A stretch of 64,000 nt of DNA from Dicyema japonicum (taxonomy: Eukaryota; Dicyemida; Rhombozoa; Dicyemidae). Location: assembly GCA_011109175.1 (NCBI GenBank), contig RDEW01000061.1, positions 64,244 to 128,243 of the forward strand. Reading direction: 5' to 3'. Of the stretch, positions 1 to 64,000 are shown in pieces (the stretch's first letter is position 1; each line of letters opens with the position of its first letter). The notes under the pieces are model-generated. The model ran no database searches, was not told where the DNA came from, and was given only the letters and a program-made list of their open reading frames with translations. The position numbers and the translations under genes were made by a program.

Positions 1-108
1 GATTCATTAATTTTCGAATGTTTTCATAATAATAAATTATAGATTTTAACTAATAATTTATTTTGCTTTTGTTATAAAACATTTTATTAATTTAATAATT
101 TTGGTGAC

Positions 109-894
109 ATGGATGCACTTCGTGCAGAGAGTGAAAATATGGTTTTTCCTAAATAAAAATCGTAGAAATGTTTTGAATGTGGTGGACCTAATCCTCAATG
201 GGTTAGTGTGACCTACGGAATATGGATTTGTCTGAATTGTGCTGGTGCTCATAGAAGCTTGGGAGTTCACATTAGGTAATGCATTTTACTTATATAGTTT
301 TGTGCGTTCAATAACAATGGACATTCTAAAACACGACGAACTTGCCCGAATGAAAGTTGGGGGAAATAAAAAGGCTAGACAGTTTTTTGAAAGTAATCTC
401 CCTTCAGATTATCAGAATTGGGATCTCTCACAGAAATATAGCACGTCTGAAGCTGCCCAATACAAACAGCAGCTTATTAATGAGAGTGGAATTGATCCTA
501 TTCAGTTTAATCAGAGCAGCTACCACAAGACATCTGACCAAATTGGAATTAATCGTCCTCAATTTAGTCAGACTAATTACTATAAGACTTCAGATCAGAG
601 TGGAATTGATCGTACTGGATTTAATCAGACTAACTTTTGCTATACCTCAGATACGAGTAATAGATTTGTTCCATACAATAATGTGAGTAATAATCAATTA
701 TACAATGATAACAATATTTCTACCCAATTGAGCGGTTATATTGATGATATAAAGCAATCAGTGATGACAGTATTGATACTTTGATTTTGTAGGGGTGGAA
801 GAAAATTAAAGATGGCACTTATCGCATTGTTAGTGACTTTACTGAGGATAGACAGAATAAGCAATTTAATAATAAATGGAATAATAATTATTAA
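109..894 (+). CDS. ARFGAP1: ArfGAP1-like GTPase-activating protein for Arf
   Basis: Stimulates GTP hydrolysis by Arf1 on Golgi/COPI membranes (family knowledge). The ATG at 109 opens a four-exon model with introns at 142-165 (24 nt), 276-297 (22 nt) and 770-792 (23 nt); 717 exonic nt give 238 aa. The first 90 residues hold the ArfGAP zinc finger CFECG...CLNC, the segment [11 protein letters not shown], the arginine finger in HRSLGVH, and the ArfGAP1-type stretch SFVRSITMD followed by [15 protein letters not shown]. The middle is low complexity with three tandem 19-aa repeats. The last exon ([12 protein letters not shown]...) resembles the amphipathic lipid-packing tail of ArfGAP1. Shorter than the roughly 400-aa vertebrate protein. 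ALG10 starts only 16 bp after the stop. Confidence 0.93.
484..655 (+). repeat. three 57-nt tandem repeats inside ArfGAP1
   Basis: Three in-frame copies of a 57-nt (19-aa) unit begin near 487, 544 and 601. Each encodes a variant of G-I-(D/N)-x3-F-(N/S)-Q-(S/T)-x-(Y/F)-x(2)-TSD. They lie between the catalytic domain and the C-terminal amphipathic exon and probably form a disordered linker. Confidence 0.85.
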
Positions 895-910
895 TAAATT
901 TATTTTTAAT

Positions 911-2113
911 ATGATTTTTTTTGCTTTTACTGTACCCTTTTTTGTTGGAGTTTTCATTCTTTGGCAAATAAGATATGTTCCACCTTACATGGATGAAATA
1001 TTCCATATATGGCAGACCAAGAAATACTGTGATGGTCAATACAATTATGTACATTTATTATGATCAGTATAGTACCATCACAAAATAACTACTCCTCCTG
1101 GTTTGTATATTATCTCTGCCATACTTGGCAAACTGACCCGATCAGAGTGCTCCCCAATATTCCTTCGTTCAATCAACTTTGCTTTCTCTTTATTAAATTT
1201 GATTATTATTTATCAACTGGACTTATCCAATACTCCTACGCTTTCCTCATTCAGTCAATGGCTAGTATTCCCTCTTTATTTCTTCTCTTTTCTTTTTTAT
1301 ACAGACCACCTTTCTCTTTTATTTGTTCTTCTTCTCATTCGAAATCGTCATTCTCCCCCATTAATTGTTCTTATTCTTTCATTATCAACCGTCCTTATTA
1401 GACAATCTAACATTGTTTGGGTGTTCTATTCCTATCTCCTTCCATACTGTCAACGTATTCCAACTATTAAACAACTCCTTTGGGATGACTGGCCTTTTGT
1501 GTTAACTGGATCTGCTACATTTGCGTTCATTTTATATAACGGATCATTAGCATTAGGAGATAAGACTGCACATCAACCAGTTCTTCATATCTGCCAAATG
1601 TTTTACTTTATTACATTCATATTTATCCTTAATATACACCAAACTATCCATCACTGTAAATTATGCTTATCAATTCCACTTACTTTCCTTATTCTAGTTT
1701 TCATATATTTTTTCAATTATGAACATTTATATTTAGTATCTGACCATCGTCACTATACGTTTTATATTTGGCGTCATTTTTTTAAACGATTTACTTTACA
1801 ACCATATATTTATGCCCCCGTTTATTATATTGCTCTTAATTGGTTTTTTTGTTATTTTAAAGGATATTGGTCATTTTTGTTTTTCTTTTGCACATTTTTG
1901 GCAGTCGTTCCCAACAAATTGTTTGAACTCCGCTATTTTATAATTCCAGCTGTTCTTATTACTCGGCAAATGAGAATGAATGAAGAATATTCTCACAGTC
2001 TCTTACTTCATGTCATGTTTCTTGTTGCATTTAATATGCTCACAGTTGTTGTCTTCATTTACTTTCCATTCTACAGTAATGCGTATTCTTCACTACAAAG
2101 ATTTATGTGGTAG
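911..2113 (+). CDS. ALG10: ALG10/DIE2 alpha-1,2-glucosyltransferase
   Basis: ER membrane enzyme that adds the third and last glucose to the dolichol-linked oligosaccharide used for N-glycosylation (family knowledge). Two exons: 911-1048 and 1073-2113, with a 24-nt intron; 392 aa. After an N-terminal membrane segment comes the family hallmark PYMDEIFHIWQTKKYC, then, across the intron, a short loop and KITTPPGLYIIS (ALG10: PMITTxPGLYL). The rest is about ten hydrophobic segments rich in F, I, L and Y. Somewhat shorter than the ~470-aa animal enzyme. An in-frame ATG at 812 lies inside the last ArfGAP1 exon; 911 is preferred because it gives the usual short N-terminus before PYMDEIFH. Confidence 0.93.
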
Positions 2114-2484
2114 AATAACATTCATTATTATTTATTTTCTTTCATTTAATTCTGATAATCTTATCTTTGACTAAAAAGTAGAGAGATTATGTAAATAATT
2201 TTATTTATTTATTACCCCAGACATATAAGTCGCTTTCTTTGCAAACATGATAATTTTCCATCGCTGTGTTTAGTGGGATGCCAATTCCATTCTCATTATA
2301 TGCCCGAATAGTCTCCAATGAGACTCCATTACCTCTAGGCTTATTGTCTTACCCTTACATTTCTTATAGATTAATTTACTTTTGGGAAAGTTTTACGTGA
2401 CAAGCAACAATTGCTTGAGTCTATGTTTACTTGGACTTCAAACTTCATTATTCTCGTTTAAGAGCAGCTTCAACATAGAGATGC
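2114..2484. other. intergenic, nothing recognised
   Basis: AT-rich stretch after ALG10. I see no gene, RNA or repeat that I can support. Confidence 0.5.
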
Positions 2485-3115
2485 TTGCAAATGTACTCAG
2501 GACTATCCCCTATTTCACCAAATGTGACTAAATCGCGCACGTTGACGAAACCTCTTGCTCAAAAGCGTAGCGTAACTTCAACGTCCAAAAATGCTTCATT
2601 GAAGCAGGCCACAATACCTGTCAGATTAGGCGATCTGGGAATTCGCTACTCTATAGATATTTATCTTTCTACTCATCTCTCGTCACTTGATAACCTTGTC
2701 AAGAGGATTCTACACTCCATTCTCGAACTCTCTCGTCCACACATGCGAAACCAGGAGCCCAAAACTCTCAATGGAGTCGATGCGATGTACCGAAAGTAAT
2801 TTGAAGATCTACTGGTCTCATCTAACCAATACCGCCGTGCTTGCTTGTTGTCATGTAAGTCTTCCAAGTGGAGTTTTGGGTACCTTTAGAGATCAAAACG
2901 AGCAAAATACGCTGTCCTACCACTCCCAGTTTAAACATCCAGTTCCCTTACGTCCTCTACGCTCGAATTTCTGGGTCGGCTAGGGAATCGGATTTCTACG
3001 CCCACTAGAGATCTCCGTGAGCACTTCTGGCTACTTGAGCGAATCTCGTTCACAATCCATAGAGAGAACAGCCATGCAGGCAATGCGGTTATCTGTAGCC
3101 CTCATATTGATTGTT
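2485..3115 (+). mobile_element. LINE group A relic, 3' half
   Basis: Broken reading frames on the plus strand match the C-terminal part of the group A retrotransposon protein. PVRLGDLGIR near 2620-2650 corresponds to the post-RT motif LPLRYGGIGIRS of the better copy at 19985-22740. Near 3010-3100, WLLERISFTIHREN corresponds to the terminal motif WLLQLISVAVVRGNA. The zinc-finger and endonuclease segment between them is missing or scrambled, so this is an internally deleted dead copy. Confidence 0.7.
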
Positions 3116-4301
3116 TAACGATTATTAATAAAGTAATTGACCTTTCTATTTACTTGAAATTCTTCTCGGCCAATCTGTTTCTGTTATCATTCTCAGGTGA
3201 TTCATACGGAAAAAGCCCAGTATGTCCACTTCTTTTTTGAGGAGGTCCAAATTTTAACGTTGTATTTAAGTTTAAGTTTGACAAACAAATTGTACAATGT
3301 GGCGCACATAAGTGATTACTATACATAACCTGTTACTCTCCCAGCTTCTGTAGTCCTAAATCAAGATAAATCTAAAAATGATACCGGCGGGATTGTTATT
3401 ACTAGTCTACTGATATCACTCAACTAAATTTTTATTCACTACATCCTTCTTATTTATTAAAACGGGTTATGCATTGCAATCCTGTACTCACTCCAAACAC
3501 AGTATATGCCAAGAGCCAATTTTGAAGGGATATAAATCCGAGTCCATAATGCTTTGGAATCACTAAGTAGACATATTATTCGATATTTTCGTGGTTCTCA
3601 TCTAGACTGCGAGCAATCTTTGTCTCCTGTAGACAGCCAATGGAAACGTTATTTCTCTTATTCTCTTCTACATCTTGAACTATATCATCGAGCATTACAA
3701 AATTAAATAAAGGTATTCCTTGGAATCATATTCTCAAAAAGAATGCTCACTTGTTGATGATTATGTTGAAAAGTTATAATCTAGTGAACTTTTCAATATC
3801 CATCTTTTGTCGCACTTTTTTAATAAACATATTTGACATGGCTCATGTGATACTCTGATTATATCGTTTAGTAATCTTTAGGAATTATTCAGATTCCATG
3901 TAATTGAAACCTTTTATTAGGATTCTCAGCGACTAAGCAAATTATGGTAGTTGTCATAAGACAATCGAGGCTAAAAATCAAAAAAGTCATAATAAATATG
4001 AATAAAGCTGTCTCTACAAAAAAATAAAAGAACCTGAAAATAAGTAAGTAAATCCAATTTCTGTTTTTAAACACCAATATTTATTAAACAGTGAAACAAA
4101 TTAGGGTTCAGTTGCTAAAAGATGTGAGTATCCCCATACGTGGCGATTCCAATATATCTATTTTCTAATCAGTCATTTTTCTCGAAATGTAGTCAGTAGG
4201 ATAACAAACTCAATTCGAAAAATTATTACCAATATAAAATGGATAAACTTTAAACTTATATTAAAAAAATATTAAGTCAAAACAGCGTCATTAAAAATTT
4301 C
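3116..4301. other. AT-rich intergenic, no supported gene
   Basis: Mostly AT-rich with frequent stops. A plus-strand open stretch around 3540-3705 (containing ESLSRHIIRYFRG and WKRYFSYSLLHLELYH) reads like decayed coding sequence, possibly retroelement, but matches no family I can name. Confidence 0.4.
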
Positions 4302-7119
4302 TCATATATTTCTACAAATATTTCGATTCTATATTTGAAATAAATATCAAACCTTATTTTTCTGTCTTTTTGAGAGATATTTGCGTAAACTAATACCACT
4401 ACACATATCCCCCACATCATTTTCAGGAATCAAAGAATCGAATTCTTTTAAGCATGACTCAGTTGAACATCTAAAACTGACATACTATTTATTTTATAAG
4501 TAATACTTTGGACTTTTTGAAAGCATCTGAATGATGAGTTTTTCCTGTTTGGACGACAAAATGGTTTTATAGTCAGTATTAATTTTTCGACTGTTAAGAA
4601 GAATGAATAATACAACCCCAACAGACCTGACATAGTAATTTATATTTACCAAATATCGCTATTTGCATGAGGTACTTTCGTTTGTAATATTTCTGGGGCA
4701 GAATATTCTTCGTCAGCAACAAAGTTCGGTGGTAACTCCAATTCTCTGCTAACAAACTCAAATCCTCCTAATTTAACGAATGTCTGACTATTGTTCCGAT
4801 GAACATATAAAGATTCAGGCTAAGCATACTTTGATATAAAATACTTTAATGTTATAATGATTTACTCCTCGATGTTGAAGGAAAAAAAGACCGCGTAATA
4901 TTTGAGCTACAAAAAACAGAACTATGTGTTGAGGATATTCTTGATAACTCGTGAGATATTCAAAAAGATTTTCAAAACTATACTTTAAAAATATAATACT
5001 TATCTGGATCACAGTGATTGTACTCCCCGGTGTTAAAAAACAACCGTAAAGAGAAATAAATTGAAAACTACGACACTCCGTCATAATTTCAAACATTTTT
5101 GAAATTTGATTACAAAACACCGCAGAAAATATACAAGAAATAAGATATTTGTTCTTCATATATAAAGAACATGGACATTTCAATTTCTTTTTTGAATTAA
5201 ATTTGTAGTATTTGAATATATCTGACCGGAAAATAACATTCATTGAATTAGAAGTAGAAGATTCAGGAGTAATCGGTGGAGATGAAGGTGACTCAGAATA
5301 ACGTGTATTGTTCAGAACAGAAACAATTCTAAATGAGTATGATTTATGATGCGAAAGACCATCAACGTGGTAGTAAGAACAATTCAAATTCAAAGCAATG
5401 GAAAACCATTTATCATTTTCAAGTATCTCCAAATCATATGTTTCTTGCTCATTTTTCTTAACAAAAGCATCAGTCCAATCGACTTTTAGTGTTCCTTTAC
5501 CAAATAATGAAACTTTTGGAGCTTCATATATATTCAAATTATCTATAGTTAATTTAATTGTTATACTCGGTAGAACAGTCAAAATTCCACTCGTCTTAGT
5601 TTTACCATATTTATTGCTAACTTCAGCAATGTATTCTCCCCCATCCTCTACCACTAAGGATGATATCTTTAAGATAATATTTAGCACCAACCTGAAGATA
5701 ACAGCAATATCCAATATTTTCTACTTTTGCCCTTTCAGGCAAATCACTATCCTTCTTTATCCATTTAACCATTGGAAGGTCCAAACTGAAAAATTCAAGT
5801 CTCATGTTTGCACAATGTCCAACAAAACCAGTGATTCCTTCAATTGCACTTACTGTTGGTATTTTGGTATTCTATAATATTTTCATAATTCAAACAATTT
5901 CCGACTTGCTTTCTAACATAAAGGAGATCATGGGAGATATTTCGTAGGTGTTATATTGAATATTTGTATCTTTCTTATCCATAGATGGATCGAGAAGGGC
6001 TAATGTGTAAAATTTAATCTAACCTGTAAGAAGATCACAACGATTATACACCATTGACTCAAATTTGTCAAGCCATGTTTTAAATGCGTCCTTATCATCG
6101 AAATCAAAGATATATTTGTTATCATTTGACACATTAACAATAAGAAACTGATTACTTGTCTGTTTTTCAGTAATTTTTATTTCCAATGATGAAATCTATT
6201 ATTATAGAAAATATTACAGGTATTAACGCCACAAATTCATAATTTGGTAAGTCATACTTTTCGACATGAGGCGATACTGTAGTAATCACCAAACTATTTT
6301 CAAACAGGAAAACGTGTCGTTTGATATTTTCATTGTTGTGATGAATATAAATGGGGGTCTGTAAAAAGAGCGGTCCTGTGCGGTAAGTTTACCCTTAATG
6401 TCAAAAGAAGAGTAAACGGGAAAGTTTTTAATACGAGTGACACACATCATGTCGTTAGCATTAGCCGGTATGGCTGATATATTAGTAATAGCTTCACTTA
6501 TGACAGTAACGTCACACTCTTGTTTTAACAAATACTTTTTGATATCCTGGATTTTATTTGTAATAGATTACTTGCAAAAATAGCTGATATTTCATTATAC
6601 GTTGTACTGGACGTATTATGATGTCTTTTACATCACGAGTTATCAGAGGATTCTTTGTCATTATGCTCTAAAAGTGATAACGCAATATCAACCGCGAAAT
6701 ATTCTTCATTTTCCCCTGCTAAAAAGTTGGCTCTGCTCGAATTTTCGCAATAACGCACATACATATGAAAGTCCCGTTTGTAATGAGTGAAGAGCGTTGC
6801 AATCTTAAATGGATCATAGTCACATCCCTCCAATGCCTTATAGAATACACTATTATCAATCTTAACACAATACTTTTCGTGCCATTCACATATTTGCAGT
6901 ATATTCGCGAATATTATGTTTATTTTGTCCTGTTCTTGGATAGGATATTCATTCATTGTTGGATAGTATTGCTATTTAGTTATCCCACTTTAATACATAT
7001 TTGGCCTGATTTAAAACTTCTATATACTCCTTTTCCGAATTTATAAGCTCTTCCATCGTAAAATATAACTTTTCATTATATTTCTAGTATAAACAGAATA
7101 CCCCAACCTTTGCTTCCAT
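4302..7119 (-). CDS. minimal Trio/Kalirin-like RhoGEF-Ig-FN3-pseudokinase
   Basis: Model of about 834 aa with 13 introns (17-30 nt); exonic length 2505 nt is divisible by three. An in-frame TAA lies 12 nt before the ATG at 7119. Order: DH domain (EELINSEKEYIEVL, ANILQICEWHEKY, RDFHMYVRYCEN, IIIRPVQRIMKYQL), PH domain (NDMMCV...KRHVFLFENSLVI...FKTWLDKFESM), I-set Ig (VKWIKKDS...DGGEYIAEVSNKYG), FN3 (LKVDWTDAF...SYSFRIVSVLN), kinase fold (LYGCFLTPGST, QILRGLFFLQHRGVNHYNIK, YSAPEILQ, SDIWSVGV). This is the C-terminal half of Kalirin/Trio; Sec14, spectrin repeats, first GEF and SH3 are absent. The catalytic HxD aspartate is Asn (HYNIK), the next Asn is Ser (PESLY), DFG is replaced by GGF, and no glycine loop or VAIK lysine is visible: probable pseudokinase. 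The last 24-nt intron (4329-4352) is optional; without it the stop is at 4347-4349. Confidence 0.9.
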
Positions 7120-7289
7120 ATCAAAAGTTTACCGCAAATTAATTAAAATATTAACCAAGCCGATTAATTCACGTCATCATTGACAGTTAATACAATTACT
7201 TTTTATTTAGAGTGACTATTCATTAAATTTAATAAAATTATCGAATATTTTACAGAATAATATATCTAATTAGCATACTTAATTTTCAA

Positions 7290-8760
7290 TTCAATCAATC
7301 AGGAACTTAGCTGCCAGTCCGCCTGACATCCATAATGCTATAATAGTCAAACTGACATCCGCAATGCTTTCAATAGCATTCGCAGGGATAGAATCAGAAG
7401 CTAGCATCTCCAGGATCCCGGAAATTAGCAGGATGGTGAAACTTTCATATGGTTCCCCATGCATGCTGATCTTCTGACAGCACACCATCGAATCCAAGAC
7501 TGGAGTCCAACAAGGCGATTCCATTGGCCCCCTACTCTTTGTCTTGGGCATCGATTTTACAGCTTCAGCTATCAGAACCCTAATGGACTTATGGTAGCTG
7601 AATGGTGAGACCATCGGAGGGAATTGGGAATTGGTCGGCGCCATCTCTGCTCTTGCAGCACTTGGGTTGGAACCGAATCCGTCAAAATTTGAAATCATTA
7701 ACGTCTCAGGAATTTTCACCTTGACTCCTTTTTCTTCTACGGAAAGCCCTATGTTTCACAGACATGGACTCCTTAAGAACCATCAACAAGAAGTTGAGGA
7801 CTGCATTTGAAGAAACACTCAACATTTATTTTGATAAAACTAGATAGATCCACCACTTCGCTACGGAGAAATCGGAATACGCTCACCACTAGAACTCGCC
7901 TTCCCGGCCTTTCTATCTTCGATATATGATTTCAGTGATCCTACGCTACATTAACGGATCGGACGGTGAACCAGTGGCATGCACGGCTCAGGAAGTCTGG
8001 ACGCGATTAAATGTAGGATTCCTGAAGAACCCTAATAAAAAACGAGAGTGGGACAAGCTTTTATGCTCAAAGATCATAGATGAGATAAAACTTGAACTTG
8101 ATCAGTATCGTCTGGCTTGTCTGGCTTCTATATTGATGAAAGAAAGTGGTGCATGGCTCAACATTACCATGCACCTCACCTGGACGCTATTGGATTACGA
8201 CGTCACGAGAATTGGGGTTTGCGTCTGCCTTGGAATGGATGATTGCGCGATCAATCGCTGTAGAATGGTCGACTTGGGAGGTCTTCAAGCTCTCTCATGC
8301 AGGAGTTGAGTCTAAGACACAGTCAAATCAACGGAGTTATTGTGTGAGGACTAGAAGCGGCCGGATTTCCTGTGCAGTTGGAGTCTCTCGGATTGACTCC
8401 AGCCAACAAAAGACCTTACGGAACAACTCTCTTCCCATGGCAAAGTTCTAGATACCTTTGCTTGGGACGCTACCTGTGTGGATAGCCTCTCTCAAACCTT
8501 GCAACAAGCCCAGGCTCTGCTTCAGAAAAGGCTGCGACGCTAAAGAAGAAGAAATATGAATGTATAGTCCATCTTTGAACCAATCGCCGTGGAAAACTCA
8601 GTATTCTTAGGAAGCAGATCACTAATTCTATTGAACCGTATCGGATCGCTTATCGCAAAAAGGAAAAAAGAGAAATGAGATAGCTTATTGAGCGCATTTC
8701 CTTGCGGATCATCGCGAGAAATGCGTTTTCGATTCTGGGAGCAGCCAGTAGTCGTTAACT
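7290..8760 (+). mobile_element. LINE group A copy, RT to C-terminus, frameshifted
   Basis: Plus-strand frames follow the group A protein from the RT domain onward: KLSYGSPC then ESKTGVQQGDSIGPLLF (7430-7560), ALGLEPNPSKFEIIN (7650-7700), PPLRYGEIGIRSPLELAFPAFLSS (7850-7920), an open stretch at 7926-8309 ending in GGLQALSC, and the terminal LIERISLRIIARNAFS near 8680-8735. The YLDD catalytic box is lost (LW-stop-LNG). Several frameshifts and stops show it is dead. The opposite-strand frame at 7291-7719 is its shadow. Confidence 0.85.
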
Positions 8761-9060
8761 GTTAGTTTTTAAATTTATTTTGGTATTAAAAAATGCTAGT
8801 TCGATAATCATACATGAATAATTAATTTACATTAATTTGCATGCAGATAATTCAATTAAGTGGTGTAGAATTTGGATAAATTGTTCAATTGCAGTCTAAT
8901 TACCGTGAAAAGATATAGGTTATTGAAAAAATTTTCAGCACCAATTTTGAAAATCGCAAATAGAACTAGAATATAAAATGAATGTAAAATATAATAATTA
9001 ACTATTATTATCGCGAATAACTAACTAAATTGACCTAGAAAATATATCCAAAGTTATTCA
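8761..9060. other. AT-rich spacer
   Basis: AT-rich sequence between two retroelement relics; nothing recognisable. Confidence 0.5.
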
Positions 9061-10350
9061 TTGATCGCACGCAACCTAATGGGATTTGATCCTTGCACAT
9101 TTCATTATATCGATACGGCGGCAGTAGACCATCTAAATAGTGTAATCCTCAGAACAGCAAAGCTGTTTGTTTCCCGAGCAGTGTATAAATGCTATAAATC
9201 TACGCTCAACTAATAACATGAAGTATTACAACTCTATAAGTCGCAAGGATTTTTCGATGACTCACTCCAGTCGCCTACTTAATATGGTACCTAAAACAAC
9301 CTCATGGATCAAACTCTATACGCATGACGAGGTTACACAAGCAATAAGATCAACGGGGAGCTCTTATACGTGTGATCCCGATGGTATTCCTGGAATTCTG
9401 CTAAAGTATCTTTGAGGTATTGCAATCAGATTGATTACTTTAATTTTTAATTTTCCTCAAACACTAACGCTATCCCTAGCAAATGGAATAACTCACATAT
9501 CATACCCATCTTAAATCCTTGAAAACCGAAATCCTTACCTTTCCACCAGATATCCCTGACGCGTGTGATATTGATCATCATGGAAAAACTTGTGGTTTGG
9601 AAAATTAGACCTCATTTTTCATTTTGCCACTACCAACATGGATTCAGATCTGAGCGATCTACTATACTACACATAACTTCCTTTGCATAATTTATCTCGG
9701 AAGACATCTACGGACAATATTAGTTTAGTTGGACATCAAAAAGGCATTTGATTAAGTCCAGAGAATCCTACTAACGTAAAAGGTCTTCAACACATCCATT
9801 CATCTTTTTTTAAACGATGGATAGCCAGTTTTCTTATCGGAAGAAGGGGACATGTGTATATGCCATTCAAGATCGAGATCCCGTCTTTAACGGTGTACCT
9901 CAAAGATTGCGCCTTTCTCCAACGCTTTTTAACTTATTATTAAACTATATACCCAGCCATGGAGGCCCTAATTCAACGCTTCTAACATATGCTGAGGATT
10001 TAATTATTGCAAGCAGAAACAGATACGTGGATATGGCAAAATTAGAACTTCAGTCTACCTAAACGACATTAGACTTGGCTGTCTTCGAACCGACTATCCG
10101 TGTCCACGGAAAAATCTTCATATACCATTTTACCACCGACTGGAGAAAATAAATATGATAGAATTCGGCCTTTATGGGGATATTATTCGACAGGCAAAAA
10201 CATCTAAGAATGCTGGAAGTGACCTTGACCCACTGCTCTTTTTCCAAAATGTGAAAAACGTTCTGGCAAACGGCCTCCGAAAACTCGGCATCATTTCTAA
10301 ACTCCAGGACCTAGCCGTCACAAGAATGCGCTGCCGTCTTATATAATAAG
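9060..10350 (+). mobile_element. LINE group C (Jockey/CR1-like) RT relic
   Basis: Plus-strand fragments follow a Jockey/CR1-type reverse transcriptase: CDPDGIPGILLKYL (near 9370-9415), a SLTRVILIIMEKLV stretch, HGFRSERSTI (9640), an FDxV-like segment, then GVPQRLRLSPTLFNLLLN and LLTYAEDLIIASRN (9890-10020). The catalytic YADD is YAED here. Frameshifts and stops interrupt the frame. A group B LINE follows on the other strand and group C 3' sequence resumes at 11350, so group B probably inserted into this copy. Confidence 0.8.
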
Positions 10351-10364
10351 CACATTAACGACGA

Positions 10365-11349
10365 TGGTATATACATGTGCCTCCTGAGAGATGGAGTATT
10401 ATTATTACAGCACTTATCGCCTTGCCATAATAGTTATAGCAAAGCATGTGCAATACAAGAAACAATGTTATTAGTTAGCCTCTTCCATCCTCCACGGTTA
10501 CACGCAGTCGATCTCAGCATGTCCAGATCGTCTCCCGTCTTTAGGCATTTCTTCATTCTTTGGAGGTCTTTGTGCAGCATGATAGGTGGGTCATCCTTGG
10601 TCTGCCACGGAAGCATTTGCCCTCGAACATGAAATGGTCCTCCATCGCCACATTAGCCGGGGCAGCAAGATCCATGCGTAGTACGTGACCAAACAGTCTC
10701 CACCGGGCGTCAGTGATTTCCAGGCTTAGAGGCCTACTCTTGCATTTTTTGTAAATACCGGTATTCGAGATTCTGGCTGGCCACTGCATGCCAAATAATA
10801 CTCTAAGCTGTTTTCTGTGGAACCCATCGAGAGCCATTGATTCCGCACCTGTACAGGCCCAAGTACAGTATTGTATGTCAGTATCGGTTTCACAAATGCA
10901 TTGTACATGCGTATCCGCAGATTGACATCTAGTCCTTTCAGCCATCCCTTTTTGAGTTTTCGCATTGCTACTCCTGCAAGTGTTTTCCTTTTGATGATGT
11001 CTTCTGTGTCCCCCAGTAGGGATCCAAGCTTATTAACATGTCGCCAACGTTCATTAAGGATGTTGTCCATTCTTTTGATTTCCGTGATTTCCGTTTTGGC
11101 CCGGTTAACGATGAGGAACCATTCCCCCAGTTTGTCCGGTGTATTTTCCAGCAGATGTGAAAGAGCTTCTGTATCCTCGGATATAAAATCCACATCATCC
11201 GCGTATACGACTTCGTTTATTTTTCCTTCATAGCAAGTTCTTAGATCCTTTAGTGCAGCATCGAGATATATCACAAATAGTAAGGGGGAGAGGGAGTCTC
11301 CCTGAGGAGTGCCGATTGTAGTTTTGAGTATAGAGTAAAAATAATCCAA
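10365..11349 (-). mobile_element. LINE group B copy B1, 5'-truncated
   Basis: Minus strand, starting just upstream of IGTPQGDSLSPLLFVIYL, with VVYADDVDFISEDTEAL, then the post-RT region (RWRLFGHVLRM, CFRGRPRMT) and the terminus NIVSCIAHALL-stop. A one-base deletion (near 10863) and a second shift near 10590 break the frame. The 3' end carries GCTATAA...TATGGC and a TAATAATAATA tail. Almost identical to copy B2 (27500-28435) and cut at the same 5' point. Confidence 0.92.
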
Positions 11350-11645
11350 TTAACTAATTTCTCTTCCCAACTATTCCCCTATTACTTGGCCACGCGGCAA
11401 TCCGGAACAATGGGTCCGGTTTCATCACTCTCTGAGGTTCTTAATCCGATATCTTCTATCAATCAGCACTAGAAGCCGCTAAAACACATAAATTAAGAAA
11501 AAAACTACGCCTCGCCAAAACTGATGAAAGAGGAGCGTCGTGGATTCAGAAAAGCTGTGGGTACTATGGAGGGGCACATCAAAAACCTCTCGAACCTGTT
11601 GAGGTTAGATGTTTTAATTTCTTATTTCTTGGTATTCCTTTTTTG
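11350..11645 (+). mobile_element. LINE group C 3' end, probably continuing 9060-10350
   Basis: Contains the terminal motif ERRGFRKAVGTMEGHIK, matching ERRLFRKLVGTMEDHRR in the group C 3' end at 37195-37590. It lies directly beyond the group B insertion and on the same strand as 9060-10350, consistent with one element split by that insertion. Confidence 0.65.
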
Positions 11646-13210
11646 GGGTTAGATAATAATAATTATTACCCTAGGATCACAGGGTTAATAGGAAAGTGAG
11701 AAAATTCCTTACAAAGTGACCCGACCGATACAGGGGAGGTCCTATCCGACGTGACAAGACTCCTGGATGGCTCTCCAGAAAGGAAACATGGTTATCTCGT
11801 ATCAAGGACGGTTTTTAAGGTATTTGTTTGTGGCTTTATAGAGAGCCTGTTAGGTAAAGTGGCTGCCCTCACCATCTTCCGTTGTCGTCCTTCCAGAGGA
11901 ACAGACAAAAAGTTTCGACTAAGTAATCTTTAGGCGACTTCCTGTATTGAGGACAGTTTCAAAAGAGAGGAGCGGAAAGTGGCGATCGATCACTATTTAC
12001 TTCGTAGGTCAATACCGGTTGTACATATTGCCGATACACAGCGGAAATGGATCCAGCGTACCTTCCGAGAATTTTGAGATTATCTCCAGGATCCTAATTC
12101 TCATAAGTACCGCAGTAGCCCGATTCTCAACATGTTTTTTGAATGTGTCCTTGGTCAATCGTCATTTCCAGAATGATTGGCGTGATCGTAAAAGAAATTT
12201 TCACATCGTTAATCGTGGTCTTAGGACTCCTTGTATAATGTTGTCTGCAAGATGTGAAGAGGGTAACAAATGATTTTGGAGATTACTTATCCACACCTTC
12301 TGCTCAGGAAGTTAGAGAATCATTTTTTCAGGTTAGGGTGAATATCCGTTTCAAACATCTTTTTTGATGAGGACTTTCTTAAGACTGAATCACCTACATG
12401 CTTTGGTAATGTCCAAAGAAACAAGAACATTCCTTAAATGTAGCTTTGTCGCGTTGAATTCTTCTGAAATAAATTGGGATATGGTCAAGTGAGTCGAAAT
12501 TGTATGGTTTGTTCTGAACCTATGTTGAAAGGCAGGCACTCTGATACAATCGAGGACCATCCTTTCTAGAATTCTTGAAACCGCGCATAGGATTGATATT
12601 GGTCTGTAAGATGATGGTTCCTCTACGGGTTGCCTGCCTTCCGAACTGGTATTATGCGCGACCTCTTCCAAACTTTCGGGAAAAAGTTCGTATTTATCAA
12701 CTTATTGACTATTATAGCAAACATATCCTGCGCCAGTGAGCTCAGATGCCTAAACTACATAGTGAAGATTGAATCCGTCTTCTGGCTCATGATTTCCGTG
12801 TCCTGGGTATTGTCCGGCGAATTTCCGATCCGGAGAATAATACCTAGTCTTTGGAGGTTTCTGGTTTAATCCTCTTCATGTAAACACAATGATTTCGGAG
12901 AAATCCTTTTGCAAGACTGAAGTATAATAGTTAATCAGAATGTGGAGATTAACATGGATTTCTTCTTATTGTTGTACTTGGTTGCAAAGTACTTGTAATT
13001 CTAGTAAATGACATGGGAAGGAATTGCATAAAAGTATCACATAGGTTATCTAAAACAGTTATGGTAGAAGGAAGCTCCAGGCATATCTACAGTCCACTTT
13101 TTAAAGCAGATCCTAGAGAGCCTGACATAGGAGGCAAATCCCGGAGATGTCATATGAGCAGAGGGCTCAATCGGACAAGGTCCTCTCGGAGCTGTTGAAA
13201 ATATTAAATG
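11646..13210 (-). mobile_element. LINE group F (Jockey-like) relic F1
   Basis: Minus-strand frames give a Jockey-type RT: SSYRPISILCAVSRILERM and FNATKLHLRNVLVSLDITKA (12390-12671). The catalytic palm region is missing, and the 3' portion runs to about 11646. The 3' end (SFLESHPGV, then a TGTGATCCTAGGGTAATAA-type terminus) recurs in F2 (51625-54420) and F3 (63446-63999). Frameshifts and stops throughout. Confidence 0.8.
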
Positions 13211-13280
13211 GTTTTGTTGGTTAAATAAATGATAAATAATTTAATTTTCATTAAAATTGTATTTTAATGAAAAATTTATA

Positions 13281-13979
13281 ATGTATCGTCATATGTTTGT
13301 TGTGCTGTTTACGTGTATTTCCTCGTTGAGAATAGAATTTCATGATTCTCAGGCAAAATGCTTTATTCATGATCTCCCTGAGAGAATGATGTCAGCTGGT
13401 TGTTGTTTGTTTTAATTTCGAGGAACTTACTCTGTTATATCTCTCAAACGTAACAATGTAGAATATAGTGATAACGTTGGATTCCATGTAGATGTGAAAG
13501 ATCCGATGGAGGAGACAGTGCTATCCCGTGTATGTATAGTTTAATATGTGATAGGAATATGGGAATAATGGCAAATTCACGTTCAAAACTCATTTATCTG
13601 GCGATTACAGGATATGCCTTAGTTCTAATGTATCTGGAGTATTGGTATTGTTGCAATCATATGATAGATTGTTGACCTAAAATTTACTCACGGTGAAGAT
13701 GCTCAAGCATATTCTGGTGAGAATAAGCTAACTGCGATTGAAGTCCGTGCAAGGCGTGTTTTGGATAATATTTTGGAGATTGGTTTAGAACAAAACGAGC
13801 TAAGAGTATTTTACATTGCTAACTTGCAGATAAGGGAGTCTAGATATGTACATCTGGTTAGTCGTGTTCACACTCTGATCTTTACTCTTGCATTCTTCCT
13901 AAATCTCATACTTGTCCTCACGTTTATCATTCACACAATTCACCTCCGTAGATTTTTCGAGTCAAAGAAGATAATTTGA
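13281..13979 (+). CDS. p24/TMED family cargo receptor
   Basis: Type I membrane protein of the p24 family, which cycles between ER and Golgi in COPI/COPII vesicles (family knowledge). Introns of 24, 25, 23 and probably 24 nt give 200 aa; exonic length is divisible by three. A signal peptide (MYRHMFVVLFTCISS) is followed by a GOLD domain with the usual cysteine pair (KCFIHDLPERM...YRICLSSNVSG), a coiled-coil neck (TAIEVRARRVLDNI), and a C-terminal membrane segment ending HLRRFFESKKII, the p24 pattern YLRRFFxxKK with a diphenylalanine export and dilysine-like retrieval signal. The fourth candidate intron (inside 13803-13826) can also be read through. Subfamily not assigned. Confidence 0.9.
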
Positions 13980-14239
13980 TGGATTCTTTTATTTGATAAT
14001 AATATTTAAAATCATTACTTGTTTAAAATATATTAGGAATATTTAGACTTTGATCGCTTTCATATCACTCTTGACGTTTATGTGATAAATATTGAAGACG
14101 ACTTGGGCTTTAAAAGATCACTCGCTAACAATTAAAGAGCGTAGAAAACTTTGTCTTTATCCGCACGTGTGAGGTTATAAGCATTAGGTTAACGCTAAAA
14201 TGCTTATTAAGTCCTAATCATGGAAATAAAAAGTTCTTT

Positions 14240-14515
14240 CTTCAAAATACAACTGTGCCAATCTGATGGACAGAGACGTCCGAGCAACAGTTAGGACGTT
14301 ATTTTCATCGGAAACTGCCCTCCCGTTCGTCCTTGAAGTCATTCCTTCAGGAGGAAAAGCATCTCCGTCTAACCTTAGAAAATTTTTGATCCCATCGGAC
14401 CTCCCCTTCCTCATACGATTTACTGAATCAGATGCGATGGCTCGAATCAAATTCTTCTTATCGATATTGGATGGTTTATGCCCTAACCATATCAAGAACC
14501 TCTATAAATTTTGAT
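14240..14515 (+). mobile_element. LINE group A fragment upstream of RT
   Basis: Open plus-strand frame with RDVRATVRTLFSSE and, about 60 residues on, ILDGLCPNHIKNL. These match GDIRGALRTLSNSDK and AGLDGLRPSHIKDL in the copy at 19985-22740. Only this short N-terminal part is present. Confidence 0.75.
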
Positions 14516-14748
14516 GCAGGAGCAGATGAGTTTTCTTTATTTTTTTATTATTATTAATCATTCGAGTTTTTGAATGAAATATCAGCGTTTCATCCATTAT
14601 TACTGCACTCAGCGGTCAATCAAGGAGGTTAAGTCTGCTGTTAGAAAATATCTTATATTAAATTCCAAGAAGATATGATGTGCCTTTTTTAAACTTGATT
14701 TTTATTCTAAATAGAAATAAATAATTAATAATTAATTAACACAGCCAT

Positions 14749-16680
14749 CCATCCAAAGAGGACCCAGCCGACATTATCGACGTTGCGTTGCCTCTCACGA
14801 TTGCAACAGAGATCAACTGGAGAAGTTACCTGGTATCACGTGCGTCGTGGTTTTTTAGTGTAGTTAGGTGTCCAAGTTTCTTTAGGAAGCGAAGCGATTT
14901 TCCACTTATTCCTCCAGTTGTCTCGACCACAATCGGATTGAACGCGAATCAGTAGCGTAGCGTAGCGCTTCGTATTTCTTTTCCTTTGCCCTCATCGTTT
15001 TTTCACGACATACAGTATGTCTACCGCGCTTCCGACAATGTTGGACAGGCAAAGTGGGTCGACACAAGTAGCGTCCCAGACCAAAGGTTACCCCTCTTCG
15101 AATGGGAAAATTGTGATCCGTCGGGACGTTTCCGTCTCCTCTGTCCAGGCCAACAGGTTCAAGTATGGCGGGGTATCCCGCAGACTCAAGGGCTCGCTTG
15201 ACAATTCTGTTGATAGCCTTGTGTCTTGGGAATCGTCATGCACTTCTTTAACACAAGAGTGCATGGTGTCCATAACAATCGACGATGGCGCCACACAGGC
15301 ATTTGTGAGTCCGGCAAATCTCCAGTCCAAATCTGGTGAGATGCCGATGCGGAGAGTATCGTCTTCAAGGTGGGGAGTGCATTGATCCAAGCGCCACTCC
15401 ATTCGCATTTTCCAGTGACTAGACAGGCACGTCTGTGTTGGTTTGATTGGTTCAGAAGCCTCTCATATTTATCCTGCAGATGGGTCTGTAACGGTCTTTC
15501 TGATCAGGCATCATCCCTTTCGAATGCTCCATATCTGTGATTTCAGATTATTCTGTTTGGCGTTGGAGAATCATCCTGATCAGCAGATGACGGGGCAAGC
15601 CAGATCTTTCGGTGAAGGAATTCCCAGTCCGCCCAGGCTAACGGGTTGGGTCGCTTGGTCCCACCCTTGGTCGTCAAATTTCACATTTGTAATACGTTCA
15701 ATAGTGGTCCGGAAGAGGGAATCGATAGCATCGAGCTGTTGCATTTTCAGATAACAGGGTGCCCCACGAAAAACGTAGTTCAGTTTCTGTGCTGATGAAG
15801 CGTTTCTCAGCAGGAATAGGGAGGTATGTGCGTCCAGCATCTCCAAACGTCTGAATGTTGTTTTTGGTTGATGTTCTATTGTTCTTAGAGTGTTACTGAT
15901 TCCAGCATCAGTAAGAGGGCATCCAAGTATTTCCAGTTGTTCTGATTTGGTTTCTGTGGCATTCGAATGATCTCTCTGAACATATCAAGGATCAAATCCC
16001 ATTCAGGCTGCGAAAATTAAAATTGATAACTTCACACTTCGTGGTGTTTAAAGTTAGGCATAGGGATTCCATTTGGACTATCAGACTTTTCAAACAATAT
16101 AGTACATCTTTCGGATGGCCACCCATGGTGCAATCATCCAGATACCATACTCTCAGAGGAGTGGAACAATATCCTGTGATACGGGCAACTCCCAGGCTGA
16201 ACAAAGCAGGCCCGGTTGGTCTCCTTGTTGTACTCCAGAAGACGATGGGATGTAGTATTGGCCGTGTACCAGACTATGAATATAGCTGTACACTGATGGG
16301 TAGTAATGTCAATTTTGACGATTACGTGAGGAATGCTCTCGTTCTTTTCGGTGAATGTTTGGACAGCATAAACTGCCGCTTCACAACCCCCGGGTGTGCT
16401 GACTCTTATTTGGGTCGGTTGTAGCTGTGTTATCAGCGCAGGCAGGATTGCTCTGCATACAAGCTTTGAGGCCAACCGACGAAAAACCAAGCTGACAGCA
16501 ATAGAGCGTATTCCCCTCCCCTCTTGTCGAATGCGATTAACTTGGCGGAAAACATTACGTGTCGAATTGTTTCTGGTAGTGTCCCTGACAGCATCTTGTT
16601 TATTAGTTTGGTTACTTCCATTCCTTAAAAATATTTGAACTCTAAAAAATTTTTCAGCCGAAATGAATGATCCTACCATT
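14749..16680 (-). mobile_element. LINE group A copy A4, decayed
   Basis: Minus strand. From 16680 down: an RT N-terminal part (SLVFRRLASKLVCRA, TPGGCEAAVYAVQTF), RT palm with LRVWYLDDCTMGG (near 16130), LNTTKCEVINFN, QPVSLGGLGIPSPKDLA (near 15620), a thumb/zinc-finger region (15088-15408), LVWDATCVDPL (about 15070), and the 3' motif SVAIVRGNATSIMSAG with the end at 14749. Stops and frameshifts are frequent. The last 200 bp are over 90% identical by eye to 30349-30570. Confidence 0.85.
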
Positions 16681-17504
16681 TTTGAGACTATAGTCTGGAG
16701 AACTGGGATCCAGTTAGCTCATTTTACCCATACAGCGAGAATACAGGGAGTGCGTGGGATCTAAAAAAGATCGTCGTGCTAAAATGAGTTGATAACTGAG
16801 AGCGGTCGAGATCGTTTAATGACCGCATTTCCTCTTAATTTAATGGTGATTTCCTAATTTTCTAATAATAACAACGTGATGGACGATATTACTTTTTTAC
16901 TTCTTCGGAAGACAATAAACGATTAGAAATAAAAACGTTAATTAATATATTAGGAATTATTCTTGGGATGGAATTGTCTCCAGATTCTTCAAAGGCCACC
17001 TGGATGCCCTCAAGGTGGAGGAGAGGGTCACGCTTATATACAGACGCTAGTGTTACGGAAGACTTTTGAGAGTATGCAAGCTTAGGAGAGGCTTGGAGGA
17101 TCGATACCTGTTGATGAGGAAGACGGCAGGGAATGTCAACCTAGGGTAGTCTCTGAATGTGGGGTATGTAGCGACGTGAACACGCCTATAAAGGCAATAG
17201 GGGTTGACCCCAAGAAGAGAAGATTGAGTTAGACGGACATGTAAAAGAATTACTTTTACTTATTTTTTGATTAATAAAATGCTTAGGAATTATTCTTCTA
17301 TACTTCGATCGACGTCATAACAATTTGTATTCTCTCAATTTATAATTATGGGTGGGTCTGTAACGAGTACCTGGAAGAAATCAGGCTTCACATCTTCGAG
17401 TCGTAGTTTTCATGAGTAGAGAATCGATCTATACATTTCAACTACCCACTAATTGGAGAGTTGACAGGTATAGTGAGTTGACTTGGTTAATCATTGAATT
17501 TGAA
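16681..17504. other. unassigned, includes a GC-richer block
   Basis: Mostly AT-rich. Bases 16965-17240 are richer in G and encode, in plus frames with stops, a stretch such as LKVEERVTLIYRR, LRVCKLRRGLEDRYLLMRK and SLNVGYVAT. This could be another retroelement 3' end or a decayed gene; I cannot name it. Confidence 0.35.
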
Positions 17505-17815
17505 AACTAGAATCTCCACATGATAAAGGTATAATCCTGCCGATTAATTTTGGGATGGATTTGAACGAATGTACGTAAAACATTTAGTTTCTGAAGGCCC
17601 TTCGTGTGGACTTTCTTGGCATGGGTCGTTAAGTACGTCAGTCTGTCAAATTTTACCCCGTTAATTGTAAGAAAGTTAGTTGTGGATACTCTCGCGAGAC
17701 CAATGAAAATCTTGGGTTCTTTACACCGCCGGTCCGAAGTGAATAGCATGCACGTTGGTTTTGTCGCCAATACTGAAAGGCGGTTAACAATACACTAAAG
17801 TTAGCTGCCAACTAG
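17505..17815 (-). mobile_element. Jockey-like LINE fragment H1
   Basis: Minus-strand frame with TCMLFTSDRRCKEPK, LTINGVKFDRLTYLTTHA and GLQKLNVLRTF. This matches the region after the YADD box in Jockey/CR1 reverse transcriptases (K-x-LFT..., GVxFDxxLxFxxH). Only this segment survives. Confidence 0.7.
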
Positions 17816-17892
17816 CAATACACTAAATTTAATTATTGTTATAGTTTGATAAATTATAAACAAATTATTTAAAAATCTGGTTTGATATCTCG

Positions 17893-18771
17893 ATGTGCGA
17901 ATGGAATTTTGTAGCTGGAATGGCTGGGGGAATAATATCTACTGGTCTTTTCCATCCACTAGATTTTGCTAAACTACGCATGCAAAGTACTGATAGTTAA
18001 TTATAAACAAGTCAATGAGCAAGGACGGATATTTTCTTCGCACAAAATAATTCTCAGATCACTTTTGATGAAATCAATCAAAGAATGTGGATTGTCTTCA
18101 GTTTATTTGGGAGTAGGCTCTAATATTTTTGCATCAGGATTTTCATGGGGGTGTTATATGTTCTCGTACAATAAACTTAAGGAATTGACTGGTAATAATG
18201 GACTGACCAGCCATGTATTATGTGCTTCAGCCGCAGGTGATACAAATTTATTATCATAGGAATACTTGTAGCATCTATATCCAATCCCTTGTGGTTGGTG
18301 AGGACCAGAATTATGTTAGGAATGGGGAACAGTGGAATATTTCGTTCGTTGAAGGGAATTTACATTAACGAGGGAGTGATTGGACTATATAGAGGATTTC
18401 TTCCTGGACTGTTGGGAGTTTCCAATGGAGTAATACAAATGGTGACATATGATATGTTGAAAAATTACTTTGGAAAAACTAAACTTGTCAACCATTCTTA
18501 TTATTATTAGAGCCCCGTTGAATGTTTGGGAATTGCTGCTTTTTCAAAAATTATATCCATAATGGTTACTTATCCACTACAAACTATTCGAACCAGACTC
18601 ATGAACAATGCGACAAACTATCGTAATATGAGCCACGTTATCACTAATCTTATTCAAAATGAGGGCATTCTATCATTTTACAAAGGGATCACTCCTTGTA
18701 TTTGTAGAGTGGCTCCATCAACTGCACTTACATTTCTTGTGTATGAAAGTATTATTAATTTAACTAAGTAA
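17893..18771 (+). CDS. SLC25A32-like mitochondrial carrier (folate/FAD type)
   Basis: Six-helix inner-membrane carrier. Introns at 17987-18011 (25 nt), 18237-18259 (23 nt) and 18487-18510 (24 nt) give 268 aa in four exons. The three carrier signatures are visible: FHPLDFAKLRMQ, SNPLWLVRTRIML and TYPLQTIRTRLMN. Trp in the second repeat and Gln in the third are features of the SLC25A32 (folate/FAD) and related pyridine/flavin nucleotide carriers, so FAD or folate transport is the best guess; substrate not proven. About 45 aa shorter than human SLC25A32, mainly in matrix loops. Confidence 0.88.
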
Positions 18772-18831
18772 ATATTTTTAATGATTTTTGAGGCATTATT
18801 ATTTGTAGTCAATTATGGTTGCATTGGTTAC

Positions 18832-19090
18832 TAGGGCAATTTTTATAGCAGTTAAAATTCAAAATATGGTACTAAAAATAGCATTATAGCATTTATATAC
18901 CACAAATATAGCGTTTGAAAAAATATAGCACTTAAAAATTATCAATTTTTGAAAAAAGAAAACAAGTAAATATTTTTTAGTTAAGATTCCAGGTTCTTAA
19001 GACGTTCCTTCTGATCATCGCCATTTTGAGTATTCTCGGAACTAGCATCTCTTAAAAAACATTTGTCTGATACTGGAGATAAATGCATCC
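18832..19090. mobile_element. hAT-like repeat end with subterminal motifs
   Basis: Starts with TAGGGCAATTTTTATAGC and holds repeated TATAGC(A/G) hexamers at about 10-30 nt spacing, a layout like hAT subterminal transposase-binding repeats. The same 250-bp sequence recurs at 55331-56260, where it is split by two LINE insertions. No transposase was recognised and the opposite end was not found, so the hAT label is tentative. Confidence 0.45.
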
Positions 19091-19984
19091 GTCTTCTTTC
19101 CCAATATTAAAACAAAAAATGTCAAATATTTTTTATATCTCATAATCATATAGTTTTCACATTATCGTCTTTGAAATTTCTGTTTTTTCTCATTAAAACT
19201 TAGAACTTTTTTATTTCCCTCTCAACACAACATGGTATCCGTTTAAATCGCAATAGTTAATTGATGTTATATTTTGAATTTCCTGTTCAATTATGTAATT
19301 TCATTATTTTTTTGGCTCTGCGTAAAATATTTATTTACTTCCGATAGATCCTCCACAAAATAAATATTAATCCTTTTATATGCTTTATTTATGTAAATTT
19401 TTTCTGCTTTTAATCTTTGAGCAACCGATCCAATCCAAAATTATCTAATTGTAAAAATTGCATTATGGAAATATAAACAAAATCATTTTATGTAATACGA
19501 AAAATAAATATTCCTGAATATTTTAAGATTTAAAGTTTCGATTTTTAGTAAGAATTTTCGCCAAAAAAAGATATCGCCATTTCATCTGAGGCTGAAAGGC
19601 TTCCGCAACAATTTTGAAGGTATGAATAAATTTCTGGGGAAATATTTTATTTGGGAAATCAAGAATACTTAGATCCCAGATTTCTGAAGCTTTTTTGATA
19701 TATAATTTTTTATATTGCACCGATCTTATGAAAATTCTATGCTGTTCAGATCTACATAAGATTTTTCAATTGAATAATCGAGTAGTTAAGTATTTGAAAT
19801 TATTTATAAAGTTTCAACCGTTGACTAAAATTGCAATTTAAAATGAAAAAAAATATAACTAATTATTATTTACTACTTTATTATTTATCTAACTTTTGTT
19901 GAATTATATTTAATTGCAATTTATTTCATTTGGTTGCCTTATTTATTACCTTTAATTTTTTTTAAACAATAACAATTTATTGAA
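19091..19984. other. very AT-rich, nothing supported
   Basis: No gene recognised. A minus-strand 65-aa frame at 19523-19720 (with FQPQMKWRYLFLAKIL) might be residual coding sequence, possibly of the adjoining repeat. Confidence 0.35.
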
Positions 19985-22740
19985 GAATAAAACCAAATAG
20001 TTAAAGGCTACTGGCTGCTCTCAGGATTGAGAGCGCATTTCCCTTTACGATCTGTAAGGAGATGCTAACGACCTGCATCCTATGACTCCCGAAGTTTCGA
20101 CTGCGACTGGTTCAAATGTGTACTGCTCGCCGAGGCATGTGTACTTCTTTGCTTTAAGTATTTCTGCTTTCTCTGCAGCTGAGCCTGGATTTGTCGCACT
20201 CATTGTAATATTGGAAGGGGAGAAGCTATCTACGCAGGTGGCATCCCAGGCCAGGTACTTCCCAGCATCCCACGGGAACAGAGTCGGGCCTTCTGTTTGC
20301 CGTGGCAAGTCCTAGGGGCTCCATCTGGACAGGGAATCCGGCAGCTTCTAGTCCCCATGCAATAACCTTGTTGATTGCACTATGTCTCAGGCTCCTTCCA
20401 GCGCTCCTTCGGCAGGAAAGTGCGTGGAGTCCTTTCGCGTCGACTATTCCTCCACATCTAAAGCGATGGATTGCGCAAACATCGATTCCGAGGCGGACGC
20501 AAACCCCAATCCTCGTGGAGTCATCGTCCAGAAAAGTTCCGAGTGAAGTGCACTGGAATGCTTTGAGCCATGCACCACTTACGTTTGTTAATGCGGTAGC
20601 CAGACAAGCCAGACGATGCTGGTCGAGTTGTGGTTTTAGCTCATCGATGGTCCTCGAACATACAAGTTCGTTCCAGTCTCGTTGTTTGTTGAAGTTGAAG
20701 TTCTTCGGGAGTCCCAAATTAAGCCCAATCCAAACATCGTGAGCCATGCATGCCATTGGTTCAGTGTCCGATCCGTAAATGTAGCGTAAGATCTGGTGAA
20801 CTAGACCACGGGAAGCATATGTCGAAGACAGAAAGGCTGGGAGGGCGAGTTCAAGTGGCGAGCGTATCCCAATTCCTCCATAACGAAGTGGTAACTTGCA
20901 TTGGGTCCACCATGCTTTATCCAGAGAGATGTTAAGTGTTTCTTCAACAGAGGTCTTCAGCTTCTCATCGATAACTCTCAAGAAATCCATGTCTGTGAAA
21001 CATGGGGATGTCCGTAGAAAAAAAAGGAGTCGTGGTGTAAGGTGAAAATTCTTGAGGATGAAGAGAGAAATGTAGAAGTCCAAAGCCTTTAGATAATGCG
21101 TGAGCAGCTGTACAGATTTACTCTTCTCCTCCAGGACAGTTGACATGTCATACAGAGGAGATCCGAAGAAAATCGCCTTTTCTAGTCGGGTGACTTTGAT
21201 GTCCTGGAGGAAAGTAGAAATGGTCGTTATTGCGCGTTCAAAGGTGTCCTCTCCACAGGTCACGTTAATAACTTCGCACTTCGATGGATTCGGCTCCAGT
21301 CCGAGTGCCGCGAGGGCAGGGATGACGCGTTTAACCTCTTCCACAACAATTTCCCAACTCCCCCAATGGTCGCGTCATCAAGGTACCATAAGTTTAAGGG
21401 AGTTTTGATCGCTGATGATACACAGTCGATACCCAAAGCAAAGAGTAGAGGGACTAAGTGAGTCTTTGTTGGACTCCAGTCTTGGACTTGATGGCGTGTT
21501 GTCCGAAGATCAGCGTACACGAGGAACCATATGAGAGTCTGACCATCCTGCTGATCTCAGGAATCCTAGAGACACTATCTTCTATGATTCTATCCCTTCG
21601 GATGCTATTGAATGCATTACGTATGTCCAGTTTGACTATAATTGAATCCTGCGCGTCAGGAGGGCTGGCAACAAAATTCCGGATTGAATGTATTACTGCT
21701 TCACATCCATTAGGTACTCCAACTCCGAGTTGGACAGGACTAAGTTCGGCACTCAAAGTCTTGCTGGCTGCTCTGGCAGCGATCTTCGACGATAGGCGCC
21801 TAAGGACGTTACCAATGGCGATGGGTCTTATCCCGCCGCAAGGCTTCTTGAAGGCTACCAACCTCGAAGCGAAGAGGAGTTCTCGAGCATGCTCCGAGAT
21901 ATCTGCCCGAAGAATTTGGTTAGTAAGAGCATTCAATGAGACGATGAGGGAGTCCCCTTTGTCGACGGTTGTTACAGAGGTGAGGTCTTTTATGTGGCTT
22001 GGGCGTAGGCCGTCCAGACCGGCGCCGCTGCTTCCAGGGAATGCACGAATATCCCATTTAATATCACCAGGGGTGGCATTTAGTTGTGGGACATCCTTTT
22101 GAATTTTCGTGTCACGTAGATCAGCTGGTGCGGGCGGATGTTTCTGGACTAACTGGTCTAAGGTTTCTTTGCTTGGTGAAAAAACCTTGTCGCTGTTGGA
22201 GAGTGTACGTAGGGCTCCCCGAATGTCCCCGACCATGATCTTCTTGTTTATTTCTCTGCGAAGATCCCTTTTCTTGGTTCTGGATAAAGAGGGTGAGTCA
22301 ACAGCAGTCGAAATGCTTTCCAGTGTATCCGCCAGGTTGATACTTTCGTATATAGAAACGTTCCTTTTGATGATTGACTTGACATTCCGTTCCTTCAGTT
22401 CGGTCGGATGTGATCCGAGGACAAGAGGTGCAAAGCAGAGAAGGCGCATCCAAGCTTCTTGGGTGTTGTCACTGACTGCTTTGGTGATTAGTTTTGAGAG
22501 ACACGTGGCAGCTGCTAGGCGCGATTAGTTTGAGAGCGCTTGGGTGTTGTCCCTCTCTGATACAAGCCGGTTCAGGCGGCGTAAACATTCGTCCGTGTTA
22601 GATAGGTCCAGGACTGAACCAGAAAGCGGTTCCTTTCGCCTTGTGGGGTTCCCAAGGCATGTGGGGCATGACCAATTTGGGAGACACTGAGCAGGGGCAT
22701 GACCAACTTACCTTTAATATTTATTTAAAACCCAGAAGAC
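19985..22740 (-). mobile_element. LINE group A copy A5, most complete RT
   Basis: Minus strand, five frames nearly joined. It begins inside a PHD-like end (NWSCPTC near 22670), then a linker, AGLDGLRPSHIKDL, RLVAFKKPCGGIRPIAIGNVLRRL, GVGVPNGCEAVIHSIRNF, IIVKLDIRNAFNSIRRD, VQQ-frameshift, LWYLDDATIGG (RT catalytic box), LPLRYGGIGIRSPLELALP, a CCHC zinc finger (VCAIHRFRCG...DAKGLHALSC), and the restriction-like endonuclease core (RPDS...YLAWDATCVDSFS). The C-terminus ends near 20045. Two frameshifts in the RT (about 21450 and 21340) and one in the endonuclease disable it. RT without an APE domain plus a C-terminal nuclease fits the RLE-type LINE class. Confidence 0.92.
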
Positions 22741-23109
22741 CACCGAGAGAGAAAGTGTTAAACCCAACTAATTAGGTGATCCCAATTTCTAGCAATTTCC
22801 GAATTTTCTTTGAACAGTCTAGCAGAAATCCCACAATTTTCTAGAAGTACCCCAACAAATGTTTGCAAATAAACTTGATCGAGGTGTCTTTTTTTCAGGG
22901 ATGATCTGGATACATTTGCATTAACGATCTTGTTTCCAAATGATTGTACGTGAAAAATTAAAAAAAAATATCCGTTTCGTATTTAATTCTTCATACCTAA
23001 GATCGCATGGTAAATATTAGAAGTGATGAACATTAAATAGCGTTAGTGATAAAAAGTTATCATTAAAAATTTGCTTTTAGGACAAGGGGTCAATCATAGC
23101 CTGCAGGCA
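22741..23109. other. AT-rich spacer
   Basis: No gene or repeat recognised between two LINE relics. Confidence 0.5.
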
Positions 23110-24645
23110 CTGAGATCTCAATGGGAGTTACACCTCATGATATCGAGCTTAATGTTCTGGAAGACCCGTCATGTCATTCTAGACTCTCCCTTCTGATGCC
23201 TAGGAGCTGCCTAATCAAATGTGAAAATTATTTTATTGGATTTAAGAAAGAGATTGCGGACATAAATATGAAAAATCTTCCAGGGATGATATGGAATGCT
23301 ACTGTTGATGGAATAAAGAAAGCAAGTTTCGATATGTTTGGAGAAAAATGCTGGTGGGATTTAAAAGAGTCATCGATCACTAAATTGAATGATTATCAAT
23401 TGAACAAAAAAATTGTTGCTAAGAATGCAATCGTGTACAAATAATGATACTTATAACGAGTTAAGAAAGAAATCGTATTATCGAGGAAATTAAAAGGAGG
23501 AATGAGAAAATTTATGTCAAGAAAATTGACAAACGTTCCTTTGAAATTGAGAGATAGGGATATGGAACCGATATGTTTCGTGCTTCTCTGCTTTTTTAGG
23601 AAATAGTTCAACTTATGAATATATTTATTCATGACAGTTAAGGAAGAGATGTAATTGATAGTAAAGAAAAAACTTTTCAAGATTTTAGAGTGAAAATCAT
23701 ACCTCATATATGGAGCCATTCAGGAAATCACCAAGAAAACTGAGCCTACCTATTTCTACAGAGGAAACTAACTTGACAATCAATAAGTTAAACAACAGGG
23801 CATCTGGACCAGACAAAATATATAAAGAAATGATCAGGTATGCACTAAGAAAATTGACAACTCTTATTACAAAGATTTTCAATATGGTATTTGAGACATT
23901 CTTTGAAACTTGATGACAAAATTTTAATTCCTTAAGCAAGGAAAGAGTAAGGGCCCGAGAAAAATCTGAGACCAAATAATAGTGAGTACATTGAGGAAGA
24001 TATTATCTTTGATAACCCTTAGTCGAATATCTTCTGACGTTTATGAATTTTTGTCGTCGGGACAGAGCGGGTTCAAAAGAGGACGCTCTACCGCAAATGC
24101 TGTTTGGTTTCACAAATGAATATGTGATAAATCAATTATACAATAATGATTTCAAAAATTCTGGGAGTGGAAGTGTCCAGTCAACAAAAAAATATTTTGA
24201 CTTTATTGAGAGTTTCCCTGATAAGGATAACACAAAACTTATTCGTTTCCTATTGTCTAATACTGAATTAATTATATGGGTTGAGAACTTGACGTCAACA
24301 ATTGAAATACTTTAGGAGCTAACGATGGAAAATGTTTTAGCACGTGCTTAGAATGGACATAAACGAGCATGAAAATAGAATAATTTACAATTACTTCAAC
24401 AAATAGAACAGACCACAGTTTAAAAGAAGGCCTAGAATCACTCTCCCTGTAGCTCTAAATAAGGATCTTAATGGGATTGAAGAAAACTTTTATGTGCAGA
24501 TGACCTAGAAGACCTACGAGAAGATGCAGAACAGGGACCAATGAAGACGCCTAGTGAAGAAAATTTTGAAACACGTTGCACAAACGTGACCTTAGTTAAC
24601 ATAATGTTCTTTGGTTCTTGTGAACGTGGTTTTTAATAATAATAA
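23110..24645 (+). mobile_element. LINE group B relic B4
   Basis: Plus-strand pieces of the group B protein: a pre-RT segment (23121-23444), LNNRASGPDKIYKEMIRYAL (23790-23850), SGFKRGRSTANAVW-like residues (24060-24110), then IRFLLSNTELIIWVENL (24240-24295), and after a deletion of the palm the C-terminus RRPRITLPVALNKDL (24425-24470). The 3' end is a TTTTTAATAATAATAATG tail preceded by a stem-loop. A second copy of this 3' subtype lies at 41888-42065 on the other strand. Confidence 0.75.
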
Positions 24646-24654
24646 TGTGTTGTA

Positions 24655-25560
24655 AAATTGCCATATTAAGGTATGACTAAGCTAAGATGAGGCCAAAACG
24701 TTCCATAGTTTTGATAGGAGCTCAAAGGAAGGTAATTGGACCGAAATATCTTTGATCACAAGGATCTTCGTTTGGTCTGAAAATGGGGTTAATGATCGAC
24801 CACTTCCACACGAAGGATAACAATAGTATCAAGAGATACATTGAAAATACTAGTAAGTTCTCTTATTCAACAAAAACCAAAATTTTTTAAACGTAAATTG
24901 CAAAATCGTCAGGACCCAAGAGGGTTGATTATCAGGCATTATTAATCCGCTCAACGACAGTTGAGGTTATATTTTTTAGGGAATTGGATGACGGCGGAAT
25001 CTTGATTCTGAATTTACAGGCACATGGGTCTTGTTCATCTTCATATGTTTGAAATTAGGTAACCACTTTGTTCTTTGAATGACTGGTCTGTTTTAGGTTG
25101 TTTTAACTGGATCCGTGAGATGGATAGAACTTAGTTAGGGAAAAAACAATAACTTTAAATGCTCTTCAAAATTTGGAAACGTTGATATGTGGTTTAATTT
25201 GGAGGTGAACTCCTTCCAATTGATCTCTTTATAATTAGCAATGAAAGTGGAGATTTCCCCTTTACTAAATGCAATTTCATGGATGAGAAATTGTCCAAAG
25301 GTCTTGCGTTTTTAAAGGGGCATCTTTCCATTATTAATTGAATGATTTGAGTGTTAAAGAAAGACTTAAATCGGTAAATGGATATCCTCAGAATATATTT
25401 TCGGTCAGAGCTGATTAGACAAAAATTGAAGAATTTGACCGCTGTCGATTTGATTTGAAAAAGGAGTGGAGATTCTCTTTGGTCTCGTGGAGGTTCCAGT
25501 TCAGAAATAATATGAAGGACTTTTGATAGGAATAGGAAGAAATTAACCATATAGGAGTGT
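24655..25560 (-). mobile_element. Jockey-like LINE fragment H2
   Basis: Minus-strand frames show GPDDFAIYV (near 24915), FVWKWSIINPIFRPNED (near 24780) and a linker region upstream. These fit the start of a Jockey/CR1 RT (GPDxI...WK...TPIxKxG). The catalytic palm is not present. Stops in every frame. Confidence 0.6.
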
Positions 25561-26156
25561 TCATTGAGAATCAGAGTTTAAAATAATTCCAGTGGATAGG
25601 ATTGAGGAGGTAGCTTTTGAAGCAGTCGCAATGCGAAAAATGTAAAAATTCAACTATCATGGAAGAAATGTTATGAAATTAACTGAGATGAAAACCAATC
25701 CATTTTTGCGTCCTGTGTATAGTAAGGTATGGTCAGTCTCCGAGGTGTTGATGAAAAAGAAAAAAATGTAAAGATTCTTTAAGCAGCAATCCACAGTAAC
25801 GATCCACATGAATACAAGAATAATTACGACAGGAGTGGTCAATCTTGAAAGTAAGAGTCATATTTCTTGAGTAAGAGTGATAAATATGTTATGAATTCTT
25901 CAAACATGGGAGCGATTCAGTTGCAGAATTTTAAGATCTACATATGAGTCCGCGTTTTCTTCAAAATCTCCAGAAAGAGCGAGGGATCTATAAGTACCTC
26001 AGGGTCAGCCATAAAGCGACCATGAAAAAGTCTTATCGTTTCTGTTTAAGAAATAAAGTCAACTCTTCTCCACGAGGAGGATTCTGATGATATATTTAAG
26101 ACATGATTAAATAAAGGAAATTTTAAAGCTGTTATAAAATTATTAAATCATGGATA
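25561..26156. other. unassigned intergenic, possible LINE remnant
   Basis: Minus-strand short frames (for example 25657-25842) could be the endonuclease part of the neighbouring LINE, but no catalytic motif is visible. No host gene recognised. Confidence 0.35.
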
Positions 26157-27311
26157 TTAGTTCCAGTCAACAGTGAGCTTAAAAAAGGCGAAAGGATAAT
26201 ATTCAGCTTGTCCAGGAAGTCTTAGTTGATAATCATCAATCTTTTCATTTTTGACAAAGTTATAGTCGAGCGAGGAATACAAATCAAAGAGAAGATTTTT
26301 GAGTTTGTTGGCATTTTTGTATGAAGGATGGAGAACAGTAATGAGAAATGGATTAGTTATGCCGTATCTAATAACAGAATAATAATACCTGAGGACTGAC
26401 TCAACAAATGTACGTAGTATTTTAATGTGAAGAAGAGCAGAAAATGACTCCTGATAATTTATTCTGAGCCAATTATTAAATGGTCTCTATTGGTTATGCT
26501 CAATACTAACTTGAAGAGTAGTTAGTCTGTTTTGAAGAGCAATGGTGTTAGACCGAAATGCTTCTGCTTCCTCCTTGCTGTACTCGAAATCCCGAACATG
26601 AAATTTTTGTATTCTGCATTGAGATTTGAAGTCATCCACGACTGTTCTGAATAGAGTAACCGAGTAGAGTATGTAGTCGTCCTCCTCAGCAATCACTCTG
26701 GTGGAGTCTGGTACAATCATGTCTGTGAGTGTAGAGTATGAATTGGTCCACTGTCCAGAGTTGTTTTTATTTACAACCACCAACAAAGTAACCAAGTACT
26801 CGGAATTCAATACGAAGTCACTCTCATTGACCACATCGTACAAAGACCTTGAAAGCAATCCTGCAGTCGCCCGTCTCTTTGACTCTTCTACTGCTCCTTT
26901 TACTTTGTTGTACTCTCCTGCACGTCCTTTTAATTCCCCTTCCATCCCCAATACTTCCTTCTCAAGTAAGTCTCTCATCTCACGGACACACAGTCTTGCT
27001 GGATATTTTGCCTGATTCCATCCAAAATCTGAGACTGTTCCTTCAGTCTCTCCGCCCATCAAATCAACTAACCTCCTCACCAAACTAATAATTATAACAT
27101 TTTTACTTCTCACATTGAACATCAACTCTCCCCAGTTCATCACTCACTTGCATTAATTCATCCAAACTCCCAAACTAAAATCAAAACTGGTTCATACCTT
27201 CAAATTTGGCATTTCAAGTTTATGCACGGAAGACAATTTTCCTACTTTTGACTTTTGTTCAACAAATGTATTCTCATCCAAAGGCACTGATATAATCCAG
27301 TATTCGGACAT
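26157..27311 (-). CDS. ATP6V1C: V-type proton ATPase subunit C
   Basis: Peripheral-stalk subunit that clamps V1 to V0 and whose release disassembles the proton pump (family knowledge). Five exons with introns of 23, 22, 24 and 21 nt; 354 aa, exonic length divisible by three. N-terminus MSEYWIISVPL and LGSLDEL-type residues match MTEFWLISAP of the family; later NQAKYPARLCVREMRDL, GLLSRSLYDVV, DFVLNSEYLVTLLVVV, VTLFRTVVDDFKSQCR and VRDFEYSKEEAE are close to the animal protein. The last exons give HIKILRTFVESVLRYG and end PGQAEYYPFAFFKLTVDWN. Complete and apparently functional; slightly shorter than the ~382-aa human subunit. Confidence 0.95.
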
Positions 27312-27499
27312 TAACACAAATATTAGTGGTTTGATTTAAATGCTTTAAATATACTTTATATAGAAAATTTTAATTTTTATATTTGAAACTTTATAATATC
27401 TATGGGTTAATAGTTTTATTCATAATATCAAATGGCTATTTACTTCAAGTACTGAACTGTACTTCTCTCAAGTACTGAACTGTCAGTCCGAATTGGGAG

Positions 27500-28435
27500 A
27501 ACTCTATCTCGACCATTCAAAACTACAATCGGCACTCCTCAGGGAGACTCCCTCTCCCCCTTACTATTTGTGATATATCTCGAAGCTGCACTAAAGGATC
27601 TAAGAACTTGCTATGAAGGAAAAATAAACGAAGTCGTATACGCGGATGATGTGGATTTTATATCCGAGGATACAGAAGCTCTCACACATCTGCTGGAAAA
27701 TGCACCGGACAAACTGGGGGAATGGTTCCTCATGGTTAACCGGGCCAAAACGGAAATCACGGAAATCAAAAGAATGGACAACATCCTTAGTGAACGTTGG
27801 CGACATGTTAATAAGCTTGGATCCCTACTGGGGGACACAGAAGACATCATCAAAAGGAAAACACTTGCAGGAGTAGCAATGCGAAAACTCAAAAAGGGAT
27901 GGCTGAAAGGACTAGATGTCAATCTGCGGATACGCATGTACAATGCATTTGTGAAACCGATACTGACATACAATGCTGGTACTTGGGCCTGTACAGGTGC
28001 GGAATCAATGGCTCTCGATGGGTTCTACAGAAAACAGCTTAGAGTATTATTTGACATGCAGTGGCCAGCCAGAATCTCGAATACCGGTATTTACAAAAAA
28101 TGCAAGAGTAGGCCTCTAAGCCTGGAAATCACTGACGCCCGGTGGAGACTGTTTGGTCACGTACTACGCATGGATCTTGCTGCCCCGGCTAATGTGGCGA
28201 TGGAGGACCATTTCATGTTCGAGGGCAAATGCTTCCGTGGCAGACCAAGGATGACCCTACCTATCAGGCTGCACAAAGACCTCCAAAGGATGAAGAAATG
28301 CCTAAAGACGGGAGACGATCTGGACATGCTGAGATTGACTGCGTGTAACCGTGGAGGATGGAAGAGGCTAACTAATAACATTGTTTCTTGTATTGCACAT
28401 GCTTTGCTATAACTATTATGGCAAGGCGATAAGTG
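27500..28435 (+). mobile_element. LINE group B copy B2, open 3' half
   Basis: Plus strand. Begins at the same point as B1 (just before IGTPQGDSLSPLLF) and stays open for 280 aa from 27570 to 28412: VVYADDVDFISEDTEAL, EIKRMDNIL, LGSLLGDTEDIIKRKTLA, RIRMYNAFVKPILTYNAGTW, RWRLFGHVLRM, CFRGRPRMTLP, and IVSCIAHALL-stop. The conserved YADD is intact but fingers and endonuclease are missing, so it cannot act alone. After the stop come GCTATAACTATTATGGC and a short TAATAATAAA tail. A SINE that shares this tail lies about 55 bp downstream. Confidence 0.93.
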
Positions 28436-28484
28436 CTGTAATAATAAATGGCTATTTTTGGTCGAAACATTTTACAATGTGATA

Positions 28485-28808
28485 GTTAGCCGGGTGGCTT
28501 AGTGGTTAGGTGTCGGGCTTAAGTGGCTTAGGCTACGGGTTCGAATCTCGCTGCTGTTCACCTGGTGCAAGGTTCCACGCATCTACGATGCAGAAATGGT
28601 TTGACGAGTGACGCCGTCATCAGTGAATACTCACTGCGGAACTGGGTTGTCTAGAAAGGACACTCACACAAGAAAAAAAAAGTGAAGATCATTCCTTGGT
28701 TCTACGATTAGTTAAAATTAACTGTTCTTTACTTAAATAAGGTGTGTGTCCTGCCTATGCGGAGCTATAAAATACTATGGCTCTCGTGAAAAGGCTTTAT
28801 CATTATTA
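28485..28808 (+). mobile_element. tRNA-derived SINE, copy S1
   Basis: The head has an RNA polymerase III A box (TGGCTTAGTGGTTAGG, 28495-28510) and B box (GGGTTCGAATCTC, 28538-28550). A body of about 200 bp follows (ACGCATCTACGATGC, GTGAATACTCACTGCGGAAC). The 3' end (ATGCGGAGCTATAA...TATGGCTCTCGTGAAAAGGC, then TTATCATTATTA) copies the 3' end of LINE group B. Imperfect flanking repeats (ATGTGATAGTTAGC / ATGTTATAGTTAAC) look like a target-site duplication. Confidence 0.88.
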
Positions 28809-29275
28809 ATGTTATAGTTAACTTTTTGATTATTATTAGCAATATACATAGAATTATGCTAAATATCACCCTATAAGTGCAGTTTCTGACAGATGATCCT
28901 CCAAGTTTGTTCAATTTCTTGCTGGAGAAGATTCGAACCTGGATTCCTTGTCTGTCCGACATTTTCTGTATAGAACTTCAGGTTCCTGCCCACCATATTT
29001 TACATAATCAAAAGGAGAGAGAGATTGGCTTTCATCCATCATGAAGAAAGTAGACATTTAATACAATAGAGAGACGTCATGCATCAACCTACTGACCATC
29101 AACCACTAGGATAACCGGTCATTCAGCTAATTTTTTGCTAAATTTATATAATGATAAATTTGTTACCGCTTGTGAACATCTGTTATATAATTAATATTTT
29201 ATAATAAATGTTTGTTAAATTTTTATGTTGTCAAACCGATCACGATAAGATAATAAAATTTCAAATCAAAATTTA
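28809..29275. other. intergenic, nothing supported
   Basis: AT-rich upstream region of the claudin-like gene; no element recognised. Confidence 0.45.
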
Positions 29276-30035
29276 ATGTTTGTTCAAAAAAGACTTCCGA
29301 TAATATTAGTAGGATTGAGCTTCATCATTAATCTAATTGCTGCATTCACTCCTGCCTGGATTGAAAATTCTTTTCCTGGTAAAACAGGATTTGTGAGAAT
29401 TGGCTTGTGGCAAATTTGCTTCAAAAAATATTCTCACTTAGACAATGATATTTATGATGGATGTTATTCTACGACAAATTCTGGAGAAGATGTAATCACA
29501 TCATTTCTGCTAGGTAATACTGCATTTTTAGCATAATCTGTTATTGATTTAATCATTAGATTGGTTCTACATTGCCCAATGGACAGTAATAATGTCTCTT
29601 ATGCTACAGACACTTTCAATAATCGCGACGCTTTCTAGTGGAAACAAAAAGTGCATTATTTTAACAATTTTATCTTTTGGGGGTAAATTTGTGTGTAGTT
29701 TAGTTGTATCAATATTGTCAGTAATTATTTCATTTATTCAGTATTTTTCAAAAAATAAGCTTCCCGGTTATCAATGGAATCATATTTCATGGTCATTTAT
29801 ACTTTTACTTATCTCTGGCCTACTTTATGTTATTTCTGTTGGAATAATTGCCTGGGAATTCAAACAATCAATTATAAACAGTGACAGAAATATATCTCCA
29901 TGTATAAATAACACTTCAATACCACGTGTACTTTCGTATGAGATGACTGACGATGTATATATTCCTCCAAGATCAGACTCAAAAAAATATTTCGGGAATT
30001 TTCGTCGTTACATTTATTCTGATACATTTAAGTAA
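29276..30035 (+). CDS. claudin/PMP22-superfamily four-pass membrane protein
   Basis: Two exons separated by a 46-nt intron (29514-29559), twice the usual size here; a split into two smaller introns would leave a stop. Product 237 aa. Four hydrophobic segments: LPIILVGLSFIINLIAAF, a second after DWFYIAQW (VIMSLMLQTLSIIATL), a third and a fourth (SFILLLISGLLYVISVG). The first extracellular loop has the superfamily signature: TPAW, GLWQIC and a second Cys (DGCYS). The C-terminus is cytoplasmic and polar. Claudins form paracellular junctions, but related proteins do other work, so only the superfamily is called. Confidence 0.85.
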
Positions 30036-30074
30036 TGTTGCCTGTTTATTATTTTTTAACATTTAAATTTCTGC

Positions 30075-30190
30075 CAACATAATTAACGCGGCGCCTCTCA
30101 CAATAGTAATAGAGATCAACTGGAAAAACCACTAGGTTTCACGGATGTAATGGCTTTTGGCTGTGGCCAGACATCCCAGTTTTTTTAAAA
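30075..30190 (-). mobile_element. LINE group A 3'-end scrap
   Basis: About 110 bp matching the terminal part of group A copies (antisense of GCGCCTCTCACAATAG and GAGATCAACTGGA), just downstream of the claudin-like gene. Confidence 0.7.
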
Positions 30191-30348
30191 AAGAAAATTG
30201 AGATTAATTAAATAAATCTTATGGAAATAAAAAAATTCTGAAAAGTTTAAAAAAAATATTGCACATTTGTTAAATTAAAAACTCATATCAAATATTCGAT
30301 AAATTGATTTGAACATGAATAATTTATAAAAATTTAAAATATGCAAAA

Positions 30349-30581
30349 TTGCCATCCATCCAAAGTGGACCCGCCGACATTATCGACGTTGCGTTGCCTC
30401 TCACGACTGCAACAGAGATCAACTGGAGTAGCCACCGGGTCTCACGTGCGTCGTGGCTTTTTAGTGTAGCTAAGCGTCCAAGTTTCTTTAGGAAGCGAAG
30501 CGATTTTCCACTTATTCCTCCAGTTGTCTCGACCACTATCGGATAAAACGCGAATCGGTCGCGTAGCGATGCAAAATACAA
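30349..30581 (-). mobile_element. LINE group A 3'-end fragment A7
   Basis: Minus-strand open frame RDRFAFYPIVVETTGGI, RFLKKLGRLATLKSHDARE, LISVAVVRGNATSIMSAG: the last ~80 residues of the group A protein. Over 90% identical by eye to the end of A4 (14749-14960), so both come from a recent common source. Confidence 0.85.
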
Positions 30582-30772
30582 TTAAATCGGCTGACATGCA
30601 GCACATCAAAGTTTAGCAGCCTCTGAGAAAGTGAGAGTCTAGAATGACACGATGACTCATTTGGCTTGTGATCACGAGGGGTAGCTCCCATGCGTGCTCA
30701 GACTAGAGGCCACGATGGAGCCCCTGTCCTAAAAATTGACTTTTAACTGCTTTGTTATTAATTTTTAATAAA

Positions 30773-31103
30773 TATGGAAGTGGCATATTGGTTAGGTGTC
30801 GGGCTAAAGTGACTTTGGTTACGGGTTCGATTCTCGCTGCTGTTCACCTGGTGGAAGGTTCCACGCATCTATGATGCTAAAAGGGATTGACGAGTGACGC
30901 ATCATCAGTGGATACTCACTGCGGAACTGGATTGTCTAGAAAGGACCCACACACAAGAAAAAGAAAAAAAAGAAGTGAAGATCATTCTTTGGTTTACGAT
31001 TAGTTAGAATTAACTGTTCTTTAGTTAAATAAAGAGTGTGTCCTGCCTATGCGGAGCTATAAATATTATGGCTCTCGTGAAAAGGCTGTTATTATTATTA
31101 TTG
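30773..31103 (+). mobile_element. tRNA-derived SINE, copy S2
   Basis: Full-length relative of S1: A-box region GGTTAGGTGTCGGGC, B box GGGTTCGATTCTC, shared body (ACGCATCTATGATGC, GATACTCACTGCGGAAC), and the same LINE-B-like 3' end (ATGCGGAGCTATAAATATTATGGC) with a TTATTATTATTATTGG tail. About 85% identical to S1 by eye. Confidence 0.88.
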
Positions 31104-31519
31104 GTTGGTATTAAATCGTTTATAAACAATTATTTTGGTATGAAACTCTAAAATAATTGTTTTTAAACTTACCCGGCATTCGTTAGATTGCACCACCCGG
31201 CTTATATTCGATTATTAACGATTACAAATTTTAAATAAAATATTTGTATAGGTGACCAAATAATCTATGACTGCATCAGAAGTGAAACGTTTAAAAATCG
31301 GATAATTACAGGAACCATATAAATATTATAGATTAGTAGCTGACTAGATAGAACAAGTCATTATTAATCGATTTTATTGATGCAGCTGTCTGCATTTAAA
31401 TTGATTTCCATTTAATAATTTATAAATATATTTTGTTAATTTATTATGTTATTTTATATTAAACATTTATAAATAGGTTATCTTGCAATAAATAATTTTC
31501 ATATTTGATAAGTATAATC
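31104..31519. other. intergenic, nothing supported
   Basis: AT-rich upstream region of the synaptogyrin gene. Confidence 0.45.
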
Positions 31520-32088
31520 ATGACTTCGTACGACAATTTATCGGAGTTTGCAGAATTTGCGTTACAACCTTTATTCTTTACTAGAACTGTAGTTGGAGTA
31601 ATACTTTTTAATATAATTTAGTTTTGCTCATTTGTAATCATGTGTCTTATCTCAAATAGCGGTTTTGATGAAGGAACCTGTATTTTCAATAAAACCAAAG
31701 TCTGTGGCTTTGCACTTTTTGTGAGCATCTTCACAGTCATTTCAGAAACTGTATTTATGGTAATCGACATTAAAACTTCGGATCCAGCTAGTTTAATGGA
31801 GAAAAAATCCATAAATGCTTCAGATTTGATTGTTCACTGTATTTTTTAAAATATATTTAAGTGATATTAACTTTATTCTGGTTTATTGCTGCTTTGTACC
31901 TCACTTATACTTGGCCTCCAGATTTCGGTCTTTCATTTCGTAGAAAAATTGACGGGAATAGTATTCTAATATTATCAACTGCCTTATTTTTCTTTGTGTA
32001 TAAGAGTTTACTTATTATAGGCACTTTTGACTTATTTTGCTCACAAAATACGCAAGAGTTCAATAAACCAGGAATACCAAGTAACTGA
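31520..32088 (+). CDS. SYNGR: synaptogyrin-like MARVEL protein
   Basis: Four-pass vesicle membrane protein of the synaptogyrin/synaptophysin family. Three exons with 24-nt and 23-nt introns; 173 aa, divisible by three. N-terminus LQPLFFTRTVVG, then FCSFVIMCLI, the lumenal CIFNKTKVCGFALFVSIF (synaptogyrin: CxYNxxxxACGFGxAVG), FMVIDIKTSDPASLMEKK, and the third-fourth membrane region ASDLIVHLILTLFWFIAALYL (family: SDxGxSALWxFLWFVGFxxL). Dicyemids lack a nervous system, so a general secretory or endosomal role is likely (inference). Confidence 0.9.
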
Positions 32089-32254
32089 TGACAATGGAAT
32101 GTTTCCGGATCATTCCATAAATTATTGATATAATTAGTTAATTCAGCACTTTAAAAATGATATCTGATTTTAGTTTTTTAAAAACTTTTAAATATTCATA
32201 GACATTTATGTATTTTATGTATTTAAACGAAATTTAATTTGTCCGTACTATTGA

Positions 32255-32411
32255 TCTTCGTGGAAGACGACTACGAGAGTGGAGGATCTGGATGGACTAC
32301 GTAAGCTTGCTTATGACAGGGAGAAGTTGAGGAAGATGATTTTGTTACAAGTTTCTCGAATTGCACATGCTTCATAATTACCATGGACGGACGAGAGTAC
32401 ATAATAATATT
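32255..32411 (+). mobile_element. LINE group B 3'-end fragment B5
   Basis: Plus-strand frame EDLDGLRKLAYDREKLRKM, VSRIAHAS-stop matches the group B C-terminus, followed by a variant tail hairpin and ACATAATAATATTG. It abuts the 3' end of the group A copy on the other strand. Confidence 0.75.
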
Positions 32412-35400
32412 GATCCTCGTTGATGCAGCGCTGCTTTTCACGATAGAAATAGAGATTAACTTGAAAAACCATTGGATTTTACAAACTACGAGTGTAGTCA
32501 GATATCCCAAGCTTATGAGGAAAGACAAAGGGTTCCAGTTTACTTGACAATAATTGCACGGGACTGGTCGAAAAGCCCGTGATATTTCTTCCATTAAATT
32601 TCTCCATTTTTTACCGTGTTACTGTGTTCCCGATGATGTTGATAGGAGAACGAAAGTCGATACAGGTGACATCTTTTTACAAAAAACATTGTAAATTCGT
32701 ATAAGTAGCTATTTTTATACCAACTTAATAATCATCACAGTGATGAGAATGAAATGGTATTGGTCTCCGAGTGATTCGTATTTACGGATCTTCTTGACCT
32801 CCGCCTGGTCGGCTGCGTAGCCGTCAGCGATCTGGCCCCTGAGAAGGTGTCCACACACGTTGCGTTCCAGATGAGTGATTTTCCATGGGAGTATGGGAAT
32901 AACGTCATGCCATCCGGCGTTTTTCCGTCGCCTCTGTCTAACCCCAAAAGTTCCAAATGGGCCGAAAATCCCGCGGCCTTAAGGGGACGAAAAATGATAT
33001 CATTGAAAGCTGCGTGACGTGGGGCTTGACCAGCACTTCGTCGGCAAGAGAGTGGATGTAAGCCTTTCGTATCAACGTATTCGCCGGAACGGCATTTGTG
33101 TCTCTGCCATATGCCCAGTCCTAGGCGCAGTGCCACCCCGATCCTTAGGCTGTTTTCGTCAGGAGGATCCCCAGATGTGGGCACGGTAGGGTTTCGAGCC
33201 AGACTCCATTTCTGCGATGTGCGGACGACTTAATGCTTGCTAGTCGGTGTTAATGCTTGCTAGTTGGTTGGCGCTTGTCTTCGCGGTTTCCAGAGTGCTC
33301 ATACATGCAATTGAGTCCCAACTCTTCTGGCAAGCAAAGTTCGACGGGAATTCCAAGCCCAACTCTCCCCACAACTTGCAAACTCTATCAAGCTCCGAGT
33401 CCAAGGTATGTCCGGTTGCGTTACGTAGGACTGCTTGGACCAAGCGACTGCAGCTCGCAAGGGATGAAAAGTAGGCAGGCAGGACGGCCTCAAGGGGGAT
33501 CTTAACCCAATGCCCCCATTTCTCGCAGGTAGTTTGCACTTTGTCCGTCCAGATCATCGAATTTGACATTCAGTATTGACTCCGCCGAGCGTCTCAGAGT
33601 CCCATCAGCCGACAATAGTGCTCTCCGGTGTTCAAAACATAGTGAACATCTCAAATGTACATCATCTTCGACAAGGAATTACATTTCTTGAACAAGAAGA
33701 AAGACACGTGTGGATTGAAAGATGATACTCTCTTTGTAAAGGCTTCAACTTCATTATCCTTACTGGTAAGGCAGTTTTCAAGCTCGTCGTTTCCGAGAGG
33801 GCAGCCGAAGAAGTGTGCCTTGTCCAAGGAGGATATGCTGAAACCTGAAAGTAGGGATCTGAATTCTTTGCAGGCAGTAGAAAAGCTTGGAGATGAGCAA
33901 GAAATATCGATCAGTTCCGATTTCATAACATTGACACATAAACCCAATTCGTTTAGAGCTGGAATGGTTGAAGAAATATCCTGATATACAGTCTTTTATG
34001 GGCCAGCTATTGTGGCGTCGTTTAAGTACCACAGGTTGAGTTCGCTGTTTATGTTTCTTGCCACTGTGTCAATTGTCATTGCAAAAAGCAAAGGCCCTAG
34101 AGGGTCTCCCTGCTGAACGCCTGTGCGTAAATAAACGATATCGCTTCCGTAAACTAAGGCTGAGTCCGTCCCATATGATAAGTGTACTAGTCGGCCAATC
34201 TCTGGAGCTTTCTTCCAACAGGTTTCCAAAATACAGTCTCTCCTCAGCGAGTTGAAGGCATTTGATATATCAAGCTTCAGGCCTAGCCTTTTGGTCTGTG
34301 AATTATTGTTGTTGAAGTAACTCCTCACGGCGTGAACTGCTGCCTCGCAACCACCGGTCACTCCCACCTCAAGTTGAGTCGGGAACTGCTCTTCAGCAAT
34401 ATTGTGAGAGACTCAGGGCAGCGATTTTAGCAGCAAGCCTTCGAAAGTATGTACCGATCGCAATTGGGCGGACACCTCTACTCCTTTTCGGAATGCCAAT
34501 AGATGTCCACAAAAAAGAAGATCTCTAGCAAATTTTGGAATATCACCATTAACTATTCGAGTGAGTAGCAAGGTGATAGACGTTAACAAAGCACGGCCGG
34601 CTTCAGCAGTAGCTTCGGAGGTTAAGTCCTTTACATGGCTTGGGCGCAGTCCGTCCAGACCTCCGCAGCTACTGGGAGCAAAAGACTTTATTCCACACAC
34701 TACTTCAAATTCCGTGGGAGTAAATGCCGGGAGGTCTTCTGGCATTGTCAAGTTCCGCTGGTTCGGTGGTGGAGCAGGGTGCTTCCTTCTCAGTAACTCC
34801 AAGACTTCTCGGCACGGCTTCAACAGTGATTCGTCACAAGACACTACTCTTACAGCTGCGCAAACGTCCCTTCCATCAGTTTTCGGTTCACTCTCTCTTG
34901 AAATGTTTTAGAATCTTCCTGTTTACACCCAGCTTCTGTAGACAACTGTTTACGCCGAAGTACTTGCTCAGGCTCGATTCCTGAGTCTTGCTGCGTTGAA
35001 GTGGCCAAAAAGGCAGAAGTATTCTTCTTTATTTTTGAGGCCAGTGATCCGTCGCAAGCTTGCTCTGAGGCAGAAATTCATAGGGTCATAGGTGCAAAGC
35101 TCAGTAGACGTATCCAAGAGGCCTGGTCGCTGGTACTGATGGCTTTATAAATTAATGACGTGAGGCATTCAGCAGCGGGAATTCGAGCGGCCTTTGGTAT
35201 CCTCAGTGGAATCCGTCTACCTTTCCGACTCTCCGGTAGGCGTAGCAAAAGGTTCGATTTGTCCAGAATAAGAATAAGAGGGATGACTGAATTCAGCCGG
35301 ATGACGGCACCGAGCGGGGTCGGCATCCATACAGTATGCGCAGTCCCATTTGTAAAGAGATCTCGCAGCCAATTTCGATATTCGGACACATCCGAGGTGG

Positions 35401-35640
35401 AAAAATCTCCCGCAAGATGTGCAATTCAACCTGTACTTCCTCGCGTTGCAACATCCACAAGACACGCACTGCTCTTCTATCTCGCAAGAAAAAGTAGTAT
35501 TTTTTCGAATGTAACGTGATCCATAGATGAACAGTGAACAAAGTCAGACTTGGCCTGATTAGTTTTCTGCATGTTCTTTTCTGATTTTCCTTTCTTTTGA
35601 AATGTTGGACGCACTTTTTTTCACCCCATTGCTGTGGAGA
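32412..35640 (-). mobile_element. LINE group A copy A8 with PHD finger
   Basis: Minus strand, nearly full length but frameshifted. From 35465: PHD finger C-x2-C, C-x2-C, H-x2-C, C-x2-C (CGCC, CTSC, HLGC, CAYC); linker with CLTSLIYKAISTSDQASWIRL; RT from SCGGLDGLRPSHVKDL through LGLKLDISNAFNSLRRD, VQQGDPLGPLLFAM and LWYLNDATIAGP; a thumb region (33240-33569); CCHC zinc finger (KCRSG...KGLHPLSCRRSAG) and endonuclease core (TPDGMTLFPYSHGKSLIW, NATCVDTFS), ending near 32412. The RT box reads YLND, with the first catalytic Asp changed to Asn, and the nuclease WDxTCVD Asp is also Asn (WNATCVD). Confidence 0.92.
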
Positions 35641-35999
35641 CAACTAGAACCGTGGGAGCGAAGACGGATGCTTTTCTCTCCAGCATTGGAAGCAAATTCG
35701 CCTTAGAAATGTGTGAGCCACAAGAGGGGCTCTGGTTGAGGCAGAGGCTCTTAATGGCGATTATCAAAGGCCTTCGCCATTCTGTAGTCCTAATTATTTA
35801 TAATTTTAAAAATAAATTCTCTCTTTAAAAAAAAACTTAATAATCTGTACTGAAAAAACAAGAAAAACAAAAAAAATAATTTTTAATGAAAAGTTTCTGC
35901 TTTTTGAATTTTTGTTAAATCAAATTGGATCTCTATTGAGAGTTTTGAAATCGATAAAACAATGAATTTTAAAATATAAAATTTTAATTAAAAAGCAAG

Positions 36000-37142
36000 T
36001 CAATCAAACTCGTCAGCATAAAAAAATATTTTATCTTTGATTCTTTTGCATCCAGTTTTAGAAAAAATAGGCAATGAAGGAGGATAGAAACTGATATCAT
36101 CCATTACAGATTTGACAACTTCACTCTCTTTTCTGTGAGATAAAAGAACATCATTCATTTCGATTTCTCGTCTGGCACATTTTTCCAACTGTATACGCTC
36201 TAATGGAAAAAATGGGACAAACTGATTAACTACAGCCTTTAAAATTAACAAGCTTTGATAATATCCACCTAATTAAATATATTTAAGCCAACCTGGCTCG
36301 TTGTAAATCGTAGTTATTACAAAATCCTCGATGTCACGATATTTAATAGAATTTCTATCGTAACCTAACTTATACAATTCAACAGTTTTGTTTAGAATAA
36401 AGGCAGAACCAGAATTACTTGAATTTAGATAAGGGATTTACCTCAAAAGCAAATATATGGCTTTTCCATAGTCGACGTCGTTAACGACACCAATATGATC
36501 CATAAGTGGAGATATTGAATCCATCACGGCTGAAGGTATTCTCTCAATTTCATCGAACACAAAGATTGAATAAGGACACTCTGTTAGATTACCAACAATC
36601 CAATTTAACAAATTTGACTACAAAATGAATTAAATTTATAACCTTGTGAGTCTCAATCATAGAAATGTCGGAAAAATGCAAAGCGGGGACAAAAATATGA
36701 ACATATTTACTTTCTTTCGAATTAATAACGAATTCTGTTAGTGCACGTGCCAAAAAATTCTTTCCCGTTCCTGTTGGCCCATGGAAAGATAAAACTAACG
36801 GTTTCATTGAATTTTCATTGTTTAAATGAGCCTTCAATGACCTGTAAACTATATTTACAGCTAAAGGTTGCCCGAAAATATTAGAATCCAAAAAATGTTT
36901 AAACCCTAAATCATTTTATAAGTTAAACCTTGCAAATTAGCTTCTTTCCACCCATTTTGACAAATTTCTAAACCAGTTAGCCATTTAGCATATTTTATGG
37001 CTCTATTCACGTTAATTTTTATATTATTATTATTAGGTGGATCGATCAAAGTGTATATTCCAATACCTAAATATTGTTATATAACTATTGAACTAGTTAA
37101 AATTATAATGACAAAATTTATGCACGCCGAAAAGGATAACAT
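36000..37142 (-). CDS. torsin AAA+ ATPase
   Basis: ER/nuclear-envelope lumenal AAA+ protein of the torsin family. Six exons with introns of 27, 23, 25, 24 and 24 nt; 339 aa, divisible by three. An N-terminal hydrophobic signal (MLSFSACINFVIIILT) precedes EICQNGWKEANLQG, NIFGQPLAVNIVYRSLKAHL, Walker A GPTGTGKNF (torsins use GxxGTGKN with Asn), YVHIFVPALHFS, Walker B IFVFDEIERIPSAVMDSI, sensor-1 region LLLSNSG, and C-terminal NQFVPFFPLERIQLEKC plus a conserved cysteine in SKTGCKRIKDKIFFYAD. All catalytic boxes are intact. Partners LAP1/LULL1 are not in this window. Confidence 0.95.
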
Positions 37143-37194
37143 TTAAAAATATTTAAAAAATAATATAAAATGAATTTAATAATTAATTTAATGC

Positions 37195-37590
37195 AACATT
37201 GTACTAACTCCAAAGAATCAACTCGATATACCGGAAAACAATCAGTATGCTTTCCCCACGTAATGGATCAACAGTCGACCCACTACTCATGGAAGCTAAG
37301 ATCCGTAGTCGTGGCTCCGGATTTCTTCGCCTCTGTGAGGAAGATGGAAATCCGCTTCGCCTAATCCTTCCCATGGCAAGAGAAAACCGATTGGATAAGA
37401 AATTCCCCTCCCCGATTGGATTCCTCTGCAAGACCGAGAGAAGGCTCTTCCGGAAATTAGTGGGGACGATGGAGGATCACAGACGTCGAATGGCACAAGT
37501 GATTGCGAGGACTGGGATCACCTAACTGTCTGACTCTTTTGTCTTTCTTTCTCGGTGTTCCCGGGGTTATTAAAATAAATAAAAATAAAT
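37195..37590 (+). mobile_element. LINE group C 3' end
   Basis: Plus-strand open frame (37247-37525) with GSGFLRLCEEDGNPLRLIL, KTERRLFRKLVGTMEDHRR and ARTGIT-stop, then a TTTCTTTCTCGGTGTTCC 3' UTR and AATAAATAAAAATAAAT tail. The same terminal motif and UTR recur at 11350-11645 and 44580-44880. It lies just upstream of the torsin start, on the opposite strand. Confidence 0.75.
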
Positions 37591-37599
37591 TGTACTAAC

Positions 37600-38735
37600 T
37601 CGGTAATTATCGTCGGTAATTATTTTCCTAAAGATGTATCCAAAGCAATATCAAATCAGAAAAAAACAAACTCATGTGGCCCGGACGGAATTCCTCTTAT
37701 TCTGCTGAAACACTTGGGCCCAGCATAAATAACTGCATTGACAATCATCTACAACACATCGCTGAACATAAATACCATCCCGACTTTATGGAAACTATCA
37801 AAAATTCGTCCAATATTGAAGTCGGGAAGAACGAAGAACTATCCTGGCTTTTACAGAACAGTCTCCCTTATATATGTTTTGTCGAGAATCCTGAAGAAAC
37901 TGGTTCTAAAACTTATTTGCTTATCTTTCCCATAACCTACATTCCAGCATGTCTTCAAGGATGGATTATCAACAACATTTTTTCTAACAACTTTAATGAA
38001 GTTTGTATTTGATAGACATGAGAACAACCCAAAACAAGAAAAATCAATCTTATGTACAATCGACAATCAAAAAGCATTCGACTCTGTCCCAAGGAAGTTC
38101 CTCAAACAAAAATTATTGCTGACAAAAATTCTTACACCACTAAAGTTATGGATACCAAACTTCTAAGTAGACGCCGAAGGAAAGTGTCCATCGGGAACAA
38201 GAGTTCCAGATCGAGATTGCTATCCAATGGTGTACCTCAGGGATTTCTTTTGTCACCAATCCTCTTTAATTTGTTTTTGAATAATCCCCCCGATCTTATG
38301 AATAATAATGACATGCTATCTTCTTATGCCGATGACATAGTTGTCGCATCTAGGGACGTAAATGTCGAACATGCTAAAGAAAGACTAAAGGAATACTAAA
38401 TAACATAATGGATGGTTGTGCGAAAATGTGCTGCATGGGGATCTAACCTGTCGGCAACGAACCTAATAAAAATTCAAGAGATCCAGTCAAGAGCAATAAA
38501 ATTACTGGAAAAATATACAGATAAAGAAATTGCCCCCAGAGCACTCGAGTCTATCATAGAGGCAACTGGAGGCAATTTCAGAAGAGAAGGGGAAAAAGAC
38601 CCCCGTCCGTATAGAAAATGTGTGGGATCACGGTCGGAGCATCGAGAAAAAATGGCCCGATTATTGAGAGATGCCGGGAACACCTGAATATTAATTAGTG
38701 GTTAAGACGGTGTTTCTTTGGCTTAAATAATAATA
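37600..38735 (+). mobile_element. LINE group C RT relic
   Basis: Plus strand, several shifted frames: NSCGPDGIPLILLKHLGPA (37660-37725), ALTIIYNTSLNINTIPTLWK, a YRTVSLIYVLSRILKKLVL stretch, NGVPQGFLLSPILFNLFLN (38220-38280), SSYADDIVVASRDVNVEHA (38320-38370), then KCAAWGSNLSATNLIKIQEI and ARLLRDAGNT-stop at 38687. YADD is intact but upstream frames are broken. The 3' end is an ATAATAATAATAATCG tail. Confidence 0.85.
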
Positions 38736-40419
38736 ATAATAATCGTAATGTACGTTCCTGAACTTAACCTCTTGATGGCATAACACGCTAATTCTGCTTC
38801 TTTCCAAATCCCTTCATAAAATATTCTGTTTAGTGTTAGAAGAGATCCCTCTGATGTTGTAAGTTGCAATTGAAAACAGAGTAGAGTAGACAGACTGAGA
38901 ATGTGATAAAGATAATGAAATTATTAGTGAGGAGTCAATCATTTCGATGAACTACGGAAGCGCAAGAGGAGGAAATTTGTATGGAGAAAACAGGTAGAAC
39001 GGATAGCAAAGAGCACGGCTCGGGGGGGGGAACTGTAAGTTTTGACATGTTTATGAGTAACTAACTGTACTAGCTCCATTTCTGATATGGATCTGGGAAT
39101 ACTTTAACTAACTCTACTAGTTTTACTTCTGGTATGGATCTGAATTTTGGCTCCCACATGACCGACCACCATGGTCATTTTATCATCAAACCTTTTTCCG
39201 ACCGGAACCATCAATTACTCGTGGGAACGCTTAGCACATTCAGTTTTATTTTTAATGGCAGTCGACCTCCTACTTGTTAATGAGGTAAAGGTAACTAAAT
39301 AACTAACAAGCTCTGAAGCAACTCACTTGTTGTTTAAAACGATGCACAACTAGGTTTTTAATTCGAAACCTTAGAATCAAGCTTCCTTATCCCAGCAAGT
39401 TTGTGACCAAGTCTACTTCATAAATATGTACCTACATCATTTAAGAAGGATATCAACTGTAATGACCCCAATCCAAAAGATCTCCTCTAGTTATCAATTT
39501 ATTTTTCTGACTTCAAGGAAAACGAGTCCTCTCCGAACTTGAACATTTTGTCATAGTTAAAAACCGTAATCAACACACTAGATGTAGGACATGCTCAAGG
39601 GATCTCAATAAGACCCATGATTACTTGCTGTGTTCCTTTTCTCTCCCAGTATCGAATTTTATATGTGATCTACCCCCAGATCAGAACCCGATCGTTATTG
39701 ATTACTCTATTATTCATACGTACCACGGTCAAACTGTTTTTTAAACTACAAAAAAACGAGATGGGATAATTTTAGATATATAACTGGAGTACCTTTAAAA
39801 GGCTTATTATTGATGATTTTACCTTTTAGGATAAACAAGTGAATTTATCTTAAAAAGATTCATCCATGACTAAAACTCTTATTTTAACGGAGAAATCCTT
39901 ATCTCATTAAAGAAAGAAGACACCTAAAAATTTAAGACTATCAATCATCAACTTTATTGAATAAAAAATAAACTCGCTTATTTAAAAAATTAGAAAGAAA
40001 AAATTGTTTAACTTATTTTTTGTCTTAACCTCTTTCCAAATGCCACTATGATCCCGATATTTTCCACATGAAAAATATTTGATCAAATGATCACCATGTT
40101 CTCAAAGCCATCTACATTTCTCAATACTCTATTTCCCACCTCTCTTATTTTGATCGGATTTATTCCTCACCCTATGAAATAACTTTCCAGGTTTTTATTG
40201 ACCAAACATACATTGTTTAGTCTTTTCCGTATTTATTGTTTAGTCTTTTCAAACAAATCTAGTTATCCACTATCCTTTCTCTTACAAAAATTTCCTTTTC
40301 CGTAGACTGTGCCTGTTATATTTTTGTGTCTCTCTTTCGATAAGAAGTTCGTTAGAGATCAATTCTCTCCTCCTCACTTTTCAATATTTACTTCAGCGAC
40401 ATGCCCACAACTCACAAAA
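38736..40419. other. unassigned, probable LINE remnants
   Basis: No host gene recognised. A run of nine to ten G lies near 39024. Plus-strand short frames around 39470-39760 (FSDFKENESSPNLNILS, VINTLDVGHAQGISIRPMI) are repetitive-looking and may derive from a retroelement, without a diagnostic motif. Confidence 0.35.
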
Positions 40420-40765
40420 CTCTCTATCGAGCCATGTTTCTGATATGCATGCGCCTCTAGGGGACCGTCCATATCTTGTACAAATATGAGGAAGATTAGG
40501 GAAATGCAAAAGAAGGCTTTCAGAGTAACGGTACATTGAGTTTGTTGAGGTCACCGAACAGGACCGACGCCTCTGGAGACCATTATGAGATTAGATTTCA
40601 GAGTGCTGCCCCGTAAATTCAGTCAGTCGTTGCTGTACGATCATGCGCGGGCACGAGGGAGGAACACCCCGCAAAGATGAGATCACTGTTGGAACGCATC
40701 GAGATCACGCGATAATTAGTTTGGTTTTACCGTGGACTTGAGTTGTTAAATAAATAAAATAAATA
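40420..40765 (+). mobile_element. LINE group D 3' end, copy D1
   Basis: Plus-strand pieces CTIMRGHEG, RKDEI and HRDHAIISLVLPWT, followed by AATAAATAAAATAAAT. The same terminus is found in D2 (55391-55781, minus strand). The upstream SYACASWGPS-like region seen in D2 places it among non-LTR elements. Confidence 0.65.
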
Positions 40766-41383
40766 ATCTTATGTTAATAATATCATCATTGCACCAAAGA
40801 GAAAAACATTCAAGTAGCTTCATTTAATGTTCAAAATCACCTAAATTTTATATTTGACTGGATAGCTACAAACTGGATGTCTTTATTCCCACTTAGCCTT
40901 CAATAACCTAATTTACCAAAGACTGAAAACAACTCAACTATACTACTGCACCATCCCTACACAATCGGTTTCAGTTTCTGACAGAAAATTCAACAATTCT
41001 CAAAAGATAAACGAATGCAGTAGTTGGCCAATCTAAATAATCTCTTATCCTTTTATACGAGCCATTCTAAACTGAGCATTATGCTTATCACTCACCCACA
41101 TAAAAAAGTCTCAGCTGAAGCAAACTAAGCTTAAAATATATTACAGAATGTTTAAAATCTACCCTGCTGCACACTTTACTTCATCCATGACTTCATCTAT
41201 TTATTCTCGACAATTTCGGCCTTTGTGGTGTTCATGGATAAAATTCGTCTGCATAGTTGACCCGTCTCTATTTTAAGCACCTGACGATGTGATTCTTTGT
41301 CGTTTGACAAAGTCTGCGTCATCAATGTACCTAATTTTCATAACCGCATAATTTTCTGAGCTCAAGCAAAGCCAATTTATATA
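40766..41383. other. unassigned, possible LINE 5' remnant
   Basis: A plus-strand stretch from about 40806 reads VASFNVQNHLNFIFDWIATN, resembling the start of an APE endonuclease domain, then decays. No gene supported. Confidence 0.35.
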
Positions 41384-41575
41384 ATGGAGGAAAATAATGA
41401 GATATTAAATCTATCAGAACTTTACCCGCTGTTGTCACGATTTGCATTACGGAAGACAAGTTTCATTGGCAAGCTAATTCTTCTCACCAGTCGTATAACC
41501 AGGAACATCATAGGGCTTTGTGATCAACCTAACCTCTTTTACCTTGGAGACAAGTTACCACAAGTGTTGATTTAA
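41384..41575 (+). CDS. uncharacterised short open frame
   Basis: 63 aa from ATG, beginning MEENNEILNLSELYPLL and with a helical, basic-hydrophobic middle (SRFALRKTSFIGKLILL). A GT-AG interval of 30 nt near its end (from about 41561) would extend it by a dozen residues. No family recognised. Its end overlaps the convergent frame 41572-41868 by four bases. Could be chance. Confidence 0.3.
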   Translation: MEENNEILNLSELYPLLSRFALRKTSFIGKLILLTSRITRNIIGLCDQPNLFYLGDKLPQVLI

Positions 41576-41868
41576 TTAAATTTGTTGAACCAGAAAACCA
41601 CCGTCATAGTCAGAATGAAAAAATTCAGGTGATCCAAGCCTCCCTCAGCAGTCTTCGCATTTTCGGACTTGAAGGAGTTGTCGTCCAGGGGAACTCCTTT
41701 GGATGGTTTTTGACAAGTGGTCCTTTTTGGATATAATTTAGGATTATTTCTGGCGCCACCAGAGATGGTGAACCACATGACACACGTTAACAATTCCAGC
41801 TCCCTGGAGCCAAAAGGGAAAAGGAGGAACAGAAGAATCAAAAAAATCTTCAATTCAAGTAGCCACAT
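41572..41868 (-). CDS. putative small secreted or membrane protein
   Basis: 98 aa with a strong signal-peptide-like start (MWLLELKIFLILLFLLFPFG), a polar middle with two cysteines, and a second hydrophobic segment (FFILTMTVVFWF) at the end. More balanced base composition than the surroundings. No family recognised, no intron needed. It could be a genuine single-exon gene or an accidental frame. Confidence 0.35.
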   Translation of the reverse strand: MWLLELKIFLILLFLLFPFGSRELELLTCVMWFTISGGARNNPKLYPKRTTCQKPSKGVPLDDNSFKSENAKTAEGGLDHLNFFILTMTVVFWFNKFN

Positions 41869-41887
41869 AGCACCACACTAGGAAATT

Positions 41888-42065
41888 TTTATTATTAAAA
41901 ACATTTTCACAGAACCAAAGAACGTAATATTACTATGGTCCCGTTTGTACCACATGTTTCGAAATTTGCTTCACTAGGCGTCTCTATCGCCCTCTGCTCT
42001 GCGCATCTGTCCGTAGATCTTCTAGGTCTTTTGCAGATTTAAGTTTTCTTCCATTTCAACGTGGC
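41888..42065 (-). mobile_element. LINE group B 3'-end fragment B6
   Basis: Minus-strand sequence matches the 3' end of B4 (24480-24645): GACCTAGAAGATCTACG, GACGCCTAGTGAAG and GTTCTTTGGTTCTGTGAA, then a TTTTTAATAATAAAAA tail. Confidence 0.75.
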
Positions 42066-42236
42066 AATATCAAGTTAATTATTGAAGACTAATACTTTTA
42101 TTAATTAACCCCCATTTGTGTTTCAATTGTTATTTTTAATTATTATTTTATTAATTTTTTAGAATAAGATTTTCTGGTGATGTATATAAAATATTTAATT
42201 TAGTTGCATAGTAGCTTAATATTTCTGTTACCTCAA

Positions 42237-42811
42237 ATGTCAGAAAAAATAAGAGATCTGAAACGCAAAATAGAAGAGGAAGAAGAAATGAAGTCATTAA
42301 GATATTTAAAAATTTAGAAAACTTATAAACGATTCAGTGGAAGAACTTAAAATGAAAATAAATAAAATGCAGCAAGAATTAGATTCAGATGATGAAGCTG
42401 GTTTTTCCTAAAAATTAAAGAAAACAAATGGAAATCAATGTACGAGGCACAGCAAGAAACAAACAAACAGTTGAAAAATCAAATTGCTCATTTGCACAAT
42501 CGGATTGCTGAAGCGAGAGCAATGTCAAAAGATGGTTTATTAATAAACCACAATTTTAGGCAATAAACTTAACAAATTGGATGACAACGGAGAAGTAAAG
42601 TTGATATAACTTAGCAGGTGACTCCATATATGATAAAAGTTCTTCAAAGAGAAAGAAATAATTTGAAATCTCAGTTAAAAGATTTGGAATGGAGACTTGA
42701 CCAGGAATCTAAAGTAACAGTGCACAATTTACAACTTTTCATATTAAATTTAAACTTATTTAGGCATACTATAAATCATTGGAAGAGAGAAAAAATATGA
42801 GACTGAAATAA
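42237..42811 (+). CDS. CCDC169: CCDC169-like coiled-coil protein
   Basis: Six exons; introns of 25, 20, 25, 20 and 50 nt; 144 aa, divisible by three. Almost entirely coiled coil. Residues such as NKWKSMYEAQQETNKQLKNQI, VLQRERNNLKSQLKDLEWRL and LDQESKAYYKSLEERK line up with CCDC169 ([54 protein letters not shown]). The function of the family is poorly known. The frame ends at 42809-42811 after an A6 run; adding one A would continue a further coiled coil (YETEINSAKREIKAIKQ) to about 42966, so the true C-terminus may be longer or the run may hold an indel. Confidence 0.8.
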
Positions 42812-43267
42812 ATTCAGCTAAGCGTGAAATAAAAGCAATAAAACAACGTGTCGTGAAAACCCTGAGTGCCATTGATGAAGAGCACGTGTATTCTATTTAT
42901 ATATTTAAAGTAAAAAGGAAAAATATGCCTAAGAGACAATATCTTAATTTAAAAAATAGATATTAATAACAAATTTTAACTTTATGAATTAATTTTATTA
43001 GATATATCAAGATTAGCTATTGATTAATTGATCGAAAAGTTGAGCATCTAACACAGCTCTATTGTAAACAATCTATTTATAGTCTCGTGGCTTATGTAAT
43101 CCTTCCGTCCAATTGTTTGATGTTCATAAACTAGTAATCTAGAGATGTCGAGTGCACAAACCTTGTTTGTTAGAATAAGGAACAGCTCAAATCAGAAGAA
43201 ACTCAAATGAGATCGCCGCTCATAAAATTGAACGGAAAATGATTTAGTTATTAACTTTAAATTTTTT

Positions 43268-43465
43268 TTGAAACACAGCACTTTTCATGAGAGCCGTACA
43301 GGCATTATAATAAAAAAAGTTATGATAACTAATCGCGGAAAGAGAACAAGAAATGTTCTTCACTTCTTTTTGTTCCTGTGGGTACTTTTAAAAGATCCGG
43401 TTCCCCAGCAAAGTATTCACTATGAGAATGTTCTTCGTCATACCCAAAGCATCGTAGATGCGTTA
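43268..43465 (-). mobile_element. tRNA-derived SINE, copy S3, 5'-truncated and old
   Basis: On the minus strand this shows ACGCATCTACGATGC, AGTGAATACTTTGCTGG-like body sequence, AAAGAAGTGAAGAACATT, ATTAGTTATCATAACTT and the 3' end CGGCTCTCATGAAAAGTGCT, in the same order as S1 and S2. The tRNA head is missing. More diverged than S1/S2. Confidence 0.75.
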
Positions 43466-43549
43466 AATGAGTTCAATTAAATCTAAATGAGTTCTCTTAA
43501 CGATAAAACTAAGATTATTTTTGAGTTCATTTGAATTTAATAAAAACTT

Positions 43550-44470
43550 TCAAAAAATGATTATTTTATTCGATGAATTAATTGACGTCATTCTGCGGCT
43601 GATATCATCAATATTGTGGATAGCTTGTGTTCCCAACTAAATATAATTTAAATCAAAACATTTTCGAAATCACTAAAGGGATTCTCTTTAAGTACGGTCT
43701 CATTAATTATGAAATTAGTACCAAACTATCGTTAATGAACAAACTTACTTGATGAAAAAAACGGTTTTCATTAATTCTAAAAATATTGTGGTCGATTCTG
43801 ATAAACATTCTCATCAAAATGTAAAAACAGGAAGGCATAACACGCTAAAATATATTAAAAACAATACAATTCGTACATTGAACTTGGAACAACCATTATC
43901 AGCCAATTCATCTTCAAATAAGTCAATGTCGGAATAAAACAAAATCTTATCGTTCTTTTTCAAAATTTCATAGTCAATAGCATATTCTGTTTTCTCAACC
44001 TAATTTTAGACTTAAATATTTAAAAAATAAATTATAAAAGATATTTAGGTTATGGATTACTACTTTGTACATTCCCGACAAAGTCCCACAATATAACGAA
44101 AAATATGTCCAATCAAATGGCTTTACTGAATCATTCTTCACAAATTCAAACCCAGATCTAATTTTATCATTGATCACAAATTATAATGAAACCTTGATTT
44201 TTGCCACTCCTGAGAATAAGAAACTGTAAATTTGCTGAGGTTAGATTGATCGACTTCTTTGAGGGCATCCAATGCGTTAATGCTGATTTTAAAGTCTGAT
44301 TTGGTATGCTCTAATAGAATTAAATTGTTTGCATATATCATTTCTGGAGGTTGTAAAATCTCGATTTCTTTTTCAAAACTTTTATTTATATTTAATTTTG
44401 TTACTTTATCCTCTTTTCCCCAAAGATTCAAGAATCGAGTCTTTTCTTGAATAAAATTTCCAATGGCCAT
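43550..44470 (-). CDS. TIPRL: TIP41-like protein (TIPRL), PP2A regulator
   Basis: Binds the catalytic subunits of PP2A-family phosphatases in TOR signalling (family knowledge). Six exons; introns of 35, about 64, 23, 23 and 23 nt give 250 aa, divisible by three. Matching blocks: PPEMIYANNLILLEH, ISINALDALKEV, FTVSYSQEWQKSR, SVKPFDWTYFSLYCGTLSG (family IKPYDWTYTTDYKGTLLG), FYSDIDLFEDELADNG, FNVRIRVMPSCFYILMRMF, IRIDHNIFRINENRFFH. The C-terminal tail is weakly conserved, as usual. Two introns are larger than the genome norm. Confidence 0.93.
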
Positions 44471-44579
44471 TTGAATAGCTAACCTCTTGCATTGAAATTT
44501 AAAAATTTAAATTTATTTTAATAAAACAATAAATAAAATATTAATAATTTAATGAATTTTTAGAAAACGGTTGTGTTTT

Positions 44580-44880
44580 TAATAATCAGGTATACCCTAC
44601 TTAGGAGGGTTAGACTCGCAAAAGTGGAACCTGCTTTCTCTGTGTTTACGAAAAAGATGGAAATCTTTTTCGCCTTACTATAATTTATTTGAAGGAAAAA
44701 CGACCAACTCAAAAATTCGGTTTCCTGATTGATTTCCTTTGAAAGTACGAGACTAGACGTTTCCGATCTACAGTGAACACGATGCGGAAAGTAGACTGGG
44801 ATCACCTAATAGTTTGATGTTTACATTGTCTTTTTTTCTCGGTGTCTTCGGAATTCCTTAAATAAATTAAATACTCACTC
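44580..44880 (+). mobile_element. LINE group C 3'-end fragment, decayed
   Basis: Plus-strand frames give SGTCFLCVYEKDGNLFRLTI, FGFLIDFL and WDHLIV, matching the group C terminus at 37195-37590, then TTTTTTTCTCGGTGTCTTC and AATAAATTAAATA. Diverged, with stops. Confidence 0.65.
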
Positions 44881-44994
44881 CGTTAGAAATAACTCTTTTT
44901 TAAAATCAATTAAATTTAATTATTATAATCTAAATATATCCTCAATATTAACTATGTAATAAAAAAATTACATAATTTAAGTCGTGATTTAGAA

Positions 44995-45365
44995 ATGGAC
45001 GTTGAGGAATCTAAATCTCCACCTTCAAAAGGCCGAATTACGCTTAAAAAGGCAACTATTAATAAATTATGTTTAGTGGAATGCTAATGCTTTATGGTCT
45101 TGGGGTTAATTTATTAATTCTTAAATGTAGACAGTAGCATTGATAATTGCGCAATATGTCGTTGTCATTTAATGGATAAGTGCTTAGACTGTCAGGCTTC
45201 GGAAGAAGTCAATTGTGAACTTTCCCGAGGAATTTGCAATGTTTAATTTTTAATTACTTTATATAGCACGTTTTTCATTACCATTGTATTTCTCGATGGC
45301 TGGTTAATAGAAAAGTATGTCCTCTTGATAACTCTCGCTGGCAGTACATATCTCTAGATAATTAG
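44995..45365 (+). CDS. RBX1: RBX1/ROC1 RING-H2 subunit of cullin ligases
   Basis: Recruits the E2 enzyme to cullin-RING ubiquitin ligases. Four exons with introns 45052-45076 (25 nt, GC-AG), 26 nt and 26 nt; 97 aa, divisible by three. N-terminal beta strand [15 protein letters not shown] equals the cullin-binding FEVKKWNAVALWAWD. The RING-H2 with its extra zinc site follows: [41 protein letters not shown]. The first intron is accepted because only removal of a 25-nt interval starting with GC restores KKWNA. Complete and close to the 108-aa human protein. Confidence 0.95.
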
Positions 45366-45449
45366 ATTTGTTTGATTTTTATTAATTAACTTTGTTGGGT
45401 AATGTTGTTAGCTCATTCTATTTTTAATAAATAAATTAAATTATTAGGC

Positions 45450-45885
45450 TTTTATTAGCGAATTATCCAAATGTTGAATCTGCTCATATTCCTATGAAAA
45501 ATAACTTAGATCACTTGAGGCTAAAATAAGTGTACCTTCGTATTTTTGTCATTTAGCTTTTCTTTAATAGTCATTCTCCTTTAACTTTTGTCTGATGAAC
45601 TTTCAATCAGAAAAACAAATTTTTTATCGCTAAGTACCAACGTTCTAAAAAATTATTCATAAAACAAATTCGATCCAAATTTTCTTATGACTATCTAAAT
45701 GTTATTTTATTCAAACTTGTAAATGTGGAAGAATGGTCAACACGAAAGGTCTTTACGCTCTCTCCTGCCGGAGGAGTGCTGGAAGGAGTCATAAACACGC
45801 CACAATCAATGGAACTATTGCTTGGGGACTTAAATATTACACCACATGGTATGATTAATTCGACTAATCTAAAAGAATATAATTA
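45450..45885 (+). CDS. possible unassigned multi-exon gene
   Basis: Three plus-strand coding-like pieces: LLANYPNVESAHIPMKNNL (45457-45530), LFFNSHSPLTF (about 45558-45590), and after a 21-nt GT-AG interval a 95-codon open stretch (about 45612-45885) with FIAKYQRSKKLFIKQI, EEWSTRKVFTLSPAGGVLEG and LLLGDLNITPHGMINS before TAA. The last part has protein-like composition. The first junction does not splice cleanly (a TAA precedes the donor). No family recognised; could be a decayed gene. Confidence 0.4.
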
Positions 45886-46527
45886 AATAAACATAGAAGG
45901 AAGTTTGTAGTAAACAACTAATTACGTGTATCCAGTTTTAACGGTCGCAGAATCAAAGACCTTTCAATATTACACAAATTTATATAAAAAAAAAACTAGC
46001 GGAAGAAAAAAAACGTCCAGTCCATGCCATTATGAGAGCCCATCAAGTAAATTGGAAAAAGCAAATAATCATTTTTTGTGCCAGCGAGAGACTAGGTGCC
46101 GCAGGTTAATCACATGACATCATTCTAGTTCAATTAAGAAGAGAAGGAACAGATAAAAGTAAGAGAAATCTTTAACCAAACAACCAGTGGGGGAGTGGAA
46201 CCTGCTAAGGATTTATGTTTTGTTTATTACAGTTCATGCTAAATCAAAATTAGTAGGGCAACCGAAAAGTTGCCCTTAAAATCAAAAAATAACCTTAAAA
46301 AATCAATTAAATTGTCTTAAAAATTAAATTGTTGACCTAATGGTATAATAAAAAGTTGACCTAAAAATGAAAAGTTAATTTAATATTTATTTGTTAAAAC
46401 ACAAAATTAGATTAAATTTACAATTTCCGGTAAGAGGTAGTTTGTTGGTGAGGTAATGACGTGCCTCGTTTCTTCTCTGTACATCGGATAAGAAAAATGT
46501 CTAGAAAGCAGAGATACAAAAGAAAAT
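45886..46527. other. unassigned region before LINE B3
   Basis: Holds a 63-aa frame at 45926-46117 of no known family and a perfect hairpin at about 46258-46277 (GGGCAAC, six-base loop, GTTGCCC). May include the 5' UTR of LINE copy B3. Confidence 0.35.
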
Positions 46528-49234
46528 GCTTGCCCTAAAGTTTCTTACATTCAATGCTAGAGGAATATCTAAGCCTCAGTCAAGAAATACTCTCTGTGAT
46601 GACGTTTCTATTGGCTGTATACAAGAGACGAAAATTACGTACTATCTCGATGAAAACCACTGAAGATATCGTTTAATATGTCTACCCAGTGACTCAAAAC
46701 ACTATGGTCTTGGATTCGCCATTCACAGAAAACTATCATCTGACATCAGTCGCATTTGGCGGGTGAATGACAGGATCTGCGTAATACAGATCCACTTGAA
46801 CAATCAATGTTCCCCTAAAAATACACTAACGATTATAAATGTATATGCACCACACTGTGGAAGAGTGGCAAAAAACCCGACCGAACTGGATGAATTCTAC
46901 TCAGCATTATCAAAGACGTATAATGAATATGAGTCGTCCTCACTTATATTCATTGCTGGCGATCTGAATGCGAAAATCGGAACAAAAAAGAACTCAGAAG
47001 ATACCTTCATGGGAAGACACGGACGTGGGAAAAGAAACTTGCCTGGGACCATACTTGGCCATTTCTGCACGGCAAACAAACTGTTCTTGTGCAACACCGC
47101 ATTCTCTCATCGTGCATGCCACATAACCACTTGGATGGGCGAACGAAGAAACCCAGAAGGAAAAATAGTCCCTATATACAACCAAATTGATTATATTATA
47201 TGCCGGATCAATGACAAACGCTCTCTTATAAACGCACGCTTATACGAAGGTTCAACAACTGTCAGCGATCACAGAATGGTTATTGTCACCTTCAGCCTGG
47301 CGAAACATGGTATCAAACATATGAAACATAATAACATTACAAACAATAATAATGAGAATACAAGAAATGGATACGCAACGGGAAAACTGATCTCTAATCC
47401 AGACACAGTCAAAAGTTACCAAAAACACATCTGCTCTTATCTGAAGGACCAAACAGTAGGAATTTCGTGGGATCACACGAAGTATATAATAAACGAAGCA
47501 GCAAGCCAGTACCTCGGCACGCGGGAGATGGCCAGTAAGGGTCTGACGACACATACAGAACTAGTAAAGGAATTAGCAAAGGAGTTAAAGGAAATTCATA
47601 AAAAAAACTAATCGAAAAAGACTATAACATGAAAAAAGTCATTCAGGGGCAGAGGGACCAAATCCGTAGAAAAATCAGGAGACTGAACAAGACACTTCAC
47701 CAAGAAGAACTTCTTCGCAAAATCAATAAAGTATCCAAACTAAAGGATAACCTCGTTTACTACGCCACACAAACCGGAAGGAACGAATAATCATCAAAGA
47801 CAAAAATGGCAAGACATTACTGAATATTGAAGAGCAAGCGGAGGTAATTGCAACACATTTTGAGAAACTTTTTAATGTGGCTACATCAATCCCCCATTCA
47901 AAGGAAAGCCTAGACCTTAAAAGAACCAATTTCAATTTTGGAAGTAAAAACAGCATGTCAAAAACTAAAAAATAACAGAAGCCCTGGACCAGATACGATA
48001 AACCCAGAATTACTGAAATACGGCCTGACCCCCTTTTTGAAAAAATCGCTACACTACTAAATGAAATGTTTTCAACTAACTCAACTTGCCCCTGGGAACG
48101 GAATTACTAATACCTATACAAAAACCCAATAAACCCAAAGGACCGGTTGAAAACTTACGACCAATTATATTATCAAATTCTCTACGGAAAGTCTTAGCTA
48201 ACATTGTATTGGAACGAATAAAAGGACCCGCCTATGACTACCTACCCGAAAGTCAAAGTGGGTTCAGAGAAGGAAGATCAACAGCTGATGCAGTCTGGAG
48301 TCACAGATGGAGATGTGCAACACATCAAAGATGTTGCAATGCCACCTACATTCTGGGAATAGATCTATCAAAAACCTTTGACTCGTTTAACAGGAACAAA
48401 TTTATGATAGTGCTGGAAAGGTTTATTGACGAATCGAGTCTAAGAATGATCCAAATCCTTCTATCTAACACAGAGCTCCTTGTGAGAGTTGGTAAAACCT
48501 ACTCAAGAAGATTTGAAACAAACACAGGCACTTCTCAAGGAGACTTTTTCTCTCCGCTACTATTTACAATATAATTGGAGGCTGCTATGTGGGAACTGAG
48601 ACCATTATATCAAGGAAAAATAGAAGTGATTTATGCTGATGATGTCGACCTAATCTCTGAAGACAAAGAACTCCTGGAACATGTACTAGTAAAAGCACCA
48701 GATATACTTGAGAAATGGTTTCTCACCGTGAACAGGGAAAAAACAGAACGGACAGAAATAAGAAGAATGAATAACTCACTCGAAGAAAAATGGAGACACA
48801 TAAAGAAACTTGGCTCTCTACTAGGAGATAGCGAAGACATCATACGGAGAAAAACATTGGCAAATGCGGCATTACAAAGGCTTAAAAATCTTTGGCTAAA
48901 ACGGAAAGGATATAACATAAAACAAAGGATTATGTTATACGACACTTTCATCAAACCAATTCTACTATACAACTCTGGGACTTGGGCCACCTCTAAAGAG
49001 GAATTGGAGAGGCTAGACTCATTTCACAGGAATCATCTAAGAAACATAACTGGAATGTCCTGGCCATCCAAGATCTCGTGGAATGGACTGTACAATAAGT
49101 GTGACTGTGTACCATTAAGCCACGAGATCATTAGCTCTCGGTGGAGACTTCATGGACACGTCCTGAGGTTGGACCCGATATCCCATCCGAATGTCGCAAT
49201 GGAAGATTACTACTCCTCCAATGTAATGTCCTAA
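46528..49234 (+). mobile_element. LINE group B copy B3, endonuclease plus RT
   Basis: The longest group B copy. From 46528: LKFLTFNARGIS (start of APE domain), GCIQETKI, then an open stretch 46763-47611 with IINVYAPH, IFIAGDLNAKIG, QIDYIICR and TVSDHRMVIV (APE catalytic residues present). A linker follows, NNRSPGPDTINPELLKYG, RPIILSNSLRKVLANIV, QSGFREGRSTADAVW, ILGIDLSKTFDSFNRNKF, TSQGDFFSPLLFTI, EVIYADDVDLISEDKEL, RWRLHGHVLRLDP. The frame is cut at 49234, lacking the C-terminus and 3' tail. At least four frameshifts or stops. APE plus RT with short spacing fits an RTE-like clade (inference). Confidence 0.92.
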
Positions 49235-49277
49235 CTTTAAGGATGTCAAACATCTACTTTTCTAAAATAATGTTAAA
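49229..49277 (+). repeat. 49-nt sequence, inverted copy at 57295-57343
   Basis: Perfect reverse-complement match to 57295-57343. Here it begins exactly where LINE B3 loses its homology and ends next to LINE fragment H3. It contains a small palindrome, GATGT-CAA-ACATC. Confidence 0.85.
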
Positions 49278-49284
49278 TAAAAGT

Positions 49285-50450
49285 ATAATTGAAAGTTGCT
49301 CAGGTGATGGAAGCTAAGAGCACGACTTGTCTCTAAGGAGAAAGTGCCCAGAACGATCTTCCACTGGGAGAATTGTAGATTCCAGCGGAGAAGAGTGTGT
49401 TGCATCCAATAATTGTTCGAAGAGCTCAATTTAGGACTCTTTTAAGTTTTTGGATGTTGCAGGCTGCGAGGGATGAAATTTAAGATGAGCTCACGTAATT
49501 CAAGATGATCTTGATATATTCCTGTAGACTGTTCTGAGGGTTTTTCTTTTGATCAGGCCACCACGGCGAATGGCGTTCATTTTTTTGGTTTGCAACCACG
49601 TGGTCCACATGGGAGAAGAATGTAAGGCATTGGCCGTAGATTATTTCCAGGATTTTAAGTGTTTTTGAGACAAGGAAGACTTCCCCTGAAAATTTTCATT
49701 CTTGTTTTGTGTTTAGCTGGAGTCGGTCGGAAGTGTATACAGTGACGCTGAACTTGGAAGGGGAGGAGAGGTGATTAGTTAATAACCAAGGCTTTAGAGA
49801 ATCCAGAAGGTATCAAATCATCCGCATAGGATAGGACTCCAGCCCGGGTATGCTAATCAGATGGAGTTAGTTTTATTTATCTACTTCCGATCCCTTCGAG
49901 TGAAAAAAACCGGTGGTTAACAAGAACGGTCCTAGAGATCCGACAGGTGTAATTGGTTCTGTGCAGAACTTGGAGATGGACCCGGACAAGAGAAGAGGTG
50001 ACCTGTCTACTGATCGTCAAAAAAACATGATGGACATAGTGCCGAAGTGGTTGTATAAACCTAATATACAGATATGAATGTAAATCTATATGATGACCAC
50101 AACGCAATGGCACAAAGTTGGCACGAACTACCTGTGATAGTGAAGTTGATATCAAGTCATGGATCGTTTTCTGTCACGACTGAGAGGGCCCATTCTATTG
50201 GATGGTTTTTAGAAACCGAATTTGATCATCAAGAGTAGAAATAATTTACCTATTTTGTGGAGACCCAATAGTTGTGAGCTGTATGTCCCGAAGTTTTACA
50301 TTAATAAGAAATTGTAGACAAAGTATCATGAAATGGTCTCTAATTGGGAAAAATTTTAAATCCCAGTGTATGTGGTCAGTTGGTGTGGTTTTTAGACGTC
50401 CGGAAATTATTATTAGAACAGAGTTTTGAATCATTTATGTCTTTCGATGT
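49285..50450 (-). mobile_element. Jockey-like LINE relic H3
   Basis: Minus-strand frames include GVLSYADDLIPSGFSKAL (about 49850-49800), LQLNTKQE, FFSHVDHVVANQK and SLAACNIQKLKRVLN, in the order expected after the palm of a Jockey/CR1 RT. YADD is visible; everything else is shifted and stopped. Confidence 0.65.
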
Positions 50451-51000
50451 TTTTTATTGATAAACAAGGATCCCAGGCATCTTTGATCTGTTAAATTATT
50501 TAATCGTCGAACTCTCTTTACTCTGGTCTAATGACCTACCATAAGGGAAATAGGACGATAAGAAGAATGTAAGAAGAAACGCGGTTAGGCTCAAAATAAT
50601 GATTGTGGATTTCTTCTAGATCATAGATACTGATGCGTGATTAATTGAGTGTTCGATTAAATCGATTAAAACAAAAAGTCATTTCAGATGGTGTATGGAA
50701 AGACCATCCGCTCTCTTGCATTAGAGCTTCGAGAGTTACTAACTAGTTGAGCAATTAGAAGATTGTGGAATAATTAAAAGATCTGTTGACTACAGAGTGT
50801 GAGGTCTCTTATTGTGGAGTACTTTCAAAGTAGGAAGGTGGCTTATTTTAGCATAATGATTATTAATAAAAAACGGAAAGGGTGGAGTTAATTAGTTAGC
50901 TACTCAGATGGAGGTTGAATGAATAATAAAAAAGTAGAACAAATAGATAATAGTTATGACTAGACTAAACTAACACATCCTTCTTCTTTTACGAGGATCT
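50451..51000. other. unassigned
   Basis: No gene recognised. About 50 bp near 50878-50935 (GGGTGGAGTTA ... GGTTGAATGAATAATAAAAA) resemble 57494-57540 upstream of the second BRI3-like gene. Confidence 0.35.
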
Positions 51001-51550
51001 TCACCAGCCATGTTTTCTTTAGCACCACAATTTGAATATAAACTCTTATTGGCACATCAATCGACAAACTTTCAAATGATTTCTGTAGCACTCGGAGATA
51101 ATCCCGTCCCAGGTCAAAACCACAGGGATAATTATCACAGGAGCATCATATAGAATGCTCAATTCTCCAGCGAGCGAGCCATATTTGTATAGCTTTTTCA
51201 CCTCTGTATGCTTAAGTGCTTCTTGTGAAGTGATTCCAACTTCTATGTTAATTGTGCTGCACTTCGGTTTAGAAGTGTCTACTCGGATTTCCACCCTCTG
51301 CGTCGTAACAATTGATCGAACTGATGTGTTTTTAGACGTATAGATTTCTTGATGTCATACATTCTACATAAATTCAGGTGAATGCATCTAAAAACTTCGT
51401 TATGCCTCCTCGAATAGTCACTATTGAGCATTCTGCTAAAACGTTTAGCCAAATGATCCACTGATTTCTTAGCCTTCTTGCAATGACTATAAACTGAATC
51501 ATTTATAAAATAAAACAAGTTCATGTGATGATAGTACATGCACTCCAATC
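51000..51550 (-). mobile_element. R4-like LINE fragment (group G), endonuclease end
   Basis: Minus-strand frames read CKKAKKSVDHLAKRFSRML, YSRRHNEVFRCIHLNLC, then IRVDTSKPKCSTINIEVGITSQ and IIPVVLTWDGIIS. This matches the C-terminal restriction-like endonuclease of R4/Dong-type elements, whose core is KPD...IEVGITSQ...KYD. One frame shift separates the halves, and the segment between IRVDT and IEVGI is shorter than expected, with the PD pair missing. Confidence 0.7.
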
Positions 51551-51624
51551 ACGGGCTATTATTTTCACTGGTTAAGAGTGAAGCGGCTTTATAGAATCAA
51601 TCAAAACTTTATCTTGACTTTCTC

Positions 51625-54420
51625 TGATTATTATTATTACCTCCAGGATCACTGGGTCAAAGAGAAAGAAATAAAAAGTTCTCAACTTACTAAATGATCC
51701 CAGACCGACAAGGAAGAGGACGAGTCCGGTTGGGTTGAGAATACTGAACAGCTCTTCTCAATGGACATGGCATCGGCTCAAAATTCCTGTATGATTGTAG
51801 ATATTTCGATAGTGTATGGAATAGAGGGCAGCTCGGTAAACTAGCCTTTAAGAGTTTCCGTTGTAATTCGATTAAGAGATTTTCAATGGGCTGAATTTTG
51901 TGCTATGGTCCAATAATCCTTATTGCGGTCTCCTCGATTGAGGATAGTTTTAATGAGGAGGATCGTGAAATCTGCATTGCCCATGAAGCACTTCATACGT
52001 CATCGTGGTCGGATAAATTGTTCATAAATCGTGGCAAGGCACCAGTTTGTCTCTAAGTGTTTTTGAAGCACTTTTAAAATTCTCATTTTCCTCAAGCACA
52101 AGTTACTATGTTCTCAACATGTCGGATAAAGGTGAGTCCCCGATCAAAGGTGACTCCCAGAATCTTCGGTGTTTTGTTAATAGGAATAGCCTCGTTCTTC
52201 ATAAAGATTTTTGGTTAGACATAGAACTTTCTTTGTAAGTGGTAAACAGCGTGACAGAGGGCTTTGTTGCTGATGCGTCGAGTATCGGCTTCTAGAGCAA
52301 TTGTTTGAGCATGTCAAGCATTTGTTGACCGGACTGAGTCGGTGATTGAATGCTTTTGTCCATGGAGAAAAGAATGATATTGCCGGCATAGAAGAGGATT
52401 AGTCAGTTTTCATTACAGGTTTGTTGCATGTCGTTTATGTAAATATTGAAAAGGTGGTGATAGTGGAGATCCTTAAGGGACTCCATTTGGTATGAGACGG
52501 GATTTTAACTTTATATTATTGCAAAACACTTGTCCACGTCTCCCACTTAAGAAGTTGGCAATCCATAGTTTTATGTTTGGGTGGATGCATGCATCGTAAA
52601 TTTTCTCAATAAGGAGTTTTCTTGAGACTGTGTCGAAAGCCTTTGTTATATTAACAGAGACCAAGACTGTTATTTAGTGTGATTTAGTCGAATTGAATCC
52701 CTCTGCAATGAACTGGCACAGGGACGTTAAGTGTGTTGCTGTGGAGAGTTTAGCCCGGAATCCATATTGGAAGGGAGAGAGCGGGATGTAGTTTTTGATA
52801 TTTCCAAGAACTAATCTTTCGAGTATTCGGGAGAATGAACATAGGATCGAGATTGGTCTGTAGGAAGAGGGTCATTTTCGGATTTCCTGGCTTCAAGATT
52901 GGTTTGATGTATGATCTTATCTAGACATCCGGAACAGTGTTTACATTCATTGACATTGTGAATATATAAGCAATTAAATCTAAATCAAAAGGTCCTATAT
53001 GCTTTAGTTCCGTTGTAGAAATATTGTCTAGTCCTCGGACTTTCGAGTTTTGGGCCTTTGATATTGCCATGGAGTCCTTTTCCGTTAATATGGTTTACAT
53101 TTACGATCCTTTCGGTTTTATTCTGTTTAAGAGTACTTGGTGTCTTTGGAATGGTTTTTATGTACTATGGAAACATAGTATTTCATTAAGATGTTTGGTT
53201 GCAATGATATCCCATTTTGCGGTTCATCAAAAGAACTTTTGATAGACTTGATTTTGTTCTAGACCTTCAGTAATGACGGATTTTCTGTTAGGGATTTTGA
53301 TAGTTCTGTCGAGCGTTTCTCGTTTGTTTTACTGATATATTTGTTAATCTCCTTGTTTAGTGTACGGATTCTTATTATATCCTCCTTCGACGGTATGTTC
53401 ATTTTTCTTTCAATAGTTTCTTTCTTTGACTAAATGTTTGGCTGTTGAATTGAATCGCATGTTTATCGGTTGTCTTCCCATTGGAATATATAATTTGTTA
53501 GCTTCTTGAATAAACTGCTTTATAATGTTGTTTAGTGAAGAGAACTGCTTTATAATGTTGTTTAGTGATGAGGCAGCATGTAGTTTTGATAACTTGATCT
53601 GCATGTCAATAGCTCGCAAATCTTGGCCAGTCAGCAAGGTTATAATTTATCAAAGTATGGAGTGACCTTAGATAATTTGATCTTGTTTTTATTTGTAAAA
53701 TGATCGGATTATGATCACTCATTGTTTCGTATTTCACGCTCCATGAAATTGAAGAAGCCAGAAGGGGATACGCGATTGAAACGTCAGGGGATGACGATTT
53801 ATTATTTTGTCTTGAGGGGGTTCTTGTGTGAAAGTTAGGATGCAAAAGCTTCCCAAGTCTTCGATTACCATGTCTCCCCGCCTGTTTGACGTCTGACCTC
53901 TCAGCCAGAGTGGGTGTTTTGTATTTAGGTCACCGCAAAGAAGAACGTTCCTTAGTGAGCTGATCGACGAAAGTTTTGGGCAAGTGGCTGATGATTAAGG
54001 AAGTAGATATGAATTGATCAGAGTAATACGTAACCTTGGGAGTTGGATTTTTGTGGCCAAAATTTCGATACTTTCATGGTTTTGGAGAAGATTGTAGGCG
54101 TATTTGGTGATATCTTCATCAGGGATCCCGTTTCGTATGATAGTTAGTAAGCCTCCCCCAAGTTTTCCACATCTATCTCTGCGGATAATCGAGTATCCAG
54201 GAAATTTTGGAATTGTGTTCCCACTTGAGTTTGTATCCTTATAATAGAAGGACATCAATTCTATATTTTTCCATAAAATTTCTGAGTTCGATAATCTTAC
54301 ATTTGATCCCGTTTATATTTATTTGCAAGATCTTTAGGGGCCGGGGTTCGATTCGACGTCTCCACACAGAGACAGTCCGTCCTTGTCAGTCCATCCTTTT
54401 AGGATAGAAGCAGTGTAACT
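51625..54420 (-). mobile_element. LINE group F copy F2, endonuclease to 3' end
   Basis: Minus strand. From about 54330: LKILQININGIKCKIIELRNF, IPKFPGYSIIRRDRCGK, GGGLLTIIRNGIPDE (APE domain), SDHNPIILQIK (near 53700), a linker (53410-53637), then RT from VSVNITKAFDTVSRKLL (near 52650), FLSGRRGQVFC and LIPNGVP-stop. The catalytic YADD region is broken. The 3' end near 51630 matches F1 and F3. Many stops. Confidence 0.85.
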
Positions 54421-54534
54421 CTTTTCTTTAAAATGTCTCCAGATTGGTGAGTTACGTGACATTCAACCAACCACAAAGCACGTTGCACAATTCTCTGATT
54501 TATTTTTTATATTTCTTGAGTTAGATCCATTTAC

Positions 54535-55300
54535 ATTTTTATATAATTATTGATTTCATCAAAAGTTAATATTAATATATTAAACATAATTTAAATATTT
54601 TTAATAAATTGTTGTGTTGAATTGATTAATGGATAATCCTCCGCCTTATTCGCCCAAACAAGAATATGCAAGCGCTCCATATCCACAGGGGCCGACTGTC
54701 ACCACTCATTTTACAACCAACCCGAATGTGGCTTATGTGCAACCCCAGATTATCACAAATCCAAATGTTCTCTATGTACATCCCCCTCAAAGAATTGTTG
54801 CTGTCTCTCAAAATTATGGAACATGTAGGAATTGTGGAGTATTTAATAATGTAATAAATTAGGTCGGCAGAATTGAGCCTTCCTTTACTTTGTTAGGAAT
54901 CTATTTGGCTATATTCTTTTTTCCTTTTGGAGTCTTATGTTGTCTTTTGATGACTGAGAGGAGATGTTTACACTGTGGAGAATTTTATGGCTAATTTACT
55001 TACATTATTTCTATTAAAATTTTATTAACTTAAAAAAATATTTTATTATTCATCGAGTGCTGAGTGAGTATGATGATATAAATATGACTCCGACAAATAT
55101 AGACCGACAATACGTGCGGAGTTCTAAGCTAGATCGTGTTCTAGATAATCTAGTGCTACACGAGAGGTCATTGACGTAGGTCACATGCTTTCTTATAGGG
55201 TGCGATCATTCTTACAGATCTTTGCTACCAGCACTAGGGGAATAAGTCAGGTATCTATAAGTTTTTAATAGAAAACGAATCATGTCATGTTAAAAATAGA
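54535..55300 (+). repeat. tandem segmental duplication, unit 1
   Basis: Contains BRI3-like copy 1 plus about 100 bp upstream and about 300 bp downstream that align with unit 2 (57545-58310). The downstream block keeps GACAAATATAGACCGAC, TCTAGATAATCT, GTAGGTCACATGCTT and GCTACCAGCA in the same order. Confidence 0.8.
54629..54994 (+). CDS. BRI3-like membrane protein, copy 1
   Basis: Two exons with a 24-nt intron (from 54839); 113 aa. Proline/tyrosine-rich N-terminus with PPPY (MDNPPPYSPKQEY), a CxxC pair (CRNCG), a membrane segment (LLGIYLAIFFFPFGVLCCLL) and a second CxxC (RRCLHCGEFYG). This matches BRI3, whose C-terminus reads CPVCRVG...[20 protein letters not shown]...RRCPNCG. BRI3 proteins sit in lysosomal/endosomal membranes; PPxY is a ligand for Nedd4-type WW domains. 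Duplicate of 57641-58006 (about 60% protein identity by eye). Confidence 0.88.
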
Positions 55301-55390
55301 TGCAACATAATTCCTACACTAAGAATTAATTAGTAGGGCAATTTTTATAGCAGTTCAAATTTAAAATATAACACTTAAAAATAGCATTAT

Positions 55391-55781
55391 TTTTTATTTT
55401 AACCCAAGACCACGGTAAAACAAAACTAATTATCACGTGATCCCGATGCATTTTAACAAAGACCTCATCTTTGTCCGTTGTTCTTCCTTCGTGCCCGCGC
55501 ATGAACGTACAGGACGGCTGCTTGAATTTTCAGGGCCAATTTCCCGTGATCTGGAGTCAAGTCTCCAGAGGCGTAGGTCCGGGTCAATGATCTTCACAAA
55601 TCCAACGCTCCGTTACTCTGTAAGCCCTCTTTTTCATTTCCTCAATTTTCCTCATATTTGTCCAAGATATGGACGGACCCCACGAGGCGCATGCATATGA
55701 GAAACATGGCTCGATGTAATGTTTGTATGCGTTCATCAAGACTGGGTGAATACCACTCTTCCATATTCCCGATAAACTTTT
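55391..55781 (-). mobile_element. LINE group D 3' end, copy D2
   Basis: Minus strand: HYIEPCFSYACASWGPS, KIEEMKKRAYRVTERW, then CTFMRGHEG and HRDHVIISFVLPWSW, with a TTAAAATAAAAAAT tail at 55391. The first part resembles the post-RT region of non-LTR elements (YACxxWGPxxS). It lies inside the hAT-like repeat, with CATTAT at both ends as a likely short target duplication. Confidence 0.75.
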
Positions 55782-55796
55782 CATTATAGTATTTAT

Positions 55797-56051
55797 TATT
55801 ATTAAAGCACTTTCACGAAAGCCATAAATGATTATAGCCCCGCATGTGCAACACTCAAAGAAACAATATTTATAGTTAGTCTTTTCCATTTTCCTCTGTC
55901 GAATGCGAGTGATCTCAATTCGTCCAGGTCGTCTCCCGTCTTTAAATTTTTTCTCACAGGATTTAAGTCTTTGTTTAGGGCTGTCGGAAGTGTCGATCTA
56001 GGTCGTCCGCGGAAGGGTTTTTCGCATCTGTCAAAGTAATCTTCCATCGCT
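55797..56051 (-). mobile_element. LINE group B 3' fragment B7 with target duplication
   Basis: Minus strand frame AMEDYFDRCEKPFRGRPRST, TGDDLDELRSLAFDRGKWKR, VSLSVAHAGL-stop, then ATGCGGGGCTATAATCATTT, ATGGCTTTCGTGAAAGTGCT and a TAATAATAATAA tail. Perfect 13-nt direct repeats TTATAGTATTTAT flank it (55784-55796 and 56052-56064). This copy has the tail most like that of the SINE. Confidence 0.92.
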
Positions 56052-56260
56052 TTATAGTATTTATAAACCACAAATATATCATTTAAATTAACACTTAAAA
56101 TTTTTCAATTTTTGAAAAAATAAACATTAATTAAAAAAGAAAACAATTAAATATTTTTAGTTAAGAGCCCAGGGTTGCGAAGGCGTTCCTTCCCTCTTAT
56201 CATCGTCTGATTACTAATCATTTTTTAATATCTGGGAAACAATTTGATATTAAGGATATT

Positions 56261-56880
56261 GTGATGCACTATAAAATAAGTAGATTTTTGGAGTTCTAAA
56301 ACTCATGTTTTATGACGCTCTTCGATATCTACTTTTTGCCGATAAGATAGAAAAAACTTCAAAATAATGAAAACCGCCCCAGCAATAAGTTTTATAAATA
56401 ATAAGGAAAATTAGATATGTTGATATTTATTCGCGTCATTACTAATAGCGTACGTTCATATGGTTGGTATGCCAAAATATGTTGAAATAATATTTATGAC
56501 TCTTTTACCGATAGCTTAAATGATAATAATTTCAAAAAGTGGAATCATCGGTTCATGGCGTACGAAACACTGATAACTATTTGTTAATGATCTCCGCAAC
56601 ACTACTCCATGCCCTCAAATTCTCATACCGCTAGTGGCTATTTTTGACTCGATGTATACTTATAATCCTGGTGAATTGATGTCATATGTTTGAAAGTCTG
56701 TCAAGAACCGTTTGAAAAAGCTTCCAGAGGCGGTTAGCTTTATTTTTCTACTTTTTTTACGTGCAAATTCGAAAAATAAATGTCTACTGCTGAACTAAAA
56801 AAACTTATTGCTATTTGACAACAGCCTTTCTGAAATAGTTTTCACTATATCAGTACAATTCCTATCGTGAAAAGTTTTTT
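56261..56880. other. AT-rich, nothing supported
   Basis: No gene or element recognised between the hAT-like repeat and the next open stretch. Confidence 0.4.
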
Positions 56881-56894
56881 ATCCAAATTGAGAA

Positions 56895-57080
56895 AAAAAT
56901 GAAGATACCTCTATATCAGAGATCCCTACCTAAGAAAATTCCTCGAAAGTATGTAAATTGTGAGAGTATTGAACAATTAAATAGAGTTTTGGGAAAACAC
57001 ACTGTCTCGATTCCTTCGAACAATCTGGATGACATATCGACCTTATTATATGCTTCTCAATGTGCTTATGACTTATAAAC
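56895..57080 (+). other. coding-like stretch, possibly LINE group G
   Basis: Plus-strand frame MKIPLYQRSLPKKIPRKYVN, SIPSNNLDDISTLLYASQ, CAYDL then stop. Composition is protein-like, and the LLYxxQCxY pattern resembles the region upstream of RT in R4-like elements. Weak evidence. Confidence 0.3.
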
Positions 57081-57294
57081 AAAATTACGAATCGAAATGA
57101 AAGATCCAAAATTGTAACGAAAAAAGGTAAAAACTCTTGTCTGAATTTTGTCGAATGTCGTCAATGGAGAAGTAATAAAAAAGTGTATGACCTATTGTTA
57201 TACAGCTAAATTAAACGAAAAAAGATGAATATCAGTCGATTTACTATTATTGAAGATCAGATTAAAATTGTGAGTAAAACACTTGAAATTTTAT

Positions 57295-57343
57295 TTTAAC
57301 ATTATTTTAGAAAAGTAGATGTTTGACATCCTTAAAGTTAGGA
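57295..57343 (-). repeat. 49-nt sequence, inverted copy of 49229-49277
   Basis: Perfect reverse complement of 49229-49277; flanks share no clear similarity except a few A-rich bases on one side. Lies between the coding-like stretch and BRI3-like copy 2. Confidence 0.85.
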
Positions 57344-57544
57344 CCTTCCACGCTATCCCTATTTTCGTTTTTATCGATTATATCATTATAAAACTATTTA
57401 GAAAATTAATTTTTTCGACATCATTAACTTAGGTACCTGCCAATGTGATTCATATACTTTTTTGCATAATAACCACTTAATAAGTTGACCTGGTCACGGA
57501 AGGGGTGGAGTTAGCATTCAGGTTGAATGAATAATAAAAAATTT

Positions 57545-58310
57545 CACTTTTGTATAATTATTTATTTCATCAAAGGTGGAGTTGAATAAATAATGAAACA
57601 TTATTTAAATATTTTTAATAAATTGTGTGTCGATTGATTAATGGATAATCCTCCGCCTTATTCGGCTGAACAAGAAAATGAATGCCCTCCATATTCCCAG
57701 GGACCGACTGCCACCACTCAGTTTACAACCAATCCGAATGTGACTGATGTGCAACCTCAGATTACCACAAATCCAAGTGTTCCTAATGAACATCCTCATC
57801 ACGGAGTTGTTGCTTTCTTTCAAAATAATGGAATATGTAGAAGTTGTGAAGTATTTATTAATGTAATAAATTAGGTCGGCTACATTGTGTCTTCCTACAC
57901 TTGTTGTGGGATATATTTAGGAATTATCTTTTTTCCTATAGGAATCATTTGCTGTATATTGATGACTGAAAAAAAGTGTTCTTACTGTGGAATGACTTAT
58001 GGCTAATTTAGTTACATTATTTTTATTAACTGTTTATTAACCTTATTAAAAAGAATCTTATTATTCATTGATTTTTGAGTGAGTATCAATTTGAACCCGA
58101 CAAATATAGACCGACTGTATGTGTTGAGGTCTAAACAAGGTCGTGGTCTAGATAATCTTGTGCTAAACGGGAAGTTACCGAAGTAGGTCACATGCTTATT
58201 TATAGATCATAATGATAGATATCATTATACGGATCTATGCTACCAGCAGTAGGGGAACAGGTTAGATTTCTATAAGTTTTTTTATATAGAAAACGATCAT
58301 AATTTTATAT
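57545..58310 (+). repeat. tandem segmental duplication, unit 2
   Basis: Aligns with 54535-55300; the two start codons are 3012 bp apart. Similarity covers TTTAAATATTTTTAATAAAT upstream of the ATG, the whole gene including its 24-nt intron, and the downstream block ending near TTTCTATAAGTTTTT. Confidence 0.8.
57641..58006 (+). CDS. BRI3-like membrane protein, copy 2
   Basis: Same two-exon structure and 113-aa length as copy 1, with a 24-nt intron at the same place. MDNPPPYSAEQEN, CRSCE before the intron, membrane segment GIYLGIIFFPIGIICCILM, and KKCSYCGMTYG at the end. All four cysteines and PPPY are kept, although about 40% of residues differ from copy 1, which suggests both copies are still under selection (inference). 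Confidence 0.87.
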
Positions 58311-58528
58311 TCAAGCAAACTATAAAGACTATAACTAAAAGAACTGTACTCAGAACTGGTTCTATGCAGATAACACATACCTCATCTCAAAAAAGCTGAT
58401 TTTGTCAATTCTAAGGATTTAAGATCAATCACATGTTTGTCTGGCTCGTTTTAACATTTGATTAGCAATTTAATGTAAAATAAATTTTCTTATCTTTCAC
58501 TTCCTTCTTAGCCTTATAATTAGTAATA

Positions 58529-59199
58529 CATTCCAACCTCGCAAATTGGCCAATTTTGTTCTTTAGATTTTTGTGGCCAATTTAAACAAATAAAATCAAT
58601 AATTTTGAAGAACAATAACAAAGATTTTTTAGATAAAATGTCTTAAATTAATAAAAAACGTATTCATGTTTATTAAAATAAAATTTAATTCCTAATTGTT
58701 TCTTTTTTTGCTACAATAATGCTCGCTTTGTACTTTCTTACTTAAGAAAATAGAGAAACTTTATGTTCATTTTCAATTTAGACTCTACTACATCCATTCA
58801 TTCTTTAATTTCTGTTCAAGTTTTGGAAACTTTGGCTTAGATGCAGCTTTAAAAAACGGTTGATATTTTTAGAATCTTTCAATGTAGCATCCTTCTTCAG
58901 TAAAAGATTATTTATTATTTTTTCGATAACGTCTTTTGAAACAAGTTCGAGAATCTATCAGCTAATTTCTGGCACAAAATAGCATTATTTTCTTCTATAT
59001 AATTTATAATTTGAGTTTTTTCATTAAAAGTAACGCAAATACATCGTCCACAAGAAGCATTGGATGTTAATAAATTTTTCATTTTTTTCAATTTTTATTA
59101 AGAATTGGCCAATTAATTAGGAGAATAGGATTTTTCTTAGAAATTTTTTTTCCAAAATGTGGCCAATTTAAAAATTGACCAATTTGCAAGAATCGACTG
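58529..59199 (-). mobile_element. pogo/Tigger-like DNA transposon, internally deleted
   Basis: Terminal inverted repeats: left CATTCCAACCTCGCAAATTG, right (reverse complement) CAGTCGATTCTTGCAAATTG, both continuing into G(G/T)CAATTTT; flanked by TA on each side (58527-58528, 59200-59201), the Tc1/mariner-class target. On the minus strand a decayed frame reads CVTFNEKTQIINYIEENNAI and KVSKT, KMNIKFLYFLK, resembling the CENP-B-type helix-turn-helix N-terminus of pogo/Tigger transposases. The catalytic DDE domain is absent. Confidence 0.8.
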
Positions 59200-59201
59200 T
59201 A

Positions 59202-59700
59202 TATTCTTCCGTATTCTCAGTTATTTTTTGAGATGGTCAGTTACCACAAGCATTACCATATGGCTAGGATTCCTCACCAGTATCCATCTCCCTTTTAACA
59301 GATCTTGAAGTTTTATATACGAGTCTCTAACGATTAATTTATAAAATTAGTCATTTTGTTCTGTATCACCATTTTCATTAGCTCTATCAGATAGTTTTCT
59401 TAGGTGCGAGCTTCTTATTTAAGTCTTATAGCGCAAGCTTGATAGCTGCTCTTCTTGTCTTTTCTTAGATATTATCTGGTTTTTCCTAGAGGTGTATTAC
59501 CAGCCATCATATCCGTAAACAAGCGAAGGGAAAATGAGCCGTTAGAACATGCAACCATAAGGACAAATGTTCATTTTTACCAGGAAGGGATGTATTCAAG
59601 TTTAATAGAAATGTATTCTGATTATACACTCAGAGAAAAATAATCCGATGTTGAGATAACTGCCTTCTATTCATACCTTCCTGAAAAGTTTACAAACTTC
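59202..59700. other. unassigned
   Basis: One 62-aa plus frame (59455-59643) of no known family. May include the 5' UTR of the next LINE. Confidence 0.35.
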
Positions 59701-62700
59701 AGAAAGTTTTCAACAAACATTATGGCAATGTTCGGTCCCACCTATTCGTGAACAGTAGTTTCATTTATAAAATCAACAAAATCTTCTCAGAGAATAAGAC
59801 TGACTGATGAATACTTGTCATCTGATCCAGGTCGGAACTGCTAATACATTTCAGATATACGAAAACTTGTCATGAAAAAGAGGCACCCCAGGACAAAACA
59901 AAAAACTGAAACTGAAAACAAATCTATTCCTCACGATCCTCCAGCTTCTGAATACTCATAAAATGTGTTTATACAGATTTCTGTTACATCGAGTAAGGGA
60001 GCCATCAAAATTTCTAACGTGCTGTACTCGTTTGAATTGACGGAGTCTATCAGATTGAGTCACAAAAACTCCGGGATCTTCCGTCTCGAATTCAGAAAAA
60101 AAGAGGACAAAAGGAACTTTTGTGAACACGTGAATGCTACTTCACCTTTTGGTCTTGGAAACCATTGCTTCAGTGAAATCCAAGTGAGACCGTTCGAAAT
60201 TGTGTTGAAAAACCTGCCCTTTTCGATTGATGATAACGACCTTTATGAACTTGTCAAGTAATTTGCTTCCTTAGTACGAGCATATGCCGTTTCTACTCAG
60301 TCGGCACCTAAAATTCGTCGAAAATCGAACGATGTCCTACCCAATATAACAGAGAAGGTATACACAGAAATATCGGAGATTATGTTACGACTATACTATC
60401 TGTGCTCGATTGTACATGTGGATTTAATGGAGATGGTGACCTTGGCTTTGAAGAAGCAAGGTCACCCAAATGTTTGAAGCAAGGACTAAAAATAGTGCTA
60501 GTGAATGCCTGATCTCTAGGGAAACGGCATAATGAACTAGCACTACTTGCGAGGGGCTCCAAGATCGACATCTGGGTGGTCAATGAGACTAAATTAAAGA
60601 AAGTGAATAGTAATATAATTGCTGGATACAATTCCGTTGACATTTTATTAAGGCTGGAATGGGAACGCCTATTTTCTACCGGGACTGCCTCCGAATTCGT
60701 AATTCAAAAGTCGATTGTGATGTATTGTGTGAATTTGTAAGCATGGACGTTTGTTGCGACGGAGTATGGATTAGTGATGGAGGTCTGTACTCTAAGAATC
60801 TTGAAACTTGTTCTACATATATCTCTGAGTTCTACAACAAGAATCCCTATACTATCTTAATTGGCGATCTTAACTCGAAGATTACTAGTTATGGTTGTAC
60901 CAAGAAAAATCAGGATGGACGACGTTTAGAATTATTGTCTGATTCATGTTGCTTTGTGATCCTTACATCGGATGACCCAAATCATTTTTCTTATCATGGT
61001 GAGGACAAACTCGGCGTATTCCTTATTTTGCCAGCTCTATGTGGGAAAGCCAAAACCTCCATGGGATATCAGGAGCGACCATATTCCAAAAAAATCGGTT
61101 ATTAGTATGAGGCCTGATGTTATGGAAGATGTTTTCTTGAGGTTCAACATATTTTATTTGATTCTATCCAATAATTTGTGTTTTTCATTTGATTCTATCC
61201 AACTATAGGGTCTTCAAATACAATAATTTGTGTGTTCTACCGAGAGAGTTTTCAACCATATAAGATATCAATACTGCAAGTCGAGAAGTAGCGAATCTCA
61301 TGCAGTCATATCTTAACCTATATGCTTGGAGGGTGTTTTTAAAAAATAATCATTATTTTGTTTCGCCAATTATTATGAGGCTTATTCGTAAGAGGAATCG
61401 CCTAAAGGCAAAGCTAAGGCGTTGTGTCGACAAAATAGGCGGTGAATTCATATCTGCCAGAATCAGGATGATGAAGGAGGCAATCAGAAGTATATGGAAG
61501 GAGGAAACTGACCGTAGATAGAAGGCTGAGGCTGCAAAAATTTATATGTAGAATCCCTTTTTTTGGAAATGCTATCAGAAGATAATGTGTCCGAAGTCGG
61601 GAGCAGAAAAAATTATATTGAATAAACCAGATGGGGAAGAATGCATGATGGAGGAAACACCTTCGATATTCAAGGATCAGCACCAAAAAATTCAGATTGT
61701 GGATACGTGGAGTTTGATCCCTGATGACAAAAAGAAGGTGTCTGCCGATATATTTTAACGCTCCGACGAGGAACTGCCTATTGCTGATAGCACTGTCAGC
61801 GTCTTACAAGTGATGACGGCTATCAGGGAATGCAAGGTCAATGCTCCAGGATATGACCACATATCAATGAAACTTTTCAAAGAGGGTCCGGATATTTTGT
61901 TTGACTATCTGCGATGTCTTTATGATGGGTGTTTACGACTTGGCCACCTCCCGTTAATATGGAAGAAAGCTGTTGTGAGGATGATTTCAAAACAAGGGAA
62001 GCCAAAGAGAGATCCGGCAAGCTACAGACCAATTAACTTAATATGTTCTTTCGCGAAAGTATTGAACGTATCATTTTCAAAAGGCTAAGCAGACATATAG
62101 AAGAGAATGACTTTCTGATTCCGGAGCAGTGGGGCTTTCGTCCCGGAAGAGGCTGTGCAGACTGTTTCTTTCTATTGAATTCTAAAATCATAAAAACAAA
62201 AGATTCTTAAGAAGCGAATAAACTTATTATTCTTGAAATCTCGAAAGCATTCGACAGTGTATGCCATGAATCGTTGTTAAAGCAGCTTGTATCGCATGTG
62301 CTCCAAGATGCCTATTTGTTTGGCTAAGAAATTATCTTCAGGAACATAATCTTTTGTAAAGGTGTGTGGAAATATATCTGATGCAATATCATTCAAGAGA
62401 GAAGTACCATAAGGTTCATTATTGAGCCCTATTTTGTTTAATATATTCATGGCGAGTTTTCCACGTCCGAGGAATATTAATACTAGTCTTCTTATTTATG
62501 CGGATGACGTAATCGTGGTGGACACATCTCTAAAATATTCTATATGTGAAGGAAAATCTGGGACTATATGAACCAGATTGAGCAATGGTGCAACTTGAAA
62601 GGGTTAAAGCTCTCTGCTGAAAAATCATGCGCACTTCGAATAAGCAATGTAAAAAAGCACCTGAAACAAGAATACACACTGGGAGTAAACAGTGCACACA

Positions 62701-63200
62701 GCCTGTTTTACCTGGGGGTCAACTATGGACACGCAGGAGATTACATGGACGACATAAAGGGGAGAGAAAGAGAGCTTTTCAGTCCCTCCTATGTACACAC
62801 AAGTTACACGTTAGCCGTAACACCTACCTGTTCATCTTCAAGGGAGTTATTCTCCCTAGCCTACTTTATGGGTGCGAGGTGTGGTTCTTCTCTCTGAAGA
62901 GGTAGAAGATCTTATCCTTCCTAGAGAAGACAAGGAGACTGTAATTAAGCTCTCCTTAAACAAGAAACTGAGAGATTGTCAGAGCGAAGACAAAGACAAG
63001 TGCTAGAACCGATTATCAGGATTTTGGAGAATCGGATCAATAGTTTCAGAAGTCAAAGATCAAGGACACATATATAGAACTGGGAGAACGGTCTGAAAAA
63101 AAATTAAAAAAGGATGAAGGGTTCAGATGTTGATTCCAAGCAGATGTAATGCCCTCCAGAAAACTCCTTAACTCTTGTTAATAAATCGTTATTATTGTTA
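59700..63200 (+). mobile_element. LINE group E (Jockey/CR1-like), ORF1 to 3' end
   Basis: Nearly full-length plus-strand element. An ORF1-like frame (59965-60261) ends in an RRM-like FEIVLKNLPFSIDDNDLYELV. ORF2 shows LARGSKIDIWVVNETKLKK, IGDLNSKIT and SYHGEDKLGVF, RSDHIPKK (APE), then APGYDHISMKLFKEGPD, SYRPINLICSFAKVL, EQWGFRPGRGCADCF, ISKAFDSVCHESLL, LLIYADDVIVVDTS (near 62490), CNLKGLKLSAEKSCAL. The 3' end is near 63195 with a TTATTATTGTTATTCG tail. At least six frameshifts or stops. Confidence 0.88.
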
Positions 63201-63445
63201 TTCGAATTCATCTATCTTCGAATTTGATTTAAAGTAACCTTATATTTCGGTTTTTATCCTTGTGGATTTACAATCTCTACTTTACTCCGGGATTTTACTT
63301 CTCTATTTTCCTTAGGGATTTAACTTTTCTATTTTGTTTCTCTTGAAACAAAACTTATTGGTTGTTTTCAAGTGATAAATTTGTTTTATCATCCCGGACA
63401 GTATCAACGGCCCGGATTCTTATGACATACGACAATTATCAATAC

Positions 63446-63999
63446 CACAGGATCACCTGGTTAATGGAAAGAAAGTTCTTAACAACTGAGTGATCCCAGA
63501 CCGACAAGGGGGTCCTATCTGACGTGGACGAGAATCTTGGATGGCTCTCCAGAAAGGACATAACGTTATCTCGTATCATGGGTGGTTTTTGAGGTATTTG
63601 GTGATGGTATAGTAGAGGGGATTGTTTAGTATAGTAACTGCCCTCAACAACTTCCGTTGTCAACCATCGAAACTGCTTCCAGATTCACGGATACAAAGTT
63701 TCGGCCAATTAATCTCTGGCAGCTACTGGATTGATGACAGTATCCATCGACCACTATTCAATTGCGTAGGTCAAATAACGATTGTAACAAAATTGCCGAT
63801 ATACAGCGGAAAGAGGCCCAGCATTTTTTTGGGGAATTTTGAGATTATCTTCAAGATCCCTAATGTTCGTAAATGCCCCAGTAGTCTAATTTTCAGCATG
63901 TTTTGTGAATGTAAACAATTGGTTAATCGTCATTCTCAGAATGGTTGGTGTGGTCGTAAAGGAATTTTTCATATCGTTACTCGTGGTCTTAGGAATTGA
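63446..63999 (-). mobile_element. LINE group F copy F3, runs off the window
   Basis: Minus-strand 3' end with MSFLESHPRFSSTSDRTPLS, matching F1 (11646 onward) and F2 (51625 onward). The element continues beyond 63999, so its RT cannot be judged. Confidence 0.75.
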
Positions 64000-64000
64000 G

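Follow-up and report, generated by a model that had tools for sequence, protein, structure and literature searches.

The 64,000-nucleotide stretch of DNA analysed here (the window) carries uniform, ultra-short GT-AG introns, and introns of this class appear to contain a positioned branch site. We rebuilt 14 genes with 47 introns in total, in agreement with the "about 50" introns in "at least 14 genes" of the original prediction. Analysis of the sequence confirms these intervals as real introns, not frameshifts. In introns of 22–26 nt we found a yUnAy-like TNAY motif whose A sits near nucleotide 16–17 from the 5′ splice site, and its statistics point to a branch site complementary to U2. The branch-site finding is new; short introns themselves were already known. 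Very probably the introns of this genome belong to the U2-type spliceosomal class, with a dicyemid as the most likely source, and lie near the minimum length that their spliceosome accepts. Dicyemids are tiny parasites of the octopus kidney.

See Table 1 for all genes and introns. As predicted for most of them, 44 of the 47 introns measure 20–26 nt, and the remaining three are 35, 46 and 64 nt long. All had been described as GT-AG, which held for 46/47; the exception is a GC-AG intron in the RBX1 gene. Donor triplets are GTA (24), GTT (18), GTG (2), GTC (2) and GCA (1), and acceptors are TAG (37), AAG (5), CAG (4) and GAG (1), matching the GT(A/T) donors and mostly (T/A)AG acceptors noted originally. 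No internal stop occurs in any of the 14 models (12, plus Torsin and CCDC169 in the correct frame). Seven models, plus BRI3a, are complete from ATG to stop codon and divisible by three in length; the original prediction gave a multiple-of-three exon sum for every model, and the other six have a provisional or open end.

Spliced products of 13 of the 14 genes match Pfam families, from 327 bits for V-ATPase C to 43 bits for MARVEL. A Pfam search of the spliced claudin-like product gave no match; therefore the frame alone supports its 46-nt intron. The PH and fn3 scores of the RhoGEF-PH-Ig-FN3 product were under the Pfam cut-off. Each of the four V-ATPase C introns was retained singly, and the 327-bit match was lowered or lost every time. 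Residues 1–350 of this product match solved V-ATPase C chains, and splicing of the intron at 26368..26388 yields fvesvlryg, the same as in a solved chain. Retention of one of the four p24 introns (13530..13554) abolished the Pfam match. A fifth candidate intron in p24 was dropped, as keeping it unspliced lifted the score from 97.4 to 99.0 bits. The RBX1 product aligns to RBX1 chains over residues 7–92 of 97 (E 4.4e-34).

Table 1. Rebuilt genes of the window and their introns, with the evidence for each
Feature	Position	Strand	Introns or length	Evidence
ArfGAP1-like gene	109..894	+	3 introns	PF01412 119.8 bits spliced
ArfGAP1-like intron	142..165	+	24 nt	gene model
ArfGAP1-like intron	276..297	+	22 nt	gene model
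ArfGAP1-like intron	770..792	+	23 nt	gene model
ALG10 gene	911..2113	+	1 intron	PF04922 241.3 bits
ALG10 intron	1049..1072	+	24 nt	gene model
RhoGEF-PH-Ig-FN3 gene	5230..7119 (3′ end provisional)	-	10 introns	PF00621 55.8, PF07679 33.9 bits
RhoGEF-PH-Ig-FN3 intron	7084..7107	-	24 nt	gene model
RhoGEF-PH-Ig-FN3 intron	6972..6996	-	25 nt	gene model
RhoGEF-PH-Ig-FN3 intron	6668..6692	-	25 nt	gene model
RhoGEF-PH-Ig-FN3 intron	6584..6607	-	24 nt	gene model
RhoGEF-PH-Ig-FN3 intron	6547..6571	-	25 nt	gene model
RhoGEF-PH-Ig-FN3 intron	6294..6313	-	20 nt	gene model
RhoGEF-PH-Ig-FN3 intron	6196..6217	-	22 nt	gene model
RhoGEF-PH-Ig-FN3 intron	6000..6023	-	24 nt	gene model
RhoGEF-PH-Ig-FN3 intron	5872..5895	-	24 nt	gene model
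RhoGEF-PH-Ig-FN3 intron	5667..5691	-	25 nt	gene model
p24/TMED gene	13281..13979	+	4 introns	PF01105 99.0 bits
p24/TMED intron	13399..13422	+	24 nt	retention: in-frame stop
p24/TMED intron	13530..13554	+	25 nt	retention: no Pfam match
p24/TMED intron	13645..13667	+	23 nt	retention: frameshift
p24/TMED intron	13806..13829	+	24 nt, stop-free multiple of three	gene model
Mitochondrial carrier gene	17893..18748 (3′ end provisional)	+	3 introns	PF00153 185.7 bits, 3 stretches
Mitochondrial carrier intron	17987..18011	+	25 nt	gene model
Mitochondrial carrier intron	18237..18259	+	23 nt	gene model
Mitochondrial carrier intron	18487..18510	+	24 nt	gene model
V-ATPase subunit C gene	26157..27311	-	4 introns	PF03223 327.4 bits
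V-ATPase subunit C intron	27175..27197	-	23 nt	retention: no Pfam match
V-ATPase subunit C intron	27085..27106	-	22 nt	retention: 38.5 bits
V-ATPase subunit C intron	26487..26510	-	24 nt	retention: 318.6 bits, in-frame stop
V-ATPase subunit C intron	26368..26388	-	21 nt, stop-free multiple of three	retention: 313.7 bits
Claudin-like 4-TM gene (named by eye)	29276..30035	+	1 intron	open frame only
Claudin-like 4-TM intron	29514..29559	+	46 nt	frame only
MARVEL-domain gene	31520..32110 (3′ end provisional)	+	3 introns	PF01284 43.4 bits
MARVEL-domain intron	31598..31621	+	24 nt	gene model
MARVEL-domain intron	31839..31861	+	23 nt	gene model
MARVEL-domain intron	31996..32020	+	25 nt	gene model
Torsin gene	36000..36953 (5′ end provisional)	-	4 introns	PF06309 105.7 bits
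Torsin intron	36906..36928	-	23 nt	gene model
Torsin intron	36618..36642	-	25 nt	gene model
Torsin intron	36418..36441	-	24 nt	gene model
Torsin intron	36269..36292	-	24 nt	gene model
CCDC169-like (DUF4600) gene	42237..42719 (3′ end provisional)	+	4 introns	PF15372 72.7 bits, longer hand-joined model
CCDC169-like intron	42293..42317	+	25 nt	gene model
CCDC169-like intron	42401..42420	+	20 nt	gene model
CCDC169-like intron	42535..42559	+	25 nt	gene model
CCDC169-like intron	42595..42617	+	23 nt	gene model
TIP41 gene	43550..44470	-	5 introns	PF04176 194.6 bits
TIP41 intron	44158..44192	-	35 nt	gene model
TIP41 intron	44000..44063	-	64 nt	gene model
TIP41 intron	43845..43867	-	23 nt	gene model
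TIP41 intron	43726..43748	-	23 nt	gene model
TIP41 intron	43637..43659	-	23 nt	gene model
RBX1 gene	44995..45365	+	3 introns	PF12678 72.0 bits after splicing against 26.8 for an unspliced frame; stop codon read
RBX1 intron	45052..45076	+	25 nt, GC-AG	junction aligns with RBX1 vkkwnavalwaw
RBX1 intron	45105..45130	+	26 nt	RBX1 chain alignment, gene model
RBX1 intron	45241..45266	+	26 nt	junction gives gicnhvfhyhc
BRI3-like gene copy 1	54629..54994	+	1 intron	PF10164 81.8 bits; frame runs to stop
BRI3-like copy 1 intron	54839..54862	+	24 nt	gene model
BRI3-like gene copy 2	57641..58006	+	1 intron	PF10164 73.4 bits
BRI3-like copy 2 intron	57851..57874	+	24 nt	gene model

Beyond the window, we aligned 68 kinase loci from the same 64.7-Mb genome without a length preference, allowing 15–90 nt. 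This homology set, drawn entirely from one protein family, comprises 202 GT-AG introns, 171 of them 20–28 nt long, with a concentration at 22–24 nt. Retention would bring an in-frame stop in 103 of the 171. When dinucleotide pairs were compared without favouring any length, the gain was 1092 bits for GT-AG and 555 for the strongest of 36 other pairs; with better profiles, GT-AG reached 3113 bits and nine other fixed pairs at most 2043. An alignment with fully free boundaries scored 3989 bits with 378 intervals, more than GT-AG, as is expected of a freer model. U12-type introns have an RTATCCTT-like donor. Among the 202 homology introns none starts with GTATCC and one starts with GTATCT, and the AT-AC gain was smaller than the GT-AG gain. 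GC content is 36.8% over the window and fetched loci. One kinase exon shares 96% identity with a protein listed under Octopus sinensis, and its next ten matches lie at 46–53%. Such indirect evidence makes a dicyemid the likely source.

A gene finder that ignored intron interiors and weighted 17–31 nt equally called 422 introns, with 84 at 22 nt versus 18 at 21 nt and 15 at 20 nt; this set is impure because false calls occur. Intron length, which the original prediction proposed to measure together with a search for a branch-point consensus, has a sharp onset at 22 nt and a median of 23. A consensus was found as well, namely TNAY at a preferred place, and the claim that there is no room for "a usual branch point" was not supported. 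The signal recurs in introns outside the discovery set and in held-out window introns. The pooled fit gives T 0.72 at −2, A 0.98, and C or T 0.74 at +1. In 22-nt introns, nucleotide 16 is A in 31/39 of the homology set and in 36/55 known solely from the gene finder. Over 22–26 nt, the best-column A sum was 94 for 142 homology introns (shuffled 58.6 ± 3.0, maximum 70) and 120 for 201 gene-finder introns (shuffled 77.5 ± 3.5, maximum 92; 1000 shuffles each). The held-out window introns (n = 44) scored 28.4 bits against −11.0 ± 9.1 for shuffles, with 0/1000 as high. The branch A lies about 6–10 nt ahead of the last nucleotide of the intron, separated from the AG by ~4–8 nt (51% T). A long polypyrimidine tract is missing, as had been expected. 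Internal AGs 3′ of the branch A showed no depletion relative to column composition.

Could the A peak be a by-product of intron selection, through a bias to in-frame TAA, TGA and TAG, or of composition? Our intron choice does prefer frame-breaking intervals, and decoys carry A at the same columns in 98/202. However, A is present in 122/142 real introns (the columns being picked on that same real set), and TNAY stands at nucleotides 15–18 in 81/142 real introns versus TNAY in 52/202 decoys. Neither selection step used the sequence from nucleotide 7 to −5, stop codons would occupy no fixed nucleotide, and the columns recur in other introns for 22–25 nt. We regard this origin of the peak as very unlikely and retain a positioned branch site as the better reading.

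The distance of the branch A from the 5′ end varies little with intron length, though a 5′ ruler is only tentatively preferred to a 3′ one. The slope of mean A position on length was −0.05 in an anchor-free pooled fit (100 bootstraps: −0.31 to 0.21), with −0.40 for the homology set and 0.15 for the gene finder separately. Held-out likelihood was 169.9 bits for a 5′ anchor versus 164.3 for a 3′ anchor (pooled), and 53.4 versus 49.8 (homology). With introns and branch point both real, the A could still be set by how far it lies from the 3′ splice site (~6–8 nt), the seeming 5′ ruler being a mere product of the narrow length range. The two anchors are nearly indistinguishable because most introns are 22–24 nt, their likelihoods being only 5.6 bits apart across 350 introns, and the pooled A modes move with length (16, 17, 17, 18 and 18 from 22 to 26 nt). 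However, an A fixed relative to the 3′ end would predict a slope of 1, which the bootstrap range excludes, and raw peaks at nucleotides 17/18 (pooled 25/26 nt) lie 8 nt before the end versus 6 at 22 nt. We consider a 3′ ruler unlikely, while giving it appreciable weight. Homology-set modes fall at nucleotide 12 in the 25-nt class (n = 13) and 11 in the 26-nt class (n = 18). In 26-nt introns, the best homology column (nucleotide 17) holds A in 9/18 and did not repeat in the gene-finder set (6/20).

Genes for U1, U2, U5 and U6 snRNA were all found. U2 has 25 matches, with GTAGTA in 8/8 copies read; U6 has ACAGAGA in 9/9 matches above cut-off; U5 has 15 matches. All 11 U1 copies score under the Rfam gathering cut-off (best 69.0 vs 69.5), and ACTTACCTG is shown in one of them. 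An SF1 gene (SF1-HH match 80.5 bits) and a U2AF65-like exon cluster are present, with gaps of 22 and 23 nt between the cluster's own exons.

Dicyemids have been linked to DNA elimination, which would suit a reading of the intervals as short segments eliminated from somatic DNA, like ciliate internal eliminated sequences. So would the abundance of circular contigs that the available part of PMC6543705 reports for an assembly of Dicyema. However, the GT...AG polarity tracks the coding strand, a yUnAy-like site lies inside the segments, and spliceosomal RNAs and factors are still encoded in the genome; furthermore, comparison of D. acuticephalum genomic DNA with cDNA indicated spliceosomal introns (PMC2222250, in part). 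Elimination is thus extremely improbable.

For spliceosomal introns of this kind, we infer that the weak donor is read by U1 and that canonical U2 (GUAGUA) base-pairs with the branch site. The branch A would then attack the 5′ splice site to form a lariat loop of ~16 nt, and an AG a few nucleotides 3′ of the branch would be joined. Spacing may make up for information missing from the sequence signals, with an A ~16 nt from the donor being accepted. Introns would hardly fall below 22 nt because the donor-to-branch and shortest branch-to-end distances add up (16 + 6 = 22). Tentatively, and with slightly less than even confidence, we suggest that dicyemid recognition has shifted from sequence to distance, with the A at ~16 nt from the donor serving as the chief signal inside the intron, the 22-nt edge being the physical minimum for a metazoan spliceosome that is ordinary in other respects, and extra length being tolerated mainly 3′ of the branch.

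The size class was correctly described as known in dicyemids. The accessible portions of earlier reports give a mean of 26.2 ± 1.9 nt for Dicyema acuticephalum (n = 16; PMC2222250), a median of 25 with a 0.5-bit 5′ signal (n = 41; PMC2483917), a median of 27 with 4.9 introns per gene (PMC6543705), and a mean of 38.2 in a 67.5-Mb genome of 36.7% GC (PMC6736024). As far as these portions show, published introns of D. acuticephalum, D. japonicum and Dicyema sp. are alike in being GT-AG, ~25 nt, several per gene and very weak in 5′ signal; the present set has a median of 23 and an edge at 22 nt. The 2008 survey (PMC2483917, in part) lists dicyemids, and likewise Paramecium tetraurelia and the Bigelowiella natans nucleomorph, without a branch-point signature, whereas the present introns show a positioned branch site. 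Introns of P. tetraurelia (~25 nt) and the B. natans nucleomorph (19 nt) share the size class, with many per gene, in different lineages. Those of Stentor coeruleus (15–16 nt) are also GT-AG and AU-rich, with a near-fixed branch A and little consensus, and the consulted part of PMC9505925 places the A at nucleotide 10 of 15. Stentor-type introns (A at nucleotide 10–11) were ruled out here, with the A near 16–17 in introns of 22–26 nt.

Ultra-short introns raise the question of how so large a machine copes with a substrate of 22 nt. If the genome is dicyemid, it belongs to an animal whose U2 and U6 are close to standard, and which stands nearer to human splicing than do ciliates or nucleomorphs. 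A positioned branch site offers a testable geometry, ~16 nt from donor to branch and at least ~6 nt from branch to end, and would revise the published claim that dicyemid introns are without a branch-point signature.

We rebuilt the gene models of the window by hand from reading frames, family motifs, and automatic models. This gave 14 genes (ArfGAP1-like, ALG10, a RhoGEF-PH-Ig-FN3 protein, p24, a mitochondrial carrier, V-ATPase C, claudin-like, a MARVEL protein, Torsin, CCDC169-like, TIP41, RBX1, and two BRI3-like copies) with 47 introns, 44 of them 20–26 nt long, a count that omits a stop-free RhoGEF interval of 3n length and two more candidate junctions at the CCDC169 3′ end. The few introns of 20–21 nt lie in the RhoGEF, CCDC169, and V-ATPase C genes. 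Spliced products of 13 of the 14 genes have Pfam matches, and one model has no family match. When single V-ATPase C introns were retained, the Pfam score of 327.4 bits dropped in all four cases, to no hit, 38.5, 318.6, and 313.7. The spliced RBX1 model, which lacks the 25-nt GC-AG intron, scores 72.0 bits versus 26.8 in one unspliced frame, and residues 7–92 of the spliced model align with solved RBX1 chains. The original prediction of about 50 GT-AG introns, mostly of 20–26 nt, in at least 14 genes was thus right as to intron number, size, and boundary letters.

The models from the first gene finder were usable though imperfect. We rejected one call in p24 (a signal peptide by eye, whose retention raises the Pfam score), and five in a mitochondrial carrier interval judged coding from the motifs of the carrier family. 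Two Torsin calls, of 44 and 69 nt, were also dropped, as were several in RhoGEF. After model correction, Pfam scores rose from 141.2 to 185.7 bits for the carrier, 22.7 to 55.8 for RhoGEF, and 91.3 to 105.7 for Torsin. A self-trained gene finder and a run in which the intron penalty was set too low (score >20 for 5,233 introns) both called introns nearly everywhere and were discarded.

The 24-nt introns of the tandem BRI3-like pair are identical at 23 of 24 positions, and identity elsewhere is lower (exon 1, 176/210; exon 2, 95/134; flanks, 83/97 and 113/141). This high identity concerns one intron and may be due to chance. The window also holds retroelement remnants, reverse-transcriptase-like by eye, which are long with few interruptions, in contrast to the host genes.

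Table. Locations of features in the window and, where a contig of the assembly (G000) is named, elsewhere in the genome
Feature	Location	Strand	Remark
RhoGEF gene	5230–7119	-	
RhoGEF interval	6474–6497		omitted from intron count
Retroelement remnant	10434–11425	-	near-identical to 27432–28412
p24 call	13307–13330		rejected
Mitochondrial carrier calls	18113–18319		five, rejected
Retroelement remnant	20226–22449	-	
Retroelement remnant	27432–28412	+	near-identical to 10434–11425
CCDC169 gene	42237–42719		
RBX1 gene	44995–45365	+	
RBX1 intron	45052–45076		GC-AG, 25 nt
Retroelement remnant	48587–49234	+	
BRI3-like copy	54629–54994		
BRI3-like copy	57641–58006		
U2 snRNA matches	G000:C115:851074-962467		6 of 25, within ~111 kb
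U12	G000:C68:163471-163599		85.4 bits
U6atac	G000:C34:237761-237858		37.0 bits

To limit reader and author bias, kinase profiles were aligned to 68 kinase loci of the same genome, and all intron lengths from 15 to 90 nt carried the same cost. Under the first profile, GT-AG boundaries gained 1092 bits over no introns versus 555 for the best other dinucleotide pair (36 of the 255 possible other pairs tried), and 85 of 97 GT-AG introns measured 20–27 nt versus 24 of 56 for the best other pair. Better profiles gained 3113 bits with GT-AG and at most 2043 with nine other fixed pairs; wholly free boundaries gained 3989 bits, as expected of a freer model. The resulting 202 GT-AG introns (median 24 nt), from one genome and one protein family, include 171 of 20–28 nt (median 23, mean 23.6). 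The other 31 are not claimed, because other pairs yield as many or more such intervals. In raw counts, in-frame stops occur in 39/57 of the 20–28 nt introns of 3n length and 64/114 of the others.

We then used a gene finder that weighted lengths of 17–31 nt equally and left intron interiors unmodeled; its training data were kinase codons and splice-site flanks. The gene-finder set is its penalty −7 run alone: 422 introns, an impure set taken from the kinase loci and the window, with 9, 3, 11, 15, and 18 introns at 17–21 nt and 84, 85, 64, 38, and 35 at 22–26 nt. Penalties of −9 and −11 gave 278 and 148 introns with the same distribution shape. The lower edge at 22 nt is sharp, a few 20–21 nt introns notwithstanding.

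GC-AG as a second intron class was rejected. With GT or GC donors allowed, 16 of 203 kinase introns had GC, 6 of them at 20–28 nt, and control donors gave 1–8 in that range; GC was thus no commoner than the controls, and the RBX1 case alone is claimed. At one kinase locus (L033), a 28-nt GC-AG case lifts the alignment by 14.5 bits.

The genome was taken for that of a dicyemid in the original prediction. The assembly comprises 64,672,829 bases in 191 contigs, with 36.8% GC in both the window and the fetched loci; for D. japonicum, the available text of PMC6736024 gives 67.5 Mb and 36.7% GC. Eight of the 68 kinase loci have no intron in the aligned part, among them four CK1-like kinases, so labeled by eye (L038, L039, L040, and L051), and a retrocopy expansion of the latter would fit their intronlessness. 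One kinase exon matches a serine/threonine-protein kinase 38-like protein filed under Octopus sinensis (P0001) at 96% identity across 83% of the query, the next ten matches being at 46–53%. The genome is likely to be that of a dicyemid living in octopus kidney, and the Octopus sinensis assembly may contain contigs of this parasite. P0001 matched a single exon of kinase locus L005 and is uninformative across introns.

It was also predicted that an ordinary branch point would not fit into these introns, yet those of 22–25 nt carry a T-N-A-Y motif with a positioned A that repeats across sets. Branch-site fits covered 22–27 nt introns, and the shuffle test and pooled motif fit 22–26 nt. At 22 nt, the A falls at nt 16 in 31/39 homology introns and 36/55 gene-finder-only introns. 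In homology introns of 23, 24, and 25 nt, A is most frequent at nt 17 (20/36, 24/36, and 8/13), and this column repeats in the gene-finder-only introns (32/54, 23/41, and 15/31). At 26 nt, the homology column at nt 17 (9/18) does not repeat in the gene-finder-only set (6/20), and the pooled peak is at nt 18 (53% of 38). Interior shuffles never matched the observed columns in 1000 trials for each set. The fitted motif (T 0.72, A 0.98, C or T 0.74) is close to the human branch site, yUnAy. TNAY with its A at nt 15–18 occurs in 81/142 real introns of 22–26 nt and about half as often (52/202) in decoys from nine other dinucleotide pairs, which in part overlap real introns. After training on 328 introns from elsewhere in the genome, a model gave the 44 short window introns 28.4 bits versus −11.0 ± 9.1 for shuffles; a smaller, earlier subset of 23 gave 16.3 versus −9.3 ± 6.9. 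We found no exclusion of AG downstream of the putative branch A. Donor positions +3 to +6 together contribute ~0.7 bits of information, close to the dicyemid value of 0.5 bits in the available text of PMC2483917.

The A could be placed by its distance from either splice site. Mean A position against intron length, with no anchor, has a pooled slope of −0.05 (−0.31 to 0.21, 100 bootstraps), the slopes differing by set (homology, −0.40; gene finder, 0.15) and the pooled modes drifting from nt 16 to 18 with length. Held-out likelihood puts the 5′ anchor 5.6 bits ahead over 350 introns; for the homology set the lead is 3.6 bits. Because the slope is near zero and the likelihood favors the 5′ anchor, a ruler from the 5′ splice site seems more probable than one from the 3′ splice site.

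Short introns in dicyemids were published by 2007 at the latest (PMC2222250, in part). As far as its available text goes, the 2008 survey that reported no branch-point signature (PMC2483917) used D. acuticephalum introns and a tally of common hexamers, which could miss the signal because the latter is one of position more than sequence. That survey alone was found for dicyemids, branch points, and introns together, and Ogino et al. 2010 (Gene 449:70) may treat branch sites; within this literature, seen in part, we did not find dicyemid branch points. The nearest parallel found is Stentor, where the branch A sits at nt 10 of 15 (PMC9505925, in part).

Finally, we searched the genome for spliceosomal components. 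U2 snRNA has 25 matches, 22 over the cut-off, with GTAGTA in all eight copies read; U6 has nine over the cut-off, all with ACAGAGA, and U5 has 15. The 11 U1 matches are each below the cut-off and span 145–160 nt versus a 166-position model. A changed U1 was first suggested by the absence of ATACTTACCTG and AAACTTACCTG, found at 15 and 25 places in the genome, respectively, none coinciding with the 11 U1 loci; no U1 match begins with either. Arguing against a changed U1, one copy among the matches listed has ACTTACCTG in the right place, positions 3–11. SF1-HH is present. Matches to the U2AF large subunit are separated by 22 and 23 nt, across which the profile continues unbroken; none of the pieces by itself reaches the whole-protein cut-off. 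There was no clear U12-type intron among the 202 homology introns; U12 and U6atac each have a single match over the cut-off (33 bits for U6atac). The spliceosomal RNA parts that were read look ordinary, and a minor spliceosome may be retained in this genome of 23-nt introns.
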